This document shows positions 1 to 64,000 of a DNA stretch of 64,000 bases, piece by piece (position 1 is the first letter of the stretch; each line of letters begins with the position of its first letter). Below the pieces are notes generated by a model. It worked only from the letters and a program-made list of their open reading frames with translations, did no database searches and was not told the origin of the DNA. The stretch covers positions 124,001 to 188,000 of the forward strand of contig NZ_KB890491.1 in the NCBI RefSeq assembly GCF_000373105.1. The letters run 5' to 3'. The DNA is from Neolewinella persica DSM 23188 (GTDB taxonomy: Bacteria > Bacteroidota > Bacteroidia > Chitinophagales > Saprospiraceae). The position numbers were made by a program, and so were the translations under genes.

Positions 1-41
1 CTTACTGCCCGCTGAGCGTGCCAGGAGGAGTCAGACCTTTA

Positions 42-920
42 TCAAAGGTTAAACCACCGGGAGATCGTGAACCCCATCCTGAATTCTCCATCCCCCCAGC
101 TGGAGATGGTGTAAGGAATATAGTCCGTCTCGAAAATACCGGTAGCATTTGTAAAGTTCAGTTGGAATACGTGGCCCCCCGTATCCCATTCCAGTCCGAA
201 ACCGACGGGCGGGTGGTAACCATTAGTGGCCGTTAACGTATTACTGAAGGGGAAGGTGGCATCGGCTACGAAGGCCATCACCTTACTGACCTGAAAACGG
301 GCTGCGGTGCCAATGCTCAACATCGTATTCTCCCCAGCGAAAGGAACCAGGTTCCGGTGCGTAACTCCGGGAATGAGCTGCATACTGAAATTACTGCCAA
401 ATTTACGCGCCAGCACCAGGCTGCCGTGAAAAGCCATTCGGTGGGCGAACTTTGGAAAACTTCGGATGATGTCTTCCCGGGTATCGATTTTTTCGCTGGT
501 ACTCAATGTGGCGTTGCCTACAAGGGCTGCGGAAAATGGAAAGCCATCGACCTCCTGATGGAGCACCTTGATTTTAGTTACCAGGTTGAGATTTTGCCTA
601 AGGCCGGCATCGCCGGCCGGTGTGGAGCCGGAACCTTTAGAACGGTAAAAGCCAACGTTGAGATTGTCCGTAAACCCGTATTCCGCACCGATCGAAACGT
701 CTTCTGCCGTCTCCAGACCGTAGAAAGTGGACCAGCCACCATTGTCCCCAAAAATGTCGCCAAAGCGGTGGCTGATCCGGACATCGAGCTTGCCCTTCGG
801 CAGCGTTTCCACACTGTGTACATTGACAACGCGCGTGTCTTTAAACGTCCGGTACACCCGTTCGCGCTGGGCAGAAAGCGAGCAGGAAAGCAATAGAATG
901 AGGAAGAGTATATTTTTCAT
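42..920 (-). CDS. DUF5777-family outer-membrane beta-barrel protein
   Basis: A 292-residue exported protein. I chose the start at 920 because it gives a clean signal peptide (MKNILFLILLLSCSLSAQ); upstream in-frame codons run through a repeat and look non-coding. The features LPKGKLDVRISHRFG, a GLDxADVSIGAEYGFTDNLNVG-like strand and a C-terminal GGHVFQLNFTN block match the DUF5777 barrel family, and the same blocks occur in the protein at 15907-16773. It probably sits in the outer membrane and its molecular role is unknown. It lies downstream of, and in the same direction as, the cytochrome-like lipoprotein at 1045-1431, as its paralogue does at 14-17 kb. The family call rests on recognised motifs, not a search. 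Confidence 0.75.
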   Translation of the reverse strand: MKNILFLILLLSCSLSAQRERVYRTFKDTRVVNVHSVETLPKGKLDVRISHRFGDIFGDNGGWSTFYGLETAEDVSIGAEYGFTDNLNVGFYRSKGSGSTPAGDAGLRQNLNLVTKIKVLHQEVDGFPFSAALVGNATLSTSEKIDTREDIIRSFPKFAHRMAFHGSLVLARKFGSNFSMQLIPGVTHRNLVPFAGENTMLSIGTAARFQVSKVMAFVADATFPFSNTLTATNGYHPPVGFGLEWDTGGHVFQLNFTNATGIFETDYIPYTISSWGDGEFRMGFTISRWFNL

Positions 921-958
921 TTCTTGTAGTATTCTATTTTGTTTTGGAATCCGGCAAG

Positions 959-986
959 CTGACAACTCGACAACCTGACAACTCGA
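959..986. repeat. Short word array (CTGACAACTCGA x2)
   Basis: Two near-identical 12-13 bp words sit side by side between the DUF5777 gene and the 20-bp dispersed repeat at 991, ending 4 bp from it. They resemble the one-arm word arrays seen next to other copies of that repeat. Confidence 0.6.
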
Positions 987-990
987 TTTA

Positions 991-1010
991 GGCGCGGACG
1001 CGGGTGCAAA
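991..1010 (-). repeat. Dispersed 20-mer TTTGCACCTGCGNNCGCGCC, copy 1
   Basis: One mismatch to the 18 defined positions of the consensus. It lies 71 bp upstream of the DUF5777 start and reads towards it. Strand here and in later entries is the one on which TTTGCACC is read. Confidence 0.85.
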
Positions 1011-1044
1011 AATAGTTTTTAAGTAGCAAGGAATCCAAGTACCG

Positions 1045-1431
1045 TTACTGCTCCGGGAATCCGGCGTCAAGCCAGCAGGTGATGATAATAAGTTCTTCTT
1101 CTGTCAGGTCTTCGGGCCGGTCTTGCGGTGCATAATTTGGAGGCATACCGATGGTAGCATCATCGCGCACATCAATGACCCGCTGGCGAAAAAGACCGCT
1201 TTCCAAATCAGAGATCAGGCCAAGGTAACTGTCGTATATACCAGGGGCACCTCCCAGGTGGCAGCCACTGTAGGCACAACTTCGTTCGATGATGTCGCGA
1301 ACGTCGGCTTCATAAGTAGGTGTTTCTCCGTCACAGGGCAAGATGACCGGCTCTGGCAGCACGTCGGAAGTGCAGGAGGAGATGATCAGTAAAAAGACAT
1401 AAAACGAGGAAAGCAACCAAAAATAGCGCAT
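1045..1431 (-). CDS. Cytochrome c-like lipoprotein with a CX4CH motif
   Basis: A 128-residue protein starting at 1431 (MRYFWLLSSFYVFLLIISSC), which gives a lipoprotein signal with Cys in the lipobox. After about 25 residues comes ERSCAYSGCHLGG, a C-x4-C-H arrangement expected to bind haem covalently, then GMPPNYAP, whose Met could be the distal ligand, and a C-terminal ITCWLDAGFPE block. The same domain closes the protein at 14087-14878. A periplasmic electron-transfer role is inferred. It lies immediately upstream of the DUF5777 barrel gene, so the two probably form an operon. CX4CH is less common than CXXCH, so haem attachment is likely but unproved. Confidence 0.7.
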   Translation of the reverse strand: MRYFWLLSSFYVFLLIISSCTSDVLPEPVILPCDGETPTYEADVRDIIERSCAYSGCHLGGAPGIYDSYLGLISDLESGLFRQRVIDVRDDATIGMPPNYAPQDRPEDLTEEELIIITCWLDAGFPEQ

Positions 1432-1584
1432 GCTGGTAGTCGATTGAGAGCTAAGGCAACCAAAACGGTAGCTCGATTGTAGGTAAATGCGGTTGTTGCC
1501 GGTTGGCATTTCGCGCGCCGAAGGTACGATGGAACTGGTGCCGGTAGATTCAACCTTTGTAACTTAAACTCAAAAACTGTCAAT

Positions 1585-1998
1585 ATGTACCCCGTTGAAT
1601 TAACGATCCCAATGGCAAAGGACCTCACTGCTCATGGCTTTACTGGCCTGACGAGCGCCGATGAAGTAAATGCTGCCCTGAGTGCTACTGAAGGAACTGC
1701 TCTGTTAGTGGTCAACTCCGTCTGCGGCTGCGCCGCAGCCAATGCGCGCCCCGGTGCGAAGTTTGCCGCGCTCAATGAAAAGAAGCCGGATCACCTCTAT
1801 ACTGTTTTTGCTGGTGTTGATCAGGAGGCCACGGCCACGGCCCGTGAGCACTTGCTGCCTTACCCTCCCAGCAGCCCCGCCATCGGCTTGTTCAAAGACG
1901 GTAAGCTGGTACACTTCCTCGAGCGTCACCACATCGAAGGCCGAAGTGCTGAGATCATCGCTGAGAACCTCAAGATGGCCTTTGACCGGTATTGCTGA
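1585..1998 (+). CDS. Bacilliredoxin, BrxA/BrxB (YphP/YqiW) family
   Basis: 137 residues, the normal length for the family. The active-site C47-G48-C49 lies in VNSVCGCAAANARPG, which is diagnostic of bacilliredoxins. These proteins remove bacillithiol from mixed disulfides on oxidised cytoplasmic proteins. The N-terminal MYPVELTIPMAKDLT block and the C-terminal LVHFLERHHIEGRSAE block also fit. The gene appears monocistronic: divergent from the cytochrome-like gene and followed by two hairpins. Whether the host makes bacillithiol cannot be seen here. Confidence 0.9.
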   Translation: MYPVELTIPMAKDLTAHGFTGLTSADEVNAALSATEGTALLVVNSVCGCAAANARPGAKFAALNEKKPDHLYTVFAGVDQEATATAREHLLPYPPSSPAIGLFKDGKLVHFLERHHIEGRSAEIIAENLKMAFDRYC

Positions 1999-2002
1999 TT
2001 TA

Positions 2003-2051
2003 TTTTCTTGTACTTACTTGCTGGCGAATCCGGCAAGTAAGTACAAGAAAA
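2003..2051 (+). terminator. Perfect 19-bp hairpin after the bacilliredoxin gene
   Basis: Arms 2003-2021 and 2033-2051 are exact reverse complements (TTTTCTTGTACTTACTTGC and its complement) around an 11-nt loop. The A/T-rich base of the stem would act as a terminator in either direction. Confidence 0.75.
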
Positions 2052-2089
2052 CAGATCAGGCCGTGTCCGGGCTCAGCCCGGGAGCAGGG

Positions 2090-2120
2090 AAGACCCGTAG
2101 CGTTGCTGCGGGTCTTTTCT
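2090..2120 (+). terminator. Intrinsic terminator
   Basis: The stem AAGACCCGTAGC pairs with GCTGCGGGTCTT across a very short loop and is followed by TTTCTTGTTT. It backs up the hairpin at 2003-2051. Confidence 0.7.
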
Positions 2121-2276
2121 TGTTTAATGATATTGGGTCGAGACTGGAAACGCGTAGCGTTTCACAAAGCCTTCTCCCTCTCCCTTAGCGAGGCGGTTTA
2201 ACGTTGAAATAACAACCTTCCTACCCACAAATCCATTATCCAAACGTTTTACTGTAGGAAATAACCATTACACTAA

Positions 2277-2696
2277 ATGAACCTCTTTCTTTTCCTCACC
2301 GGACTCCTGCTTTTTTCAGGCCCTCAAACCGTCAGTGTAACGGTGAGCAGCAGCAGCGCTGAGGCTGGAGAGATCCGGCTGGCCGTCTACGCCAGCGAGA
2401 CCGATTTTAAAGAACAACGAGCGGTAACCTCCATCATCAAGCCTACCACTGGTGCCTCCGTTAACCTGAAGGTTGACCTGCCACAAGCCGGAACCTACGT
2501 GCTTGCCGCTTTCCACGACGTGAACGGCAACGGTAAGCTGGACCGTAATTTCTTCGGCATCCCAACGGAGCCCTATGGCTTTAGCCGTCCGCCGGTTTCC
2601 AAGTGGGAAGAGCCCCGTTTTGGGGATATCTCCGCAACGTTCTCCGACAAAAAGGCATCGGCCCGGGTGGAGCTGAAATTGTGGAAGGAGTATTGA
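2277..2696 (+). CDS. DUF2141 domain protein, exported
   Basis: 139 residues with a short signal peptide (MNLFLFLTGLLLFSG). The rest is one DUF2141 domain: GEIRLAVYASETDF at the N-terminal side, AGTYVLAAFHDVNGNGKLD in the middle, and the hallmark FGIPTEPYGFSR near the end. DUF2141 proteins are small periplasmic or surface beta-sandwich proteins of unknown function, frequent in Bacteroidota. It stands alone, with a 75-bp leader after the preceding terminators and an AT-rich island downstream. Confidence 0.85.
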   Translation: MNLFLFLTGLLLFSGPQTVSVTVSSSSAEAGEIRLAVYASETDFKEQRAVTSIIKPTTGASVNLKVDLPQAGTYVLAAFHDVNGNGKLDRNFFGIPTEPYGFSRPPVSKWEEPRFGDISATFSDKKASARVELKLWKEY

Positions 2697-2841
2697 TGGT
2701 TAGCCCTTATTACCAATCTAGGGGCAATACATTTGAATCTCCGACGATTTCGCATAGCGAATACACATTAGTTCACTGCAAGCAAGGAGAAAAAATAATT
2801 CTTTCTAATAAGCGATAGATGAAAAAGTAAGTGGACTAAAT

Positions 2842-3270
2842 ATGGACAATGATTTTTTTGCACCAAACCCGAATCAATCGGATCAATTTTTTCAAAAGTT
2901 TTCAACTTTTATGGATTCAGTTGACGATGGAAAGTTAATAATGAAAAATTGGAGTTTAATTGAAAACACAGAAGATGAAAATTCCGATAAAATAATTTCT
3001 CATCTAATTGATTTAGCTTGTAACACACAAAATATCATCAACATAAATATTGGAAGATATTTTCTGCAGAAATCATCTAAAGGTTGGTTAATGAAAAGAT
3101 TGAAAAGGTTGATAAGATCGTTTTTGGTCAATGGAGATTATTGGAACTACCTAAGAGCTTTAGAATTGCTTTCAACCATTGATAATTCATTAACTAAAGA
3201 GATAGCAACTAAAGCAGTTCAGCATGAAGATTTAGAAATTCAAGAAGTCGGGAAAGGTTTCTTAGATTAA
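2842..3270 (+). CDS. AT-rich orphan hypothetical protein
   Basis: 142 residues, not recognised. No signal peptide or membrane segment. The N-terminus is acidic and Asn/Phe-rich (MDNDFFAPNPNQSDQFF), followed by a predicted all-helical region with a basic patch (SKGWLMKRLKRLIRSFLVNG) and a helical end with HEAT-like spacing (ALELLSTIDNSLTKEIATKAV). Base and codon use are clearly AT-rich (AAT, AAA, TTT, ATA preferred) while neighbours are GC-rich, so it was probably acquired horizontally. It sits with the inverted-repeat element at 3493-3595 in an AT-rich island from about 2700 to 3640. It resembles immunity or HEAT-like small proteins, but that is only a guess. Confidence 0.6.
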   Translation: MDNDFFAPNPNQSDQFFQKFSTFMDSVDDGKLIMKNWSLIENTEDENSDKIISHLIDLACNTQNIININIGRYFLQKSSKGWLMKRLKRLIRSFLVNGDYWNYLRALELLSTIDNSLTKEIATKAVQHEDLEIQEVGKGFLD

Positions 3271-3640
3271 AAAACCTTCAGCAAAAAAATGCATATACGC
3301 CCACACTTCCCATTTAGTCGGCACGGCGCCTGCAGGGATGTTACCCAGGGGAAATTCGGGATAACAGGAACAGTTTTCTCTATACGACATGCAGCGCCGT
3401 GAAGTACAGTGCCGCGATAACAAGCGTAAGCTGTGTCGAATCTTGCTCGCCGAGCACTAGCCAGCCTAGTAGATAGTCATTACGTGATATGCGCTAACAC
3501 TATTTCAATAACGACCTATCTTGTAAGGGCTAATTCTTATGCCCTGGCTAGAAAGGGTAGGCATAAGCTAGATTTTAATAAAACCAAGTGTTAGCACTTT
3601 GCTAGTGAGAATGTGACCTTACAGTATTACTTTTAACAAA
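3271..3640. other. Gene-free AT-rich spacer
   Basis: No start-to-stop frame with coding character was seen. It holds the nested inverted repeat at 3493-3595 and the leader of the PmoA-like gene. Confidence 0.6.
3493..3595. mobile_element. Small element with 9-bp inverted termini and an internal hairpin
   Basis: GCTAACACT at 3493-3501 is exactly complementary to AGTGTTAGC at 3587-3595. Inside, CTTATGCC (3536-3543) pairs with GGCATAAG (3560-3567). The 103-bp nested structure encodes nothing. It may be a miniature mobile element or a recombination site; no target duplication was obvious. Confidence 0.4.
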
Positions 3641-4606
3641 ATGAATCACTACCAGCTCTTTCCCTGCTTTCTAATCTTGCTCCTCGCATCCTGCGGCCCC
3701 GCCCTCGAAAACAAAGAGGAAAAGGGAGAGGGCAAGAAAGGGGACCTCCGCCTGGAACAAAGCTCTGACTACCTCAGCATCCTTCATGAAAATCAGCCGG
3801 TACTGAACTACTGGCTCAGTCCCCAGCTGCCCGAAGGCATCGCCGAACATTACACACGCAGCGGCTTCCTACACCCAATATGGAGCCCCTCGGGACAGAT
3901 CGTTTCCGACGGATTTCCCGCCGGCTACGCTCACCAGCACGGCTTATTTACCGCTTGGACCAATACCACCTTCCGGGACAGCTTCACGGATTTCTGGAAT
4001 ACGCACAAAGGCCTGGCAACCGTAATGCATCAGGAATTAGTTGAGGTGCAGGAACAAGACGGCTACCTCGGCTTCATGGCTAAATTGACACACAGCAGCA
4101 AGCACTTCGGTCCGGTGCTGAGCGAAGACTTAACCGTTCGAGTCCATGATCGTAAGGAGCCATTTGTCTTTGACGTGCGCAGCGAACAAACCAACGTGAC
4201 GAAGGACACCCTTTTCCTCAACAAACACCTCTACGGCGGCCTCGGTATCCGGGGCAGTAAGCACTGGAACCCGAAAGACACGGTCAATTTCCTGGCCCCA
4301 GCCGAATTTCTTACCAGCCAGGGCCTCACCGTTGATTCAGCCAACCATACCCGCCCGGAATGGACGGCGATTTATGGCAATCTGCCTAAAGGAAAAGCCG
4401 GTATGGCCGTCATCCCCCATCCAGAAAATTTCCGCTGGCCGCAGGCAGTGCGGGTACACCCGGAGTTGCCTTATTTCTCAGTATCCCCAGTAACGAAGGA
4501 AGGTTTTTTCATTGCGCCGGGGGAGACTTATATTTCTCGTTATCGGGTGGTGGTGTTTGATGGGGAGGTAGATAGTGAGGCAATGAACACGTTGCGGTGG
4601 GAATAA
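3641..4606 (+). CDS. PmoA-like (DUF6807) lipoprotein
   Basis: 321 residues. A lipoprotein signal (LFPCFLILLLASC) is followed by a charged linker rich in K, E and G. The body carries VLNYWLSPQLPEG, RSGFLHPIWSPSGQIV, YAHQHGLFTAWTNTTF and FWNTHKGLA, which match the DUF6807/PmoA-like family of Bacteroidota and Planctomycetes, often linked to carbohydrate or xenobiotic breakdown. The family name derives from a weak likeness to a methane monooxygenase subunit and does not imply methane oxidation. Expected to be anchored in the periplasm or on the surface. It converges with hemB. Confidence 0.75.
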   Translation: MNHYQLFPCFLILLLASCGPALENKEEKGEGKKGDLRLEQSSDYLSILHENQPVLNYWLSPQLPEGIAEHYTRSGFLHPIWSPSGQIVSDGFPAGYAHQHGLFTAWTNTTFRDSFTDFWNTHKGLATVMHQELVEVQEQDGYLGFMAKLTHSSKHFGPVLSEDLTVRVHDRKEPFVFDVRSEQTNVTKDTLFLNKHLYGGLGIRGSKHWNPKDTVNFLAPAEFLTSQGLTVDSANHTRPEWTAIYGNLPKGKAGMAVIPHPENFRWPQAVRVHPELPYFSVSPVTKEGFFIAPGETYISRYRVVVFDGEVDSEAMNTLRWE

Positions 4607-4633
4607 ATATTGTACCATGAGCTCCAGCCGCCC

Positions 4634-4675
4634 GACAAATTCTTTTGGCCTGGCGAAGCCGGGCAAAAGTTTGTC
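4634..4675. terminator. Hairpin between convergent genes
   Basis: GACAAATTCTTTTGGCCTGGC pairs imperfectly with GCCGGGCAAAAGTTTGTC around GAA. It lies between the convergent PmoA-like and hemB genes and could end transcription both ways. Confidence 0.55.
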
Positions 4676-4772
4676 TGCCGGCTAATACTGCTTTTTGGGA
4701 GTAGCGTAAAGGCTTTGTTGAGTCATCTCTTCCGAGGTTAACAAGGCCAGCCTAAAGGCTAGGGAACCGGAG

Positions 4773-5759
4773 TTACTCCGCATACCAAGTGGCAAAGTCC
4801 TTAGCAAAATAGCTAATAATCACACTGGCGCCGGCCCGGCGGATGGAGAGCAGGGCTTCTGAGGCGGCCGACCGGTAATCAAGCCAGCCGCGCTCCGCAG
4901 CGGCAAGTAACATGGCGCACTCCCCGGAAACGTGGTAGGCGGCGATGGGCAGGTGGTGCGCGTCGTTCAGTTCGCGAATGATGTCGAGGTAGTTGATGGC
5001 TGGTTTAACCATCAGGTAATCTGCACCTTCTGCGGCGTCGAGGGCGGCTTCACGTAGGGCCTCGCGGCGGTTGGCCGGATCCATCTGGTAGGTCTTTTTG
5101 TCGGTCGGCACGTTTTCCAGTTCGCGGGGGGCACTGTCCAGTGCGTCGCGAAAGGGACCATAGAAGGCACTGGCGTACTTGGCGCAGTAACTCATGATGG
5201 AGGTATCGGTGAAGCCTTCGGCGTCGAGGGCGCGACGGATGGACTCGATGCGGCCATCCATCATTTCACTGGGGCCGATGATGTCGAAGCCGGCGCGGGC
5301 CTGGGCGACGGCCATGGCGTTGACGAGGGGCAGCGTCTGGTCATTATGGATCTTACCGTCGACGACGAGGCCGTCGTGGCCGTCGGTGCTGTAAGGGTCG
5401 AGGGCTACGTCGGAGATGAGGCAGATGTCGGGGAATTCCGTTTTCAGCCGGGTCGCTGCCAGGAGGTAGAAGTTTTCTTCGCTGGTGGCGTAGGTACCCG
5501 TTTTGTTCTTGTGTGCTTCCGGCACGGCGGGGAACATGATGAAGCTGTAGATGCCGAGTTTACGGCACTCTGCTACTTCTTTGACGACCTCCTCGATGCC
5601 GAGACGGAAGGTTCCGGGCAGGCTGGTGATGGGCAACCGTGCATTGGGGTCCGGCATCAGAAAAATGGGCTGCACGAGGTGACCGGGGGTCAACTCGGTT
5701 TCTCGGACCTGAGCGCGGATGGCGGGGGATTGGCGGTTGCGGCGGGGACGGCTTAGCAT
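4773..5759 (-). CDS. hemB: Porphobilinogen synthase (delta-aminolevulinic acid dehydratase)
   Basis: 328 residues. It condenses two 5-aminolevulinate molecules to porphobilinogen in cytoplasmic haem synthesis. Both catalytic lysines are visible: K194 in SYCAKYASAFYGPFRDA and the Schiff-base K252 in YLMVKPAINYLDI. PSEMMDGRI and HVSGECAML are also family hallmarks. The metal loop reads DVALDPYSTDGHDG, with aspartates in place of the zinc-binding cysteines, pointing to a Mg-dependent type. I start at 5759 (MLSRPRRNR); the in-frame extension to 5834 is encoded by a low-complexity word array and is unlikely to be translated. The stop codon lies inside a short CGGAGTAACTCCG palindrome. Confidence 0.95.
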   Translation of the reverse strand: MLSRPRRNRQSPAIRAQVRETELTPGHLVQPIFLMPDPNARLPITSLPGTFRLGIEEVVKEVAECRKLGIYSFIMFPAVPEAHKNKTGTYATSEENFYLLAATRLKTEFPDICLISDVALDPYSTDGHDGLVVDGKIHNDQTLPLVNAMAVAQARAGFDIIGPSEMMDGRIESIRRALDAEGFTDTSIMSYCAKYASAFYGPFRDALDSAPRELENVPTDKKTYQMDPANRREALREAALDAAEGADYLMVKPAINYLDIIRELNDAHHLPIAAYHVSGECAMLLAAAERGWLDYRSAASEALLSIRRAGASVIISYFAKDFATWYAE

Positions 5760-5993
5760 AGTCTTGTGGTCTTGTGATCTTGTAGTATGGCTCTGCTCGC
5801 TGCGCTCGGGAGCCGTAGCTTTTTCGTGGGGCAAAAGTAAGTGGTTTCGCCTTGAGGAGGGTCATAGGCATGTCTCATATCCAAACTTATCGGCAGATAG
5901 AAAACAAAGGCTGAAGATCGCCGTCACGAGCGGAACGCATCCACATGCGGCAGCACTACTAGACTACCGGGCTAATAGGCTACAAGACTAATA
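5758..5993. repeat. Inverted word array upstream of hemB
   Basis: Left arm at about 5758-5791 iterates TAGTCTTGTGG-like words; right arm at about 5955-5993 carries complementary CTACAAGACTA-like words. The roughly 160-bp interior encodes nothing recognised. The right arm ends 2 bp from the 20-mer at 5996, the same arrangement as at 61440. Confidence 0.55.
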
Positions 5994-5995
5994 AG

Positions 5996-6015
5996 GGCGC
6001 GGCCGCAGGTGCAAG
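5996..6015 (-). repeat. Dispersed 20-mer, copy 2
   Basis: One mismatch to consensus. It lies in the divergent gap between hemB and the epimerase gene, 87 bp before the latter. Confidence 0.85.
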
Positions 6016-6102
6016 GGGAAGGTTAAAAAGCAAAGTAAGAAATACACGCGCTACCACATTACCTTAGCACCAAGACGACCAATAGTACCAATAGACCAAA
6101 AC

Positions 6103-7137
6103 ATGCAACTAACCATCCACCCCCACGTCCTTCCCCTGGCCAACCCTTTCCGCATCGCCCACGAAAGCCGGACGGAGCAGCCGACCCTGATTGTGGAGTT
6201 GCACGATGAGGCCTCCGGCCTCAGTGGCTACGGCGAAGCGCCGATGACCCGCTACTACGGTCTCGACAGCGACGAGTGCACGGCTCAATTAACTTCCCTT
6301 GCACCTGCGTTCGCGGCAAAAAAAAGCCTGACGCCGCAGGCCACCCATGCCCTGATTGATACCCATGCCCCCGACTTGAACCCTTTCCTGCGTTGTGCGC
6401 TTGATGTAGCCACGCACGACCTTTGGGCCCGCCAGCAAGGCACCCGCCTCGGTCTGCTGTGGGAGCAGGATCGGAGCCGGCACATACCCACCTGCTACAC
6501 CATCGGTCTTGGACCAGTGGCAGAAATGGTGGCTAAACTAAAAGCCTTCCCCTGGCCCGTTTACAAAATCAAACTCGGTCGGGGAGATGATGATGTCGCC
6601 ATCATCAGCGCCCTGCGCGAACACACCGACGCTCCCTTCTACGTCGATGCCAATACCGGCTGGACGGCCCGACAAACCATCGACCTCTCTTCCAAATTGG
6701 CCGACCTCGGCGTCGTCTTTATCGAACAACCCCTGAAAACCGACGACCTGGCCGGACAACGGGAGGTCTTTGCCCACTCTGCCCTCCCCATCCTGGCCGA
6801 CGAAAGTTGCCAGACGGAAGCCGACGTGGCCCGCTGCGCCGAATACTTCCACGGCATCAACATCAAAGTCGTTAAATGCGGCGGCCTACTGCCCGCCCGG
6901 CGAATGATCGCCAATGCCCGTCAGCTCAACCTGCGGGTCATGGCCGGGTGTATGACCGAAAGCAGCGTCGGCATCAGTGCCATCGCTCAGCTACTACCCG
7001 AACTGGATTATGCGGACCTCGACGGTGCTATGCTTCTGGCTAATGACCCTGCTGTAGGTGTTACCTTCGATCCAACTACCGGCTTTGCCATCTTCCCCAA
7101 ATTGGCGGGAACGGGCGTCAGCATTTATCAAAAGTAA
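6103..7137 (+). CDS. Dipeptide (L-Ala-D/L-Glu) epimerase, enolase superfamily
   Basis: 344 residues. The enzyme epimerises dipeptides such as L-Ala-D-Glu released from murein, in the cytoplasm. All expected catalytic features are present: K155 and K157 in YKIKLG, metal ligands D182 (YVDANTGW), E208 (FIEQPL) and D233 (ILADES), and the second acid/base region IKVVKCGG (K255/K258). The N-terminal capping domain contains GYGEAP. Residues 66-72 (LAPAFAA) in the capping domain are encoded by a copy of the 20-bp dispersed repeat, which therefore sits in a folded protein. Substrate choice within the family is not settled by the sequence. Confidence 0.88.
   Translation: MQLTIHPHVLPLANPFRIAHESRTEQPTLIVELHDEASGLSGYGEAPMTRYYGLDSDECTAQLTSLAPAFAAKKSLTPQATHALIDTHAPDLNPFLRCALDVATHDLWARQQGTRLGLLWEQDRSRHIPTCYTIGLGPVAEMVAKLKAFPWPVYKIKLGRGDDDVAIISALREHTDAPFYVDANTGWTARQTIDLSSKLADLGVVFIEQPLKTDDLAGQREVFAHSALPILADESCQTEADVARCAEYFHGINIKVVKCGGLLPARRMIANARQLNLRVMAGCMTESSVGISAIAQLLPELDYADLDGAMLLANDPAVGVTFDPTTGFAIFPKLAGTGVSIYQK
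6298..6317 (+). repeat. Dispersed 20-mer, copy 3 (within a CDS)
   Basis: Two mismatches to consensus. It encodes APAFA in the epimerase capping domain on the sense strand. Confidence 0.7.
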
Positions 7138-7276
7138 TGGTGAGTAGTAAGAACTCGGTTGAGGATATCCTCAGCCGAACTCATAGCAGGTCAGGCTGTT
7201 CGAGAGGCTAGACCCTCAACCAAAACTTTCACCTGGCAATTACTTTTAATACCCTTTTTAATTCAAAGAAAACCCA

Positions 7277-8056
7277 ATGAACAGAATCATCCAAATTTCC
7301 GTCCTGGCTTTATTCCTTCTAAGTAGTTGTTCGGATCAGGGAAGCACCTCCAGTGCTGCGCTTCCAGAGTATAGTGCCTCCGCATCCGACACCCTGACGA
7401 AGCACCTTATTCCTTTTAATGCCGAGCTTCCTACCATTGGCCTGCTGATGTACAACGGAGTCTTGACAACAGAGATCACTGCCGCCGCAGATGTGTTTAC
7501 CAAACACCCCGAAGGAGAAGACCAACGATTCAACGTCATCACCATCGCCGAAACAAAAAAATCCATCGTTACGGAGGAAGGGCTCACAATAGTACCTGAT
7601 TACACCTTTGCTACCTGCCCGCAACTAACTGTACTTTTTGTTCCCAGTGCCTACGATATGTACTCTCAGGTCAATAACGAAAATATAGTGGCGTTCATTA
7701 AAAAGAAAAACGAAGAGACCGAGTATACCGTCAGCAACTGTGGCGGAGCCCAACTGATTGGAGCAGCGGGTATTGCTAAAGGAAAAAAGATCGTTACCTG
7801 GATTGGCGGAGGCGCTCAACTCCAAAAAGATTATCCGGAACTGTTGGTACAGGACGATGCAGTAGTTACCTACGTCGAAGATGGAAAATTTTTGTCTTCA
7901 AACGGAAATTTAGCCAGCTACGTCTCTGCCCTCAATCTTGTAGAGAAAATGACAAGTCCTGAACACAGAGCATTTGTTGAGTCTTACCTGTACCTTGACC
8001 GACTCCAGGATTGGGAGCCAGGAGCTAGAAACCAGGAGCTAGTTCCTGGCTCCTAA
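7277..8056 (+). CDS. DJ-1/PfpI-like lipoprotein
   Basis: 259 residues. A lipoprotein signal with Cys18 (LFLLSSC) precedes a DJ-1/PfpI fold: IGLLMYNGVLTTEITAA, LFVPSA, then the nucleophile elbow with Cys155 in SNCGGAQLIGAAGI and a TWIGGGAQLQKDYPE block matching the stretch after the elbow in AraC-linked DJ-1 proteins. It should act outside the cytoplasmic membrane; substrate unknown. The last roughly 12 residues (EPGARNQELVPGS) are encoded by the palindrome at 8014-8053 and are probably not part of the fold. It overlaps the convergent gene at 8039. Confidence 0.8.
   Translation: MNRIIQISVLALFLLSSCSDQGSTSSAALPEYSASASDTLTKHLIPFNAELPTIGLLMYNGVLTTEITAAADVFTKHPEGEDQRFNVITIAETKKSIVTEEGLTIVPDYTFATCPQLTVLFVPSAYDMYSQVNNENIVAFIKKKNEETEYTVSNCGGAQLIGAAGIAKGKKIVTWIGGGAQLQKDYPELLVQDDAVVTYVEDGKFLSSNGNLASYVSALNLVEKMTSPEHRAFVESYLYLDRLQDWEPGARNQELVPGS
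8014..8053. terminator. Palindrome spanning two convergent gene ends
   Basis: GGAGCCAGGA (8014-8023) pairs with TCCTGGCTCC (8044-8053), with a direct CAGGAGCTAG repeat inside. Both stop codons lie in or next to it, so it probably terminates both transcripts while contributing codons to both proteins. Confidence 0.6.
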
Positions 8057-8800
8057 CCGTAGCCGCCGCCCCCAAACCAACACTTGTCCGCCATAAACGC
8101 ACAACCACATTAACAAAACGGTGAAGCTGAGTGCCTGTGCACCCGCGTACCAAGGCTGGCTACGCAGATCCGCCAGGTGGTATTTGTAGGCCAGGAAATC
8201 TGCACTGGACAGGATCGCATACGCGAGAATGAAAAGCAGCACTCCTTTCAGGAGTTTCCGCAGGTACCAGAGTAAACGGGGCAAGCTGCGTGCGCCGAGT
8301 CTGGCGCGTTTACGGCGCAGGTACAAGGCACTGAAAAATACGTAAAGCGGCCAGCCAGCCAGGAAAAGCGCTTGCTCAAGCCCGCCATAAAAAGGATTGT
8401 AGAAATAGCGCCCTTCCTCGTTACGTAGAGAAGGGATGAGCCATATGGCCAGGAAATAGATCGTCTGCCCGATGGGCAGAGCCAGATGCTTGAGGTCCGT
8501 CCACCGGAACCGGTAAGCGGGGAAGAGGTTAATCTTGACGTGGCTAAATAACAGGACAGGCAGCCAGAGACTGAAATAAATGGGCAGGTAGCGCAGCGTT
8601 GGATAGGTAATGAGGTACCCGCCAAAATCAAGGGCGAAGTGTAATTGAGTGAGCCCCCCCAGTAACAGCAAGGTTCCGTAAAGGCGATTGGCCCGTTGCT
8701 CTCCCGACTGCTTGAGAAAGAAGAGTGCACCAATAACGAGGCTACCCGCAATGGTAGCGGCCATTATCAATAAAGGTATCAGCGTAGGAGGGGCGGGCAT
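8039..8800 (-). CDS. Multi-pass membrane protein resembling an AraC-regulator sensor domain
   Basis: 253 residues from the start at 8800 (MPAPPTLIPLLIMAA); the longer reading upstream has no supporting signal. About seven hydrophobic segments alternate with short basic loops: a first pair around FFLKQSGEQRANRLYG, then LPIYFSLWLPVLLFSHVKI and WPLYVFFSALYLRRKRAR. Topology and the GxxLLLLGxxxLHF pattern resemble the membrane half of the AraC-type regulator at 61551-62576, but there is no DNA-binding domain. It may be a stand-alone sensor or a truncated regulator. Its C-terminus is encoded by the shared palindrome. Confidence 0.55.
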   Translation of the reverse strand: MPAPPTLIPLLIMAATIAGSLVIGALFFLKQSGEQRANRLYGTLLLLGGLTQLHFALDFGGYLITYPTLRYLPIYFSLWLPVLLFSHVKINLFPAYRFRWTDLKHLALPIGQTIYFLAIWLIPSLRNEEGRYFYNPFYGGLEQALFLAGWPLYVFFSALYLRRKRARLGARSLPRLLWYLRKLLKGVLLFILAYAILSSADFLAYKYHLADLRSQPWYAGAQALSFTVLLMWLCVYGGQVLVWGRRLRLGARN

Positions 8801-8916
8801 ACGGCGAAGATAGGCAGATATCTCACCCGGCGGAACATAAAAATGCCGACACTCAGAGAGCGTCGGCACGGTAATGGATTAAGGGGTCAATCTTGGTTTA
8901 GGATAGGAAATCTGTT

Positions 8917-9918
8917 TTATTTTGCGGCACTAAAGTCCAGGTGCTTCAGGTCTTTGTAGAAACCTTTGAGGTATTTAGTGATTTCACGCTTACTGCTGCT
9001 GGAAAGATTTTCGAAATTTTCCACCTGATCGAGGAGCGTATCTTTCAGGCTGTTCATGTGGTCGGCGGCATCATTGAAGTCGGGAGCAGTATCATAGTCC
9101 CATAACAGGGTACGGTCGGTAACATTATCCTCATTGTATTGATTCATGCCTTTTGCGTAGCTGGCGTTTACCAGGCCACTGTAATCGAAGTCATAAGGAA
9201 CAGCGGTGAAGGTCCCATCAGCGCCTTTGAGCAGTTTCATGTTACGGACCATCTTGGTGCCATAATCACTGTTGCCGATCATGTACTGGAATAAGGCAAG
9301 GGTTTCAGCATTGTTTATTTTTTCGGCAGGTATGTTATAGCTCTCACTGGAATTGTCCATGCTTAACCGTTCCTGGAGTTCGTCACAGTCCTCAATTAGG
9401 ATAGCGTAGCTGGTGATGGTGCTGCCGTCGGCAGTATTTACGTAAGTGATGGTCAATAACTGGGTGCGGAAGCTGGCGGTGGGGTTTACCGTATTGTATA
9501 GTTCGTAGGCGAGTTGCTCACGAAGAAGTGCGTCCTGACCCGCTTCATCATTGGTACAGTGGGTAACCAATTTGAAATCATTGTGCGTGTTAAGGCCAAG
9601 GGCACGAAGGCCTGCCTTTTTAAACTGTAATTTCAAAGGAGGCATGGCGCAAGTACGGCGGCGAAACTTACCACGGACAGTTACTTCAAGGTCGAGTTCA
9701 ATGCCGTCTTGAATAATCATTGCGGGTAAGGATTCCGCTTTCTTACGGTAGACCTCCAGGCTGTCAAAATTTACGTGAAGTTCAATTTCAGTGGTCGTAT
9801 CAGCAATCCACTGATCGAAAAGGCTATTGCCTGTTTTTTCCACGCCGCCAGTGCCATTGGCGAAAACAGCGCAGCTAATAAAGAGGCTGTAGATGATGGT
9901 GACGAAGAAGCGTTTCAT
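8917..9918 (-). CDS. CotH kinase-like exported protein
   Basis: 333 residues starting at 9918 (signal peptide MKRFFVTIIYSLFISCAVFA). Features resemble the CotH family: LDLEVTVRGKFRRRTCAMPPLKLQFKKAG (strand-rich N-terminal part), KLVTHCTNDEAGQDALLREQLAYELYN, a bulky FRTQLLTITYVN block, YMIGNSDYGTKMVRNM, then the acidic catalytic-like YDFDYSGLVN. CotH proteins are atypical kinases that phosphorylate proteins or modify envelope components. This is a distant member and activity is unproved. A divergent 280-residue-free gap with a fold-back array and the 20-mer lies upstream. Confidence 0.6.
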   Translation of the reverse strand: MKRFFVTIIYSLFISCAVFANGTGGVEKTGNSLFDQWIADTTTEIELHVNFDSLEVYRKKAESLPAMIIQDGIELDLEVTVRGKFRRRTCAMPPLKLQFKKAGLRALGLNTHNDFKLVTHCTNDEAGQDALLREQLAYELYNTVNPTASFRTQLLTITYVNTADGSTITSYAILIEDCDELQERLSMDNSSESYNIPAEKINNAETLALFQYMIGNSDYGTKMVRNMKLLKGADGTFTAVPYDFDYSGLVNASYAKGMNQYNEDNVTDRTLLWDYDTAPDFNDAADHMNSLKDTLLDQVENFENLSSSSKREITKYLKGFYKDLKHLDFSAAK

Positions 9919-10160
9919 GATTGGGTTGTTGTATGGGTCTGTATTAAGAGACTTTGTTTTTTGTGAATGGTTGCACGTTGATAATGAGTTAGTTACAACT
10001 CCCGTGCTTTGATGATTCAAATATCGGGTGCCAAACCGGTCTGCCGAAATTTGTTCGTTCTCTCCTTGGATTTGCTCGACGAATGCTTGTATCCCTCGAT
10101 AAACGGAATGGTGACTTTTAGCAAAAACGCACGTCTTAAGGGATTTTGAATACATGAGCG

Positions 10161-10268
10161 GGGAGTGAAGGGTGAAGGAAAAGGGAGAGAAAGGAAGGGT
10201 AACCAGTGATTTTTCATTCAGCATTGTCATCTCCTCTTCTTTTTCCTTTTTCCCTTCTTTCTTTATTT
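10161..10268. repeat. Purine/pyrimidine fold-back array next to a 20-mer
   Basis: A purine-only tract (10161-10199, GGGAGTGAAGGGTGAAGG-type words) and a pyrimidine-only tract (10231-10264, TTTTTCCTTTTTCCC-type words) flank about 30 bp. They are roughly complementary, and the second arm ends next to the 20-mer at 10271. Confidence 0.5.
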
Positions 10269-10270
10269 TA

Positions 10271-10290
10271 GGCGCGAACGCAGGTGCAAA
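10271..10290 (-). repeat. Dispersed 20-mer, copy 4 (perfect)
   Basis: Matches all 18 defined consensus positions (GGCGCGAACGCAGGTGCAAA on the plus strand). It lies in the divergent gap between the CotH-like and GntP genes. Confidence 0.9.
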
Positions 10291-10597
10291 GGAGGTTAAG
10301 TGACCATGATCGGACACCAGTTATAGTGCCAGAAGCGTGCCAGAAAATCAATTAGTTGGTTTTCAATTTATTACGAATAAAATAAAAATAAATGTGTTCG
10401 TAATCGAACGGCAGGTGGTCGACTTTGGACAAATCCGGGCTGGTTTGCGAATAAAAGCTCAAGTAACCAGTGGTCTTCTCAGGGCAATCGTACGGTCAAT
10501 AAAGAAGAGAAGGCCGTTCACGGCCTCGCTACAAGAGACGGAACTCCGGCCCTAAGCAGGCAGGCGTCGTAACTTCCTCCCTATAACCCATTTTACT

Positions 10598-11917
10598 ATG
10601 CTTACAGGCCTATCGTTACTCCTTGCCATTACCGTCACCATCGCTTTCCTAATTCTGTCTGGCAGTAAATTGAAGTGGCACCCTTTCTTCGGCCTGCTGG
10701 TTGGGGCAGCGGGGCTTGGTTTAGCCATTGGGCTTGATTTGCCCCAGGTCATCGGTTTATTAAAGGAAGGCTTCGGAGGGCTGATTGGAAATGTCGGACT
10801 GCTGATCGTTTTGGGGAGCATCATTGGGGTTGGTCTGGAGCGGTCGGGCGGAGCCCGACGTATTGCCGACCTCCTCATTGGAGGTGGGGGGAACATCGGT
10901 CTGCGCCTCGTGGTATTAGGCGCCGTCATTTCCATTCCCGTTTTTTGCGACAGCGGATTCATCATCCTGGCGGGCCTGTTACCGGCGCTGGCGCTGCGCG
11001 CCGGCGGCAAGGTGGCTCCATTGGCCCTCAGCCTTGCTGGCGGGCTGTACCTTACTCATACCTTGATTCCCCCAACACCAGGTCCGCTGGCCGCTGCGGC
11101 GAACCTGGGAGCCGACGATTACATCGGCACCATTATGTTGCTCGGTGCATTAGTTAGCCTGCCCGTTATTTTGGTGACCTGGAAAGCATCGAGCTGGCTT
11201 GGGGACCGAATCACGGCCCTTCCTCCGACCCCGACAACGACTGAAGATGTGCCGCTGCCCTCGCTCCGCCAAAGCCTGTTGCCGCTGCTCATCCCCATTT
11301 TACTGATCGCCCTTGGTTCCGTACTTAAGCTCGCTACCGATGGCGAAGGGGTCGTGTCCTATATATTATGGTTGTGCGATCCGACGGTTGCTTTGTCCTT
11401 AGGTTGTATTCCTGCACTGTTACTTCCGTCGGCGGTTAGTAAAACTGAATGGATAAAAGATGGTCTTGGGCTGGCTGGTCCGATCCTGATTATCACGGGG
11501 CTGGGCGGAGCCTTTGGCGCCATCCTAAAAGCATCTTCATTGGCCGACGACGTTGCCGGCTGGGTTGGTGACCAACCCCTTTCTGCAACTGCCCTGCTGT
11601 GCCTCGGCTTCGCCGTCGCTGCGCTGATGAAGTCGGCCCAGGGGTCCAGCACCGGTGCCCTGGTCATTGCTTCGGGCATCATTGCCCCGCTGCTTCCGCT
11701 TGCTGATTTTACTTCTGGTACCGACCTTGCCCTGATGACCCTGGCCATTGGCGGTGGCGCCATGACGGTCAGCCACGCCAATGACTCCTACTTCTGGGTG
11801 GTCACCCGATTCTCCGGTATTGAAGTTGCCGATGCTTACCGAAGCTATACGCCGTTGACGGCGGTGATGGGTGGGACCGTTTTGGTATCGGTGGTGACGC
11901 TATCGTGGATTTTGTAA
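10598..11917 (+). CDS. GntP-family permease (gluconate:H+ symporter-like)
   Basis: 439 residues, the usual length for GntP. Twelve or more hydrophobic segments span the protein, with family blocks GFGGLIGNVGLLIVLGSIIGVGLE, IPVFCDSGFIILAGLLPALA, GLYLTHTLIPPTPGP and a C-terminal GGGAMTVSHANDSYFWVV. It should import gluconate or a related sugar acid across the inner membrane with protons. No sugar-acid kinase or regulator gene is adjacent, so the substrate is open. A small GC-rich hairpin (10511-10526) precedes it. Confidence 0.88.
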   Translation: MLTGLSLLLAITVTIAFLILSGSKLKWHPFFGLLVGAAGLGLAIGLDLPQVIGLLKEGFGGLIGNVGLLIVLGSIIGVGLERSGGARRIADLLIGGGGNIGLRLVVLGAVISIPVFCDSGFIILAGLLPALALRAGGKVAPLALSLAGGLYLTHTLIPPTPGPLAAAANLGADDYIGTIMLLGALVSLPVILVTWKASSWLGDRITALPPTPTTTEDVPLPSLRQSLLPLLIPILLIALGSVLKLATDGEGVVSYILWLCDPTVALSLGCIPALLLPSAVSKTEWIKDGLGLAGPILIITGLGGAFGAILKASSLADDVAGWVGDQPLSATALLCLGFAVAALMKSAQGSSTGALVIASGIIAPLLPLADFTSGTDLALMTLAIGGGAMTVSHANDSYFWVVTRFSGIEVADAYRSYTPLTAVMGGTVLVSVVTLSWIL

Positions 11918-12017
11918 AACTTGCCCGCAAGAATCTCGTTACGCACTTGACCATCTGCTGAAGTCAGGCTAATTGGCACCGTCATTTCTTCTTTACTCCT
12001 ATTTTTGACAACCTCTT

Positions 12018-13697
12018 ATGTCAACCCCGGCTCCACATACTTTTTTGCTTTGTCTGGTGCTATTATGCCTTAATACAAGCGGGTTGTCCGCGCAGGCGCA
12101 AAGCAGTACCAAGGTTGATAGCCTCCAGCGTTTACTCACTCAGGAAACAGCCTTGAATAAAACAAGAGTAGACCGTCTGAACGAGCTGGGGTATGAATAC
12201 TGGATTGCTGACCCTGGCGCATCCATTAAATATGGACATCAGGCATTAGAAATCGCTAAGATTTTACCTTATGAAACCGGTGTCGCCTACGCCAACAGAA
12301 TAATCGGGGTTGCGCATTGGGCCCAGGGTAATCTTGATTTGTCCTTTCATTATTTGATTGCTGCCAGAAAGGGATATCAGGAGCTCGAAGATGCTCTTGG
12401 AGTGGCCAATAGCAGCCTTAATTTAGGAATGGCTTATGCTGATCAGCGCAACTTCGACTTAGCTAAGCGGAATTACGAGGATGCCCTACAGTTCTTTCGG
12501 CAGGAGGGAGCAGATTCACGGGTCGCTACCACCTATACGAAGATTGCGGATTTATTGATTCTTCTGGAAAAGTATACGCCTGCTTTTGATTACCTAAACC
12601 AGGCACTGGTCATCCACCGGCGTACCGGTTTTTTATATGGCGTTGCCGAAGCGAATCAAAAACTTGGCCAACTGGCAATGTCACAAGAAGAGTGGGATGA
12701 CGCTATTTCGTATTTTCTACTTGCGGCTGATGCTGGCAAACAACGTAATGATCAGGTGGGTTTAGCCGGTAATTATTTGGGAATCGGTAAGGCGTACTTT
12801 ATCAAAAATAATCTGGGTCTGGCAGAGGACTATTTGAATAGAGCAAAGAAACTCGCAGAAAAATTCGGACTGCAGCGCATCAGGCGAGACGTCTACCTGG
12901 CCTACAAGAACCTGGAAGCCCGACGCGGTAATTTCCGTCAGGCACTTCTTCACGCCGATGCGTATTTGAACGTTAGGGATTCGCTTTTTAATCGCGAAAA
13001 ATCTAATCTTATCGCAAATATGGAAGCTCGCAGGGCCTACGAAGCTCAGGAGGAAGAGCTCGTATTGGCGCAGAAGAATCTGGATCTCCTAGTCAAGGAG
13101 AATAAAATTAGCGGCCTTACCAAATGGTTACTCGTACTGGGATTGCTTACCGTTATTGCCATTGCATACGCCCTGCTTTCCCGAAAAGACCGGGTTATTG
13201 CCAGGAAGGGAGCCGATTTAGAAGAGGCCTACCAACGCGGAAATGATCTTGAAACGGTCCTGAAAGGCAAGGAACAAGAATTGACGTCTTATACCCTCAA
13301 TTTCGTCCAAAAAAATGAGGGCATCACCGAATTAAAGCGGCTCCTTCAAAACCTCAACAAAAGGGTAAGCCATGAGCACCGCACGGAGCTTAAATCCATT
13401 GTACGTAAGTTGGAAGGCCTGCTAAGGGTAGACGAAGACTGGGCAGATTTTCGACGACACTTTGAAAGCGTTCATCCCGATTTAATTAGACGGCTCGGAG
13501 AGGAATTTCCTGGCCTGACGAGTAATGAGTTCCGCCTGACCTCCCTCGTCAGACTCAACCTATCCACTAAGGAAATCAGTGCGGTACTAGGTATTTCCCC
13601 CGATAGTGTAAAAACTGCACGCTACCGCCTACGCAAGAAGTTCAACCTCGACACCCAGGACAGCTTGTTTGATTTTTTACTCCAGCACGAACGATAA
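12018..13697 (+). CDS. TPR sensor protein with a C-terminal LuxR-type helix-turn-helix
   Basis: 559 residues. A signal peptide ending near SGLSAQAQ is followed by about seven tetratricopeptide repeats (residues 55-330; e.g. GVANSSLNLGMAYADQRNF), a coiled coil, one membrane helix (WLLVLGLLTVIAIAYALL, about 374-391), a second coiled coil and a C-terminal HTH (LTSNEFRLTSLVRLNLSTKEISAVLGISPDSVKTARYRLRKKF). The layout, periplasmic TPR and cytoplasmic HTH, is a one-component membrane regulator common in Bacteroidota. The ligand and targets are unknown. A TATTTTTG box at 12000-12007 resembles a -7 element but is too close to the start codon to rely on. Confidence 0.82.
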   Translation: MSTPAPHTFLLCLVLLCLNTSGLSAQAQSSTKVDSLQRLLTQETALNKTRVDRLNELGYEYWIADPGASIKYGHQALEIAKILPYETGVAYANRIIGVAHWAQGNLDLSFHYLIAARKGYQELEDALGVANSSLNLGMAYADQRNFDLAKRNYEDALQFFRQEGADSRVATTYTKIADLLILLEKYTPAFDYLNQALVIHRRTGFLYGVAEANQKLGQLAMSQEEWDDAISYFLLAADAGKQRNDQVGLAGNYLGIGKAYFIKNNLGLAEDYLNRAKKLAEKFGLQRIRRDVYLAYKNLEARRGNFRQALLHADAYLNVRDSLFNREKSNLIANMEARRAYEAQEEELVLAQKNLDLLVKENKISGLTKWLLVLGLLTVIAIAYALLSRKDRVIARKGADLEEAYQRGNDLETVLKGKEQELTSYTLNFVQKNEGITELKRLLQNLNKRVSHEHRTELKSIVRKLEGLLRVDEDWADFRRHFESVHPDLIRRLGEEFPGLTSNEFRLTSLVRLNLSTKEISAVLGISPDSVKTARYRLRKKFNLDTQDSLFDFLLQHER

Positions 13698-14086
13698 CTA
13701 CTTCCTCCGCGCTAACTTCTCTCTTTTTCTCAGGCGCGAACGCAGGTGCAAAAGTAGCCGTAGCAGAGCAAAACCCTGTAAAATACAGGTTATACTTCAT
13801 TTCCTTGTTTTCTGGACTGGTGCCCTCTTGTGCACTCTCTGAAAACACGTAAGTGTTTGATTTTCAATAAACTGAAAATGATCTTGCAAGTCGTAGTCTA
13901 CCTGCAATTCCCCCACTGTCTACTATAAGTCGCCCTCTTCTTCTGTGTACGTACACCAACCGTACCCACTCCTTTTTTGGGTTGGGGTAGCAGTTGCCTG
14001 CATCTTGGCATCGCCCCAAGGGAGCACTGCAATTTTTTCAGAATCTCTTTAAGGCGTAGCTCAAAATCCTCCGTAAAATTATTCCC
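13698..14086. other. Gene-free spacer
   Basis: No gene was found. It contains the 20-mer at 13733, a 12-bp palindrome GTGTACGTACAC (13945-13956), and a CCAACC/GGTTGG pair (13955-13985) around a T-run that could terminate transcription. Confidence 0.6.
13733..13752 (-). repeat. Dispersed 20-mer, copy 5 (perfect)
   Basis: Matches all 18 defined positions. It lies 36 bp after the stop of the TPR regulator, preceded by a pyrimidine-rich tract. It is one of two intergenic copies that do not read towards a gene start. Confidence 0.9.
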
Positions 14087-14878
14087 ATGAGAAAGCTTCT
14101 TTTAGGCTTTTACTATCTCGTCTTCCTGATATTGCCCGTTGCTTGTACGTACGATCAACTTGCTGTGGTTGAGGCGTGTGACAACAACCTCGTCTTAACC
14201 ATTGCCGAGCAAACCTCTTCCGCCTGTGGCCTTACTTCCGGGGCCGTTACCGCAGCTATTACCGGAGAAGCAGCCGGGGCTCCCGTCACCTTCAGTTTGA
14301 ATGGGATCGATTTTCAGGAGTCCCCTACGTTTACCGACCTCGCGGCCGGGAGCTACACCCTCACGGCTCAGCAAGGGGCTTGCACCGTTATGATAGACGT
14401 GACCCTGGAAAATGCAGAAGGGCTTAATGCAACGGCAGCAGCCATGCCGTCTGACTGTGGCGCAACCAACGGATCTATTACCGTTAGTACTGCCGATGCC
14501 GGTGGAGAGGTCACCTTCTCGATAACCGGAGGCACCAGCCAAGCCGACCCCACCTTTACTGGCCTTGCACCGGGCATGTATGAAATCACCGCTCAGGACG
14601 AGATTGGTTGCCAGGTCATCCTCGAAGCTACGGTGACTTCCACTGTTGCTTTCGCAGAAGTCGAGGCCATCGTTACTTCTTCTTGCGCCATCAGCGGCTG
14701 TCATGCAGGTAATGTTTCTCCCGACTTCCGTGTGCGGGGAAACATCCTCAGCCGGGCCGGTCGTATCGGCTCTCGTACGGGTAACGCCTCCATGCCTCCG
14801 CCAAGCAGTGGCAATTCCCTTTCTGAACAGCAGGTCAATGCTATTTCCTGCTGGGTAGCCGATGGTGCGCCGGAATAG
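14087..14878 (+). CDS. Lipoprotein with two SprB-like repeats and a CX4CH cytochrome-like domain
   Basis: 263 residues. Lipoprotein signal (YLVFLILPVAC), then two tandem SprB-type repeats of about 80 residues, each opening with a Cys-Gly-x-T-x-G turn (ACGLTSGAVTAAITG; DCGATNGSITVSTAD) and closing with FTGLAPGMYEITAQD-like strands. Residues after about 190 form a cytochrome-like domain: VTSSCAISGCHAGN (C-x4-C-H), NASMPPPSSG (possible Met ligand) and ISCWVADGAPE. That domain is homologous to the protein at 1045-1431. First gene of a probable four-gene operon (38-bp, 19-bp and 8-bp gaps follow). Envelope electron transfer is inferred. Confidence 0.72.
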   Translation: MRKLLLGFYYLVFLILPVACTYDQLAVVEACDNNLVLTIAEQTSSACGLTSGAVTAAITGEAAGAPVTFSLNGIDFQESPTFTDLAAGSYTLTAQQGACTVMIDVTLENAEGLNATAAAMPSDCGATNGSITVSTADAGGEVTFSITGGTSQADPTFTGLAPGMYEITAQDEIGCQVILEATVTSTVAFAEVEAIVTSSCAISGCHAGNVSPDFRVRGNILSRAGRIGSRTGNASMPPPSSGNSLSEQQVNAISCWVADGAPE

Positions 14879-14915
14879 CCACTACTCTTTGTTTCACACT
14901 CTAATCAAAATCACC

Positions 14916-15335
14916 ATGTCCAAGATCCTCAAGATCGGCCTGCCTCTCCTAATTGTTGGCGGACTGCTTGCCTTCAAATTCATGCAGCCTAAGCCCCTGC
15001 TCGACATCCAAAGCGCAACTACCGAACTCAACATCAATGCCGGAAGCCTGTACGCTGCTTTTGAAAGCGATGAAATTGCCGCTAATGCTACTTACGTCGG
15101 AAAAGTAATGGAGGTGAGTGGCTCCCTGAGCGAAATCACCAAGGACGATGCTGGCCACTACGTCCTGACCTTATCCGCAGACAGCCCCCTGGGGCAAATT
15201 GTCTGCAATCTCTCCCCAAAAGAGTCCCCGCCGGTCTCCTCCTCAGCCATCGGCCAAATCGTGACGGTTAAGGGTGTCTGTACCGGCTACCTTTTCGATG
15301 TCGTGCTTGATAACTCAGCCATCATTTCTAAATAA
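14916..15335 (+). CDS. OB-fold (tRNA_anti-like) membrane-anchored protein
   Basis: 139 residues from the ATG at 14916 (MSKILKIGLPLLIVGGLLAF), which gives one N-terminal membrane anchor. The rest resembles a small OB-fold of the tRNA_anti-like type: residues about 45-135 with YVGKVMEVSGSLSEITKD, GQIVCNLSPKES and GQIVTVKGVCTGYLFDVVLDN. In Bacteroidota such proteins are found beside YceI and DUF5777 genes, as here. Function unknown; it probably faces the periplasm. Second gene of the operon starting at 14087. Confidence 0.7.
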   Translation: MSKILKIGLPLLIVGGLLAFKFMQPKPLLDIQSATTELNINAGSLYAAFESDEIAANATYVGKVMEVSGSLSEITKDDAGHYVLTLSADSPLGQIVCNLSPKESPPVSSSAIGQIVTVKGVCTGYLFDVVLDNSAIISK

Positions 15336-15353
15336 TTCCTCTAAAAAATCACC

Positions 15354-15899
15354 ATGAAGTTTCAATTCTTATTCCTCTGCCTTTTGGTCTCCAGCCTTGC
15401 TGCAGCTCAGAGCCCACTCATCACGAAAGACGGTACCACCACCTTCTTTTCACATTCTCCCATCGAAGACATCGAAGCCATCAACGAAAAGACTACGGCA
15501 GCGATCAATTTCAGTAAAGGAGACGTCGTCGTAAAAATGCTGATCAAGCATTTCACCTTTGAGAATGCCCTGATGCAGGAGCATTTCAACGAGAACTACA
15601 TGGAGTCGGAGAAGTTCCCCTCCGCCATCTTCAAGGGCAAACTGGCCACCCTGATTGACATCACGCAGGACGGTGACTACCCCGTAATGATCAAGGGGGA
15701 CCTTGTCATTCGTGGCATCAGCACGCCGGTAGAAACTGAAGCCAAGATCACAGTGGCCGGAGAAAAGATCACCGCGACGACGAAGTTCATCGCAAAACCG
15801 GTGGATTATGACATTAAAATACCGGCGGTAGTGATTAAAAACATCGCTGAAGAGATCGAGGTCACCTCAACGCTGACGTTTGTCAACGCTAAAAAATAA
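15354..15899 (+). CDS. YceI-family periplasmic protein
   Basis: 181 residues with a signal peptide (FLFLCLLVSSLAAAQ). Recognisable YceI features are FSHSPIEDIEAIN near the N-terminus, FENALMQEHFNENYMESEKFPSAIFKG in the middle and GDLVIRGISTPVETEAKITV. YceI proteins form a lipocalin-like barrel that binds an isoprenoid chain in the periplasm. It is third in the operon, 18 bp after the OB-fold gene and 8 bp before the DUF5777 gene. Its job in this context is not known. Confidence 0.85.
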   Translation: MKFQFLFLCLLVSSLAAAQSPLITKDGTTTFFSHSPIEDIEAINEKTTAAINFSKGDVVVKMLIKHFTFENALMQEHFNENYMESEKFPSAIFKGKLATLIDITQDGDYPVMIKGDLVIRGISTPVETEAKITVAGEKITATTKFIAKPVDYDIKIPAVVIKNIAEEIEVTSTLTFVNAKK

Positions 15900-15906
15900 T
15901 AAGCTC

Positions 15907-16773
15907 ATGAAGTATCCACTGCTACTTAGCCTGCTCCTCGCAGTGCTGATCTCTGCACCTGCGTTCGCGCAAGAAGACGACCTGCTCTCCCTGTTGGAAG
16001 ATGCCACACCGGAGGAGCCTTCCCTGACGCCATCCTCCTTTAAAGGAAGCCGCCTGATCAATGGTCATACGGTTATGACCCGCCGGAAAGGTAGCCTGGA
16101 ATTCCTGATTGCCCACCGCTTTGGCCGCCTGAATTCCGGTGCTTACGAGCTTTTCGGCCTCGACAACGCCAACGTCCGCTTCGGACTGGATTACGGCTTT
16201 ACGGATAAGCTTACCGCTGGCTTTGGACGGAACTCCTTCGAAAAGACTTTCGATGCCTTTGCCAAATACGCCCTGCTGCGCCAGCAAACCGGCGTAAAGA
16301 CGATTCCCGTCTCCGTAACCGCCTTCGCCAGTGGGGCCATCAATTCGCTCCGCCCGATCGACCCCACAACCGAAATTGCATTCTCTGAACGGATTTCCTA
16401 CACCTATCAGTTACTCATCGCACGCAAGGTAAATAGTAAACTATCGCTGCAAGTGATGCCAACACTGGTACACTTCAACACCGTTACCGCCGACCGCGAA
16501 AATGACCTGATTGCACTCGGGCTAGGAGGAAGGTTGTTGCTTACGAAGCGCCTGTCGGTTAATGGGGAATACTATTACCGCTTCGGTGAGCGCGACCTCG
16601 ACACCTACGACGCCATCGCCATCGGCATCGATTTGGAGACGGGAGGACACGTCTTCCAGCTCCAGTTTACCAACAGTCGTTCGATGAACGAGAAAGGGTT
16701 CATCCGAGAAACTACTGGTGACTTTTTTAATGGTGATGTACACTTTGGTTTCAACATTACCCGGACTTTTTAG
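15907..16773 (+). CDS. DUF5777-family outer-membrane beta-barrel protein (second copy)
   Basis: 288 residues from the ATG at 15907. The signal peptide ends SAPAFAQ, and APAFA, the signal-peptidase site, is encoded by a copy of the 20-bp dispersed repeat. The body matches the protein at 42-920: RRKGSLEFLIAHRFGR, DNANVRFGLDYGFTDKLTAGF, SLQVMPTLVHFNT and a C-terminal ETGGHVFQLQFTNS block. It closes the operon starting at 14087, after YceI. A complex set of hairpins follows its stop codon. Confidence 0.78.
   Translation: MKYPLLLSLLLAVLISAPAFAQEDDLLSLLEDATPEEPSLTPSSFKGSRLINGHTVMTRRKGSLEFLIAHRFGRLNSGAYELFGLDNANVRFGLDYGFTDKLTAGFGRNSFEKTFDAFAKYALLRQQTGVKTIPVSVTAFASGAINSLRPIDPTTEIAFSERISYTYQLLIARKVNSKLSLQVMPTLVHFNTVTADRENDLIALGLGGRLLLTKRLSVNGEYYYRFGERDLDTYDAIAIGIDLETGGHVFQLQFTNSRSMNEKGFIRETTGDFFNGDVHFGFNITRTF
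15952..15971 (+). repeat. Dispersed 20-mer, copy 6 (signal-peptide cleavage site)
   Basis: Two mismatches to consensus. It encodes the APAFA cleavage motif of the DUF5777 signal peptide. Confidence 0.7.
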
Positions 16774-16776
16774 GAG

Positions 16777-16885
16777 AAGCAATTGCTCGGCGGCCGAGGC
16801 GGGACGACCTGACTCGTCCGCCGAGGAATTGCTTTGAGACCGCTCGGCCGACGAGTCAGGCCTAAGGGCCGCCTCGGCGGACGAG
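16777..16885. terminator. Three overlapping, competing hairpins
   Basis: AAGCAATTGCTCGGCGG (16777-16793) pairs with 16819-16835 with 16 of 17 matches. CCTGACTCGTC (16808-16818) pairs exactly with 16850-16860. CTCGTCCGCCGAG (16813-16825) pairs exactly with 16873-16885. The pairings are mutually exclusive, so this is either a compound terminator or a structural switch at the end of the DUF5777 operon. Confidence 0.55.
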
Positions 16886-17004
16886 CTTACCACTGCTCTC
16901 ACCTCCTCAACCCATAACCAACCTTTAGCAGATAAGAGATTTCCAGACACGGCACGTGCAACCGTGCCCTGCTACCCTTACGCCCTCTCTACTAATTCAA
17001 TACT

Positions 17005-18828
17005 ATGAACAACCTGCTTTTTACAACACTTCTTATTTGGTTTCCCATTGGCCTGTACGCGCAGGACGACCCACCAGTGGCAAGCTGCTTAGAAAACTTT
17101 ACGGCGGATCTCGGTGCAGATGGAAATATAGTCCTTACTCCTGAAGACCTTAACGACGGTTCGTCTGATACCGAAACGCCCACTATTGAACTCCTCTTCA
17201 GCCTCGACTTCGGCGGCGCGGTGCTGAACTGCGATGACATCGGCGCACCCGCCCAAACCGTTACGCTCATCGTTATGGACGGAGACGGACTTTCCAGCAC
17301 TTGTACCACCCAGGTGAGCGTGGAGGACAACCTGCCCCCCGAAGCCACCTGCCAGAACGTCGCGGTTGAATTGGGCAATAGCGGAAGTTTGAGTCTTTCC
17401 TTAGGCTTTGCCCGAAACGTTATCCTTACCGATTTCGTGGACAATTGCGTTGCTTCACCACCCACTATAAGTATAGCCGGTGGTTCGTCTGTGTTTCGTT
17501 GTGATCAGCTAGGGGTGACCACCCGCACTTTCTTTTACCGCGACGGCAACGGACAGGAAGATCGTTGCAACGACGTCCGTTTCCAAGTTACCGACCCGCT
17601 AGGCGTTTGCGGCGAAGACCCCGTGGCCAACTGCCAACCCTTCACGGTCACCAACCCGATCGAGCCCACCTTGACGCTCAACGCCAATGTCTTCGACAAC
17701 GGCTCCACCGACGACCGCAGTGTCTACACCTTGGTCTATTCCGACGCCACCGACCGCCAGGAAAACACCATCTTCGACTGTAGCACGACGGGCTTCGACC
17801 AGGGGCAGACCTTCACCGCCGGGCAGACGGGCGTGATCCAGTCCATCAAGGTGCGCTCCGGTGCGGCAACGAACACGGAAATACACCTGTACAACGGAAA
17901 TATGGCCACCGACCCTACGGTCGATCCCTCCTCCCCAAATTACAGCCAGAACGTGGAGCTATTTTTCGGCGAGTATTTCAACCGGGCCAATCTTAATGTC
18001 ATGACCCTCGACGAGCCCTTCCCAGTAGTGGCCGGCCAGGAATACACTTTCATCCTTGATACGGGGTCGACCCTGAGTCGTTCCTGCCCCGGTTCGGCCG
18101 ACTACGCGGGTGGCCAACCGATCAGCGGGTTTGGCCTTCAGGATGACCCCGGCGGGCAAGACTTCACCTTCGAGGTCAACATCATCGGGCCGACTGAGAT
18201 GGAGTTCCCCACCGCTGGTCGGACGAACCTAACGGTGTTTGCGGTAGACGATCAGGGCAATGTGTCAGAGGGGTGCGCGACGTCGGTTAACCCCGATCAG
18301 CCGCTACCGGTGGAATGGCTGTCGTTCGGCGCGCACGCAGGTGCAAAGGCGGTTGAACTGCAGTGGGAGACCACCTATGAGCCGGACAATGCCGGCTTCC
18401 ACGTCGAGCGCTCGGCTGGTGGGAACGACTGGTCGGTCATCGGCGAAGTTGCCGCGCGCGCCGGCGCAAACCAACGCTACGACTTTACCGACGCCGCTCC
18501 TTTGGAAGGTACGAGTTACTACCGCCTGCGGCAGACGGACTCTGACGGGCAGGTAAGCTATTCGCCCGTGGAAACCGTCGAGTTCTTTGGCGATGACCGG
18601 GTGATCATCTTCCCCAACCCCGCCACCAATTTGGTCAACATCCAGTTGCCGGCGGGAGCGGAGTTGCTGGAGCTGCTGGACGTTTCCGGTAGAAGCGTTA
18701 ACGCCCGCTTCAGTGGCCGGGAAGGCGAGTTGAACGCCAAGGTTTCCCGGCTTCCCGACGGGGTTTATGTCCTCCGTACCCGACTTACCGACGGGCGAAT
18801 CATTGCCAACCGCTTGGTGGTGCATTGA
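17005..18828 (+). CDS. T9SS-exported surface protein with HYR-like and sorting domains
   Basis: 607 residues. A signal peptide (LLFTTLLIWFPIGLYAQ) is followed by Cys-rich HYR-like modules (VASCLENFTADLGADGNIVL, ATCQNVAVELGNSGSLSLSL), a central lectin-like or sandwich region (about 210-400), a PVEWLSF fibronectin-like module and a C-terminal type A sorting domain (IIFPNPATNLVNIQLPAG to IIANRLVVH). It should be exported through the T9SS and held at the surface. Two stretches of the PVEWLSF module are encoded by the 20-mer: GAHAGAKA (18328-18347) and a degenerate ARAGANQ (18451-18470). Their length fits the module, so the repeats seem domesticated. Confidence 0.82.
   Translation: MNNLLFTTLLIWFPIGLYAQDDPPVASCLENFTADLGADGNIVLTPEDLNDGSSDTETPTIELLFSLDFGGAVLNCDDIGAPAQTVTLIVMDGDGLSSTCTTQVSVEDNLPPEATCQNVAVELGNSGSLSLSLGFARNVILTDFVDNCVASPPTISIAGGSSVFRCDQLGVTTRTFFYRDGNGQEDRCNDVRFQVTDPLGVCGEDPVANCQPFTVTNPIEPTLTLNANVFDNGSTDDRSVYTLVYSDATDRQENTIFDCSTTGFDQGQTFTAGQTGVIQSIKVRSGAATNTEIHLYNGNMATDPTVDPSSPNYSQNVELFFGEYFNRANLNVMTLDEPFPVVAGQEYTFILDTGSTLSRSCPGSADYAGGQPISGFGLQDDPGGQDFTFEVNIIGPTEMEFPTAGRTNLTVFAVDDQGNVSEGCATSVNPDQPLPVEWLSFGAHAGAKAVELQWETTYEPDNAGFHVERSAGGNDWSVIGEVAARAGANQRYDFTDAAPLEGTSYYRLRQTDSDGQVSYSPVETVEFFGDDRVIIFPNPATNLVNIQLPAGAELLELLDVSGRSVNARFSGREGELNAKVSRLPDGVYVLRTRLTDGRIIANRLVVH
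18328..18347 (-). repeat. Dispersed 20-mer, copy 7 (within a CDS, perfect)
   Basis: All 18 defined positions match. It is antisense to the gene and encodes GAHAGAK in the T9SS protein. Confidence 0.85.
18451..18470 (-). repeat. Degenerate 20-mer, copy 8 (within a CDS)
   Basis: 15 of 18 defined positions match. It is 103 bp after a perfect copy in the same gene and frame and encodes AARAGAN; it might be chance in a GC-rich stretch. Confidence 0.4.
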
Positions 18829-18908
18829 CCCTGACCCGGCACGTGAGATGACCCGGCGAACCAGGTCACCTCACAGCCGGCCGTACGGCCCTTGCCCTTC
18901 AAACGATT

Positions 18909-18928
18909 ACTGCACCTGCGGCCGCGCC
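18909..18928 (+). repeat. Dispersed 20-mer, copy 9
   Basis: Two mismatches to consensus. It lies 76 bp upstream of the gene at 19005 and reads towards it. Confidence 0.85.
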
Positions 18929-19004
18929 CACATCAAACACACCGCTTAACTAAAGTCAAAACTTACGACCCCTATCATTTTTCAACCCATATACCGTATT
19001 ACCA

Positions 19005-20492
19005 ATGAAATACATACCCAAATTACTATGCTGCTTCCTTGCCTTTTCCTTGCTGTTCGCAGGTGAGGCGCTGGCACAAAGCCCCGAGGCCTTCAAATAT
19101 CAGGCCGTGGTACGAAACGTGGATAACACCCCGATCACTGAGCAAATGGTGAGCATCCGAATCAGCATACTCGAAGGTTCGACCTCCGGCACCATTGTCT
19201 ACCAGGAATTCCATAACCTTACCACCTCCGCCATAGGTTTGATCTCCCTGAACATCGGACAAGGGACTATTCTCTCAGATGTCTTTACCGACATCGCCTG
19301 GGGACGTAATGATCACTTCCTGTATGTGGAAGTAGACCAAAACGGTGGCACGGACTACGAGTGGCTAGGCACCAGCCAATTGCTGTCCGTTCCCTACGCG
19401 CTATATGCGACAAAGGCGGGGGCCGTAGACCTTACCGCCGGTGACGGGATCAGCATAACCGGCAATGAAATCAGCAATAGTAAGCCTTCCTTGTGGCAAC
19501 TTGATAGCAATGTGGTGTTTGTGGAGACCAATCAGGTCGGAATCGGGGTCAATGACTCGACTGATGTCCCTGCTGATGCCCGCCTGTTTGTCAATGGTAA
19601 CATTCGGATAGCGGAAGACTCCAGCCTCTTTGGCATAGATCAAATCGTTGGTTTCAACGATATTCGCTTCGCAGGCAACCCTGACCGGACAAACGACGTA
19701 GTGATCGCCAACAACGGCCGGGTAACCTTCGCCGAAGAAGTCGGGATCAATCGAACCTTTTCCTTCGTTGACCTTAACGTGCGAAATCAGGCGGGAAATA
19801 GTACCGTTTTCCAGGTTGAGGATACTTCAGGGGTTGACCTATTTGAGGTTGGCAGAAACGGCAATGTGGGCATCAACCAAATAACCAACAACGTCACCCT
19901 CCAGGTGCAAAACAAATCGGTTGGCGACAACAACATCATCGCCAACTTTGAAAGAGCCAACGGGGATAATGTGCTTCAGATTCAGGACGACCGGGATGTG
20001 GTGATTACCGGAGACTTCTCCGTTACCGGCTCGAAGAATTTTATCCTGGATCACCCGCTCGACCCAGCCAATAAAGTCCTTGTCCACAACGCAGTTGAAT
20101 CTCCGGATCGCATAACCTACTACGATGGGACGATCCGACTGAATGAAAGCGGGGAGGCCGTGGTACAACTACCCAACTACTTCGAGGCACTGAATACGGA
20201 TTACCGCTACCAACTGACCTGCATCGGCGGCTTCGCCCAAATCTACATCAAGACCGAGATCAACGATAATCAGTTCACGATTGCCGGAGGGCAGCCTGGC
20301 ATGAAAGTCTCCTGGCAGGTAAGCGCCAAACGAGACGATCCCTGGGCCCACGACCACCCTTACCAGGCGGAGGAAAACAAGGACCCCGTAGACAAGGGGA
20401 AATACTACTATCCAGAAGGTTACGGAAAAGGCGACGCCTTTAAAATTGGTATGGAGTTACCTCAGGAGGGTGCTAAAGAAGGAGACCAATGA
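19005..20492 (+). CDS. Exported surface protein with a tail-fibre-like C-terminus
   Basis: 495 residues with a signal peptide (LLFAGEALAQ). The N-terminal FKYQAVVRNVDNTPITEQMVSIRISILEG domain is frequent in Bacteroidota surface proteins. A long repetitive beta-strand region follows (VGIGVNDSTDV, VGINRTFSF, VGINQITNNV), like trimeric phage-tail or adhesin stalks, and then a conserved tail: NFILDHPLDPANKVLVHN, YFEALNTDYRYQLTCIGG and PGMKVSWQVSAKRDDPWA. There is no sorting domain; the overlapping next gene has one. Probably a surface fibre. Precise function unknown. Confidence 0.72.
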   Translation: MKYIPKLLCCFLAFSLLFAGEALAQSPEAFKYQAVVRNVDNTPITEQMVSIRISILEGSTSGTIVYQEFHNLTTSAIGLISLNIGQGTILSDVFTDIAWGRNDHFLYVEVDQNGGTDYEWLGTSQLLSVPYALYATKAGAVDLTAGDGISITGNEISNSKPSLWQLDSNVVFVETNQVGIGVNDSTDVPADARLFVNGNIRIAEDSSLFGIDQIVGFNDIRFAGNPDRTNDVVIANNGRVTFAEEVGINRTFSFVDLNVRNQAGNSTVFQVEDTSGVDLFEVGRNGNVGINQITNNVTLQVQNKSVGDNNIIANFERANGDNVLQIQDDRDVVITGDFSVTGSKNFILDHPLDPANKVLVHNAVESPDRITYYDGTIRLNESGEAVVQLPNYFEALNTDYRYQLTCIGGFAQIYIKTEINDNQFTIAGGQPGMKVSWQVSAKRDDPWAHDHPYQAEENKDPVDKGKYYYPEGYGKGDAFKIGMELPQEGAKEGDQ

Positions 20493-20965
20493 GAAATCTG
20501 ATCTGCAACCTACTCCTGGTTTTAGCCTCCCATACCCTGGGGGCTCAAAGCCTGACGCCCGAAGTGGTAGCTACCACTGGAGAAACGTTCTCAAATAGCA
20601 CCGTTACCCTCGAATGGACGCTGGGAGAAATCATGACCGAGACTTTTTCTGAGCGTATTACAATGACGCAGGGTTTTCATCAGCCGCCAGAGGGTGTTCC
20701 ACCGGTTGGAACCACAGCATTATCGGCGGACAACCCAATCGTTCTCTACCCCAACCCGGCCACCAAGCGCGTCAACGTTCGCCTCCCCGTCGGGGCTGAA
20801 TTACTGAATTTACTTGGCGTCACCGGACGGAACATCAGCATTCGCTTTAATGGCCAGAGAGGTGAGCTGACCGCTAATTTAGCTGGCCTACCCGCCGGGC
20901 TGTACTTCCTTCTTACTAGGCTGGCTGACGGTAGAATAGCCACGAACCGACTGGTTATTCATTGA
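20489..20965 (+). CDS. Small T9SS type A sorting-domain protein
   Basis: 158 residues. The start overlaps the stop of the previous gene (ATGA), indicating translational coupling. A signal peptide ends LGAQS; then comes VVATTGETFSNSTVTLEWTLGEIMTET with QGFHQP, a motif common in these small proteins, and the sorting domain IVLYPNPATKRVNVRLPVG to IATNRLVIH. The sorting domain is nearly the same as in the protein at 17005-18828. It may partner the fibre-like protein encoded just before. Function unknown. Confidence 0.78.
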   Translation: MRNLICNLLLVLASHTLGAQSLTPEVVATTGETFSNSTVTLEWTLGEIMTETFSERITMTQGFHQPPEGVPPVGTTALSADNPIVLYPNPATKRVNVRLPVGAELLNLLGVTGRNISIRFNGQRGELTANLAGLPAGLYFLLTRLADGRIATNRLVIH

Positions 20966-21002
20966 TTCCTGTTCCAAAACGCAAATCGTAATCTTTTTAC
21001 AT

Positions 21003-21041
21003 CTACCCACCGGGCCAAATGCCCCGTGGGTAGACTTTTTT
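21003..21041 (+). terminator. Rho-independent terminator
   Basis: CTACCCACCGGGC pairs with GCCCCGTGGGTAG (12 of 13), followed by ACTTTTTT. It ends the two-gene surface-protein operon. Confidence 0.85.
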
Positions 21042-21163
21042 CCTCTCTAAAAAACCAAGTTGAGCCTCCTGCCCTAATCGAAACCAATCTCGATCCTGTC
21101 TCCTTCATCTTCAATTATGAGGAAGTAGGCTGAAGGTAATGCACGGTATAAGCGCAGGGGAAC

Positions 21164-23113
21164 CTACCGTATCATCGGAATCCGAACCGAACTAGGATAA
21201 GCCGCCGAATGATGTACCTCATTCCGCGCCACCACGCTCTTGCTTTCATCATAGTTACGGCCACCAGTATTCAGGTTACGGTCGAAACGGGGGAAGTTGG
21301 AGCTGGAGACCTCGATGCGAATCGAGTGGCCGGGCTTGAAGTGGTTGGCGGTAGACATTGGCGTGAGGTCGACTTTATATACCTTTCCTTTTTCCATGAA
21401 GACCTCTTTGTCGTAGCCCTCGCGGTAACGGACGCGCTGGATGGTTTCGTCGAGGTTGTAGGCCGTGCCGTCTGGCGCTACGTCAATGAGCTTGACGGTG
21501 AAGTCGGTGTCTTTGGCGTCGGAGCTGACGTAGAGCGTAGTTTCGATGCTGCCGGCAATTTCTACGCCATCGGCGAAGGGTTCGGTGGTGTATACCAGGA
21601 TGTCGTTGCGGGTTTCCATCACACGCTGATCGAAGGCACCGCCTTTGACGGCATTACCGGTACAGCAAACGTTGCCGCCGTAGCTGGGCACTGGGTTCAT
21701 GGGGTCGTAAACGAAGCGGTCGGGCATGTCTTTTCCCGGAGCCTTCTTACTTAGCCGGCCGTTACCGTGCAGGGTGTTGGCGCTGCCGTCGGAGTCAAAG
21801 TAGAACGTCTCCATTTTTGCGGCTGGCGGAGGCCAGGCGGTGGCCGTCTTCCACTCATTGCTTCCCATAACATAGTACTGCACCCGCGGCCGCGCCTTCG
21901 GCTCCTCTCCCTTCAGGTGCTGTGCAAAAAACGCTTCTATCTGTTCCTGATAATTGAGCCGGGCATCGCCCACAGAGCGCTCGCCGACAATGGTGTTTTC
22001 GGTAGCCCGTGTGTAGCCGCAGTGCAGCGTGGGCGCGATGACGAGGTGCTGCTGGTCGCGCATCGCCGGGGTGGTGGCGTTGCTGCGAACGTGGTTGAAC
22101 AGTGCCAGGTTGGGGCTGATGGACACATCATACCAACTCGTAAACCAGAAGGCGGGGACGTCGAAAGGCATGTCATCGTGGTACAGTCCACCCTCAAACC
22201 AGGCCTTGCTGTTCGGGGTGCGGGTGGCCATTTCTTCAAAAATGCCCTTGGGACCGTGCTGCGCCGTGATGATATCCTGCATCGGCAGGGTTTTCAGGCC
22301 ATCTTCCCACGCTACGCGGGGGTATTCCGGAGCCATGTCGTGGAAGCGTTGGAGGCGAAGGAGGTCCTCCCGCGTCGCGCTTTTCGGGATACGGGGCCGC
22401 ATCGGATCGTGCTGCACGGAGTACAGCCAGGCGATGAACAACATCTGGGTGGCACCGCCGCGGTACCAGTTGCCCTGCTCCTGGAACTTACCGACTTTAC
22501 CGACGCCGGCCCCGTAGCCCTGGGGAACGATGGCCTTGAGCGCGGGGTGGCCGAGGGCGGCAACGGCCATCTGCCATTCGGCGGTGGAAGAGCAACCGAT
22601 GAGGCCGATGTTGCCGTTGCTCCAGTCCTGCCCGGCGAGCCAGGTGAAGGCATCGTATCCGTCCGTCGTTGGGGTGCCGAGGATGTCCCACTCGCCCTCA
22701 CTGTAGTAGCGGCCGCGCTCGTTTTGCTCCACGTAGGCGTAGCCCGCCTTCACCCAATCGAGGGCACGCTGGTAGGTGCGGGTACGCTCCTCTCCGTCGA
22801 CCCAGCCGTTCATCTGGTAGGGTGTCCGGCTGAGGATGACGGGGACTTTTTCATCGGTCTTAGGGCGGTAGACATCGGTCCGCAAGCGAATACCGTCACG
22901 CATTGGGGCCATGTGCATTTGCTCGACGTGGGCGAGTTCGGCGAGTTCGAGGTATTCGCGGCTCGACTGCGCCAGTAAGGGGGTAAGGGAAAAAAGGAGT
23001 AAGGGGAGTACGAGTCGTAGTCCTTTATGCCTTTTTCCTGCTACGCTTTTTTTGGGGGCGCGGACGCTGGTGCAATGGAAGTTTCGAAGAAGCAGGGGGA
23101 GGAGCTGGCGCAT
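21164..23113 (-). CDS. CocE/NonD (X-Pro dipeptidyl-peptidase S15) family hydrolase
   Basis: 649 residues. An alpha/beta hydrolase with nucleophile elbow [12 protein letters not shown], acid in SWYDVS and histidine in PTLHCGYTR, followed by the jelly-roll domain ([20 protein letters not shown]). The family includes cocaine esterase and glutaryl-7-ACA acylase. It is exported. The N-terminus is odd: a start at 23113 gives [12 protein letters not shown], then a basic stretch encoded by the 20-mer and a purine tract, then a second hydrophobic run [16 protein letters not shown]. The same design occurs at 42622. A copy of the 20-mer also encodes KARPRVQY at 21877-21896. Confidence 0.85.
21877..21896 (+). 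repeat. Dispersed 20-mer, copy 10 (within a CDS)
   Basis: Three mismatches to consensus, antisense to the S15-type gene; encodes ARPRVQ. Confidence 0.6.
22975..23053. repeat. Fold-back word array within a signal-peptide region
   Basis: The plus-strand left arm is purine-rich (AGTAAGGGGGTAAGGG-type words, about 22975-23012) and the right arm is pyrimidine-rich (about 23013-23053), meeting at TACGAGTCGTA. On the minus strand it encodes the basic linker and the hydrophobic run of the S15-type protein. It ends 4 bp from the 20-mer at 23057. Confidence 0.55.
23057..23076 (-). repeat. Dispersed 20-mer, copy 11
   Basis: Two mismatches to consensus. It falls inside the 5' coding region of the S15-type gene and encodes CTSVRAP. 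Confidence 0.8.
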
Positions 23114-23199
23114 TGGTTGGTTGGTCTACTGGTTAGATTAATTTGTTGGGTTAAGGTACGGTGTTCCCCTTTATGACCAAATTTTTTCACCCTCCGATG

Positions 23200-24057
23200 C
23201 TAATAAGTGTAATCCCGTAGTTGCAGTGTATCGGCTGCGCTTTGCAGCAGGAAAGTGTCTCGGAATATCAGGGAGTCAAGTACAACGATGTTCTGGTTGT
23301 TTCCAGCTGTAATCGTCTTGAAACTGGTTGTCCCTTCTATCGGCCGGTCCACAGGTAGAAGTCCCTTACGCTCGTATTGAACGCCTGCTTCTATTCCCAT
23401 AAAAATGTTCGGGCGAATCGTAAGATAGGGCTTATTGAAAGCGAGGTCACGGAACGATGTTTCCACGTAGAAAACCCCTTCATTTCCAAGCGTACGCTCA
23501 ATCAGGTAACGATACGTTACCCAGGCACGATCACCTGTGAAAATTTTCATATCACGGGTAATGACTTCTCCTTTCCTTGAGAAATCGAATTCGTCCAGTT
23601 GTAAGTCGACATCGTCCGGGTCTAAAAAGATATAGTTACGATCATTAGGGGCAAGGTCATTGAAAAGCCCGGGGGCACGGAAGAATAGCCTGTGGCGCAA
23701 GTAATACGCCTGCTTCTCGTCCGGCGTATTTTCAAAAGGGCTATTTCCTTCCCGAATCAGGTCGGAGAAAGCGTTTACGTCCATGTTGAAGCGCCCATCA
23801 TTACTAATCGTATCTGATCCGAATGAGTTGACCGGAACAAAACCGGGTGGTTCGTTAAATATCGAAACTTGTTCCCATAAGAATACATCCCAGCCGGTTT
23901 TCGGAGTACCGTCGGTAATCTCCGTCAGGGTTCCTTGAAAGATAAAATCGGGCCGATCGTCTTCCATATTTTCCTTGGTGCATCCCATACCTAGGCACAG
24001 GGTTAGGCAACTAAAGATCACGATCAGGAAATAGGACAGAGGGTCAATTTTTTTCAT
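23200..24057 (-). CDS. Lipoprotein of unknown function
   Basis: 285 residues, not recognised. Lipoprotein signal with Cys in FSCLTLCLGMGC. The body begins with FQGTLTEITDGTPKTGWDVFLWEQ, which resembles a transthyretin-like or carboxypeptidase-regulatory beta-sandwich found in many Bacteroidota lipoproteins, then an acidic loop and alternating strands. Probably outer-membrane associated and exposed to the periplasm or surface. The gene is single, 86 bp downstream of the S15-type gene's start and in the same direction. Confidence 0.6.
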   Translation of the reverse strand: MKKIDPLSYFLIVIFSCLTLCLGMGCTKENMEDDRPDFIFQGTLTEITDGTPKTGWDVFLWEQVSIFNEPPGFVPVNSFGSDTISNDGRFNMDVNAFSDLIREGNSPFENTPDEKQAYYLRHRLFFRAPGLFNDLAPNDRNYIFLDPDDVDLQLDEFDFSRKGEVITRDMKIFTGDRAWVTYRYLIERTLGNEGVFYVETSFRDLAFNKPYLTIRPNIFMGIEAGVQYERKGLLPVDRPIEGTTSFKTITAGNNQNIVVLDSLIFRDTFLLQSAADTLQLRDYTY

Positions 24058-24268
24058 AAAAGGACATTGTTAAAGGGCCATGAATGTACGTTTTCATTGG
24101 GAGTTAGGAAGCGCATGGTTGGGAATCTAAGTCTTACTGGAAAGGAGGGGTTTAGGGTCTCTACGGTAGTCAAAGTAGGCACCACTAAAGTGAGAATCGG
24201 AAATTGCCATAAGGTTTAAGAAAACTTTTACGGTTAGCCTCCCGGGCTTAATCCAAACCCGTCAAGAG

Positions 24269-24298
24269 TTTGTTGGCTAAACTAGAATCGTACCTAAG
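24269..24298 (+). promoter_or_regulatory. Candidate Bacteroidota promoter of the LLM gene
   Basis: TTTG (24269-24272), an 18-bp spacer and TACCTAAG (24291-24298), which shares 6 of 8 positions with TAnnTTTG, just upstream of the gene at 24316. Confidence 0.35.
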
Positions 24299-24315
24299 CC
24301 ATCAATCATAAATCC

Positions 24316-25371
24316 ATGCCTGCGCAACCAACTGCCTATTCCATCCTAGAGCTAGCCATTGTCTCCCAGGGGAATTCCCTGCCGGAGACTTTTCAGAACA
24401 TGCTCTCCCTGGCGCAAAGGGCGGAAGCGCTTGGCTACAAACGCTTCTGGTTGGCCGAGCACCACAATACCATAAGCGTTGGCAGTAGTGCCCCTCCCGT
24501 CTTGATTGGCCACGTAGCGGCGGGGACAAAGACGATCCGCGTCGGCTCCGGTGGCGTTATGCTGCCCAACCATTCCCCGCTGGTAGTGGCGGAGCAATTT
24601 GGCACCCTGGGGTTACTCTACCCCGACCGAATCGATCTCGGTCTGGGGCGGGCACCGGGTACCGACCAGGCGACCGCGCAGGCCATCCGGTCAGACTTTA
24701 TGCAGGCGGCACATTCCTTTCCCCGGGAAATCGAAAAGATTCAGCGCTATTTCTCTCCCTCAAACGAAGCGGCGGCTGTGCGGGCCAATGTCGCAGAAGG
24801 CGTCAACGTTCCGCTTTACATTCTGGGGTCCAGCACGGACAGCGCCCACTTAGCGGCTGAAAAAGGATTGCCCTACGCCTTTGCCAGCCATTTCGCTACG
24901 GCGCAGTTGTTCGATGCGCTGAAGATCTACCGAAAGGAGTTCAAACCATCTGCGGCCCTGGACGCTCCTTACACCATGGCTGGGGTCAACATCATCGTTG
25001 CGGATACCGACGAAGCGGCGGAGAAATTGTTCACTTCTCTTTTACGGATGTTCATCGGCCTCGTCACCGGAAACAGGGGGTACCTGCAACCCCCTACAGA
25101 CATGACCGAAGAGCTCCGGCGTGCCAATCAGCACCCTGCTCTCCGGCAGATGCTGAAATTTTCTTTCGTAGGCAGTAAAGAAACGGTTAAGGGACAGGTC
25201 GAAGACTTTCTTCAGCAGACGGGTGTCGATGAGCTTGTTGCGGTCACCGCCCTCTACCAGCACGAGGATCGGTTGAATTCCTACGAGTTATTCTCAGAAA
25301 TCATGCAGGAGCTTAACGCTGGTAGTGGCGTTGACGAATCGGTGTTGACCTATGCGGCAAAAGATTCATAA
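24316..25371 (+). CDS. LLM-class flavin-dependent oxidoreductase
   Basis: 351 residues, a typical length for the luciferase-like monooxygenase superfamily. The blocks EALGYKRFWLAEHHNT, GSSAPPVLIGHVAAGTKTIRVGSGGVMLPNHSPLVVAEQ and GRIDLGLGRAPG-like sequence (here DRIDLGLGRAPGTD) are the family hallmark, and LPYAFASHF and VDELVAVTALYQHEDRLNSY lie later. Cytoplasmic, FMN- or F420-type chemistry. Substrate unknown and the neighbourhood gives no clue. Confidence 0.88.
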   Translation: MPAQPTAYSILELAIVSQGNSLPETFQNMLSLAQRAEALGYKRFWLAEHHNTISVGSSAPPVLIGHVAAGTKTIRVGSGGVMLPNHSPLVVAEQFGTLGLLYPDRIDLGLGRAPGTDQATAQAIRSDFMQAAHSFPREIEKIQRYFSPSNEAAAVRANVAEGVNVPLYILGSSTDSAHLAAEKGLPYAFASHFATAQLFDALKIYRKEFKPSAALDAPYTMAGVNIIVADTDEAAEKLFTSLLRMFIGLVTGNRGYLQPPTDMTEELRRANQHPALRQMLKFSFVGSKETVKGQVEDFLQQTGVDELVAVTALYQHEDRLNSYELFSEIMQELNAGSGVDESVLTYAAKDS

Positions 25372-25521
25372 TTGAAGGTCGGTAGAGGGCAGCCCTGCTA
25401 CGCCAGCAGACGAAATCTCCAAAGATGACCAGGGGCAAGGAGGGATAGTGGTGAAGGTGGTGGAGTAGACGAAACCAGACAAGCGCTTAACTTTGGGCAA
25501 AACCAGTATTATTTCCCCTTT

Positions 25522-26517
25522 ATGATGGACCGCTCTCCTTATTCCACCCCCATCCGCTGGGGCATCATCGGCTGCGGCGACGTGACTGAGGTGAAAAGCG
25601 GCCCTGCCTACCAAAAAACGGAAGGCTTTGAGCTTAAGGCCGTCATGCGCAGAGACGAAGCAAAGCTGAAAGACTATGCCCACCGGCACCAGGTCGAAAA
25701 ATATTATAACAACGCTGACGCGCTGATCAACGACGACGCCATTGACGCCGTCTACATCGCGACGCCTCCCGATACCCATCGGTACTACGCGCTTAAGGTC
25801 GCCGCAGCAGGAAAACCTTGCTGCGTAGAAAAACCGCTGGCGCCCAGTTATCAGGACAGTTTGGCCATCCAGGAAGCTTTTGCCGAGCGGAATATTCCTT
25901 TGTTCTCAGCTTACTATCGCCGCTCCTTACCGCGCTTCACGCAGGTGGAAGCGTGGCTGAAGGATCGGGAGGTTGGCGAAGTACGCCACATCAACTGGTG
26001 CCTGAGCAAAGCCCCCAATGCGCAGGATTTGTCAGGCGTTTACAACTGGCGTACGGATTCGAAGGTGGCACCGGGTGGTTACTTCGATGACCTGGCCAGC
26101 CATGGGCTGGACCTTTTTACCTTCCTTTTGGGAGACATGAAAACGGTGAAAGGCATCAGCCTGAACCAACAGGGCTTGTACGGCGCCAAGGATGCTTTTA
26201 CCGCCTGCTGGCTCCATGAAGGTGGTGTCACCGGGGCCGGAAGCTGGAACTTTGGTTGTGAGCATACCGAAGACCGGGTAGAAATTCTGGGAAGCAAAGG
26301 CAGCATTCTATTTTCTGTATTTGACGAGGCTCCCGTGGTACTTGTCCGTGGAGAGACGCGAGAAGAACTTTTCATTGAACATCCGAAACACGTGCAAATG
26401 CCCCACGTAGAGAATATGAAAAAACAGCTACTGGGAGAAGGTGATTATCTGCACCCGTCCAGCGGCCAAACGGCCTTGCATACCAGCTGGATAATGGATG
26501 AGATAGTAGGTCGATGA
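25522..26517 (+). CDS. Gfo/Idh/MocA-family oxidoreductase
   Basis: 331 residues. The Rossmann motif GIIGCGDV (residues about 14-21) binds NAD(P), followed by AVYIATPPDTHRYYAL and the catalytic CVEKPLAPS. The C-terminal half carries GGYFDDLASHGLDLFTFLLG, whose His is a usual active-site residue. It probably oxidises a sugar or inositol derivative in the cytoplasm. It is the first of three co-directional genes with 72-bp and 21-bp gaps. The ATG at 25522 and the next at 25525 are both usable. Confidence 0.88.
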   Translation: MMDRSPYSTPIRWGIIGCGDVTEVKSGPAYQKTEGFELKAVMRRDEAKLKDYAHRHQVEKYYNNADALINDDAIDAVYIATPPDTHRYYALKVAAAGKPCCVEKPLAPSYQDSLAIQEAFAERNIPLFSAYYRRSLPRFTQVEAWLKDREVGEVRHINWCLSKAPNAQDLSGVYNWRTDSKVAPGGYFDDLASHGLDLFTFLLGDMKTVKGISLNQQGLYGAKDAFTACWLHEGGVTGAGSWNFGCEHTEDRVEILGSKGSILFSVFDEAPVVLVRGETREELFIEHPKHVQMPHVENMKKQLLGEGDYLHPSSGQTALHTSWIMDEIVGR

Positions 26518-26544
26518 GATTAGCTCCTTTGCCTTTTAACTTTT

Positions 26545-26564
26545 ATTGCACCTGCGTTCGCGCC
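26545..26564 (+). repeat. Dispersed 20-mer, copy 12
   Basis: One mismatch to consensus. It ends 25 bp upstream of the pirin start, so it lies in the 5' leader between the dehydrogenase and pirin genes. Confidence 0.88.
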
Positions 26565-26589
26565 CAAAAAATAATCTAAACAAAGAATA

Positions 26590-27459
26590 ATGGCCAACAA
26601 TAATCTACTGGTAAACGAACGGCAAGCTGACCTCGGAAACTTCATAGTTGGACGTTTGCTCCCCTTTCGGGAAAAACGACAGGTTGGGCCCTTCACGTTC
26701 ATCGATCACATGGGGCCTTCCACGGTAGGTCCGGGGAAGTATGTAGACGTAGACCAGCATCCGCATATCGGACTAAGCACGCTGACCTATCTTTTTGAGG
26801 GCGAAATAGAACACCGGGATAGCATCGGCAGCGTGCAGGTCATCAAACCCGGAGACGTCGGTTTCATGACTTCGGGAAGCGGCGTAACGCACACAGAAAG
26901 GACACCACAAGCGAGGCGACAAGGAGGCAGTTTTACGATGCATGGCTACCAGATATGGGTAGCCCTCCCGAAGGAGAAGGAGGAGATGGCACCCGAGTTT
27001 AATTACTATCCGAGCGACGCTATCCCTACCTGGCAAACTGGCGATCTTACGTTTAGATTGGTAGCTGGAGAAGCCTTTGGCCGTTCTGCGCCGCTTCAGG
27101 GATTTTCGCCGCTGTTCATGGTCGATATTTATGCCGAAAAGGCCAGCACCCTGCACCTTGGCGGTCAGCTACGCGGCGAAGTAGCTTTCGTAATCGTGCG
27201 GGGCGCGATTAAAGAAAAAGAAGCGTTGGTGAAGGCGGGGCAGATGCTCATTAGTAAAACCGATGAGCAATGCGAGGTCTGTCTCGAGGCCGGAACGCAG
27301 CTCTTATTGTTCGGTGGAGAGCCGCTGCCCGATGAGCCGCTCTTGCGGTGGAACTTCGTGTCCCACAGTAAAGCACGGCTTGCCCAGGCCAGAGTTGACT
27401 GGGAAAACAAAAACTTCCCCATGGTGCCAGGTGACAATACTTATATTCCTTTCCCTTAG
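26590..27459 (+). CDS. Pirin family protein
   Basis: 289 residues, a normal pirin length. The N-terminal cupin carries the metal site: VDQHPHIGLSTLTYLFEGEIEHRDSIGS (His pair plus His and Glu) and VMTSGSGVTHTERT-like sequence here GFMTSGSGVTHTERT. The second cupin includes LLLFGGEPLPDEPL. Pirins are cytoplasmic Fe-binding cupins; some are quercetinases, others regulators. It lies between two Gfo/Idh/MocA dehydrogenase genes, with which it may share a transcript. Confidence 0.9.
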   Translation: MANNNLLVNERQADLGNFIVGRLLPFREKRQVGPFTFIDHMGPSTVGPGKYVDVDQHPHIGLSTLTYLFEGEIEHRDSIGSVQVIKPGDVGFMTSGSGVTHTERTPQARRQGGSFTMHGYQIWVALPKEKEEMAPEFNYYPSDAIPTWQTGDLTFRLVAGEAFGRSAPLQGFSPLFMVDIYAEKASTLHLGGQLRGEVAFVIVRGAIKEKEALVKAGQMLISKTDEQCEVCLEAGTQLLLFGGEPLPDEPLLRWNFVSHSKARLAQARVDWENKNFPMVPGDNTYIPFP

Positions 27460-27480
27460 TAAAGTACAAACGAGCACTCT

Positions 27481-28848
27481 ATGTCTACCCGCCGCAAATT
27501 TCTACGCCGCTTACCCGCTCTGCTGGCAGCTCCCGTACTCACCACCCAGGCCGTTAATGCGGGTACACTTGGACTGCCCCAGTTCAAATACACCGCCAAC
27601 GATCGCATTAACCTGGCCTGTATCGGTCTCGGTATTCAGGGCTTCAATAACGTAAATGCAGCGCTGGAAAATCCAGGAATTGAGCTGGTTGCCGCCTGCG
27701 ATTTATACGATGGCCGGCTGGAGCGTGCTAAGGAGCTCTACGGTAAAGACCTATTCACTACCCGGGATTACCGGGAAATTCTCTCCCGCAAGGACATCGA
27801 CGCCGTCATTGTTGCTACGCCGGACCACTGGCACGACACCATTACCATTGCCGCGCTCGATGCCGGCAAACACGTCTACTGCGAAAAGCCAATGGTTCAG
27901 CAACTCGAAGAAGGCCACGCTATCCTCGACGCGGAGCGGCGAAACCCGGGCGTGCTCATCGTTGGTAGCCAGCGGGTCAGTTCCATCCTGCTGGATAAGG
28001 CGAGGGAGATTTATCAACGGGGAGACCTTGGCCAGCTGGTCATGATCGAGACTTTCAACGACCGCTTCAGCGCCATGGGCGCCTGGCAATACTCCATCCC
28101 CCGCGATGCTTCTCCACAAACCGTTGACTGGGATACCTTCCTCAAGGACTCCCCCAAGCTCCCCTTCGATGCTACCCGCTTTTTCCGCTGGCGCAATTAC
28201 CGGGACTACGGTACGGGGGTGGGCGGCGATCTTTTCGTCCACCTTTTCTCCGGCGTACACCGAATGCTGGACTCCGTCGGGCCAAACCGAATTTTCGCCA
28301 CCGGCGGCCTGCGTTACTGGGAAGACGGACGGGACGTTCCCGACGTTTTTCTCGCTAACTGTGACTATGCGGAGCAGGCTGGCCACCCGGCCTTCAACAT
28401 GCAGCTGCGGGTAAATTTTGTTGCTGGAGGGGGCGGTGGCAGCCGCACGCGGCTGGTCGGTACGGAAGGAAGCCTCGACTTAGGCGGTGGCTCCCTCACA
28501 CTGCGTCGGAACAAGCTGCCGGAGGCGCCTGGCTACGGCGGCTGGGACAGCTTCAACACCTTCCCGGAAAGTACCCGTGCAGAATTTCAGCAATGGTATA
28601 AAACCACCTATCCCCCCACACCGCCAGGGGTCATTGGGCCTGACGAGTGGACCTTCCGCACTCCGGAAGGCTACTCCGATCACGTCCATCACTTCCACAA
28701 CTGGTTCACCGCTATCCGGGAGAAAGGTAAGGTGGTGGAAGACGGTGCTTTTGGGTTTCGGGCGGCTGCGCCTTCGCTGGCGGCGAACGTAAGTTATTTT
28801 GAGAAGCGGGTGGTAGACTGGGACCCGGTGGGGATGAAGACCGTGTAG
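27481..28848 (+). CDS. Gfo/Idh/MocA oxidoreductase with a Tat signal
   Basis: 455 residues. The N-terminus MSTRRKFLRRLPALLAAPVL has the twin-arginine RRKFLRR motif, so a folded, cofactor-loaded enzyme is exported. The NAD-binding part has CIGLGIQGFNN, AVIVATPDHWHDTI and the catalytic YCEKPMVQ. The C-terminal half has FRWRNYRDYGTGVGGDLFVHLFSGVHRML and a YSDHVHHFHNWFTAIREK block, typical of the secreted Planctomycete/Bacteroidota branch (GFO_IDH_MocA with C-terminal bacterial domain). Substrate unknown, probably a sugar. It is the last of three genes and is followed by a hairpin. Confidence 0.88.
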   Translation: MSTRRKFLRRLPALLAAPVLTTQAVNAGTLGLPQFKYTANDRINLACIGLGIQGFNNVNAALENPGIELVAACDLYDGRLERAKELYGKDLFTTRDYREILSRKDIDAVIVATPDHWHDTITIAALDAGKHVYCEKPMVQQLEEGHAILDAERRNPGVLIVGSQRVSSILLDKAREIYQRGDLGQLVMIETFNDRFSAMGAWQYSIPRDASPQTVDWDTFLKDSPKLPFDATRFFRWRNYRDYGTGVGGDLFVHLFSGVHRMLDSVGPNRIFATGGLRYWEDGRDVPDVFLANCDYAEQAGHPAFNMQLRVNFVAGGGGGSRTRLVGTEGSLDLGGGSLTLRRNKLPEAPGYGGWDSFNTFPESTRAEFQQWYKTTYPPTPPGVIGPDEWTFRTPEGYSDHVHHFHNWFTAIREKGKVVEDGAFGFRAAAPSLAANVSYFEKRVVDWDPVGMKTV

Positions 28849-28910
28849 TAGGCGTGCTTAATGGGTTGCACCTTAAGTCCGTTTTTCGGGGCTTTAAATT
28901 TTGCCTCCGT

Positions 28911-28981
28911 TTTGTTCCCGGCATTTGAGCCGTGGGGTTTATTCTGCTAATTCCTTTCCGGCACAAGTGCCGGGGAACAAA
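28911..28981. terminator. Nested hairpins after the dehydrogenase gene
   Basis: TTTGTTCCCGGCA (28911-28923) pairs with TGCCGGGGAACAAA (28968-28981). Inside the right part, CCGGCAC (28958-28964) pairs with GTGCCGG (28967-28973), an alternative structure. Confidence 0.6.
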
Positions 28982-29048
28982 TTTCTAGCTCTTCCCGTAT
29001 GCCATTCCAGGTTTTTCTGCATCTACCCTGCAGACAAACCCACCTACC

Positions 29049-30260
29049 ATGGCCTACACCCCCCTGAAAATCTCCATCCCTGAACCCTGCCACGAAGACT
29101 GGAATGGCATGCATCCGGTCCCCGGCACCACCGCCCGGCACTGCGACAGCTGCGCCAAGAGTGTGGTGGACTTCACCGGCTTCTCCGATGTGCAGATGCA
29201 CGCCTACGTCCGCGAGCAGGGCGGTAAACTCTGTGGTCGTTTCCGGCCCGATCAGCTTGACCGGCCGCTGCGTGCGGTCAGCACGCCGACGCGCAATCCG
29301 CTGAAGGTAGCAGCTGCTACTGCGGGGGTTTTGCTGGCGGCTACGGGATGTGAGACGCCCAGCTCGGCTACCGGAGCACCTGACGAACAAGATCCGTGGC
29401 AGGCCATTTCGAGCAGCGTACAAGCCCAACCGCCGATGACCGGGGGCATCTCTCTCGTCGAAGTTGAATCAACTCTGGCTGCTCAATCAGAAATGGAACA
29501 CGTCACCATGGGGAAGATTATGCCGCCGACGTCTAAAGTGGGCGAAATAAGTGCCATTGCGCTACCGCCACCGGTTTTTGAGGAGGTTTTCGAAGATTTG
29601 ACGGTTGAAGGGGAAATCATGGTTGAAACTTCCGAAGACCTCAGCTTCATCACTTGTGGTGCAAAAAACATTGAAGCTCCAGAGGAGGATCCAGACTACT
29701 TAGTCGGTGACATTGACCTGAGTGAGGGAGGCCTACAACTCCCCCCAATACTGATAATCGAACAAGACACCATACCGCCATCTGGAACAGTAATAACCGC
29801 TGATCAGATCCGAAACTTGCCGACCCGGGACATCAGTTCGCACCAGGTCGCCATTATGGGTATGGTGGCCATGGACCATCCGCGCCCAACTGGTGTGGAT
29901 TGGATCAAAGACACCCTGAAAAACGTAGTACCGTCGCTGCCAACCTTGCCTCCTAATGACCCGACCCTGCACCAGCGGCCGCGCCCTGAAATGCCAGAAC
30001 ACCTGGAAAACGTCACGGTGTACCCTAACCCATTCGTCGATCACCTGAAGATAGACATCAACCTTCCGGCAGGAGAAACGCTGACGGTGGAACTCCTCGA
30101 CCCCAGCGGCCGGCTTGTTTTTGCCCAAACATGGAAAGCCAGCGCGGGAGCGAATACCCTAACCATCGAACCGAAACAGCGAAAATTGAAGTACGCCATT
30201 TACTATTTGCGGGTTACTGATGAGCGGGAATTTAGTGTGGTGAAGACGGTTTTGAAGTAG
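29049..30260 (+). CDS. Cys-rich N-domain / TonB-plug-like / T9SS sorting protein
   Basis: 403 residues. It has no N-terminal signal. Residues 1-72 form a Cys-rich module (PCHEDWNGMHPVPGTTARHCDSCAKSVVDF...LCGRF) also found in other Bacteroidota proteins of this type. A membrane segment (KVAAATAGVLLAATGC, about 85-99) follows, then a disordered stretch, a plug-like TADQIRNLPTRDISS and a C-terminal sorting domain (VTVYPNPFVDHLKID ... FSVVKTVLK). The topology, cytoplasmic Cys module with an exported tail, is inferred. A 20-mer encodes HQRPRPE at 29966-29985. Confidence 0.65.
   Translation: MAYTPLKISIPEPCHEDWNGMHPVPGTTARHCDSCAKSVVDFTGFSDVQMHAYVREQGGKLCGRFRPDQLDRPLRAVSTPTRNPLKVAAATAGVLLAATGCETPSSATGAPDEQDPWQAISSSVQAQPPMTGGISLVEVESTLAAQSEMEHVTMGKIMPPTSKVGEISAIALPPPVFEEVFEDLTVEGEIMVETSEDLSFITCGAKNIEAPEEDPDYLVGDIDLSEGGLQLPPILIIEQDTIPPSGTVITADQIRNLPTRDISSHQVAIMGMVAMDHPRPTGVDWIKDTLKNVVPSLPTLPPNDPTLHQRPRPEMPEHLENVTVYPNPFVDHLKIDINLPAGETLTVELLDPSGRLVFAQTWKASAGANTLTIEPKQRKLKYAIYYLRVTDEREFSVVKTVLK
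29966..29985 (+). repeat. Dispersed 20-mer, copy 13 (within a CDS)
   Basis: Three mismatches. Sense orientation; encodes HQRPR in the linker just before the sorting domain. Confidence 0.6.
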
Positions 30261-30540
30261 ACAGGACTCAGGGTTCAGGAATCAGAGGACAGTGTTTATT
30301 ATTCAGGATACAGGGTTCAGGCCTCAGGTTTCAGCAGACTGTGGAAGGGATAAAATTAGCGTTTGCTCAAACAAAACCACCGCGTCAACTATTCCCCTTC
30401 TATCAGGTAGCTTCTGAAACCTAAATGCTGGTTCCTGAATGCTGACCATTGAATACTGGTTCCTAAATACTAAAACCTGAATGCTGCAACCTGAATACTG
30501 ACCACTGAATACTCCCCCCCTGAATACTGACCCCCGCATT
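30261..30540. repeat. Inverted word array (CTGAATACTG family), gene-free
   Basis: About eight degenerate units of CCTGAATACTGACCA-like words fill 30415-30533. The left side (30263-30340) carries the complementary CAGGGTTCAGGAATCAG-like words. The whole 280-bp interval holds no gene and can fold back on itself. Confidence 0.7.
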
Positions 30541-30576
30541 TTTCAACACCCCGGCCTCCAGCCCCTCTGGGAAAGC

Positions 30577-31050
30577 ATGGAGCGCGACCGCCGCCAGCAG
30601 CAAATCGCTGCGGTGGGGGTTATCCTTATAGCGCTTTTTCTGGTAATCGTCGGAGTTACTTCCCGCTATTTGGGCTGGGCCTTGCTTGGGGGCGTCATGG
30701 CGACCAGTGCCTTATGGTGGCTGTTTAAAATTCTGACAGAACAGCCCCTGGCCTTCTGGCGGCGCGAATTCCGGGAACGTCCGCAATCCATCGTTTGGGT
30801 ATACGGTCTGGTAACGGAGCGAATGCCCTTCGGCTTTAAAACCACTGCCATCGGAACCCTTTACCTGGTGGACACAGACGGTGATTGTCACACCTTCGGT
30901 TTGAAGCCAGACGATCTGAAACTCGTCACCAAAACGCTTAATCGGGTGCTAACCGAGGCCGAATTCGGCTATACCAAAGAGCGGGAAATGAAATACCGGG
31001 GGGAGGTCACCAACTTTAAAGGACGAGACGCCTTCAATCAAATCAAATAA
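30577..31050 (+). CDS. Small membrane protein of unknown function
   Basis: 157 residues, not recognised. Two membrane segments (IAAVGVILIALFLVIVGV and YLGWALLGGVMATSALWW, residues about 10-47) are followed by a soluble part of about 100 residues with a strand-rich VWVYGLVTERMPFGFKTTAIGTLYLVDTDGD stretch. Likely inner-membrane with a cytoplasmic tail. It is 11 bp before the next gene and probably forms an operon with it. Confidence 0.55.
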   Translation: MERDRRQQQIAAVGVILIALFLVIVGVTSRYLGWALLGGVMATSALWWLFKILTEQPLAFWRREFRERPQSIVWVYGLVTERMPFGFKTTAIGTLYLVDTDGDCHTFGLKPDDLKLVTKTLNRVLTEAEFGYTKEREMKYRGEVTNFKGRDAFNQIK

Positions 31051-31061
31051 CCCGCTTCGTT

Positions 31062-31649
31062 ATGCCCTTTTGGGATCAAATAAAGAACATCTTCCAGTCA
31101 GCCGAAGCCGGCACCTCCTCTGCCCCGACCATCCATGAGATGATCGAGCGGACGGAGGAAGAGCTGGCCGCTTACGACCATTGGAAAACAACGGCTGGGC
31201 CCCGGCGCCTGCTCGACTGGCTCACCAATCAGTATGGCCGTCATCGTGACCAGCTGCGGACGGACGAGACCATTGGTTTTCTCGACACCGCCAGCTCAAA
31301 GGGCTTCGTTATCCACTTTAGCCAGATGAACTACACCCGGGAAGAGATCACCCACTTTTTCCATTACCTGCAGGAGCGGGTATTAACGCTCGATTACCGC
31401 AACGAGATCTCTGATCGACGTATTTTTCCCCGTCGTGATTGGGTTGAGACTCAGGAACGGCACTACCTCAAACCTCGTATCCAATACAACGAGGTGAAGA
31501 TGAATCAGTCCTTTGGCAACATCATGATCGAATTTGAGCTGCGTAATGACGTAGCACATAATCTACGGCTACGGGCTACGATATACAACGATTCGATGTA
31601 TGAAGCGGATGGAAGTTTTGGCGGGCTGGTCATTGCACTGGCGGGATAG
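31062..31649 (+). CDS. Conserved-looking hypothetical protein
   Basis: 195 residues, not recognised, without signal peptide or membrane segment. The N-terminal half is helical and charged (HEMIERTEEELAAYDHWK, RRLLDWLTNQYGRHRDQLRTDE), followed by FLDTASSKGFVIHFSQMNYTREEITHFFHYLQERVL and a strand-rich end. Probably cytoplasmic. It follows the small membrane protein by 11 bp and precedes a DUF4174 gene. Function unknown. Confidence 0.55.
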   Translation: MPFWDQIKNIFQSAEAGTSSAPTIHEMIERTEEELAAYDHWKTTAGPRRLLDWLTNQYGRHRDQLRTDETIGFLDTASSKGFVIHFSQMNYTREEITHFFHYLQERVLTLDYRNEISDRRIFPRRDWVETQERHYLKPRIQYNEVKMNQSFGNIMIEFELRNDVAHNLRLRATIYNDSMYEADGSFGGLVIALAG

Positions 31650-31691
31650 TACAAAAGCAAACTCCTACGTAACTCCTTGCGTTTCAATAAT

Positions 31692-32165
31692 ATGAAGCCG
31701 ATATTATTCTCTATTTTGATTCTTTTTTCCATCTCTGCAACCATGGCAGGTCAGTCATTAAATAACTATCTCTGGAAGTCCAGACTCGTATTGCTTTTCA
31801 CTCCGGCACCGGATGACCCGATGTTCGAGCGTCAGGTTAGATTATTACAGGAACAAGTAGATGCTTTAGAGGAACGGAACGTCGTTTTTATCTTTATTAC
31901 CCCAGATGGAAAATTTGAAAACACCGGGAGGTTTCTGGCGGAGGCCGATGCCCGAAAGTTCTATGATAAGTTTGGTGCCGCGCAGTATCATTTTGAAATG
32001 ATTCTGGTGGGATTGGACGGAACCGAAAAGTTCCGGGCTAAAAATAGAATCACTCCTCCCTCTGTCTTATTAGAGCTTATCGACGGGATGCCAATGCGTC
32101 GGCGCGAGTTACTCCAAGGGTATGGGAATCAAAGTAAAATAGGTGGGGACGAAGATCACCGGTAA
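31692..32165 (+). CDS. DUF4174 domain protein, exported
   Basis: 157 residues from the ATG at 31692 (MKPILFSILILFSISATMAGQ); an in-frame ATG at 31677 gives a poorer signal peptide. The body fits DUF4174, a thioredoxin-fold-like domain: SRLVLLFTPAPDDPMFERQVRLLQ, VVFIFITPDGK and YHFEMILVGLDGTEKFRAKN. There is no CXXC pair, so redox activity is not expected. Third gene of the short operon from 30577. Confidence 0.7.
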   Translation: MKPILFSILILFSISATMAGQSLNNYLWKSRLVLLFTPAPDDPMFERQVRLLQEQVDALEERNVVFIFITPDGKFENTGRFLAEADARKFYDKFGAAQYHFEMILVGLDGTEKFRAKNRITPPSVLLELIDGMPMRRRELLQGYGNQSKIGGDEDHR

Positions 32166-32218
32166 AAAACCGGAGGAAATATCAGACCATGGGTGTTGTC
32201 GGGTTCTTAAACAAGTTC

Positions 32219-32737
32219 TTAGTTTAAGATATCCCTTACTTGATAAATCTTCGGCTCCCAATACTTACTCTCCAGTACATTCTCCCGGATAACGCCGCTG
32301 TTGGTCGCATGAATGACTACCAATTTATTCACCCCCGCCTCCACAATTACGGAAACGTGAAAAACCGGTTTTCCTGGCCGCTTGTAGAATACGAGGTCTC
32401 CGGGTTTGGCGCGGCTCAGCGGAATTTCTTTTCCCTGCTTGGCCTGATCGCGGGAAACACGTTCAATGTCGATGCCGGCATTCTGGTAGAGATAGAGTAC
32501 GAAGCCTGAGCAGTCAAAACCCTGGCGGGGGTTATTGCCGCCAAATTTATATTTAAGCCCCAGAAGTTCCGACGCATGCGCCGTAATATCGGCGCGGATG
32601 TAACTGGTAGCACTTCCGCTACCGGCCCGGCCAGTGGTTGGCCGACGTGAGGTAGTGCTGTCGGCAGGTTTGAAAACGCCGCAGCTGTTCAATAACAGCA
32701 AGGAACAGAAGCTGAGGAGGAGGGTAGCATTTTTCAT
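32219..32737 (-). CDS. NlpC/P60 family cell-wall hydrolase, lipoprotein
   Basis: 172 residues from 32737 (lipoprotein signal LLLLNSC). The catalytic triad is visible: Cys in GFDCSGFVLYLY, His in FHVSVIVE and a third polar residue in VVIHATNSG. The Y-K-F-G-G-N-N-P-R-Q block before the Cys is also typical. It should cleave peptide cross-links of peptidoglycan at the outer membrane's inner face. It lies downstream of rplY on the same strand but behind a terminator, and converges with the DUF4174 gene. Confidence 0.88.
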   Translation of the reverse strand: MKNATLLLSFCSLLLLNSCGVFKPADSTTSRRPTTGRAGSGSATSYIRADITAHASELLGLKYKFGGNNPRQGFDCSGFVLYLYQNAGIDIERVSRDQAKQGKEIPLSRAKPGDLVFYKRPGKPVFHVSVIVEAGVNKLVVIHATNSGVIRENVLESKYWEPKIYQVRDILN

Positions 32738-32818
32738 TGGCGCAAGGTCGATTACGAAAAGGAAACAAGCTGCCTCCACGAATTAGTTTAGCTTTAACCA
32801 GACGGTAACGCAAAAACG

Positions 32819-32857
32819 AAAAAAGGTGAGATTTCCATAGGGAAACCTCACCTTTTT
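32819..32857 (-). terminator. Intrinsic terminator of rplY
   Basis: AAAAAGGTGAG pairs with CTCACCTTTTT; on the minus strand the right arm ends in a T-run, directly after the rplY stop. Confidence 0.8.
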
Positions 32858-32877
32858 CAAGCTTTTAAGGGCTGAGC

Positions 32878-33510
32878 TTACTCAGCTGCAGCTTCGTCCT
32901 CTTCTGGCTCACCGGCACCGGCAGCTTCAGCAGCTTTGAGTTCGGCCGTAGCAGCAGAACGAAGAGCACGTGGTACTTCAACACTTGCCACGGGCTGGCC
33001 TCCTGGGTTCATGATTTCAACACCTTCGATGGCCTTGATGTCACGAATACGGATAGCAGACCCAAGTTCGAGCTTACTGATGTCAAGTACAAGCTTGTCC
33101 ACGAGATTTTCGGGAGTGGTCTTGATTTTTATACGGCGAACGCTAATCTGCAGTTTGCCACCGCCACGTACACCAGGGCTGGTACCCTCGAATACGACAG
33201 GAACCTGAACCTTTACGGGGTGGTTAGGAATGAGGGCAAGGAAGTCAATGTGGCGCAGGTTATCGGTTACCGGGTGGAACTGGTAATCTTTTACGATCGC
33301 ATTGTATTCTTTACCGCCAACGGTAAGTGTGGCAAGTTTGAACTCAGGAGAGTAGATCAGAGGACGAACATCAAGGGCTTTGATGGTGAAGTGTACCGGG
33401 TCACCAGCTCCGTAGAGAACGGCGGGTACCAGACCTTCACGACGAGTGGCCTTACTGTGTTTCTTACCTAGGTTTTCGCGGACTTCACCGCTGACTTTTA
33501 CGGACTGCAT
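32878..33510 (-). CDS. rplY: 50S ribosomal protein L25 (Ctc type)
   Basis: 210 residues. The N-terminal L25 domain, EVRENLGKKHSKATRREGLVPAVLYGAGDPVHF, binds 5S rRNA, and the C-terminal TL5/Ctc domain carries HIDFLALIPNHPVKVQVPVVFEGTSPGV. The very C-terminus is Ala/Glu-rich, as in long Ctc-type L25. A promoter with a good -7 box and a 19-bp spacer is visible upstream, as is a terminator downstream, so it seems to be a single-gene unit. Confidence 0.93.
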   Translation of the reverse strand: MQSVKVSGEVRENLGKKHSKATRREGLVPAVLYGAGDPVHFTIKALDVRPLIYSPEFKLATLTVGGKEYNAIVKDYQFHPVTDNLRHIDFLALIPNHPVKVQVPVVFEGTSPGVRGGGKLQISVRRIKIKTTPENLVDKLVLDISKLELGSAIRIRDIKAIEGVEIMNPGGQPVASVEVPRALRSAATAELKAAEAAGAGEPEEDEAAAE

Positions 33511-33547
33511 ATATATATTCTTTGAGCGGTGATTCGCTTTCGGCCCG

Positions 33548-33578
33548 CAAAGATACGACTTTTATTGAACGAGCGAAA
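33548..33578 (-). promoter_or_regulatory. Promoter of rplY
   Basis: On the minus strand TTTC, a 19-bp spacer and TATCTTTG form an almost canonical Bacteroidota sigma-70 promoter (consensus TTTG-N19-TAnnTTTG). The start codon of rplY is about 40 bp downstream. Confidence 0.65.
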
Positions 33579-33676
33579 TGTTAGCCCTAAATTTATTCCG
33601 CTAATCCATTGGGCTTGCAGAAGTTGTGCTTTGGGTTATACCGCCATAATTGGTATTTAGGCAGGTGGTGTAGGGT

Positions 33677-33696
33677 GGCGCGGTCGCAGGTGCAGT
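33677..33696 (-). repeat. Dispersed 20-mer, copy 14
   Basis: Two mismatches. Lies between rplY and blaI, which are divergent, about 100 bp upstream of the rplY promoter. Confidence 0.85.
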
Positions 33697-33778
33697 AAAT
33701 AATATGGAAGGAGCGGGGAAGGTTAACGAAGCCGCTTTTCGTAGTGCTATGGACACCAATCATTTATAAAAACTGTTA

Positions 33779-33828
33779 AAGTAGTTACTTAACTGCTTTT
33801 ATAGTTGCAAGACTGCTTTTGCAGTCTT
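33779..33828 (+). promoter_or_regulatory. Two dyads upstream of the BlaI gene, candidate operator
   Basis: The dyad AGTAGTTACTTAACTGCT (33779-33796) is followed by AAGACTGC-TTTT-GCAGTCTT (33809-33828). Their place, 25-75 bp before a BlaI-type repressor gene, fits autoregulatory operators, though the second could also form an RNA hairpin. Confidence 0.45.
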
Positions 33829-33852
33829 ACTTTTACTGTATATCCAACTGAA

Positions 33853-34218
33853 ATGAAGAAACTAACTGAAAAAGAAGAAGCCATCATGGCTATTTTCTGG
33901 GAAGCTGACCGGGCCTTCGCCAAAGACGTTCGGGCAGCCATGCCCGATCCCAAGCCGCACATCAATACAGTTTCCACGGCCATCCGGAAGCTGGTCAACA
34001 AAGATTTTCTCAAAATAGAGGACTTCGGCAGTACCCACCGGTACTATCCGGCGGTTAGCAAGGAGGAATACTCCGCCAAGATCATTGGCCCTAAGCTGAC
34101 CGGCTTATTCGGCAACTCTTATAAAAACGTTGTGGCTTTTTTCGTCAAGGACGAAAAACTGAGCGTAGACGAGCTGAAGGAAGTGATCCGTATGATCGAA
34201 GAAGAAAAAGATAAGTGA
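33853..34218 (+). CDS. BlaI/MecI/CopY-family transcriptional repressor
   Basis: 121 residues from the ATG at 33853 (MKKLTEKEEAIMAIFWE). The winged helix is recognisable: KDVRAAMPDPKPHINTVSTAIRKLVNKDFLKIED, then the dimerisation tail ending in acidic residues. These repressors are inactivated by their partner M56 protease. The stop overlaps the next gene by one base (TGATG), so they are translationally coupled, and two dyads upstream could be the operator. Confidence 0.9.
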   Translation: MKKLTEKEEAIMAIFWEADRAFAKDVRAAMPDPKPHINTVSTAIRKLVNKDFLKIEDFGSTHRYYPAVSKEEYSAKIIGPKLTGLFGNSYKNVVAFFVKDEKLSVDELKEVIRMIEEEKDK

Positions 34219-35660
34219 TGTCGGCCCTGTTCATCTACTTCCTCAAGGTCAATTTTCTGCTGTTCGTATTCACGGCTGCTTATTGGCTGTTGTTACGCCG
34301 CGGCAAGCTGCTCCAGCTGAACCGGCTGATCCTGGTGGCGAGTATTTTGCTCGCCTTTCTGTTGCCTGCATTGCCACTGGCTGATTATTTAGCGCAACGT
34401 ATTCCCGGTCCGGTCCTGGAACTGACTGGCCGGCCTGCGGCGGCCCTACCGGGGTTGATATCACCACCCGTTGTTGAAACCTTTAGTATAAGTGAACCCT
34501 TTGGAGCAGTCAGCGTAACGGCCGGCAATGCCGTAGCATCTTCAGAGCACCTCAGTCAGTTAGCCTTTTGGGTTTTTATCGGCGTGGCCTCTTTTCTCTT
34601 TTTCCTGCTGATTCGGCAGTTTGTCCACATCTTCAACCTGATTCTTTACAGCTCCAATACCCGGGAGAATGGACTCACCATCGTGCATACGGACGAGGAT
34701 ATCCCGCCCTTTTCCTTCTTCCGGTTTTTGGTCATTAATCCGGCCAAGTATGCCGGGGAGGAATTGCAGCGCATCATCGTTCATGAGAAGGTCCATATCC
34801 GTCAGCATCATTACCTCGATATTTTGCTGGGAGAATTCCTTCGGGTGCTTTGCTGGTACAACCCCGCCGCCTGGACCCTTAACGCTCTGCTAAAAATGAA
34901 CCTTGAATACATTGCCGACCGGGAAGTGCTCTCCTCCGGCATTGACCGCAAGAACTATCAGTACCAATTACTCCATATGGGTGCGCGTGGCCAGTCGCTG
35001 CGCCTGACCACTCCCCTCAATTATTCACCCCTCAAAATGCGTATTTCCATGATGAATACTAAAAAACCCGGTGCGTTGGCGCAGCTTCGTTATGCCGTGC
35101 TCCTCCCCATCCTCCTACTCGCTATACTGGCCATTAACCCGGTTTTTGCCCAAGGCACGAAAGTTGTTCCCGGGCAGGAAACGAAAGTTGTTGTAGGTAA
35201 ACGAGCAACGGCTTCTTCCAACGCGACTACCGTCATAAAAGGCGTCCATGCTCCCCTCCATGGTGCTGCCAGTAAAACCATTTCCGCTAAGGGTGAGGAT
35301 ATCTTTTTCGTTATTCGGCCCACCATCAAAAGAAAAACTTTAATGGATGTCCAGGAGACCCTGGCCGAAAAAGGCATCACTGTAAAGTACAACAACCTCA
35401 ATTTTAATGACGGCTTACTGACCGCCATCAGTGTTTCTATTAACTCGGAGAATTTCTCCGCCAGTCTTTCACAAGAGCCTTTGGAAGGGCCGCTTGTTTT
35501 TTATGACCTGCAGCTCACGGATAAGATTACCGGGTTCGAATTGGGCACTCCGGAACGGTTTGATCACAAGCAAAGAGATACCATTGACAAAGTTACCGGC
35601 CTACTCATCCGCCGCCCCGGCGGCGGTGTGATGATCCGGGGAACCGCTACAGTTGACTAA
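34218..35660 (+). CDS. BlaR1-type M56 metallopeptidase
   Basis: 480 residues. Membrane helices at the N-terminus, a loop, further helices and the zinc-binding HEKVH (HExxH) in QRIIVHEKVHIRQHHYLDILLGE with EYIADREVL as the third ligand region. A last membrane helix (YAVLLPILLLAILAINPVFA) leads to a C-terminal periplasmic domain of unknown type, not a penicillin-binding sensor. It is thus a Bacteroidota BlaR1-like signalling protease rather than a proven beta-lactam sensor. Coupled to the BlaI gene. Start ATG at 34218 (a GTG at 34215 is also in frame). Confidence 0.85.
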   Translation: MSALFIYFLKVNFLLFVFTAAYWLLLRRGKLLQLNRLILVASILLAFLLPALPLADYLAQRIPGPVLELTGRPAAALPGLISPPVVETFSISEPFGAVSVTAGNAVASSEHLSQLAFWVFIGVASFLFFLLIRQFVHIFNLILYSSNTRENGLTIVHTDEDIPPFSFFRFLVINPAKYAGEELQRIIVHEKVHIRQHHYLDILLGEFLRVLCWYNPAAWTLNALLKMNLEYIADREVLSSGIDRKNYQYQLLHMGARGQSLRLTTPLNYSPLKMRISMMNTKKPGALAQLRYAVLLPILLLAILAINPVFAQGTKVVPGQETKVVVGKRATASSNATTVIKGVHAPLHGAASKTISAKGEDIFFVIRPTIKRKTLMDVQETLAEKGITVKYNNLNFNDGLLTAISVSINSENFSASLSQEPLEGPLVFYDLQLTDKITGFELGTPERFDHKQRDTIDKVTGLLIRRPGGGVMIRGTATVD

Positions 35661-35681
35661 ACGCTATTACCCATCATAAAT

Positions 35682-35725
35682 CAAGAACCTCCAATGGTGC
35701 CTTAGTGCGCCGTCGGGGGTTCTTG
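35682..35725 (+). terminator. Terminator after the BlaI-BlaR1 pair
   Basis: CAAGAACCTCC pairs with GGGGGTTCTTG across about 20 nt, followed by CATTT. Confidence 0.65.
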
Positions 35726-35828
35726 CATTTGGGGCATTCCGTACTCTCTTTTTATCGTTTAGCCCTGCCTTGGGTCTGGAGCTATGAGCACCCTAACAAC
35801 AAGCCTGGGTGGAGCTAACGAAAAGGTC

Positions 35829-35848
35829 TCTGCACCTGCGGCCCCGCC
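35829..35848 (+). repeat. Dispersed 20-mer, copy 15
   Basis: Two mismatches. It reads towards the gene at 36099 and ends 13 bp before the start-less open frame. Confidence 0.85.
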
Positions 35849-35860
35849 CCGGCAACGTAA

Positions 35861-36097
35861 AATTTCAATGAATTCCGGGAGTTTTTCCAAATCTCCGTTT
35901 TCCTAGAGGCTGCCCATGTACCTGAAGATGAACTTTGTGTGACGCTCTTAAGCCATTCGCCCTCTGAACGAGTAGGACGAATTGCTGAATGCTACTCTGA
36001 TAATCGTAAGGGCTCCAAATTTTATGGAATTCCAGCCCAAATAACGTCCCCTATCTTACTGGATGCTATTGTCCAGCAAACAATAAACCCACTTTAA
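35861..36097 (+). pseudogene. Start-less open frame of 78 codons, possible gene remnant
   Basis: An open frame without ATG runs from the stop at 35858-35860 to the stop at 36095-36097. The sequence, with EFFQISVFLEAAHVPEDELC and SERVGRIAECYSDNRKGSKF, looks protein-like and acid/base balanced. It may be the decayed 3' end of a gene, or a gene with an unusual start. The stop is one base from the ATG of the next gene. No family recognised. Confidence 0.35.
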
Positions 36098-36098
36098 T

Positions 36099-36677
36099 AT
36101 GCTCCGTTTCCTCTACGGTTGCTTTGGAATGGCGGGAGTTTTCCTCCTGCTGGCCGCCCACAAAACACCCGTTAAAAACCTGCTCCAAACGCCCGACGGT
36201 AATTACATCATAATTGAAAACCAAGTCGTTCAAGCCAGCCAAATGCTGAGCCGGGAAGACGCCGCTACCTTGGTCGATCTGGCGGCCAAGGGCTTCAATC
36301 AATATAAATTCATTAAGCGGAAAGTGATCAAAAAGGCGATCAACCATACCGTCACCAAGCACACTAAGTCGAAGAAGAAAGCCATTCCCAACGAGCTCGC
36401 AGAGCTCCTGGCTAAGTACCAGCCCCAGGACGTTGGCGATGGCTACTTCATCGTGGACAATCGGGTCGTGCAAAAATGCCAGCCTCTGGCGAAGGAGGAT
36501 TTTCAGGCGCTCCAGGAGATTGCCAGCCGCGCCGATGCCGGGGGCACCATCAGCACCGGTGTTTTTATCGTCGATTACGTAGACCAGACCATCGTCAAAT
36601 TGGAAGAATCCAAAGACAAGGTCAGCCCCGCCGTGCTGGACCGCTACGCAGCGGTGATGAAAAAATACCAGCGTTAA
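36099..36677 (+). CDS. Exported two-repeat protein of unknown function (paralogue A)
   Basis: 192 residues with an N-terminal hydrophobic signal (LYGCFGMAGVFLLLAAH). The mature part is two copies of a roughly 85-residue unit: NYIIIENQVVQASQMLSREDAATLV and GYFIVDNRVVQKCQPLAKEDFQALQ mark their starts. Each ends with a basic or Lys-rich helix and KYQ. It is homologous over its full length to the next gene (36816-37388). Not recognised; probably periplasmic. Confidence 0.6.
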   Translation: MLRFLYGCFGMAGVFLLLAAHKTPVKNLLQTPDGNYIIIENQVVQASQMLSREDAATLVDLAAKGFNQYKFIKRKVIKKAINHTVTKHTKSKKKAIPNELAELLAKYQPQDVGDGYFIVDNRVVQKCQPLAKEDFQALQEIASRADAGGTISTGVFIVDYVDQTIVKLEESKDKVSPAVLDRYAAVMKKYQR

Positions 36678-36815
36678 GCGCTTTTAAAAATAAGGTAGGG
36701 TTGTGGAACCCTCAGCCGGACTTCGTCCCTACTTCGGGTTAATTCCCCGGAACATGGGCCGCCATTCCGGCGGCCTACCCGCCGGGCTCATCTTTTCCTC
36801 AAACCAATTTCCATC

Positions 36816-37388
36816 ATGAAACGATTCTCTTCCCTTCTTTTTGGTGTCCTGGGCCTCTGCCTCTTCGCCGCCGCCGCCAAAGCTCCCGTAAAATCCCTGC
36901 TATTTGACGATAATGGCAACTGGTTGGTGATCAAAAACCAAGTCATTCAGCGTACAAAAGCCATGAGTAAAGAAGACATTTCGCGTATCGCCAAAGTCGC
37001 TCAGGGTATTAACGAAACGGATAAAGTCAACACTACCGTCTACGAGAATGCCGTAAACCAGACGGTCACGAAGAACAAAACCGACTTGAAGGCTTCCGCC
37101 GCTGGCCGGGAAATCCTGGCAGTGCTGAACAAATACCGGCCTCAGCAAACCGAACGGGGTATTCTGGTGGTTAACAACCAGGTAGTCTTGGCCAGTAAAA
37201 CGCTGAGCCGTGACGATATGAACAAATTGAAGGCCATTTCTCAGGAAAACAAGGCTGCAAGTTCGTTGGTCAATAAAAAGGTGTACGAAGACTGGATTGA
37301 CGAAAGCGTTTGGTCGACCGGACTGAAAGACGGAGGTGCCGAACTCCGCGCTGAGTACGCCCGGGTTATGGACAAATACCAGCGCTAG
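36816..37388 (+). CDS. Exported two-repeat protein of unknown function (paralogue B)
   Basis: 190 residues with a signal peptide (GVLGLCLFAAAAKAP). The same two-unit design as the previous gene: NWLVIKNQVIQRTKAMSKEDISRI and GILVVNNQVVLASKTLSRDDMNKL begin the units. KAPVKSLL and DKYQR correspond to KTPVKNLL and KKYQR in paralogue A. A tandem duplication is evident, with a 138-bp gap containing hairpins. The charged, Asn/Val-rich NQVV motif may be a binding face; no family known to me. Confidence 0.6.
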   Translation: MKRFSSLLFGVLGLCLFAAAAKAPVKSLLFDDNGNWLVIKNQVIQRTKAMSKEDISRIAKVAQGINETDKVNTTVYENAVNQTVTKNKTDLKASAAGREILAVLNKYRPQQTERGILVVNNQVVLASKTLSRDDMNKLKAISQENKAASSLVNKKVYEDWIDESVWSTGLKDGGAELRAEYARVMDKYQR

Positions 37389-37461
37389 CCTGATTCCTCC
37401 CCTTCGGCCTTCTACCGCAGAAGCCGAAGGGGACTTTTATCCGCCTTTCAATCCAATCATC

Positions 37462-38052
37462 ATGTATAATTTTAGCAAATTACTCGGCATCGGCGTACTG
37501 CTCTTCATCATTATTGCTAACGCTGCCCACACTGCCTTCGATAGTTACTACGGTTTTTACTACGAAGAGAGCAAAACGGAACTGGTTGCCAAAAATCCGG
37601 CTGCCCGAATGGCTGCCTCAGTTTGCCAGGCCGAGCCGGTGAGGTTGTTTTGCGGTTATACCGGGTTTGGGACAGGCTACGGTTTTTTTGCTCCTAACGT
37701 CGCCAGCGATTTCATTACCCTTTATGAAGTGCAGGATGAGTGTGGCGAGAGCCTCCGCCAAACTAATCTCCCCCCTTTTCATCACAAAGAAAGCGTGATC
37801 CGCTACCTCTCGGCCACCGGAATGTTTTTAGATAAGATTACCAAAGACTCTGCAGAACTGGGCCTGCAAAAAGAATTCCTGGATGTGGTGCAGCGGCAAC
37901 TGGCCGACTACGTCCGCCGCCGTGACCCGGCGGCTGCTTCTGTAACCCTGGACCTTTACCTCTACGACTACGTTACCCTGGCAGCTGCTCCGGAAGCTGT
38001 GCTCTACGAAGACCTTTTCTACGTTGACTCCCAAACCAGCACCCGACCATGA
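37462..38052 (+). CDS. Exported hypothetical protein coupled to an HTTM gene
   Basis: 196 residues from the ATG at 37462 (MYNFSKLLGIGVLLFIIIANAAH), one signal or anchor helix. The rest has YYGFYYEESKTELVAKNPAARMAAS, then RLFCGYTGFGTGYGFFAPNVASDF and two Cys residues. A short AVYxx-like pattern is absent, and no family recognised. It resembles the small partner proteins encoded with HTTM proteins in Bacteroidota. The stop overlaps the next start by four bases (ATGA), so the two are translationally coupled and presumably act together. Confidence 0.6.
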   Translation: MYNFSKLLGIGVLLFIIIANAAHTAFDSYYGFYYEESKTELVAKNPAARMAASVCQAEPVRLFCGYTGFGTGYGFFAPNVASDFITLYEVQDECGESLRQTNLPPFHHKESVIRYLSATGMFLDKITKDSAELGLQKEFLDVVQRQLADYVRRRDPAAASVTLDLYLYDYVTLAAAPEAVLYEDLFYVDSQTSTRP

Positions 38053-38969
38053 ACCTCGCTAAAAAGACCTACGCAGCGCTAGTAAATTTCTTCTTTGCCA
38101 ACGATGCTGCCACCCGCACGGAAAGCCTGCGGGCCCTCCGCTTTTTCCGCGTCGCTGTGGGGACCATCGTTCTCCTCCACTTCTTTGCTATACACCAGGA
38201 TTTTGCCGACCTCTTCGGTACCAACGGCCTTATTCCCTGGGACGTGGCCGACCTCTACGTTGCCGACCTGCAACTTACCCTGCCCCGCCTGATCATTTTC
38301 CTCGAAGGTTACGGGGTAGGAGCCAACGCTACGCTCTTTTGGTTTCAGGTATTATTTTACGGTGCCGGCGTCAGTCTGATCTTCGGTTTTTTCCCTCGTA
38401 TTTCGGCGCTTGTTTTACTGCTGTTGCAGGTATCGATGGTTACGGGCATCGGTTTTTTGGCCTACGGGGTGGACTTCTTCACCAGCATGGCCCTTTTCTA
38501 CCTCATACTGGCCGATACCGGCAAAAACGGCCATCCCCTGCCGGTACGCCGCACCCTTCAGCTGCACCTGGGCATCGCCTATTTCTTTTCCGGCCTGGTA
38601 AAACTCCTGGGCTTCAACTGGTGGAACGGTGAGTCCATCTGGAAGGCCATCAACCTCCCCTACGTCAATCGCGACTTCGCCTTCGATTTCACCTGGCTGG
38701 CCGACTATCCCTTCGTCTTCGTGGCCATTGGCTGGGCCACTATTGTGGTCGAACTCTTCCACCCCTTCTTTATAACCTGGAAAAAAACCCGCACCTTTTG
38801 GCTGCTGGCAACGGTGGGTATGCACTTTGGTATCGCCATCGTCATGAACCTCTACTACTTCAGTGCCATGATGATCGTTTGGAATTTGGCGGCTTACCAT
38901 TGTTTTGAGCCCGAAAAAAGCAGTCCTGTTATTTCTACCGCTGATCTTAATCGGGGGGTGATTGCTTGA
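38049..38969 (+). CDS. HTTM-domain membrane protein (VKOR/gamma-carboxylase-like fold)
   Basis: 306 residues with about six to seven membrane segments: FRVAVGTIVLLHFFAI, LFWFQVLFYGAGVSLIFGFF, LVLLLLQVSMVTGIGFLAYG, HLGIAYFFSGLVKLLG, and FVFVAIGWATIVVELFHPFF. These match the horizontally transferred transmembrane (HTTM) family, related to vitamin-K-dependent gamma-carboxylase. In bacteria its role is unknown. It follows and overlaps the small exported protein. Convergent with the BNR-protein gene. Confidence 0.85.
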   Translation: MNLAKKTYAALVNFFFANDAATRTESLRALRFFRVAVGTIVLLHFFAIHQDFADLFGTNGLIPWDVADLYVADLQLTLPRLIIFLEGYGVGANATLFWFQVLFYGAGVSLIFGFFPRISALVLLLLQVSMVTGIGFLAYGVDFFTSMALFYLILADTGKNGHPLPVRRTLQLHLGIAYFFSGLVKLLGFNWWNGESIWKAINLPYVNRDFAFDFTWLADYPFVFVAIGWATIVVELFHPFFITWKKTRTFWLLATVGMHFGIAIVMNLYYFSAMMIVWNLAAYHCFEPEKSSPVISTADLNRGVIA

Positions 38970-39152
38970 GACAAGAACTTTTTTCTTCTCAATTGACTAC
39001 CTTTCGAAGCGTGGCGATATCCTGAATACTAACACGGCACTGGGCGGATGGACGGAGCTCACAGAGGCCTTTCCGGATTACGCGGAGTGCGCACAAGCCT
39101 GAAGGCTGAGTAACCGGTAGTCCGAATCACAGATGACAATAGAAAACACAAA

Positions 39153-39246
39153 TGGACACAGATTGCAAAATCTGTGTCCATCTGCGTAATCCGCTAAAAA
39201 CTGCGATTCAAATCGTGTAGTAATCCGGCATAAACGCCGGGGAACC
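39153..39246. terminator. Perfect hairpin and GGGAACC hairpin between convergent genes
   Basis: TGGACACAGATT (39153-39164) is exactly complementary to 39169-39180 around GCAA. A second hairpin CCGGCATAAACGCCGGGGAACC (39225-39246) follows. They lie between the convergent HTTM and BNR genes. Confidence 0.6.
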
Positions 39247-39250
39247 AGTC

Positions 39251-42200
39251 CTACAACTTCCCAAACAGCCCCAAATTCGCCGCTTCCACGTCTTTGCGGA
39301 AGGCGGCGAAATCCCCGCCAAGGAAGATCTCGATCTTATAGACGAAGTCTGCCGCAGCATTCTGGTACTGCTCCAAAGCAACCTCCGCCATCTGCGTAGG
39401 TGCGCCCTCGACCTGGCCGATGTAGCGGCCAGCGGTGAACATCTTCGCCCGCAGGTTACTCGGATTTCGCTGTATGCCTTTGAGGTCTTCCTCCTCGATA
39501 AAAATTTCTTCAATTTCAGCGATGGTTTTGAGGAGGCCTTTGGCATCCTTCTCCAGACTGTCTTTTACTGCTTTCGGGGCATCCTTGAGCAGGCCCTGGA
39601 CACGCTTGATCGCCTTGCCTGCTTCCTGCAGGTCGTTCCAGGCGGCGGTGAGGTGAGCGGTAGTAGTATCGAGCTCAACGCGCATAGCTTCCTGGGCGAC
39701 CAGGGCGTTGGGGATCTGCTCTTCGCGAGGGTCGGCGTGGACGGTAACCAGGGTCTTGCCCATGTGGTCGCCGTAGGTCATGATCAGTTCGTAGACGCCT
39801 GGACCGACACCAGGGCCGCTCGGTGTATCAGCATCAGGGCGAGGTGCGCGGCGGCTGGGGAAGTCGATGCCGTCCCGGCGCATGTTCCAACTGGTACGGT
39901 TCATGCCCCAGTTTGGCGTGGTCCGGTAAGTCCGGATCGTATCACCGCTCTGCACATCAACCACCTGGATCTTAACCTTGCCTTTAGGCTTGGATTCCGG
40001 ATTGGGGTCGGTGTCCTTATCGGCAACATTGACTTTACCGTAGTAGAGCATGCTGGCCGTTTCGTCCATAGCCTTTTTACCTTCCTTTGCACCTGCGGCC
40101 GCGCCTTCTTTGCCGCCTTTTGCCATTTCTCCTTTCTTCCCTTTACCTTTTTTCCCTTCCTGTGGCATCACCCAGTACGTCAACATAGCTCCACCACGCC
40201 GGTCCTCGCCCTGGAACTGGCCCTGCGCGTAGAAGCGCGTGCCCTGGTAAGAGCGGTATTCCCACTGGTAAGCGTCGGGTGCCGGGAAGACGGCGAAGGT
40301 GTCCTTCAACATGTCCGTGCCTTTGGTCGCGATCTCCCGGAAAGGACGGATGTCGTCCAGGATCCAAACCGCCCGGCCAAAGGTGCCGAGGATGAGGTCA
40401 TGCTCCCGTGGGTGAATCTTGATGTCGCGCGTAGAAACGCCGGGGTAGGTCTTATTATAGTGTGTCCAAGTACCGCCTTTGTCGAAGCTGATCCAGAGGC
40501 CCTGGTCGGTGCCGAGGAAGAGGAGGTTCGGCTCCACCGGGTCCTGCACGATGGCGAGGGCGTGACCGCTGACTTTCTTCTCGTCCACCATGCGGGTAAA
40601 CGTCTCGCCGTAATTGTTGGTGTGGAAGACCATCGGGCGACGGTCGTTGCGGCGGAAATCGTTGACCACCACCCAGGCTTCCGCCGGGTTATGCGGACTC
40701 ACTTCGATGTAAGGAATCCAGCTACCGGGCGTCATGCCGGGCAGGCGGCTGGAGAGGTCGGTCCAGCTACCGCCATCGTCCTTGCTTAAATGCAGTCTCC
40801 CGTCGTCGGAGCTAACCCAGAGATCTTTGCCATTACTGCCGGGGATGATGCACAGCAGGGTGGTGTGGTTCTCCGCTTGCGTTGCGTCGATGGTGAGGCC
40901 ACCGGAGACCATTTGGCGTTGCTTAGTGGTATCGTTCGTCGTCAGGTCAGGGCTGATGATTTCCCAGTGGTCGCCGCAGTCGGTAGACTTATGCACAAAC
41001 TGGCTGCCCATATAGATGGTGCAGTCGCTCTGCGGTCCTTGCGCAATCGGTGCATTCCAGTTGAAGCGGAGGAAGGTACCATCCGGGTGCAGTGGCTTGA
41101 GGGATTTGGTCTTGCCCGTGGTGCGGTTGACGCGGCCCAGGGAGCCGCCCTGGCTGGCAGCGTAGACGGTGTTGGAATCTCCCGGCTTGAAGATCAGATC
41201 AAATCCGTCGCCGAAGTAGACTTCCTGCCAGTCGGACTCGGTGATGCCACCGGACTTCAGGCCCTGGCTCGGGCCGACCCAGCTACCATTGTCCTGCATA
41301 CCGCCACCGACAAGGTAAGGGTAGCTCATGTCGTAGTTGATGTGGTAGAGCTGGGCCAACGGGAGGTTGGCGGCGAAGCGCCAGGTGTCTCCCCCGTCGC
41401 GACTGATGTTCAGGCCGCCGTCGTTCCCATCGATGATGTATTTCGGGTTGTCAGCATCGATCCAGAAGGCGTGGTGGTCGGGGTGAACGGCGTTACCGTA
41501 GTTGGCAATATTGGTGAAGGTCTTGCCGCCGTCTTCGGAGCGGGAGACGTAGGTAGCAATGTCGAACAACCGGTTTTCATTCTGTGGGTCAACATAAATT
41601 TCGCCGTAGTAGAATGGGCGGTCACCGATGCCTTTGTCGGTCACCAATTTCCAGTTCAGGCCGCCGTCGGTGGATTTGTAGAGGCCGTTTACCTTGGCTT
41701 CGACCAGGGCGTAAACGATGTTGGGCTTGTTGTGGGAGATCGTGATGCCGATGCGTCCGAGGTCGCCTTTGGGCAGGCCGTCTTTGGCCGTGCGGCGTTC
41801 CCAGCCGTCGCCACCGTTGTGGGTTACCCAGATACCGGAACCGGGGCCACCGGAGTTGAAGAAATCGGGGTCGCGGTCAAAAGTCCAAGTTGCGGCGATC
41901 AGTTTATTGGGGTTGGTGGGATCCATCACCATGTCGGCAATGCCGGTGCCTTCGTCGACGTAGAGAATTTTCTTCCAGGTCTCTCCGCCATCGGTGGTGC
42001 GGTAAACGCCGCGCTGTTTATTCGGTCCCCACATGGAACCAAGTGCGCCGGCGTAGGCTACATCGGGATTCGTTGGGTGGGCAATTACGCGATGGATGTG
42101 GCGGGTCTTTTCGAGGCCCATATGCCGCCAGGATTTACCGCCGTCGATGCTTTTGTAGATGCCGCCGCCGTAGTTGGCCGAGTTCCGGGGGTTGCCCTCG

Positions 42201-42622
42201 CCGGTGCCGACCCAGATAATGTTGGGGTTAGCGTCGGAGACGGTCAGGGAACCAATGCCGAGGTACTTCTGCTCGTCAAACAGCGGTTCGAAGCTGATGC
42301 CGCCGTTGCGGCTCATCCACACGCCGCCGGAGGCGGTGCCGACGTAGATGTGCTCCTTATCGGTGGGGTTCACATCAATGGCCGTTACCCGGCCAGACAT
42401 GCCGGAGGGACCGATGTTGCGGGGGGCCAGGGCGTCCCAGTGCTTCAGGTCCACTTGCGCAAGTAAAGGCACGAGGGAGAAAAGGAGTAGGGGGAGGACC
42501 AGTGCAAATCGTGGCGGAAGACTTCCTTCCGACCTTTCCCCTTTTACCCCCTTTTTCAGGGCGCGGACGCAGGTGCAAAGAAAGGTGAAAAGAGCAGTAA
42601 AGAGGAACGTTGTTGATCTCAT
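39251..42622 (-). CDS. Large exported BNR-repeat (sortilin/VPS10-like) protein
   Basis: 1,123 residues. It consists mostly of Asp-box/BNR repeats: SIDGGKSWRHMG, TTDGGETWKKIL, STDGGLNWKLV, SEDGGKTFTNI, SRDGGDTWRFA, SKDDGGSWTDL and SFDKGGTWTHYN. They form one or two beta-propellers. A C-terminal helical tail follows (LKDAPKAVKDSLEKDAKGLLKTIAEIEE). It is probably a secreted or surface glycan-binding or peptidase-associated protein. The start at 42622 yields a hydrophobic stretch, a 20-mer-encoded CTCVRAL, a basic stretch, then [16 protein letters not shown], the same design as at 23113. A second 20-mer plus Lys/Gly-rich array sits near residue 850. Confidence 0.82.
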   Translation of the reverse strand: MRSTTFLFTALFTFLCTCVRALKKGVKGERSEGSLPPRFALVLPLLLFSLVPLLAQVDLKHWDALAPRNIGPSGMSGRVTAIDVNPTDKEHIYVGTASGGVWMSRNGGISFEPLFDEQKYLGIGSLTVSDANPNIIWVGTGEGNPRNSANYGGGIYKSIDGGKSWRHMGLEKTRHIHRVIAHPTNPDVAYAGALGSMWGPNKQRGVYRTTDGGETWKKILYVDEGTGIADMVMDPTNPNKLIAATWTFDRDPDFFNSGGPGSGIWVTHNGGDGWERRTAKDGLPKGDLGRIGITISHNKPNIVYALVEAKVNGLYKSTDGGLNWKLVTDKGIGDRPFYYGEIYVDPQNENRLFDIATYVSRSEDGGKTFTNIANYGNAVHPDHHAFWIDADNPKYIIDGNDGGLNISRDGGDTWRFAANLPLAQLYHINYDMSYPYLVGGGMQDNGSWVGPSQGLKSGGITESDWQEVYFGDGFDLIFKPGDSNTVYAASQGGSLGRVNRTTGKTKSLKPLHPDGTFLRFNWNAPIAQGPQSDCTIYMGSQFVHKSTDCGDHWEIISPDLTTNDTTKQRQMVSGGLTIDATQAENHTTLLCIIPGSNGKDLWVSSDDGRLHLSKDDGGSWTDLSSRLPGMTPGSWIPYIEVSPHNPAEAWVVVNDFRRNDRRPMVFHTNNYGETFTRMVDEKKVSGHALAIVQDPVEPNLLFLGTDQGLWISFDKGGTWTHYNKTYPGVSTRDIKIHPREHDLILGTFGRAVWILDDIRPFREIATKGTDMLKDTFAVFPAPDAYQWEYRSYQGTRFYAQGQFQGEDRRGGAMLTYWVMPQEGKKGKGKKGEMAKGGKEGAAAGAKEGKKAMDETASMLYYGKVNVADKDTDPNPESKPKGKVKIQVVDVQSGDTIRTYRTTPNWGMNRTSWNMRRDGIDFPSRRAPRPDADTPSGPGVGPGVYELIMTYGDHMGKTLVTVHADPREEQIPNALVAQEAMRVELDTTTAHLTAAWNDLQEAGKAIKRVQGLLKDAPKAVKDSLEKDAKGLLKTIAEIEEIFIEEEDLKGIQRNPSNLRAKMFTAGRYIGQVEGAPTQMAEVALEQYQNAAADFVYKIEIFLGGDFAAFRKDVEAANLGLFGKL
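40086..40105 (+). repeat. Dispersed 20-mer, copy 16 (within a CDS, perfect)
   Basis: All 18 defined positions match. It is antisense to the BNR gene and encodes GAAAGAK. A pyrimidine-rich array (plus strand, 40106-40163) adjoins it and encodes a Lys/Gly-rich insert. Confidence 0.85.
42466..42557. repeat. Fold-back word array in a signal-peptide region
   Basis: A purine-rich arm (about 42468-42505) and a pyrimidine-rich arm (about 42524-42557) flank about 20 bp. On the minus strand they encode the basic linker and [16 protein letters not shown] of the BNR protein. The right arm ends 2 bp from the 20-mer at 42560. Confidence 0.55.
42560..42579 (-). repeat. Dispersed 20-mer, copy 17 (perfect)
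   Basis: All 18 defined positions match. It sits in the 5' coding region of the BNR gene and encodes CTCVRAL. Confidence 0.9.
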
Positions 42623-42689
42623 GAATGGTATGGTTGGAGGCTAATCGGATATTGGCCATTCAGACAGAATACTGTCGATAGCACGCTTA

Positions 42690-42842
42690 GAGCGTGTCTG
42701 GATTTTAGCTTCCTGATTCCCAGTACTTTGCGGTTCTGGCGTCACGAAAAAGTGCTTCCATGACTCGCCATGCAAGAAATTTTTCGTCTGGCCAGAACCG
42801 CAAAGCACTGAAAATCAGTTCGCTAAAATTTTAGACACACTC
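42690..42842. mobile_element. MITE-like element with long imperfect inverted repeats
   Basis: A 153-bp segment whose ends are reverse complements with some mismatches: GAGCGTGTCTGGATTTTAGC at the left and GCTAAAATTTTAGACACAC at the right. The arms extend inward for about 60 bp (CTTTGCGGTTCTGG is exact) to a loop near 42765. A TTA trinucleotide flanks both ends (42687-42689, 42843-42845), consistent with a 3-bp target duplication. There is no gene inside; it may be a non-autonomous derivative of an insertion sequence. Confidence 0.6.
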
Positions 42843-42969
42843 TTAAAGTGGGGAATATACGACAAGTGTAGGATTTAAAATGTCACATTATCCCATCTGA
42901 CTTCTTATAAGGTAAAGGAAGAGGTCAGCCAATTCATTATGTTTTCTCTTCCCCCAAATACTGAACCTT

Positions 42970-44538
42970 ATGCGATACCTAAACACTCCGCTTCCTCTTC
43001 TCGTCCTGATCTTTCTGATCAGCTGTTCTTGCCAATTGCTAATGGCACAGAACGGTGATGAGTTCGAAATCCTTTACCCGGACCCTATTGCCGGCCCAGA
43101 GGTCCAGATTCTCTACATCAACAGTCTGAATCGAAAGTCAAATGTAGCCTGCGGCGATATTATCGAAACCAGCGACTTATTTAATGATGCGGAGGATGGC
43201 GAGCGGGCCATCTATTCGATCATATTAAGAAATACGGGAGGAATTGACCTGCACATACAGGAAGGTGACATCCGGGTTGAAGGACAGAAGTTCAGCCTTA
43301 TTTCTTCTGTCTGGCGCTTATTCCCTGACGGTATATTCCATAGGGGACAGGATGTAGTACTAAAAATTGCCCACGACAACGGCTGCTTTAATGCTGGGTC
43401 GGGAGATTTAGAATTGTCCATTCGTGGCTTGTCCGAACGACCATGCCGTATCAGCTTTATCGAAACCATCTCCTCCGTGGATTCGGAAAGGGCCCTGCTT
43501 TCATTTGGTGAGCAATACTTTTCTCACGGAGCTAACCTGAACGACGGCGTATTTGAACTCAAACCAATATCATTCATTTCTGATAATAGTACGATGTTCA
43601 TCACGGTTTACAATCTAGGAAACGAAGAGGCCGTGATCAATGGATTGACGTCTACGGGGCCTGCTGAAATTCTTGAGAATATCAATTTCCCCTTTGTTAT
43701 TCCTGCTGGAGGCTTTTTTAATTTCAGGATACGTAATACTCAATTTTCTTGTGCTACAAGAACGGGGGAATTTATCTTTGACACCGATGCCGAATTCGCT
43801 GAATGTGGATTTGGAGATGTCGACGGTATTATCTCTTACCGCCAGGTAAGTTACCTTGATTGCCCGGGTAGCGATTATGAGGTATCCGTTGATGACACTA
43901 CGATAGGTTGTGGCACCACGGTTAGTTTCGACGGTAATTTTATCCCGAATGCTGAAAACCGCACCTTTACCATTACCAATAGTGGATCTGCTACCCTGAT
44001 TGCGGGAATTGACCCAAGAGTGTTTGGTCAGCGTTTTTTTCGGCCGGAATATTTCTTAAGTACCGGATGTAACCAAATTTCCACTTTTGAGCCTTGCATC
44101 CAAAAACTGGAGCCTGGCGAAAGCCACTCCTTTACCGTCGCGCTTAGCCCTACTTGTCGTGGGAACTGTGACGCCTATATCTTTTTATATTTTTCTACCA
44201 GCCCTTACACTTGTCGCATTAATCTTTCCGACAGCCCCGCAGGTATCGACGTGCCGGATTTTCCGAAACCGGGAATGAAATTATTAGAAGGCGATGAGAC
44301 TCAAAACTTCCGGGTTTTCCCGACCTTAGCCAACGAATCCATAACCTTTACGACTGGTAAAGAAATCAACAAAGCGACTGAAGTCCAGGTCATCGATCAG
44401 TATGGTCGGCGGGTGAAGGCTTTTAGTTTGCCGCCCTTTACTTCACGGGCAAAGCTTTCCGTGAACGATCTGGTGCCGGGCTTCTATTACGTTCACATCG
44501 CCGGCGGTAAGGAAGCCCAACGATTTATTAAGCAATAG
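42970..44538 (+). CDS. T9SS-exported surface protein, CARDB/choice-of-anchor type
   Basis: 522 residues. A signal peptide ending near CQLLMAQ is followed by three or more beta-sandwich domains with a regular Cys distribution. Patterns such as YSIILRNTGGIDLHIQEG and FITVYNLGNEEAVINGL, GSATLIAGIDP and SGDLELSIRG recall CARDB or choice-of-anchor D modules. The C-terminus has FRVFPTLANESITFTTGKEINK and YYVHIAGGKEAQRFIKQ, a type A sorting domain. It is probably exported by the T9SS. Binding target unknown. The gene lies just after the MITE-like element. Confidence 0.7.
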   Translation: MRYLNTPLPLLVLIFLISCSCQLLMAQNGDEFEILYPDPIAGPEVQILYINSLNRKSNVACGDIIETSDLFNDAEDGERAIYSIILRNTGGIDLHIQEGDIRVEGQKFSLISSVWRLFPDGIFHRGQDVVLKIAHDNGCFNAGSGDLELSIRGLSERPCRISFIETISSVDSERALLSFGEQYFSHGANLNDGVFELKPISFISDNSTMFITVYNLGNEEAVINGLTSTGPAEILENINFPFVIPAGGFFNFRIRNTQFSCATRTGEFIFDTDAEFAECGFGDVDGIISYRQVSYLDCPGSDYEVSVDDTTIGCGTTVSFDGNFIPNAENRTFTITNSGSATLIAGIDPRVFGQRFFRPEYFLSTGCNQISTFEPCIQKLEPGESHSFTVALSPTCRGNCDAYIFLYFSTSPYTCRINLSDSPAGIDVPDFPKPGMKLLEGDETQNFRVFPTLANESITFTTGKEINKATEVQVIDQYGRRVKAFSLPPFTSRAKLSVNDLVPGFYYVHIAGGKEAQRFIKQ

Positions 44539-44563
44539 GATTTGTATTCATTTATAACGGCAT

Positions 44564-44593
44564 GCGGGCCACCTACTTCAGTGGGTGGCCCGC
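44564..44593. terminator. Hairpin between convergent genes
   Basis: GCGGGCCACC (44564-44573) is exactly complementary to GGTGGCCCGC (44584-44593) around a 10-nt loop, between the T9SS gene and the LysM-CAP gene. Confidence 0.75.
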
Positions 44594-44635
44594 TTATTCG
44601 TTACAAGTTGCGTCCGGAGGTACTCCGCACATCTA

Positions 44636-45769
44636 CTAACGCCCAAACATCTGCACGAAGTGATGTCCGACGTTATTGACCGTGCCGTAATTGAAACAGG
44701 AGACGTAGGCCCATTCCGGTGCCAGCAGGGTGTTCCGATGGGCCCGGTCGCTGGCCCCTTCATCGATAAGGAGGTATATCACAGCCTCGGTGGGTTCGAG
44801 GCCCATGACCAGGTTTTCGTTACCGACGGCGTTGCCGTTGGGGCCTTTGGTAGTGCCCAGCTTAACGGTCGGGCAGGCTTCAAGGGAGCGGCTCCAGGGG
44901 TATTTCCCGTTGGGGCCGTCGTGACGAAATTGCTTGGTGTTGTGCAGGTAATTCCCGTGGTTTTTGGCCACACGGTAAAGACAGGGGTGTGCACGGAGAA
45001 CGGACAGCGGAGGTGTTTCGTCCAGCCGTTTGATCAGGCTGGCGACGGCGCGGGCGTTGATAGGTTTTTTGCGCCAGGGTTCTGCATTCTTCGCAGCGAC
45101 GAAGGCTTCCACTTCGGGGATAAAGCCCCGGGGGTTAGCGCGCATACGGTTGATGGCATCCACCATCAACGATTCTGAGACTTTCATGTACGCCCGGTCG
45201 GTAGCGATGGCCTCCGGCGCCTGGTAAGACGACCCCACTTGAACCACACTGGAAGCCAGGGTCGGGCTAACGGTCGGTGTGGGCTCATTGAATCTTGCTG
45301 GTGGTTCGCAGGCACATTCGGTGGCGCGAAGTACAGCGCCTGGTTTGATCCGGCGCCAACCTTCCAGGTTGTTGAATTCGCGGAAGCGGGCGGCAGTGTA
45401 GCCATAAAGTTCCGCCAACGATTCTACTGATTCTCCGGGGCGGACGGTATGCCATTTGCCCATCTGCTTCAGGCCGGCAAAGGCATTTCCAGAAGAGGTC
45501 ATGGCAGGGTTAACCAGTGCGCTGGAAACGACCAGCTCCCGGCAGGGTTTTAGCAATTCTTGTTGGGTAAGGCTGTTCCAGGTTGTCAGGTCATCAACGG
45601 AGACGTTGAACTGCTGGGCAATGGAAAACAGCGTTTCGTTGGTCTGGACAACGTGGAGGCCCGCTTCGTTGGCAGGAGGGCATTGAGCAAAAATGGCGCC
45701 CGGCCCTGCAATTAGACAGAGGCTGATCAATGCGGGTAAAAAAGAAGACAGTCGAATAATTCGATACAT
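44636..45769 (-). CDS. LysM and CAP (SCP/PR1-like) domain protein
   Basis: 377 residues from 45769 (signal MYRIIRLSSFLPALISLCLI, ending IFAQ). Two LysM modules follow: HVVQTNETLFSIAQQFNVSVDDL and HTVRPGESVESLAELYGYTAARF, which bind peptidoglycan. The C-terminal half is a CAP domain: VDAINRMRANPRGF, RVAKNHGNYLHNT..FRHDG with likely metal His, VGNENL and a late HRNTLLAPEWAYV. It should be periplasmic and wall-associated. CAP activity in bacteria is unsettled. Confidence 0.85.
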   Translation of the reverse strand: MYRIIRLSSFLPALISLCLIAGPGAIFAQCPPANEAGLHVVQTNETLFSIAQQFNVSVDDLTTWNSLTQQELLKPCRELVVSSALVNPAMTSSGNAFAGLKQMGKWHTVRPGESVESLAELYGYTAARFREFNNLEGWRRIKPGAVLRATECACEPPARFNEPTPTVSPTLASSVVQVGSSYQAPEAIATDRAYMKVSESLMVDAINRMRANPRGFIPEVEAFVAAKNAEPWRKKPINARAVASLIKRLDETPPLSVLRAHPCLYRVAKNHGNYLHNTKQFRHDGPNGKYPWSRSLEACPTVKLGTTKGPNGNAVGNENLVMGLEPTEAVIYLLIDEGASDRAHRNTLLAPEWAYVSCFNYGTVNNVGHHFVQMFGR

Positions 45770-46115
45770 GGGGTGGTATTTTGCGAATGGAGGGTTAATC
45801 CCCTTAAAGTCGCAGTTTATAGTCATGAGAGACCTAAACATAGTATTTTTTTCAAAAACCTGCTCCTTAATCAACTTCGTATATGCACCTGCGGCCCCGC
45901 CCCTTTGAAATTTCCAGTTGTCAAGTCTCAGTCATCCGGGAAATGAGAGCTGTTATACCTGACGGAATCCTAAATACCGGCACCTGATCGCTAATCACTG
46001 AATCCTGATCGCTAAATACTATCCCCTTTCCCACCAACGTTCGAAACATCACGCCCTTAAAAGCGTATGTACAGTTGCCCTTCTTCCCCAGGCAAACAAA
46101 AACCCCAAGCAAAAC
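45770..46115. other. Divergent spacer upstream of porX
   Basis: No gene seen. Contains the 20-mer at 45882 and a degenerate word array (CCTGATCGCTAA-type) at about 45955-46021. Confidence 0.6.
45882..45901 (+). repeat. Dispersed 20-mer, copy 18
   Basis: Two mismatches. It reads towards porX, 214 bp from the start codon, in a divergent gap. Confidence 0.85.
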
Positions 46116-47672
46116 ATGGACCAAATCACCATTCTCTGGGCCGACGATGAAATCGATCTGTTCAAGCCCCAACTCTTATTTCTCAAAAAGAAAGGCTACG
46201 AAGTTGTAACTGCAACCAATGGGCATGATGCCTTGGAAGAGCTGAGTGAAAACGGTGATATAGACATTGTTTTTCTCGACGAGTCCATGCCCGGCCTCAC
46301 TGGCCTGGAAACCCTGAGCCGCATTCGGGAGACCAACGCACACATCCCCGTAGTGATGATCACAAAAAACGAGGCGGAGGACGTAATGGAAGAAGCCATC
46401 GGCAGCCAAATTGCAGGCTACCTGCTCAAGCCCGTCAACCCGATGCAAATTCTGCTTACGCTGAAGACCATCGTGGACGAAAAGCGATTGGTACGGGAAA
46501 AAACAGATACAGATTATCAACAGGACTTCCGCCAGCTGATGATGCAAATCAACAGTGGGCTCGATAAAGAGGAGTGGGTGGATGTTTATAAAAAAATCAT
46601 CAGCTGGGAACTCAAGCTGGACGACAGCAAGAGTGAGCAGATGGGAGAGATCCTCTCCGTACAAAAGCGGGAAGCTAACGCCGAGTTCAGTAAATTTATC
46701 GAACGTAATTACATGGATTGGGTTGGCGGCGAGGATGCACCCATTATGTCGCACAACCTGATGCGGGAGAAAGTACTTCCCCATCTAAACAAGGAAGTGC
46801 CAACGGTGATGGTCTTGCTTGACAATATGCGCTACGACCAATGGAAGGTGATTGAGCCTTACTTGACGGAGCTCTTCAAAGTGGAGGAAGAAAGCCATTT
46901 CTACAGCATCCTGCCCACGGCAACACAGTACAGCCGAAATGCCATCTTTGCTGGAATGATGCCATCCGAGATTGCCAAGCACTATAAAGACTGGTGGAAG
47001 AACGACACCGACGAAGGTGGAAAGAATATGCACGAGGCTGACCTGCTCGGTAAGCAACTTGAGCGCGTGCTTCGCCGCGGCGACATAAAATGGGACTACA
47101 CCAAGGTGACCAAGACAAACTTTGCCCGCCAAATGCAGGACCGGGCCTTAGACTTCCTGAACAACGACTTCAGCGTCATTGTCTACAACTTTATCGACAT
47201 GTTGAGCCATGCCCGTACGGAAATGGAGGTGCTCAAGGAGTTGGCCGGCGATGAAAAAGCTTACCGCAGCCTTACCCGTACCTGGTTTGAGAATAGCCCA
47301 CTGTGGGCTACCCTGCGTAAGCTCTCTGAGCGCGATGTACAGCTGATTGTAACCACCGACCACGGTACCATTCGTGTAAACACCCCCAGTCGTGTAGTCG
47401 GTGACCGGGACACGAGCACGAACCTACGCTACAAACTCGGTCGTAACCTCAACTACGAAGAGAAGGACGTACTCGAAGTCCGTGACCCACTGAAGGCGAA
47501 GCTCCCACGTCCCAACCTCAGCTCCACCTTCATCTTCGCCAAAGAGGATAAGTTCTTTCTGTACCCGAACAACTATAACTACTACAACAACTACTATAAG
47601 GATACCTTCCAGCACGGAGGTATTTCGTTGGAGGAGATTATTTGCCCGGTGATTCGGTTGCGGAGTAAGTAA
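46116..47672 (+). CDS. porX: T9SS response regulator PorX (PglZ domain)
   Basis: 518 residues. The receiver domain has the acidic pocket ADDE (D10, D11) and phosphoacceptor D55 in IVFLDESMPG, with MITKNE and K in GYLLKPVN. A helical linker follows, then an alkaline-phosphatase-superfamily PglZ domain (VMVLLDNMRYDQWKVIEPYL, ILPTATQYSRNAIFAGMMPS, IVYNFIDMLSHAR, VTTDHGTIRVNTPSRVVGDR, DTFQHGGISLEEIICPVIRL) with the metal-ligand Asp and His. PorX is the regulator acting with PorY and SigP on T9SS genes. The T9SS cargo genes nearby make this fitting. Neither porY nor sigP is in view. Confidence 0.95.
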   Translation: MDQITILWADDEIDLFKPQLLFLKKKGYEVVTATNGHDALEELSENGDIDIVFLDESMPGLTGLETLSRIRETNAHIPVVMITKNEAEDVMEEAIGSQIAGYLLKPVNPMQILLTLKTIVDEKRLVREKTDTDYQQDFRQLMMQINSGLDKEEWVDVYKKIISWELKLDDSKSEQMGEILSVQKREANAEFSKFIERNYMDWVGGEDAPIMSHNLMREKVLPHLNKEVPTVMVLLDNMRYDQWKVIEPYLTELFKVEEESHFYSILPTATQYSRNAIFAGMMPSEIAKHYKDWWKNDTDEGGKNMHEADLLGKQLERVLRRGDIKWDYTKVTKTNFARQMQDRALDFLNNDFSVIVYNFIDMLSHARTEMEVLKELAGDEKAYRSLTRTWFENSPLWATLRKLSERDVQLIVTTDHGTIRVNTPSRVVGDRDTSTNLRYKLGRNLNYEEKDVLEVRDPLKAKLPRPNLSSTFIFAKEDKFFLYPNNYNYYNNYYKDTFQHGGISLEEIICPVIRLRSK

Positions 47673-47753
47673 ATGAAGAAGGGAATGGAAGAATAGGTTG
47701 CCTAGGTTACCGTTCAATTCGCTTCGCCCTTTCACCTCAAGGGAATACGACGG

Positions 47754-48290
47754 TTAAATCTCCTTCGGATCAGGGACTACCCCGACCAAAATTTCCTCAT
47801 CCACCGCACCGTAGTCCTTTCCGTGGAGCACGGAAACGTCTCTGGTAGTTTCAAAGACGACGGCCTTAATATCCTGCAGGCGGAAGGCATTAGCCTCCCG
47901 AAGCTTGGCCATCAGGTCTGCTTGCGTTACTCCGCAACTCGCAAGATTTTCGTGCAGGATAGTACCCTCCCACATCAGGTAAATTGGGTTGTTTTCCGTC
48001 TTGTTCTCAAACCAATCAGAGGAACGTTTGGCGTAAGAGAACAACTGCTGAAAGCCAAGAATGGTTAGCAAGGCAACCGCCCCTTTAAGTAAGGACTGAT
48101 CGGTATTGATCGCGATCGAGGCAAGGATAGAACCTACCGCAATGGTCGAGGCAAAATCAACGCTCGACATTTTAGCAAAGCTTCGCAGGCCATAAAGCCG
48201 TACGATAGCGATGATGGTTGTGAATATGACCAGGCAAGAAATAATCGTCTTAAAAATTACGGGTAGCGGAGCGGTGAGCCAGTTTTCCAT
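47754..48290 (-). CDS. DUF421 (YetF-like) membrane protein
   Basis: 178 residues from the ATG at 48290 (MENWLTAPLPVIFKTIISC). Three membrane helices: IFKTIISCLVIFTTIIAIVRLYG, SSVDFASTIAVGSILASIA and LLKGAVALLTILGFQQLFSY. Next come the DUF421 soluble domain features NPIYLMWEGTILHENLASCGVTQADLMAKLREANAFRLQDIKAVVFETTRDVSVL. Members are inner-membrane proteins of unsettled role. It converges with porX and lies downstream of the YfcC gene. Confidence 0.85.
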   Translation of the reverse strand: MENWLTAPLPVIFKTIISCLVIFTTIIAIVRLYGLRSFAKMSSVDFASTIAVGSILASIAINTDQSLLKGAVALLTILGFQQLFSYAKRSSDWFENKTENNPIYLMWEGTILHENLASCGVTQADLMAKLREANAFRLQDIKAVVFETTRDVSVLHGKDYGAVDEEILVGVVPDPKEI

Positions 48291-48506
48291 ACGAACGGGT
48301 TTATGAGGTATAGCACGAAGACCTGCCAGCATGTTCCGATAAGGCAAGTAATTTCATAGGATACTAATAAAATAAACTTCCGTAACCCGGAAGTCCCCCC
48401 CCACATAGGTTACGACAGTCCTTCCCTAATTTCGGGTGAGCAAGCGCAGCGCTGCGAACAGGACCTGCGGCAGCATGTTCTCCTCTTCCTTTATTCAGCC
48501 CTTCTC
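48291..48506. other. Spacer between YfcC and DUF421 genes
   Basis: Nothing recognised beyond a run of C near 48395 and short GC hairpins. Confidence 0.5.
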
Positions 48507-49955
48507 TTATTGATAGCCCACCGCAACCGCCAGCAACAAGCCCATCCAGGCCCACACCAACAGCATCCCCGTAAGCGGCAGCGCAAAGCGCAGCCAACGG
48601 TCAAACGGTACGCGGCAGAGCGAGAGCATGGCGACCAGCCCACCCAGTGAAGGGTTGAACAGGTTGGTGACTCCGTCGCCGATTTGGAATGCGAGGATGG
48701 ATATCTGCGGGCTCAACCCCAGTTCATTCCCCAGCGGAATCATGACGGGGAGTGTAGCCATTGCCTGTCCGCTGCCGGAAGGGATCAGGAGGTTCAGTCC
48801 AGATTGACCAATGGACATTCCTATGGCCGAAGCGTAGGTCGGTAACCCGCTGAGTGCATTGGCCAACCCATTGCTGATGGTATCCTGGATCTGTCCCTGC
48901 TCCATGATGACGCTTACCGTGGTGGCCATACCAATGATGAAAGTGGCTGGTGCCATCTGAGCGATGGAGTGGAATCCCGCCTCAGTTATCTTTTTACCCG
49001 ACAGCCCACTCGCCAAAGCCAAAACAACCGTCACCATCAGGAAAATGGCCGAGGTGTCATTGATGTGAAAACCCTCGACGTTGAATACGCCGACAAGGAC
49101 TGCAGCAAGCCCTAATAGAAAAATGATCAGCAGCACCCAGTTGCGCCCGGTGATGACGTATTCGTGCAGGGGTTTACTTAATTGCATCCCTGCGGTATCA
49201 AGCCCACGACCAATGCCGCTTTCCGGGTCTGCTTTCAGACGACGGTAGTACCGTACGTTGTACCACGACATCAGCAGCAGGCCGCCAGTACATAGGATGG
49301 TTCGAAGCCAGGCTCCACTGAAAAGAGGCAGGTCGGCGATCAGATGTCCATTACCAACGGTATAAAAATTAATGGGTGAAAGCCCGAAGGCAACCGTCAT
49401 TCCGCCAACACTGACGCCCGCCGCCAGCACTAAATCTCCACCTAAAGCCAAAACGACGATGGCGGCAATCGGGATGGTCGCAATATTGTTCTCGTACCCG
49501 ACCATGATCCCGAGCAGTCCGTAGACTAAGGTAAGTAATACCAAGAGGATCTCTGCTCGGCTTTGGCTCATTTGGGATATCGGAAGCCCCGGTTCTCCAA
49601 CAGTACTGTCTGTTGTATCTGCGGTATTATTTCCCATCAGGTGTACGACCCGGCCAATCACGTTCTCGATCGTTTTGGTAGCCTCCAGTAACGAAAACAT
49701 CAGCGCACTGGCCAGGCAGATAAAAATGATCGGTGTCGCCCGCTTATAGCCATCGGGGAAGGCCTTAAAAACCTCGAAAATACTGAGGGGCGTAGGTGGC
49801 ACTTCGCCGTAGCTGCCCGGTACTACCCGCATTCGCCCATCCACTTCCAATCGTTCGTAAAGTCCGGCCGGTAACAGCCAAGTCATGGCCGCGACCACCA
49901 GAATGATGAGGAACAGCATGATCAGGGGGGAAGGGATGCGGGAGTACCATTTCAT
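48507..49955 (-). CDS. YfcC-family membrane carrier (AbgT/DcuC-type)
   Basis: 482 residues with about 12 hydrophobic segments. Family blocks: WLLPAGLYERLEVDGRMRVVPGSY near the N-terminus, MVGYENNIATIPIAAIVVLALGGDLVLAAGVSVGGMTVAFGLSPINFYTVGNGHLIADLPLFSGAW and GQSGLNLLIPSGSGQAMATLPVMIPLGNELG..QISILAFQIGDGVTNLFNPSLGGLVAMLSLCRVPFDRWLRFALPLTGML. It probably carries a carboxylate or amino acid across the inner membrane; the exact substrate cannot be read from the sequence. Its upstream region is an inverted word array. Confidence 0.85.
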   Translation of the reverse strand: MKWYSRIPSPLIMLFLIILVVAAMTWLLPAGLYERLEVDGRMRVVPGSYGEVPPTPLSIFEVFKAFPDGYKRATPIIFICLASALMFSLLEATKTIENVIGRVVHLMGNNTADTTDSTVGEPGLPISQMSQSRAEILLVLLTLVYGLLGIMVGYENNIATIPIAAIVVLALGGDLVLAAGVSVGGMTVAFGLSPINFYTVGNGHLIADLPLFSGAWLRTILCTGGLLLMSWYNVRYYRRLKADPESGIGRGLDTAGMQLSKPLHEYVITGRNWVLLIIFLLGLAAVLVGVFNVEGFHINDTSAIFLMVTVVLALASGLSGKKITEAGFHSIAQMAPATFIIGMATTVSVIMEQGQIQDTISNGLANALSGLPTYASAIGMSIGQSGLNLLIPSGSGQAMATLPVMIPLGNELGLSPQISILAFQIGDGVTNLFNPSLGGLVAMLSLCRVPFDRWLRFALPLTGMLLVWAWMGLLLAVAVGYQ

Positions 49956-49961
49956 AGTCAG

Positions 49962-50074
49962 AGAGTCAAACAGTCAAGCAGTCAGAGAGTCAAGCAGTCT
50001 GGACCTGGCCGAAAGTACGACGCAATTGACTACGGTTCTGACGATGTGATTGCTTGACTCTCTGACTCCCTGAC
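49962..50074. repeat. Inverted word array (GTCAGAGAGTCAAGCAG family)
   Basis: Left arm 49962-49998 iterates GTCAGAGAGTCAA(A/G)CA words; right arm 50046-50074 is the complement (TTGCTTGACTCTCTGACTC). It lies between two minus-strand genes, the YfcC gene and the GCS2-CBS gene. Confidence 0.7.
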
Positions 50075-51999
50075 TACTTCAGTCGCTCAATTAGCCGTCC
50101 ACTCACCCGTAGAAAGTCCATTTCCGTAATGATCCCAACTAGTTCCTGGTTCTTGATCACCGGTAAACAGCCTAGTTTTTCCCCACGCATGACCTGCAGC
50201 GCCTCCTTTATCGTTGTTGACGGGTCAATTGTCTTTGGGTCAGAGATCATGATGTCTTTAACCTTAACGAAGCCAGCCTCCGGCGAATCCGGCCGATCCT
50301 TGCGCGTATAATAGCGCAGGAGCTTTCGGGTGGTGATGAGTCCGGTGAGGTGTCCCTTTCCGTCCTCTACCGGGAGGTACCGCAGCTTACGCCATTCCAT
50401 GAGGTTGGCCACCATTTCCAGCAGGTCGTCTTCCTGGACTGTGAAAAGATCCGTCTCCATAAATTCTTCCACCCGAAGGCCTACCGGGCGGTAAGCCTTC
50501 AAATCCTTCACATCGGGCAGCGGCCAGGTGTGAACCGGCTTTTCCGTCATCTGGTTCCGGATCATGGCGGAAGTGATTACCGTCAGCCCTTCGTCCTGGG
50601 TAACTTCCTTTTCCAGTTTTGTGTAGGACTGCAGTAGCCAGCGGGCACCGTTCTGGTGGGCTTTGGCCCGCCCTTCGATCACACCGAGGTAGCGATCAAT
50701 ATCCTCTTCTACGATGCCTTTGCTGCGTAATCCATCACGGGCAATGGGAATCAATTCCTCCACAATCAGGTCACAGGAGCTCACTTTTTTATTGTTGAAC
50801 CAGGTGAGCTGGGTATCGATACCGAATTGAGCGGCCTTAACAAAGTTATCTTTTGCATCGGCGAAGCTCATGTGCTCCCGAATGTCTTTGTATTTGTTGG
50901 CCATGCCGATCATGGTTCCAAGCCAGAAAGCAGAGTTGGCTATCTGATCCAGTACAGTAGGACCAGCAGGGATCACCCTGTTCTCGATCCGCAGGTGCGG
51001 CTTACCGTTGTCACTGATGCCATAACAGGGGCGGTTCCAGCGGTAGACGGTACCATTGTGTACTTGAAGTGCTTTGAGGTTAGGTACCTCTTTTCTGCCT
51101 ACGGTTTCCAGGCTGTTCTCCTCAACGTCTGCACCCAGAAGGACCCGGAAGCGGGCAATATCTTCTTTGTAGATTTCCATAATGCTCTTGTCGAGCCAAT
51201 TGGTGCCGAAGCTGACCCGTGGTTCGGGTTGGCGCATGTGGTCCTGCGTAGTCCGTACGTCAAGGGATTGCTGGAATAAGGCGATTCTACTTTCGTGCCA
51301 CAGCCGTTTGCCGAACACCAACGGGCTATTGGCCGAGATGGCCAGGATCGGTGCAGTGATGGCCTGGGCAATATTGTACAGCGGCGCAAAGGTGGCTGGC
51401 GTGACTTGCAGGTGGACCTGGAAGCTGGTGTTACAGGCCTCCATCAAGGGGCTGTCATGGCTGATGAATAATTCATCGATTCCTGCCAGGCGAAGTTCAA
51501 AACCTTTGGAGGATTTAGACTGTGCCCTGATGGCCTCGATCAGCGCCAGGTAACGGGGCTTAGGGGTCAGGTTATCCAGGGAAAGGTCAAATTTCCGCAG
51601 CGTGGGGAGGATGCCGGTAAGGACTACCAGCGAGTCCCGGGTTTTAGCCGCCTTGGTTATCAAATCCAGTTGGTAACGGTTTTCAGTTTCCATCAGGCGC
51701 AGGGCGCTTCCGGTAAATTCCTGCGGAGAGAGGTTACACTCCAGATTGAACCGGGCAATCTCCGTCGTAGCCCAGGAATAATCCTGCAACTTTTTCAGCA
51801 CCGCCATATTTTTTGGCGTTGGTTTCAGCGTCTTCTTATCCACCAGGCACATCTCCTGCTCTGCACCAATTCTAATGGTATCGGTCTCGAACCAATCGTG
51901 CTTAAGCATATATTCCAGCGCCTGGATGTCTTGCAACAGGTGACGGGTAAATTTCGTGCGGCTATCGACGGTGGGTACGTTTACTTTTTCTTCTCCCAT
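50074..51999 (-). CDS. GCS2-type ligase-like protein with two CBS domains
   Basis: 641 residues from 51999 (MGEEKVNVPTVDSR). Residues about 40-420 resemble the glutamate-cysteine ligase GCS2/YbdK carboxylate-amine ligase family: IGAEQEMCLVDKKTLKP, ATTEIARFNLECNLSP, ACNTSFQVHLQV, and HLRIENRVIPAGPTVLDQIAN. The C-terminal 150 residues are a CBS pair: EEFMETDLFTVQEDDLLEMVANLMEWRKLRYLPVEDGKG and DIMISDPKTIDPSTTIKEALQVM. The CBS pair may sense adenosyl ligands. A related free CBS protein is at 55087. Function in glutathione-like or other ligase chemistry is inferred. Confidence 0.8.
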   Translation of the reverse strand: MGEEKVNVPTVDSRTKFTRHLLQDIQALEYMLKHDWFETDTIRIGAEQEMCLVDKKTLKPTPKNMAVLKKLQDYSWATTEIARFNLECNLSPQEFTGSALRLMETENRYQLDLITKAAKTRDSLVVLTGILPTLRKFDLSLDNLTPKPRYLALIEAIRAQSKSSKGFELRLAGIDELFISHDSPLMEACNTSFQVHLQVTPATFAPLYNIAQAITAPILAISANSPLVFGKRLWHESRIALFQQSLDVRTTQDHMRQPEPRVSFGTNWLDKSIMEIYKEDIARFRVLLGADVEENSLETVGRKEVPNLKALQVHNGTVYRWNRPCYGISDNGKPHLRIENRVIPAGPTVLDQIANSAFWLGTMIGMANKYKDIREHMSFADAKDNFVKAAQFGIDTQLTWFNNKKVSSCDLIVEELIPIARDGLRSKGIVEEDIDRYLGVIEGRAKAHQNGARWLLQSYTKLEKEVTQDEGLTVITSAMIRNQMTEKPVHTWPLPDVKDLKAYRPVGLRVEEFMETDLFTVQEDDLLEMVANLMEWRKLRYLPVEDGKGHLTGLITTRKLLRYYTRKDRPDSPEAGFVKVKDIMISDPKTIDPSTTIKEALQVMRGEKLGCLPVIKNQELVGIITEMDFLRVSGRLIERLK

Positions 52000-52146
52000 G
52001 GTAGTATTCTCGTAAAAGTTTTTGCTGAAGCAAAGTACTCTATTAATTATCAGCACCTCGTTTTACAGGAATGCCGCATAGTTGTTCGCTCTCACTTTGT
52101 TATTGATTGCTAGATAACTATTTTTTTCTTCAATCAATAGCTTTTG

Positions 52147-52166
52147 GGCGATGGCGCAGGTGCAAA
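52147..52166 (-). repeat. Dispersed 20-mer, copy 19
   Basis: Two mismatches. Reads towards the GCS2-CBS gene. Confidence 0.8.
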
Positions 52167-52242
52167 ATTTCGGATTTTAGGAGCATGCAAAGGCTGACGC
52201 CGGTAGAAACCGGCTACATATTTTGCTGCTTTTATCCCTCTC

Positions 52243-52262
52243 ACGGCACCTGCGGCCGCGCC
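52243..52262 (+). repeat. Dispersed 20-mer, copy 20
   Basis: Three mismatches, all in the variable TTT end. Reads towards the DUF3089 gene. Confidence 0.8.
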
Positions 52263-52348
52263 CACAAAGAAGAAATGCCGGTCACGAACGGATACTCCGG
52301 AGGAACTTTTTCCAATAACTCTTCGTTCTAACAGCAGCTGAACCCATT

Positions 52349-52474
52349 ATGACCAGCAGGGAATCAAGTTGCCTGTTTGTCGCCAACATTCCATTCCTCA
52401 TGACACTCTTCCTCATCGCTCTTCTGGGCATCGCAGTTGTTTATTTCGTAAATAGTGAAGGTGCCAGCCAGTAA
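52349..52474 (+). CDS. Small membrane protein (41 aa, putative)
   Basis: An ATG-to-TAA frame of 41 codons with a clear hydrophobic helix: MTSRESSCLFVANIPF, then LMTLFLIALLGIAVVYFV and a polar tail NSEGASQ. A shorter start at 52400 gives 24 residues with the helix alone. Its position 21 bp before the DUF3089 start suggests a shared transcript. It has no recognised family and could be a chance frame. Confidence 0.4.
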   Translation: MTSRESSCLFVANIPFLMTLFLIALLGIAVVYFVNSEGASQ

Positions 52475-52495
52475 ATAAATCCCGAATTAGTGCTT

Positions 52496-53524
52496 ATGGC
52501 CCTTCGTTTTTCAAGCTTTTTGCTGCTCACTTCTTTGTTAGTGGCTTGTGGAAGTATACCCTCTATTCCGGCTTCGACAGATTTTCCGGTGCCAGATCCG
52601 CCAAATTATTCCCAGGCCCGGTACTGGGCCGCCAGCCCTTTTGCCGATGACCCGGCCGACCGTACTCCAGGCACGAATCTCGAGGATCAGCAACTGACCG
52701 CAACTGCCGACGTCTTCTACCTTCATCCCACCATCTATTTCAAAACCCGCAAGGACAACGAATTCTGGAATGCAGATTTGAACGACCGTAAACTCAACAC
52801 TTCCGTCGACGAGGCAGCCATGCTTAACCACGCTTCGATTTTTAATGCCGCTGGCCGTGTTTTTGCCCCCCGCTACCGCCAGGCTCACATCAAAGTGTTT
52901 TACCCTGAGGGGCGAACGGTAAGCCGGCAGGCGCTTGATACGGCTTACACGGACGTACTTGCTGCATTTGACCACTACCTCGCCACCTGGAACCAGGGCC
53001 GCCCCATCATCATCGCCAGTCACAGCCAGGGAACCACCCATGCCAAACGGTTGATCGCCGACCGGTTCGATGGCAAATCCCTGCGCAGCCAACTTGTGGC
53101 CGCTTACCTTGTAGGAATGCCCGTATCTGCGGATGCTTACCAAACTATTCCGGTCTGCGAATCTGCGACCCAAACCGGTTGCTTTGTCAGTTGGCGAACT
53201 TACCGCGACGACTTTAAACCGAAACCGGCGTACCAGGACACCGTGCCCAACATCGCCGTCGTTAACCCCTTGAGTTGGACCACCAGCGAACAGCGTGCCC
53301 CTCTCTCCCTCAATAAAGGAGGCGTGCTGTATAACTATGAAAAAGGCCCTCTGCCAGAACTCGTTTGGGCCGAACGCCGAGGTGCCGGACTGTTTACCAA
53401 TAAGCCAAAATTTTTCGGTGACATTCTGTTCAATACCAAAAACTACCACGTTGGTGATTACAATCTCTTCTGGCTCAATATCCGGGAAAACGCCGTGCAA
53501 CGCGTAACGGCCTTTAGCCGATAA
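52496..53524 (+). CDS. DUF3089 lipoprotein, alpha/beta hydrolase-like
   Basis: 342 residues from the ATG at 52496 (a GTG at 52490 is also in frame). Lipoprotein signal with Cys in LLLTSLLVAC. DUF3089 features: ADVFYLHPTIYFKTRKDNEFWNADLND, FAPRYRQAHIKVFYPEGR, and the nucleophile elbow IIASHSQGTTHAKRLI, followed by YLVGMPVSADAYQTIP and NLFWLNIRENAVQRV. It should be an esterase/lipase-type enzyme in the periplasm; substrate unknown. Confidence 0.85.
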   Translation: MALRFSSFLLLTSLLVACGSIPSIPASTDFPVPDPPNYSQARYWAASPFADDPADRTPGTNLEDQQLTATADVFYLHPTIYFKTRKDNEFWNADLNDRKLNTSVDEAAMLNHASIFNAAGRVFAPRYRQAHIKVFYPEGRTVSRQALDTAYTDVLAAFDHYLATWNQGRPIIIASHSQGTTHAKRLIADRFDGKSLRSQLVAAYLVGMPVSADAYQTIPVCESATQTGCFVSWRTYRDDFKPKPAYQDTVPNIAVVNPLSWTTSEQRAPLSLNKGGVLYNYEKGPLPELVWAERRGAGLFTNKPKFFGDILFNTKNYHVGDYNLFWLNIRENAVQRVTAFSR

Positions 53525-53678
53525 GTGCTTGTTTGGATTTTAGATCACCCGATCAGCGTCCGTAATCTCACGGTTTATCCGACAACCGTTAGCCACGGCG
53601 AATACGTTCGACGGGATGTCTCGGGTCACGTCGCTGCCGGAACCAATAACGGTCCTACCTCCGATGGTGACGCCGGGG

Positions 53679-55008
53679 CTAAACCTTCGCAGTTTGCCGA
53701 TTTTTTGCCTTGCCAAGCTCTTTGAGCAACCGACGCAAAAACGGATGGTAATGCACCTCGATGGTATGTCGCTTAGAACTGGCAAATTCTTTTTCGATCT
53801 GGTCACTGTCTGCTGCGGCCAGTTCCGCCAGGTTAGCGGGCAGTTGGTAGCTGCCGGCGATGTAGGCCGCGGCCAGTTGCGCCTGGGCATCGCTGAGTGG
53901 CCAAATGGCACCCTGCGGCTGAAAAAGGCCGATAAAAATCAGGCTCGGGTAATCGGGGTGAAACATCCGGAGGTACAGCGGAATACGATTCGCCTCTTCG
54001 TAGTTAACTAACCACCGCTTTGTCGAAGAAAGGGAAAGTGATCTTGTAGCCAGTAGCAGCCACAATGGTATCATACGTTCCCTGGCTGCCATCTTTAAAG
54101 GTGACTACGTTCCCGTCAATGTTAGTTACACCGCGCCGTGGGTGCACTTTGCCGTGGCGAATTTTGTAAAGTAACTCAGAGTTGAGTGTCGGATGGTTTT
54201 TGGTCACCGGCCCAGTGGGTTCCTCCAGGCCGTATTCCGCGTACCTCCCGACCTGAATGCGAAGGGTTATCTTCTGGCCCAGGCGCGCCAGCCACCCGGG
54301 CAGGTACTGAAGGGTTTTGTTGAACGTATCAGATGGTCTCCCCAGGAAGAACTTTGGGATAATGTAATGTGGGCGTCGGATACTGATGTCCACTTTTTTG
54401 GCCACCCGACTGATCTCCACAGCACAATCGCAGCCAGAGTTTCCACTGCCGATTACCAGGACGCGCTCATCCGCAAAGGCCTTATTATTTTTATAATCGT
54501 GGCTGTGGAGGTAACGGCCCGTAAAGGCTTCGGAAATCCCTGCCGGATGACGTGCCTCATGGTGGTGTCCGTTGGCGGTCAGTAAGTAATTAAACTGTTC
54601 CACACGCCCGTTAGCGAGGGTAAGCTCCCAACTTTGGTCAGGCTGTAATTCGGCGCGGGCAACACGGGTGTTGAACCGAATGTACTCCCGCAAGCCGAAA
54701 TGATCAGCGTAGCTGCGGAAGTAGGCCAGCACCTGGTCATGACTGGGGTAATCCGGATAGTCTTCCGGCATCGGATAATCCAGGTAGGCACTCAACGTTT
54801 TTGAGCTGATGATGTGGGTGGTTTCACAAACGGAGCTGTGACTCGGTTCTGTGTTGTAAATCCAGTTTCCTCCCAGATCGCTGTTGGCTTCGAAGCAAAC
54901 AACGGACAAGTCCTGAGCAAGACAGTTTTTTAGTGCGGTGATTCCGGAGCATCCGGCTCCGATGATGGCGACGGTGGGCATAGAAGCAGGTGTTATTGTC
55001 GTTGACAT
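53679..55008 (-). pseudogene. Flavin-containing monooxygenase, frameshifted
   Basis: The 5' part (55008 to 54004) encodes 334 residues with the FAD motif IIGAGCSGITALK, the FMO fingerprint region and the NADP motif VIGSGNSGCDCAVEI, ending ...FPFFDKAVVS and a stop. The next frame (about 54012 to 53679) continues NYEEANRIPLYLRMFHPDYP...IGLFQPQGAIWPL, the expected C-terminal part. A tandem duplication of GTTA (TAACTAAC on the plus strand, 54005-54012) causes a one-base shift; removing one copy restores a continuous 440-odd residue protein. It is either a pseudogene, a sequencing error or a phase-variable site. Confidence 0.8.
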
Positions 55009-55086
55009 CCGACAATATAGGTTTTTACGATCTCAACCATTTTACCTGGGTAGCAACTTATCCTTCCTTCCGGTTTTTCGTATTGC

Positions 55087-55506
55087 TTACAGACGATCCG
55101 CGTAAAGAATCGGCTGCGGATATTCCTTTTTGAAACTGTACTTAATCACATCAAAGGCGGTAACTACTCCTTTCAGGTCGTTACGGAGGTTAACCACCGG
55201 CAAAGTTTTAAACCGGCGGTCCATAAACAGTTCCGCTGCCGTACCTACCTTATCTTTGGGGGCAAGCTTAACTACTGCGGAGGTCATTACATCACCTACG
55301 GTGTTTTCCGAACAATTGGGATTGGACCGGCAGTTCTTCCACAAGTCGTAAGTGGTGATCAGGCCAACGAGCTTTCCGTTTTCAACGACAGGAAGTTGCT
55401 GTAAGCGTTTACGCTCCATGAGGTTCAGCACCTCGTCAACGGTTTGGTTGGGGGTTACGGTGGTGACCTTAGTGGACATTATCGTACGTACTTCCTCGTT
55501 CATCAT
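55087..55506 (-). CDS. CBS-pair protein
   Basis: 139 residues made of two CBS domains: TIMSTKVTTVTPNQTVDEVLNLMERKRLQQLPVVENGKLVGLIT and DVMTSAVVKLAPKDKVGTAAELFMDRRFKTLPVVNLRNDLKGVVT. It has no partner domain and probably binds adenine nucleotides as a cytoplasmic regulator. The CBS pair resembles that of the GCS2-CBS protein nearby, but their context differs. The gene is downstream of a good promoter and behind the frameshifted monooxygenase. Confidence 0.88.
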   Translation of the reverse strand: MMNEEVRTIMSTKVTTVTPNQTVDEVLNLMERKRLQQLPVVENGKLVGLITTYDLWKNCRSNPNCSENTVGDVMTSAVVKLAPKDKVGTAAELFMDRRFKTLPVVNLRNDLKGVVTAFDVIKYSFKKEYPQPILYADRL

Positions 55507-55541
55507 AGCTCTGGATATTTAAATAAGTCTTTAGCCTGCTG

Positions 55542-55573
55542 TTAAATTACAAAAAGGATACTTGTTTTGCAAA
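55542..55573 (-). promoter_or_regulatory. Candidate promoter of the CBS gene
   Basis: On the minus strand TTTG, a 20-bp spacer and TAATTTAA match the TTTG/TAnnTTTG pattern at 11 of 12 defined-ish positions, about 36 bp before the start codon. Confidence 0.5.
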
Positions 55574-55720
55574 TTTAATTCCGATTCAGTAAAATTTTTC
55601 CGCACAAAAAACGTTTAACGACGATTTCGAAAAAATAATACCCCTTCTATTGGCATGTTTAGGCAAATATTTGAGAGGTTTTTGATTGCTGCTTCTGGTG
55701 AATCACACCAAGGTAAAAAC

Positions 55721-55758
55721 GCACGGCCCACCCCGGAATGTTCCGGAATGGGCCGTGC
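55721..55758 (-). terminator. Intrinsic terminator of the MlaD-like gene
   Basis: GCACGGCCCACCCCGGAA pairs with 55741-55758 (two wobble positions) around TG, and on the minus strand is followed by GTTTTTACC. Confidence 0.85.
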
Positions 55759-55782
55759 GGGAAATGTCTTTCTCCAGGTCGG

Positions 55783-56598
55783 TTATTCTAAATCTTTAAG
55801 GGCTTTTTTCATCTCACTTTTCCAGGCTTTTGAACCCACTTTGTGCCGATTTGAAACGCGTTCCAATGCCTGAACAAAATCCTCCATGTTTCCGTCGAAG
55901 TCTTCGGACCACGCATCGATCTCGTCGCTGAATTCCTTGAATTCCACTTCGTTTTCCTTTGACCATCGATCAAGTTTACGGCCAAGTTCTTTGAACTCTT
56001 CCTCGTGTTCTTCGGCCCAGGCTTCGGCGGATTCAGCGATCTCTTCGCTGTTTTCCTCCAGCGCTTCGGCCCATTCCTCGATCTCTTCTTCGTGCTCTTC
56101 GGCCCAGCGCTCAATACGCTTGCCCCAGCCTTCCGCGCCGGCTTCGAACCGGTTCGCCAGTTTTTCAAGGGTATATTCCAGTTTTTCACCGTCCCTCCCC
56201 AGCGTTCGCTCGAGTGCGAGGCCAATGCCCTCGCCCAGACCCTCCAAGCCTTCCAGCAAGTGCTCGCCAAACGGATCTTCAGAGATAGTAGCACCGTCAG
56301 CCAGCTGATTTGCGCCAGCTACTGGCCGGTCAAGTTCCAGTTGTAAGCCTTCTGCGCCATGACGAATACTGAACCCCTGATCTTCATAGAGTGCCTCCCT
56401 TGTCGAGATTTCAATATTCACGTGCCGGCCTTCAAAACGAACATCCTCTACTTCTCCGACGGCAATCCCCTGGCGGTATACCGGGTCACCAGCTTCGATG
56501 CCCCTGGCATCATCTGTTGTTAGGTAATAAGTGTTGCCGCCACAGGCCGTGATAATGGTGGCCAGGATCAGCAGTAAGCAAAAGTTGAGGTAACGCAT
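55783..56598 (-). CDS. MlaD-like lipoprotein with a Trp-periodic coiled coil
   Basis: 271 residues from 56598 (MRYLNFCLLLILATIITAC, lipoprotein signal). Residues about 25-95 resemble an MCE/MlaD domain: DARGIEAGDPVYRQGIAVGEVEDVRFEG. The C-terminal 150 residues are a highly charged helix with Trp at a regular spacing (ERWAEEHEEEIEEWAEAL, EAWAEEHEEEFKELGRKLDRWSKENE, DAWSEDFDG). MlaD-like proteins bind lipids in trans-envelope transport. The Trp repeats may form a coiled-coil barrel or a lipid-contacting tunnel; this is an inference. No other Mla genes are nearby. Confidence 0.6.
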   Translation of the reverse strand: MRYLNFCLLLILATIITACGGNTYYLTTDDARGIEAGDPVYRQGIAVGEVEDVRFEGRHVNIEISTREALYEDQGFSIRHGAEGLQLELDRPVAGANQLADGATISEDPFGEHLLEGLEGLGEGIGLALERTLGRDGEKLEYTLEKLANRFEAGAEGWGKRIERWAEEHEEEIEEWAEALEENSEEIAESAEAWAEEHEEEFKELGRKLDRWSKENEVEFKEFSDEIDAWSEDFDGNMEDFVQALERVSNRHKVGSKAWKSEMKKALKDLE

Positions 56599-56850
56599 GT
56601 TTGTATAATTGGTGAGTGAACTGCGAAGATGGAGGCAGAAACCCATGGTGTCAAGTAGGTTTCGACGAAGCCGCATACCCGGTCGACGAATAAGGTGGCG
56701 CGACTTCAGATTGGTAGAAGATAGATCGATAGAGCAGCCGCAGGCACCATTCACCGCGCGGCACTTTTGCGCTATAGTCAGCAAGCGCAGTGATTTCAGT
56801 GGTTCGTGTGACAGCCATTTTTTTCATTACTATCCTCTCAATCGCTTTTA

Positions 56851-56870
56851 GGCGCGGCCGCAGGTGCAGC
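56851..56870 (-). repeat. Dispersed 20-mer, copy 21
   Basis: Two mismatches. In a divergent gap; reads towards the MlaD-like gene. Confidence 0.82.
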
Positions 56871-56941
56871 AAAGGATTAAAGGAGCAGGGCACCGGATAC
56901 TGATCGTTTATTGGTACTTTGCCGCAAATAAATTTACCCCG

Positions 56942-57754
56942 ATGAATTCACTGTTGAAAGCTTCGCTGATCTGCCTGGCACTTACCCTTAACGCCTGCGG
57001 AGGGAATGAGCCTGCAGCAACGGACACCCCGATAAAACCAACAGACAAAACTACTCAACGGGCAGAATTCGCACCCAAACCTCCAGCCGCCGACAGCTAT
57101 AATGCAGGTGATTTGCTTTACCCATGGGTAGACCAGCTCAACGTTCGTGAAACACCCAATACCAAGGCTAAAAGAGTGGGGAATGCCGCAAAAGGGCAGC
57201 CCGTCACCCTTTCCGGAGAAAAGACGGAGAAAAAGGAAACGATCGTCCTCCGGGGAATTGCCTACGATGATTACTGGCTCAAGGTGACGACAAAAGAAGA
57301 GACGGAAGGCTGGGTCTTCGCCGGTGCCCTTAAGCGGGAGGGGGAGTTCAAGGGTAATGAAGTGGTCACCGATACCCGCTTCAAGTTTCAGGCTTTCGGC
57401 GATTACGACCTAAGCCAATGGAAGGAAACAGACCGCACTGACGACAGTGGAGGCGACGCCGAATCTACTACGGTCATCTACCAGAAAGATGACCAGGTCC
57501 TCAAGATTACCAGGACCGACGTGGGAGAATATGGATACACCAACACTTTCACCCTCACTGACGCAGGCGGTAACCTGCTCAAGGCAAGAGTCTTTACTTT
57601 TGAGGTAGACCCTGAACTACTGATTCGCGAAACCGTCATCGACTACCTTTCTATGAAAGAATACGTCCGCAGCCAACCGATGAGCAAACACTTTATGCAG
57701 CTGAACGAGCGGCCACAGATGGTAAGTGGGGAATGGAAGGTGACGGAATTATAG
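56942..57754 (+). CDS. SH3-domain lipoprotein
   Basis: 270 residues from the ATG at 56942. Lipoprotein signal (LICLALTLNAC). A Thr/Pro-rich linker leads to a bacterial SH3-like domain: LYPWVDQLNVRETPNTKAKRVGNAAKGQPVTLSG and DYWLKVTTKEETEGWVFAGALK. The C-terminal half (residues about 130-270) is strand-rich (FKFQAFGDYDLSQWKET) and not recognised. SH3b domains often bind cell-wall peptides. It may anchor to or sense the murein from the outer membrane. Confidence 0.75.
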   Translation: MNSLLKASLICLALTLNACGGNEPAATDTPIKPTDKTTQRAEFAPKPPAADSYNAGDLLYPWVDQLNVRETPNTKAKRVGNAAKGQPVTLSGEKTEKKETIVLRGIAYDDYWLKVTTKEETEGWVFAGALKREGEFKGNEVVTDTRFKFQAFGDYDLSQWKETDRTDDSGGDAESTTVIYQKDDQVLKITRTDVGEYGYTNTFTLTDAGGNLLKARVFTFEVDPELLIRETVIDYLSMKEYVRSQPMSKHFMQLNERPQMVSGEWKVTEL

Positions 57755-57777
57755 CACGAATCCATTCTCCATCCACC

Positions 57778-58775
57778 ATGCTAAAAAAACAACCCCGTTA
57801 CTCGCTCTAGGCCTTTGTTGGCTCCTCCCTCTGTCTTCCTGTAGCGACGCTCCGCCTGCCGTCGACTTACTCATCATCAACGCCGATATTTGGACGTGCA
57901 ACGATCAGCAGCCACGTGCCAGCAGCATGGCCATCAGCGGAGACACCATCCTGATGATCAGCAACGAGGCGGCGTTGCAACCAATGGTTAAAAGCGCGAA
58001 GAAAGTAGTGGATATGGAAGGGCGCTTCATCCGCCCGGGTTCATCGATAGTCACGTCCACTTACTCATGGGTGGCAACAGCCTACCTAGCGTCGAGTTGC
58101 GAGATGCTGGGACCAAGGAAGAATTCACCCACCGGATTGCGGACTACGCCAACACATTAAACTCCGGACAGTGGATTCTCGAGGGCAACTGGGACCACAC
58201 CCTGTGGGGAGGAGAGTTGCCTCAAAAGGAGTGGATTGATGCCGAAACCAAAGATCACCCAGTGGCGCTTTACCGCCTTGATGGGCACATGATGCTCGCC
58301 AACTCAGCGGTCCTGAAGCTGGCTGGCATCGATAAAAACACTGCCGACGTTCCCGGCGGGGAAATCGTACGCAACGCCGATGGCTCGCCTACCGGCGTCC
58401 TGAAGGACAACGCCATGAACCAACTCCTGGCGACCATCCCTCCACTCACCTCCGCTCAGAAAAAGGCCGCCATCATGGCGGCAACCGACTATTTCCTATC
58501 CCATGGCGTTACCACCGTCTTTGACGTCGACAGCCTGGGGACCTACGAAATTGCGGTGGAGATGAAGGCTGCTGGCGAACTGTCCTTACGCTTAAATCTG
58601 GCAGATCCGCTATACCAATGGGAGGGCCTTTTAGAAAAAACCAACGAGAACAATGATTGGCTAAAAACTGGTGCTATCTGAAGACATCACGACCGTTGCT
58701 CCCGCAGCCATCCGGGACGTTGAGGTACTGAGCACTTATTTGGGCGGGAGGGTTGTGTTTGAGCAGGAGAAATAA
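57778..58775 (+). pseudogene. YtcJ-type amidohydrolase, broken by two frameshifts and a deletion
   Basis: Reading across frames gives a lipoprotein start, then VDLLIINADIWTCNDQQPRAS, GRFIRPG plus FIDSHVHLLMGGNSLPSVELR, and WDHTLWGGELPQKEWIDAET, LDGHMMLANS, all typical of YtcJ amidohydrolases. Lesion 1: an A7 run at 57783-57789 that needs A8. Lesion 2: GGTTC near 58038 that needs GGTTTC. Lesion 3: about 250 codons are missing after NENNDWLKTGAI; the stranded C-terminal end [24 protein letters not shown] continues to 58775. The first two could be sequencing errors; the deletion is not. Confidence 0.8.
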
Positions 58776-58827
58776 TGCTCGGCAAGTATTAGTAAAAGCC
58801 CACCCGCCACTGCTCCTCCATCCTCCC

Positions 58828-58847
58828 CCTGCACCTGCGGCCGCGCC
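58828..58847 (+). repeat. Dispersed 20-mer, copy 22
   Basis: Two mismatches, in the TTT end. Lies 118 bp upstream of lysS and reads towards it. Confidence 0.85.
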
Positions 58848-58939
58848 CAAAAAAGCCGCCTTTGCAACCCTTCTGCCCCTTCATGCCGTTCTCCAGCCAA
58901 GGCCTTTTACCCCTTCCTCCCTTTCCCCTTTACTCTACG

Positions 58940-58947
58940 TATCTTCG
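58940..58947 (+). promoter_or_regulatory. Candidate -7 box of the lysS promoter
   Basis: TATCTTCG matches TAnnTTTG at 7 of 8 positions, 19 bp before the lysS start. No clear -33 element is seen at the expected distance. Confidence 0.35.
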
Positions 58948-58965
58948 CCCCCTGAAAATAAGCAA

Positions 58966-60489
58966 ATGGAACGCAGCGAACAAGAACTCGTCCGCCGGGA
59001 CAACCTGGCAAAAATCCGCGAAATGGGCATTGACCCCTTTCCCGCAGCCACTTTCCCCGTTAGTCATCTCGCCAAAGAAATCAACGCCAAGGCGGAATTC
59101 GACGAGGAAAATATGTCGACCAATTTTAAGAAAGTGACCGTGGCTGGCCGTCTGATGGCCCGCCGCATCATGGGCAAGGCTGCTTTCGCCAGTATCCAGG
59201 ACAGCTCCGGCCGCATTCAGATCTACGTAAGCCGTGATGACATAGCTCCCGGCGAAGACAAGGCGCTGTATAATACCCTGTTCAAAAAGTTACTTGACCT
59301 GGGAGATTTCATCGGTGTTACCGGCCACGTATTTAAGACCCGGACCGGTGAGACCAGCATCCACGTGAAGGAATTTACCTTCTTGGGTAAGTCACTACGC
59401 CCGCTCCCCGTGGTGAAGACAGATGATGATGGCAATGTATTTGACGGCTTTTCCGACCCGGAACTGCGCTACCGTATGCGCTACGTCGACCTGACGGTGA
59501 ACCCGCAGTACAAGGAGATTTTCCGCAAGCGGAGCAAGCTCATCACTTCCATGCGCGTCTTCCTCGACGAGATGGGCATGATGGAGGTCGAAACCCCCGC
59601 CCTGCAGCCCATGCACGGTGGTGCGGCGGCACGCCCCTTCGCCACCCACCACAATACGCTCGATGTACCAATGTACCTGCGTATCGCTAACGAACTTTAC
59701 CTCAAGCGGCTGATCGTCGCCGGCTTCGACGGCGTTTACGAATTTGCCAAGATGTTCCGCAACGAGGGCATGGACCGGACCCACAACCCGGAATTCACCG
59801 CCGTCGAATTCTACGTAGCCTACAAGGACTACAACTGGATGATGGATACCTGTGAAGCACTCCTCGAGTATTCCGTGAAGGCCGTTAATGGCGAAGGTTC
59901 CACAAAAGTGATGGTGGGCGACAACGAAATCGACTTCGCCGGCCCTTACCGCCGCCTGACCATGGCCGACGCCATCATGGAGTACACCGGTGAAGACATC
60001 AACGGTGCTGACGAAGAAGCCCTGCGTGCCATCTGCAAGAAGCTCCACATTGAGACCGATAAGACGATGGGCCGCGGTAAGCTGATCGACGAAATTTTCG
60101 GTGAAAAGGTGGAAGGATTGCTGATCCAGCCAACCTTTATCACGGACTACCCCGTCGAAATGTCGCCGCTGACCAAGAAGCACCGCAGTAAGGAAGGTCT
60201 CGTAGAGCGCTTTGAGCTGATGGTGAACGGTAAGGAGATCGCCAACGCTTACTCCGAGCTCAACGACCCGATCGACCAGCGGGAACGCTTCGAAGAACAG
60301 CTCAAACTCGCGGACCGGGGCGACGACGAATCAATGCCAATGGACGAAGACTTCCTGCGTGCACTTGAATACGGTATGCCTCCCACGGCTGGTATCGGCA
60401 TCGGTATCGACCGACTGGTGATGCTGCTGACCGGGCAGAAGTCGATTCAGGAGGTGTTGTTCTTTCCACAAATGAAACCAGAAAACTAG
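58966..60489 (+). CDS. lysS: Lysyl-tRNA synthetase, class II
   Basis: 507 residues, the usual length. N-terminal OB-fold for anticodon binding ([30 protein letters not shown]), class II motif 1 around [17 protein letters not shown], motif 2 [20 protein letters not shown] and motif 3 [15 protein letters not shown]. It charges tRNA-Lys. I start at 58966 ([21 protein letters not shown]), which fits the family start. In-frame codons before it are low-complexity and lie across the 20-mer. The gene is followed by an inverted word array and lgt. Confidence 0.95.
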
Positions 60490-60490
60490 T

Positions 60491-60583
60491 TCATAGTCTA
60501 TAGTTCATAGTCTATAGTTCCGCACTGTAGGCTATGAGCTACCGACTATGAACTATGAACTATAGACTATGGACTTGCTATAC
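60491..60583. repeat. Inverted word array overlapping the lgt start
   Basis: The left arm (60491-60520) iterates TTCATAGTCTATAG and the right arm (60545-60573) carries the complement; CATAGTCTATAGTTCATAG is exact. The right arm includes the ATG of lgt (60569), so a folded mRNA would hide it. Confidence 0.7.
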
Positions 60584-61372
60584 ATCACCTGGGATGCCTC
60601 TCCCGAAATTTTCCGCATCGGCGGCTTCGCTCTCCGTTGGTATGGCCTCATGTTTGCCGCAGGCTTCATGTTTGGTTTCTACATGGTGCGCAAGATGTTC
60701 CTCGCTGAAGGTGCGCCGGAGAAGTGGCTCGATTACCTGTTCTATTTCCTGATTGCTGGTACAGTATTGGGCGCTCGGTTCGGGCACGTAGTATTCTATC
60801 AATGGGACTACTACAGCCAGCACCTGTCTGAAATCCCGAAGGTATGGGAAGGTGGCCTGGCCAGTCATGGTGGCGTAGTCGGTGTCGTTTTGGCCTTGGC
60901 GCTGTTCAGCTATTTCATCAGTAAGAAATCGTTTTTTTGGGTGAGCGACAAAGTCGCTGCGCCAATTGCCCTCGTGGGGGCCATGATCCGTTTTGGAAAC
61001 CTGATGAACTCGGAGATCGTCGGCATTCCTACCGATAAACCCTGGGGTTTTAAATTTGTCAACGCCGCACGTGTAAGCATGCGCGAGGCCGCACGCCATC
61101 CCGTACAACTCTACGAAATGTTGAGTTACTTGCTGGTTTTCGGTATTCTGCTCTGGCTGTACTGGAAGAAAGACGCCTGGAAAAAATCGGGTTTACTGAC
61201 CGGGCTCTGGTTCATCGGCATCTTCGGCTTCCGCTTCATTTGGGAATACTTCAAGAGCGACCAGGGTGGCTTCGGCGAGGCCCTGACTACTGGCCAATGG
61301 CTGAGTGTTCCCTGTGTACTGGCCGGATTGGTAATGGTGATCTTGAGCCGGAGAGGTAGTTCAGTAGTCTAA
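60569..61372 (+). CDS. lgt: Prolipoprotein diacylglyceryl transferase
   Basis: 267 residues, inner-membrane enzyme that attaches diacylglycerol to lipobox Cys. Seven hydrophobic segments; the signature region GLASHGGVVGVVLALALFSYF contains the essential His, and RFGNLMNSEIVGIPT, ARHPVQLYEMLSYLLVF and GFRFIWEYFK follow. The several lipoproteins in this window depend on it. The start ATG is within a fold-back array, suggesting translational control or only poor start choice, and the last few codons (GSSVV) fall in a second array. Confidence 0.95.
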   Translation: MDLLYITWDASPEIFRIGGFALRWYGLMFAAGFMFGFYMVRKMFLAEGAPEKWLDYLFYFLIAGTVLGARFGHVVFYQWDYYSQHLSEIPKVWEGGLASHGGVVGVVLALALFSYFISKKSFFWVSDKVAAPIALVGAMIRFGNLMNSEIVGIPTDKPWGFKFVNAARVSMREAARHPVQLYEMLSYLLVFGILLWLYWKKDAWKKSGLLTGLWFIGIFGFRFIWEYFKSDQGGFGEALTTGQWLSVPCVLAGLVMVILSRRGSSVV

Positions 61373-61437
61373 TCGTCTAGTAGCCTCGTGCGGGAGCCCC
61401 CACAAGATTACTGAACTACTAGACCACAAGACTATCC
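61352..61437. repeat. Inverted word array after lgt
   Basis: The left arm (61352-61383) with GTAGTTCAGTAGTCTAATCG words includes the lgt stop; the right arm (61405-61437) carries the complement (CTGAACTACTAGACC). It ends 2 bp from the 20-mer at 61440. Confidence 0.6.
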
Positions 61438-61439
61438 AG

Positions 61440-61459
61440 GGCGCGGCCGCAGGTGCAAA
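61440..61459 (-). repeat. Dispersed 20-mer, copy 23 (perfect)
   Basis: All 18 defined positions match. It lies between two plus-strand genes and reads away from the next gene, as at 13733. Confidence 0.9.
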
Positions 61460-61550
61460 GAAAGGTTTTGAAGCAGGAAGCGGATGCAACGGATGCACCC
61501 TGAACTTCGTTATTGTGGTTGAGGGGGAATCCCCGACCTTAGCCTGACTA

Positions 61551-62576
61551 ATGAATTTCCCCGATCAACTGCTTTTCTTTTTTTCTGCCCTGGGTGCCTT
61601 CAATGGCTTACTCCTGGCGCTGTATTTGCTGTTTTTTCTTCGTCCGGCAAGACTAAGTAACCGACTCCTGGGCCTGCTCCTGCTAGCGTTGAGTGTTCGG
61701 ATTGGCAAGTCGGTCTTTTTGTTTTTTAACCGGGAGACGGCACCACTGTTCATTCAAATAGGCCTGACGGCCTGCATCTTCATCGGCCCACTATTATGGG
61801 CTTACCTGAAGGTGGAGCGAGATGGGATAAAAAAACTTCCCGCCAGCTGGTGGATTGGCTTTGGGGTGCTGGCTGGCTTCATCGTGGGCTACGGATTGTG
61901 GAGACCTTACATGCTGTACCCGGAGAGTTGGAACTGGGAGTTCATCAGCGTCATTTACGGTATATGGGCGCTGGGTGTCCTTGGCGGAGGGGTGGTGCTG
62001 TGGCCCCTAATTCGCAAAAAAGAATGGTCAACTATCGACCTTTGGCTCGTAAACGTCTTTGCCGGTAACCTAATCGTCCACCTGGCGTACCGGTTCTCTT
62101 CGTACACCAGCTACATCGTTGGAGCTTTGTCGTTTTCTTTTGTTTTTTACCTTTTGGGGTTGTGGTTCATTTTGCAGCGCAGGCAGGCCGGGTTTCTGGT
62201 AGAGGATCGCCCGCGCTACGGCGATCGGAAGATCGACGACCATGAAGCTGCGGCCTTACTGGCCCGCTGTAACGCAGCGATGGAGGGGCAGCAACTCTTC
62301 CTGCTGGCCAACTTCAAGCTGGACGATCTTGCCCAGGCCGCCGGAAGCACGGCGCACCAAATCAGTCAGCTGTTAAACGACAATCTCGGCCAAAGCTTTG
62401 CCACCTACGTACGCGGTTACCGGGTACGGCACGCCCAGGAAAAAATCCTTACCGATGACCACCTGACGCTGGAAGCGATCGGGGAAGAAGCCGGGTTCGG
62501 CTCAAAGTCTGCTTTCTATGCAGCGTTCAAGGAAGTAGCGGGGACTACTCCGGCCCGGTACCGGAAGGAACAGTAA
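61551..62576 (+). CDS. AraC-type regulator with a membrane sensor domain
   Basis: 341 residues. The N-terminal 210 residues hold about seven membrane segments (LLFFFSALGAFNGLLLALYLLFFL, LGLLLLALSVRIG, LFIQIGLTACIFIGPLLWAYL, SFVFYLLGLWFIL). The C-terminal AraC HTH pair is NFKLDDLAQAAGSTAHQISQLLNDNLGQSF and LTLEAIGEEAGFGSKSAFYAAFKEVAGTTPARYRKEQ. It is a one-component membrane-bound regulator common in Bacteroidota. Targets are unknown. Its membrane part resembles the orphan at 8039-8800. Confidence 0.85.
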   Translation: MNFPDQLLFFFSALGAFNGLLLALYLLFFLRPARLSNRLLGLLLLALSVRIGKSVFLFFNRETAPLFIQIGLTACIFIGPLLWAYLKVERDGIKKLPASWWIGFGVLAGFIVGYGLWRPYMLYPESWNWEFISVIYGIWALGVLGGGVVLWPLIRKKEWSTIDLWLVNVFAGNLIVHLAYRFSSYTSYIVGALSFSFVFYLLGLWFILQRRQAGFLVEDRPRYGDRKIDDHEAAALLARCNAAMEGQQLFLLANFKLDDLAQAAGSTAHQISQLLNDNLGQSFATYVRGYRVRHAQEKILTDDHLTLEAIGEEAGFGSKSAFYAAFKEVAGTTPARYRKEQ

Positions 62577-62990
62577 GGTGGGGAGTTGTTGGCACGCTTT
62601 TTCAGCATAAATATGGAAGAATACAGTTTTGACGCAGCGTATACGTCCAATATTATAATTCTACACTAGTGGACTTGTTGAAAATTAGCGAAAGTCAATG
62701 GCTGATCCGAGGTTTGCATAATCAATCTAACCCAGCAAGCCTAAGAGCTTCTTCGAACATACCGCAGTAATAGTCAGGACAAAATACAGCCGGTTGACTC
62801 TTGCCCTCTTCCCTTGCTCCTTTACGCTCTTCCTTTGCACCTGCGACCGCGCCAAAGAAAGTCAGCGCGTCAGGGAGCCAAATAGTCAGGGAGTAGTTGT
62901 GAAGAAGGCGATGGTAAAATACGCTGGGTCCGGAATGCCAAAACAAAATATACTCAAACCACTGATCTCCATCACCAAACCACCGTACCA
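62577..62990. other. Spacer with a 20-mer and a word array
   Basis: No gene. The 20-mer at 62834 is followed on the GCGCC side by GTCAGGGAG words (62859-62890). Confidence 0.6.
62834..62853 (+). repeat. Dispersed 20-mer, copy 24 (perfect)
   Basis: All 18 defined positions match. Reads towards the NTF2-like gene, 137 bp away. Confidence 0.9.
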
Positions 62991-63425
62991 ATGAAAAAAT
63001 TACTTCTTTCCACCCTGCTTTTTCTCGCCTGTCTGACTGCCGCCAGCGCGCAGGAACCAACCTCTGACTACGCCCTGGTAGAACAAACCGTAGGCTACTA
63101 CCTCGACGGTGGTACCAACCGCGATTTCGAAACCCTGAAAAAGGCGTTCCACGAATCCGCTACCATGAAATACATTAGCGGTGATGGTTACACCGAGGTG
63201 AATGCCCTGGAGTTTTTCCGTAAAGGAACCAAGCCAGGCCCGAAATCTGACCGCAAAACCCGTGTTGTTGCCATCGACGTTTCCGGCCATGCCGCAACCG
63301 CAAAATTAGAGATCGACTACCCCACTTTTACTTTCGTCGACTATATGACCCTGCTCAAAATTGATGGCGAGTGGAAGATCGTGAGCAAGGTGTTTTACCG
63401 CCGTGCCGGGACAGTCAAAGAATGA
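62991..63425 (+). CDS. NTF2-like (SnoaL/lumazine-binding-like) exported protein
   Basis: 144 residues with a signal peptide (LLLSTLLFLACLTAASAQ). The body is one NTF2-like cone: YALVEQTVGYYLDGGTNRDFETLKKAFHESATMKYISGDGYTEV, then KTRVVAIDVSGHAATAKLEIDYPTFTFVDYMTLLKIDGEWKIVSKVFYR. These are small-ligand-binding or enzymatic folds, here in the periplasm. It lies 46 bp before the serine hydrolase gene and probably belongs with it. Confidence 0.85.
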   Translation: MKKLLLSTLLFLACLTAASAQEPTSDYALVEQTVGYYLDGGTNRDFETLKKAFHESATMKYISGDGYTEVNALEFFRKGTKPGPKSDRKTRVVAIDVSGHAATAKLEIDYPTFTFVDYMTLLKIDGEWKIVSKVFYRRAGTVKE

Positions 63426-63471
63426 ATACGGCCTAAAACAATCTCTTAACGTTCCCAAGAAACCATCCTTA

Positions 63472-64000
63472 ATGATTATTCGACTATTTGGTTGCGCGGC
63501 GTTTCTGCTGTGCCTGTCCACTATTTGCCTTGCCCAGCCTTCAGAAGATGAAATTGAAGCCACTGTCGATGCACAATTCTCCCGCTACAACGATAGCACC
63601 CCCGGCTTTACCGTGGGGATACTGAAAAAGGGGCGAATGATCTTCAAAAAAGGTTACGGTACGGCAGACCTGGAGCACGGCACTCCCGTTGACCCGGATA
63701 AAACTGTTTTCAACCTCGCTTCAGTGTCCAAGCAGTTTACTGTTCTGGCCATCCTTCTCCTGGAGAAAGACGGAAAGCTATCGCTGGAAGATGATGTGCA
63801 TAAGTACCTACCGACTTTTCCTGATTATGGAAAGCGAATAACCCTTCATCACCTGGCAGCAAATGCCAGCGGAATTCGTGCTGATCTGGAAATGATGGGC
63901 ATGGCCGGATACACAAATGACGACCTGATTACGCAGGAGATGGTACTGGAGATGATTTTTAGACAGCAAGAACTGAATTTCTCTCCCGGCGAAGAATTCC
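63472..64000 (+). CDS. Serine hydrolase (beta-lactamase/PBP class C family), 3' end outside the window
   Basis: The first 176 codons are in view; the gene runs off the window. A signal peptide (LLCLSTICLAQ) is followed by PGFTVGILKKGRMIFKKGYGTADLEHGTPVDPDKTVFNLASVSKQFTVLAILLLEKDGKL, in which the SxxK catalytic motif is SVSK. HHLAANASGI lies where family members often have a HLLTHTSG-like turn. It is a beta-lactamase-like serine hydrolase that may cleave peptides or esters; the YxN and KTG motifs are not in view. Confidence 0.85.
   Translation, partial: MIIRLFGCAAFLLCLSTICLAQPSEDEIEATVDAQFSRYNDSTPGFTVGILKKGRMIFKKGYGTADLEHGTPVDPDKTVFNLASVSKQFTVLAILLLEKDGKLSLEDDVHKYLPTFPDYGKRITLHHLAANASGIRADLEMMGMAGYTNDDLITQEMVLEMIFRQQELNFSPGEEF

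Follow-up and report, generated by a model that had tools for sequence, protein, structure and literature searches.

The window analysed here, a 64,000-nucleotide stretch of the Neolewinella persica DSM 23188 genome, carries a short oriented repeat scattered within and between genes. These include genes for a mandelate racemase/enolase-family protein, a DUF5777 protein, an S15 peptidase, a Sortilin/Vps10-like protein and products with type IX secretion sorting tails. A pattern scan that allowed up to 3 mismatches over 18 defined positions found 24 copies:

991..1010, minus strand: 1 mismatch
5996..6015, minus: 1 mismatch; divergent pair with 6298
6298..6317, plus: 2 mismatches; within the mandelate racemase/enolase-family gene (LAPAFAA), whose G013 orthologue is ungapped
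10271..10290, minus: perfect
13733..13752, minus: perfect
15952..15971, plus: 2 mismatches; in the N-terminal, by eye signal-peptide-like part (SAPAFAQ) of the DUF5777 protein
18328..18347, minus: perfect; antisense within a gene whose product has a type IX secretion sorting tail (GAHAGAK)
18451..18470, minus: 3 mismatches; weak, doubtful copy
18909..18928, plus: 2 mismatches
21877..21896, plus: 3 mismatches; antisense within the S15 peptidase gene
23057..23076, minus: 2 mismatches; close to where the S15 peptidase gene is predicted to start
26545..26564, plus: 1 mismatch
29966..29985, plus: 3 mismatches; within a gene whose product has a type IX secretion sorting tail
33677..33696, minus: 2 mismatches
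35829..35848, plus: 2 mismatches
40086..40105, plus: perfect; antisense within the Sortilin/Vps10-like gene (GAAAGAK)
42560..42579, minus: perfect; close to the predicted start of the Sortilin/Vps10-like gene (LCTCVRA)
45882..45901, plus: 2 mismatches
52147..52166, minus: 2 mismatches; divergent pair with 52243
52243..52262, plus: 3 mismatches; divergent pair with 52147
56851..56870, minus: 2 mismatches
58828..58847, plus: 2 mismatches
61440..61459, minus: perfect
62834..62853, plus: perfect

The repeat is real and extends across the genome. One hundred shuffles of the window gave a mean of 0.07 matches and a maximum of 2, and the seven copies originally described as perfect (10271, 13733, 18328, 40086, 42560, 61440 and 62834) are so. 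The 7.08 Mb genome holds 1,679 copies at the same threshold of at most 3 mismatches (840 forward, 839 reverse), far above the 5 (4 + 1) returned by the backward-read pattern as a control. Like the DUS of Neisseriaceae and the USS of Pasteurellaceae, the word is thus in great excess over chance, on both strands, in genes and in intergenic DNA.

Two details of the original prediction gave way on closer comparison. The central pair, said to vary freely, has C as its second base in 251 of 293 copies (864 kb), and the proposed 20-bp length is too short: intergenic and coding copies alike are preceded on the 5' side by about 20 pyrimidine-rich bases and followed on the 3' side by a short stretch rich in A. 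Information content is about 25–28 bits over 21 positions. We rejected the idea that the word functions as a hairpin or palindrome, as the GCG/CGC arms are lost in the words of G017 (TCCCC) and G010. Rfam at its gathering threshold gave no match within the window.

Within the genomes searched, the motif is restricted to one genus, whose sampled species spell it differently. Of 60 in all, only those of Neolewinella/Lewinella have it in abundance: at up to 2 mismatches, all 21 genus genomes match, with 2 to 1,264 copies each, and all 39 genomes outside the genus have 0 or 1. Six sampled genus species have over-represented words of similar layout and differing spelling, of which those of G001 and G006 are much alike. 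As to the outcomes that the original prediction said would refute it, frequency lies far above the control, and the genus genomes have either this motif or their own word. Some shared sites have been re-spelled to match the species' own dialect, as in DUS and USS. G021 (60 kb surveyed) and G023 (24 kb), which represent two further genera of the family, yielded no similar word in a test that also missed the known word in 60 kb of G017.

Copies change in place. The motif site was ungapped in 39 of 41 orthologue comparisons, and in 8 of the 41 the orthologue showed its own species' spelling there, in matching orientation (both figures count reciprocals twice). An overlapping set gave 13 ungapped of 15; of the two exceptions, one falls in a long gap where the aligned proteins share 58% identity, and the other in a repetitive alignment of 45% identity. 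HisRS and CysRS, though matched, were left out of the gap test. For MtaB, a 25-residue segment is ungapped in all 28 sequences examined, which come from 30 cut loci less one with an internal stop and one paralogue (G007 was retained though partial with a stop). In G013, and likewise in G004/G017, the MtaB site follows the local dialect. Copies within genes fall in several reading frames. As with DUS and USS, copies replace existing sequence, by point mutation or by recombination, rather than spread by insertion.

Each strand is tiled separately. Pooling six genomes, we compared observed with expected pair counts in bins to 250, 500, 1000, 2000, 3000 and 4000 bp. Same-orientation copies avoid each other over about 3–4 kb (observed/expected 0.18, 0.10, 0.20, 0.34, 0.47, 0.84), and opposite copies hardly do so, whether convergent (0.78, 0.62, 0.59, 0.65, 1.09, 1.15) or divergent (2.05, 1.36, 1.13, 1.04, 1.02, 0.97). 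Neighbouring copies alternate in orientation in 213 of 289 cases in the N. persica genome versus 144 when shuffled, and alternation is significant in four of the six genomes. Same-strand spacing is more even than in orientation shuffles in all six (P ≤ 0.003). Spacing is therefore even per strand, as in DUS and USS; close divergent pairs raise the both-strand variance. Such pairs make up 29 of the 35 in which neighbouring copies lie 38–396 bp apart. The convergent depletion is mild, comes mainly from G000 and is absent below 1 kb when G010 is taken by itself (1.25, 1.04, 1.40), so the pair counts weakly suggest that a copy would act toward its CGCGCC side. Whatever its function, this arrangement stands: in six of six species, a word some 20 bp long and with an orientation is spaced per strand over 3–4 kb, under different spellings.

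Some virus contigs carry the motif, and the genus encodes ComEC and DprA. Two virus contigs contain 7 copies in 38.7 kb, alongside a tape-measure gene, and 11 copies in 44.6 kb. In line with DNA uptake, ComEC was found in 21 of 21 genus genomes and DprA in 20 of 21; both proteins are widespread, which we counted against the uptake reading. The type IV pilus machinery of DUS and USS systems, with its DNA-binding minor pilin, has no convincing ATPase counterpart in the genus (PF00437, 21 genomes). Eleven of the 21 narrowly pass the PF00437 cut-off through partial matches, the best covering 84 of 370 positions at about 25 bits. These matches lie in frames of about 950–1,070 residues or are weaker, and we read them as putative other ATPases. 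G041 and G046, which belong to other families, have full matches.

Because copies are spread evenly along each strand and spelled by species, the motif is probably a directionally read mark on DNA, used most likely while cells take up DNA from their surroundings. We hold it an even call that this is an oriented recognition signal shared across the genus and working like a DNA uptake sequence. Among the functions first proposed, an uptake-like signal fits best, given the dialects, even spacing, change in place and virus contigs; the step from such a mark to uptake itself is one that we infer. An envelope DNA-binding protein would prefer DNA with the species' own spelling, making the reader a candidate uptake receptor. 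Imported DNA would then recombine, and near-matches would be copied and polished in place with no jumping, a molecular drive that may maintain the word. Each copy would serve DNA on one side or one strand for about 3–4 kb; with such one-sided reach, same-orientation copies would be redundant within that distance and opposite copies mostly not. The type IV pilus ATPase usual in such systems would play no part in uptake.

A fuller version of this reading is more tentative, and we put it somewhat short of an even call: a one-direction uptake signal in Bacteroidota lacking a recognisable type IV pilus ATPase, outside Neisseriaceae and Pasteurellaceae, with separately tiled strands and dialects acting as species barriers. 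If it is true, the genome records the polarity and the 3–4 kb reach of an import machine, since each strand is tiled separately. An uptake signal would extend sequence-specific DNA uptake to a further phylum and suggest that its receptor differs from the pilus system. The tiling offers a direct way into the treatment of imported or processed DNA, and through the dialects the reader protein could be approached genetically. Among the open papers retrieved on natural transformation or competence in Lewinella and on uptake sequences in Saprospiraceae or Bacteroidetes, titles and abstract openings gave no report of the motif.

A Chi-like oriented recombination signal is unlikely. A helicase-nuclease, for example of AddAB type, would enter at a DNA end, read one orientation, stop degrading and load recombinase; both strands would then need evenly placed copies and phages would gain by carrying them. 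The orientation-specific tiling of both strands over a few kb and the motif in some virus contigs suit such a polar signal, and the density resembles that of the oriented Chi of RecBCD (69 in 300 kb of E. coli K-12). Yet Chi is short, at 8 bases, against the 25–28 bits found here, and the spelling varies among species of one genus. RecC (PF04257) is found in the E. coli control but in 0 of 21 genus genomes. Over the same 300 kb, Chi shows neither same-orientation avoidance (observed/expected 1.21, 1.02 and 1.86 in bins to 500, 1000 and 2000 bp) nor alternation (20 of 63 versus 22.5 shuffled).

We rate as somewhat less probable still an oriented chromosome-organising site, at which a structural protein or motor barrier would bind with polarity, one copy per few kb per direction. 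The even, orientation-specific tiling in six species is what such a site would give, as are the missing link to transcription in G000 and the denser packing of copies between genes than within them, by a factor of 4.5 to 7 in five genomes and of 1.9 in the poorly called G001. However, re-spelling hundreds of sites within a genus would seem to require a drive that such a site lacks, and virus contigs have no obvious need for one. A self mark for a directional DNA-scanning defence system that destroys unmarked DNA is improbable: tiling would limit the length of unmarked stretches, and density is similar in the host genome and some virus contigs, but a change of dialect would presumably endanger the cell.

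An ordinary transcription site, the second function originally proposed, is very improbable, whether as the binding site of a global regulator or as a promoter element. Divergent gaps are denser in copies (1.18 per kb, against 0.79 in tandem and 0.37 in convergent gaps), but orientation does not follow promoters. It is independent of transcription in G000, and tandem gaps hold 43 copies running with transcription and 45 against it. Predicted genes contain 118 of 293 copies (67 with the gene, 51 against), counts that carry error because our home-made dicodon gene caller sets starts roughly; it performs poorly on the G001 pieces (54% coding). The orientation analysis placed 291 of the 293, and same-orientation avoidance spans kilobases. 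The mobile-element end suspected at first, for example that of a MITE or a dispersed REP/RAYT element, is scarcely credible: it would suit the dispersed copies with recognisable flanks, the close divergent pairs and the gaps in 2 of 41 and 2 of 15 comparisons, but the ungapped majority of orthologues, the 28 ungapped MtaB sequences and the palindrome not preserved in the G017 and G010 words count against it.

Returning to the uptake-like signal, known systems offer partial parallels. Riemerella anatipestifer belongs to the same phylum, and the ComEC and DprA reported as essential for its competence are present in the genus too (PMC8459023). The parts of that paper available to us make no mention of an uptake sequence, and DUF5689, given there as a domain of a Riemerella competence protein, occurs in just 1 of 19 genus genomes examined.

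The DUS of Neisseriaceae number thousands per genome and form lineage dialects, according to the accessible portion of one study (PMC3630211). Extracts of another report that DUS spacing matches conversion-fragment length and that many recent DUS arose by recombination, not point mutation (PMC2397512); the latter was counted against the uptake reading here. Abundant copies and lineage dialects are common to both, and the tie of DUS spacing to fragment length is a further parallel. The Neolewinella motif differs in length (about 20 bp plus flanks, against 10–12), in its orientation-specific tiling and in the want of a convincing type IV pilus ATPase, and its uptake role is putative.

The USS of Pasteurellaceae consist of a core plus flanking tracts. 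In the sections available, the literature on USS and DUS spacing and orientation yielded no orientation-dependent spacing, and H. influenzae uptake is reported as independent of motif orientation (PMC1939737), whereas the Neolewinella motif appears directionally read and its orientation matters to its layout; the reported irrelevance concerns uptake, not spacing. A subclass of close inverted USS pairs overlaps within 14 bp as terminators, by the portion seen of PMC7811141, against 38–396 bp and mostly divergent pairs here. The sections available also describe an excess of USS in non-coding DNA and even spacing, less even, by the paper's own discussion, than expected of a compaction signal (PMC1939737), and USS in Pasteurellaceae prophages (PMC6776037). 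The Neolewinella motif shares this non-coding excess, the even spacing, the core with flanks and the carriage by viruses or prophages.

The motif abounds throughout the genome that carries it. In the window, TTTGCACCTGCGNNCGCGCC has 24 matches at up to 3 mismatches against 0.07 in shuffled sequence, and the whole Neolewinella persica genome (G000, 7.08 Mb) holds 840 copies on the forward strand and 839 on the reverse, where the control pattern read backwards gives 4 and 1. Strand totals are balanced genome-wide; stretch C2 is uneven (51 versus 30 copies). Across 226 copies (at most 3 mismatches) in an 864 kb sample, comprising the window and stretches of three contigs (about 12% of G000), the core lies within a longer element, between a pyrimidine-rich 5′ flank and a short A-rich tract. 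Flanks are also kept in coding copies, whose pyrimidine fraction (0.65) is close to that of intergenic ones (0.69). Of the two central bases, the second is a C in 251 of 293 copies.

Other repeats occur as well. A separate element of about 110 bp at window 16785-16886, in which inverted repeats are nested within one another (three pairs of arms, 14–18 nt long), has many matches on both strands of G000 and others in G010, G018 and G008; its form resembles that of REP or MITE repeats. The 864 kb also hold a second over-represented word set unrelated to the motif, such as TTGCAGGGGTT, each 11-mer occurring 60–66 times. In G021, from another genus of the family (L301-L303, 60 kb), words such as CCCGATTGACC and GGAAGTCGGAA apparently represent a different repeat type.

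The motif is concentrated in Neolewinella/Lewinella, where species spell it differently. All 21 genus genomes have matches at up to 2 mismatches, ranging from 2 in G001 and 3 in G010 to 1,148 in G014 and 1,264 in G000, and genomes of other genera have 0 or 1 each (39 searched). At least 104 stretches of named genomes carry it; among the matches listed, 80 are titled Neolewinella or Lewinella, 4 Saprospiraceae, 15 a single Bacteroidia bin, and 5 come from unrelated groups. Searching samples of 160–864 kb from six species (3–8% of each of the five relatives) for over-represented words, with no motif assumed, gave a distinct spelling, or dialect, in every species. The feature is therefore not missing from G001 and G010, each of which has an over-represented word of its own; that the word of G010, the outlier, is the same feature we infer from its layout and identical tiling.

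Dialects and strand alternation in six species, with hits from one scoring matrix per species
Genome: dialect; matrix hits (expected false); alternating neighbours
G000: GCACCTGCGNCCGCGCC; 293 (~8); 213/289
G013: GCACCYGCGGCAGCGCC; 103 (~3); 71/102
G017: GCWCCYGCGTCCCCGCC; 82 (~3); 57/81
G010 (outlier): CATTGCTACTTTGNTAGCCAAAA; 135 (~3); 91/132
G001: ACCTGCGCTCCGCCGCC; 37 (~2); 17/27
G006 (close to G001): CCTGCGCTCCGGCGCC; 41 (~1); 25/40

Copies tile each strand separately. Neighbours alternate in orientation above orientation shuffles in G000, G013, G017 and G010 (P ≤0.0002), and not in G001 (P 0.15) or G006 (P 0.10). In each of the six genomes, distances between same-strand copies vary less than under shuffling (CV 0.47–0.70 versus 0.73–0.90, P ≤0.003). 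Pooling the six under a null model that preserves intergenic and coding densities, we found same-orientation pairs depleted to 0.18, 0.10, 0.20, 0.34, 0.47 and 0.84 of expectation in bins to 250, 500, 1000, 2000, 3000 and 4000 bp. In G000 this avoidance holds within intergenic copies alone and, on few pairs, within coding copies alone. Convergent pairs are depleted up to 2 kb (0.78, 0.62, 0.59, 0.65) and near 1 beyond, a deficit driven by G000, with G010 alone giving 1.25, 1.04 and 1.40 below 1 kb. At distances under 500 bp divergent pairs are over-represented, and farther out they stay near 1; among G000 neighbours less than 400 bp apart, 29 of 35 pairs are divergent.

Motif sites change in place, whether through point mutations or through recombination that exchanges the segment. 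The MtaB segment with a perfect copy at C1:27038 aligns ungapped in 28 of 28 sequences (18 genus, 10 other-family; two of 30 cut loci omitted). There G013 has its own dialect with an AGCGCC ending, G004 and G017 have a GCTCC..CCCGCC spelling, and G016, G012, G001, G010 and the 10 outgroups are motif-free yet equal in length. Among 41 orthologue comparisons (≥50% identity, reciprocals counted twice), 2 have a gap at the motif site and 8 an own-dialect match with position and orientation kept; an overlapping set has 2 of 15 gapped. In-gene copies of G000 occupy several reading frames. For Neisseria, recombination has been argued to be a source of uptake-sequence sites (PMC2397512).

The motif is not tied to genes. 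By rough gene calls in G000, 67 copies run along the direction of predicted genes and 51 against it, tandem gaps hold 43 along transcription and 45 opposed, and close divergent pairs fall in tandem (11) and divergent gaps (13) alike; density peaks in divergent gaps all the same. Separately, 17 of 85 in-gene copies in the 864 kb lie 38–68 bases past a predicted same-strand start, where the encoded residues would in many cases close a signal-peptide-like stretch (LCTCxRAQ, SAPAFAQ; for example window 15952-15971 and 42560-42579). Part of these may reflect wrong start calls.

Some virus contigs carry the motif as well. Ninety-six stretches are exact at the core's 16 defined letters, most with one copy each, which may be chance or reflect other hosts. 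We searched 18 records whole, picked mostly for several or perfect copies, among them G060 (7 copies in 38.7 kb, with a tape-measure gene) and G061 (11 in 44.6 kb). Same-strand copies are at least 3,345 bp apart throughout the 18 (four computed, the others from a table), several of which resemble copies of one phage and are hence non-independent. In L372, outside this set, same-strand matches are separated by 12 and by about 700 bases, and two of them are overlapping 3-mismatch matches. The contigs with 11 and 7 copies (IMG/VR, L322 and L349) are possibly viruses of this genus, and the motif could help assign virus hosts. Pasteurellaceae prophages also gather uptake signals (PMC6776037).

ComEC occurs in all 21 genomes of the genus and DprA in 20 of them, the exception (G009) being 55% complete; both proteins are widespread. 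RecC was found in none of the 21. PF00437 matches in the genus are partial, at about 25 bits or less, narrowly above cut-off in 11 of 21 genomes and there within frames of about 950–1,070 aa that may be other ATPases; full-length matches occur in G041 and G046, of other families. DUF5689 appears in one of 19 genus genomes examined, the dialect outlier G010 (C115:8691-10592, three stretches in a 708-aa frame). This domain belongs to a competence protein of Riemerella, which shows that transformation in Bacteroidota can rely on proteins that differ from the familiar machinery (PMC8459023).

An uptake-like signal whose reader imports DNA to one side could account for this layout, and from the sequence patterns we judge the chances for and against it evenly balanced. 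With such a reader, a neighbour in the same orientation would be redundant, a convergent one would be so in part, and a divergent one would add reach of its own, which is the order of pair classes in the pooled data. Molecular drive is the only process known to us that could rewrite the spelling of hundreds of sites from one related species to the next. Most of the remaining probability is split among Chi-like, chromosome-organising and self-mark readings. E. coli Chi is likewise oriented and similarly dense, but over 300 kb it has neither the avoidance nor the alternation seen here. The orientation rule of the proposed uptake-like signal, which concerns copy spacing, also differs from H. influenzae, where uptake itself reportedly ignores motif orientation (PMC1939737). 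In other respects the motif matches what is reported for known uptake sequences: it changes in place, has dialects and re-spelled sites, is evenly spaced, is enriched between genes and occurs in virus contigs (PMC3630211, PMC2397512, PMC1939737, PMC7811141, PMC6776037).
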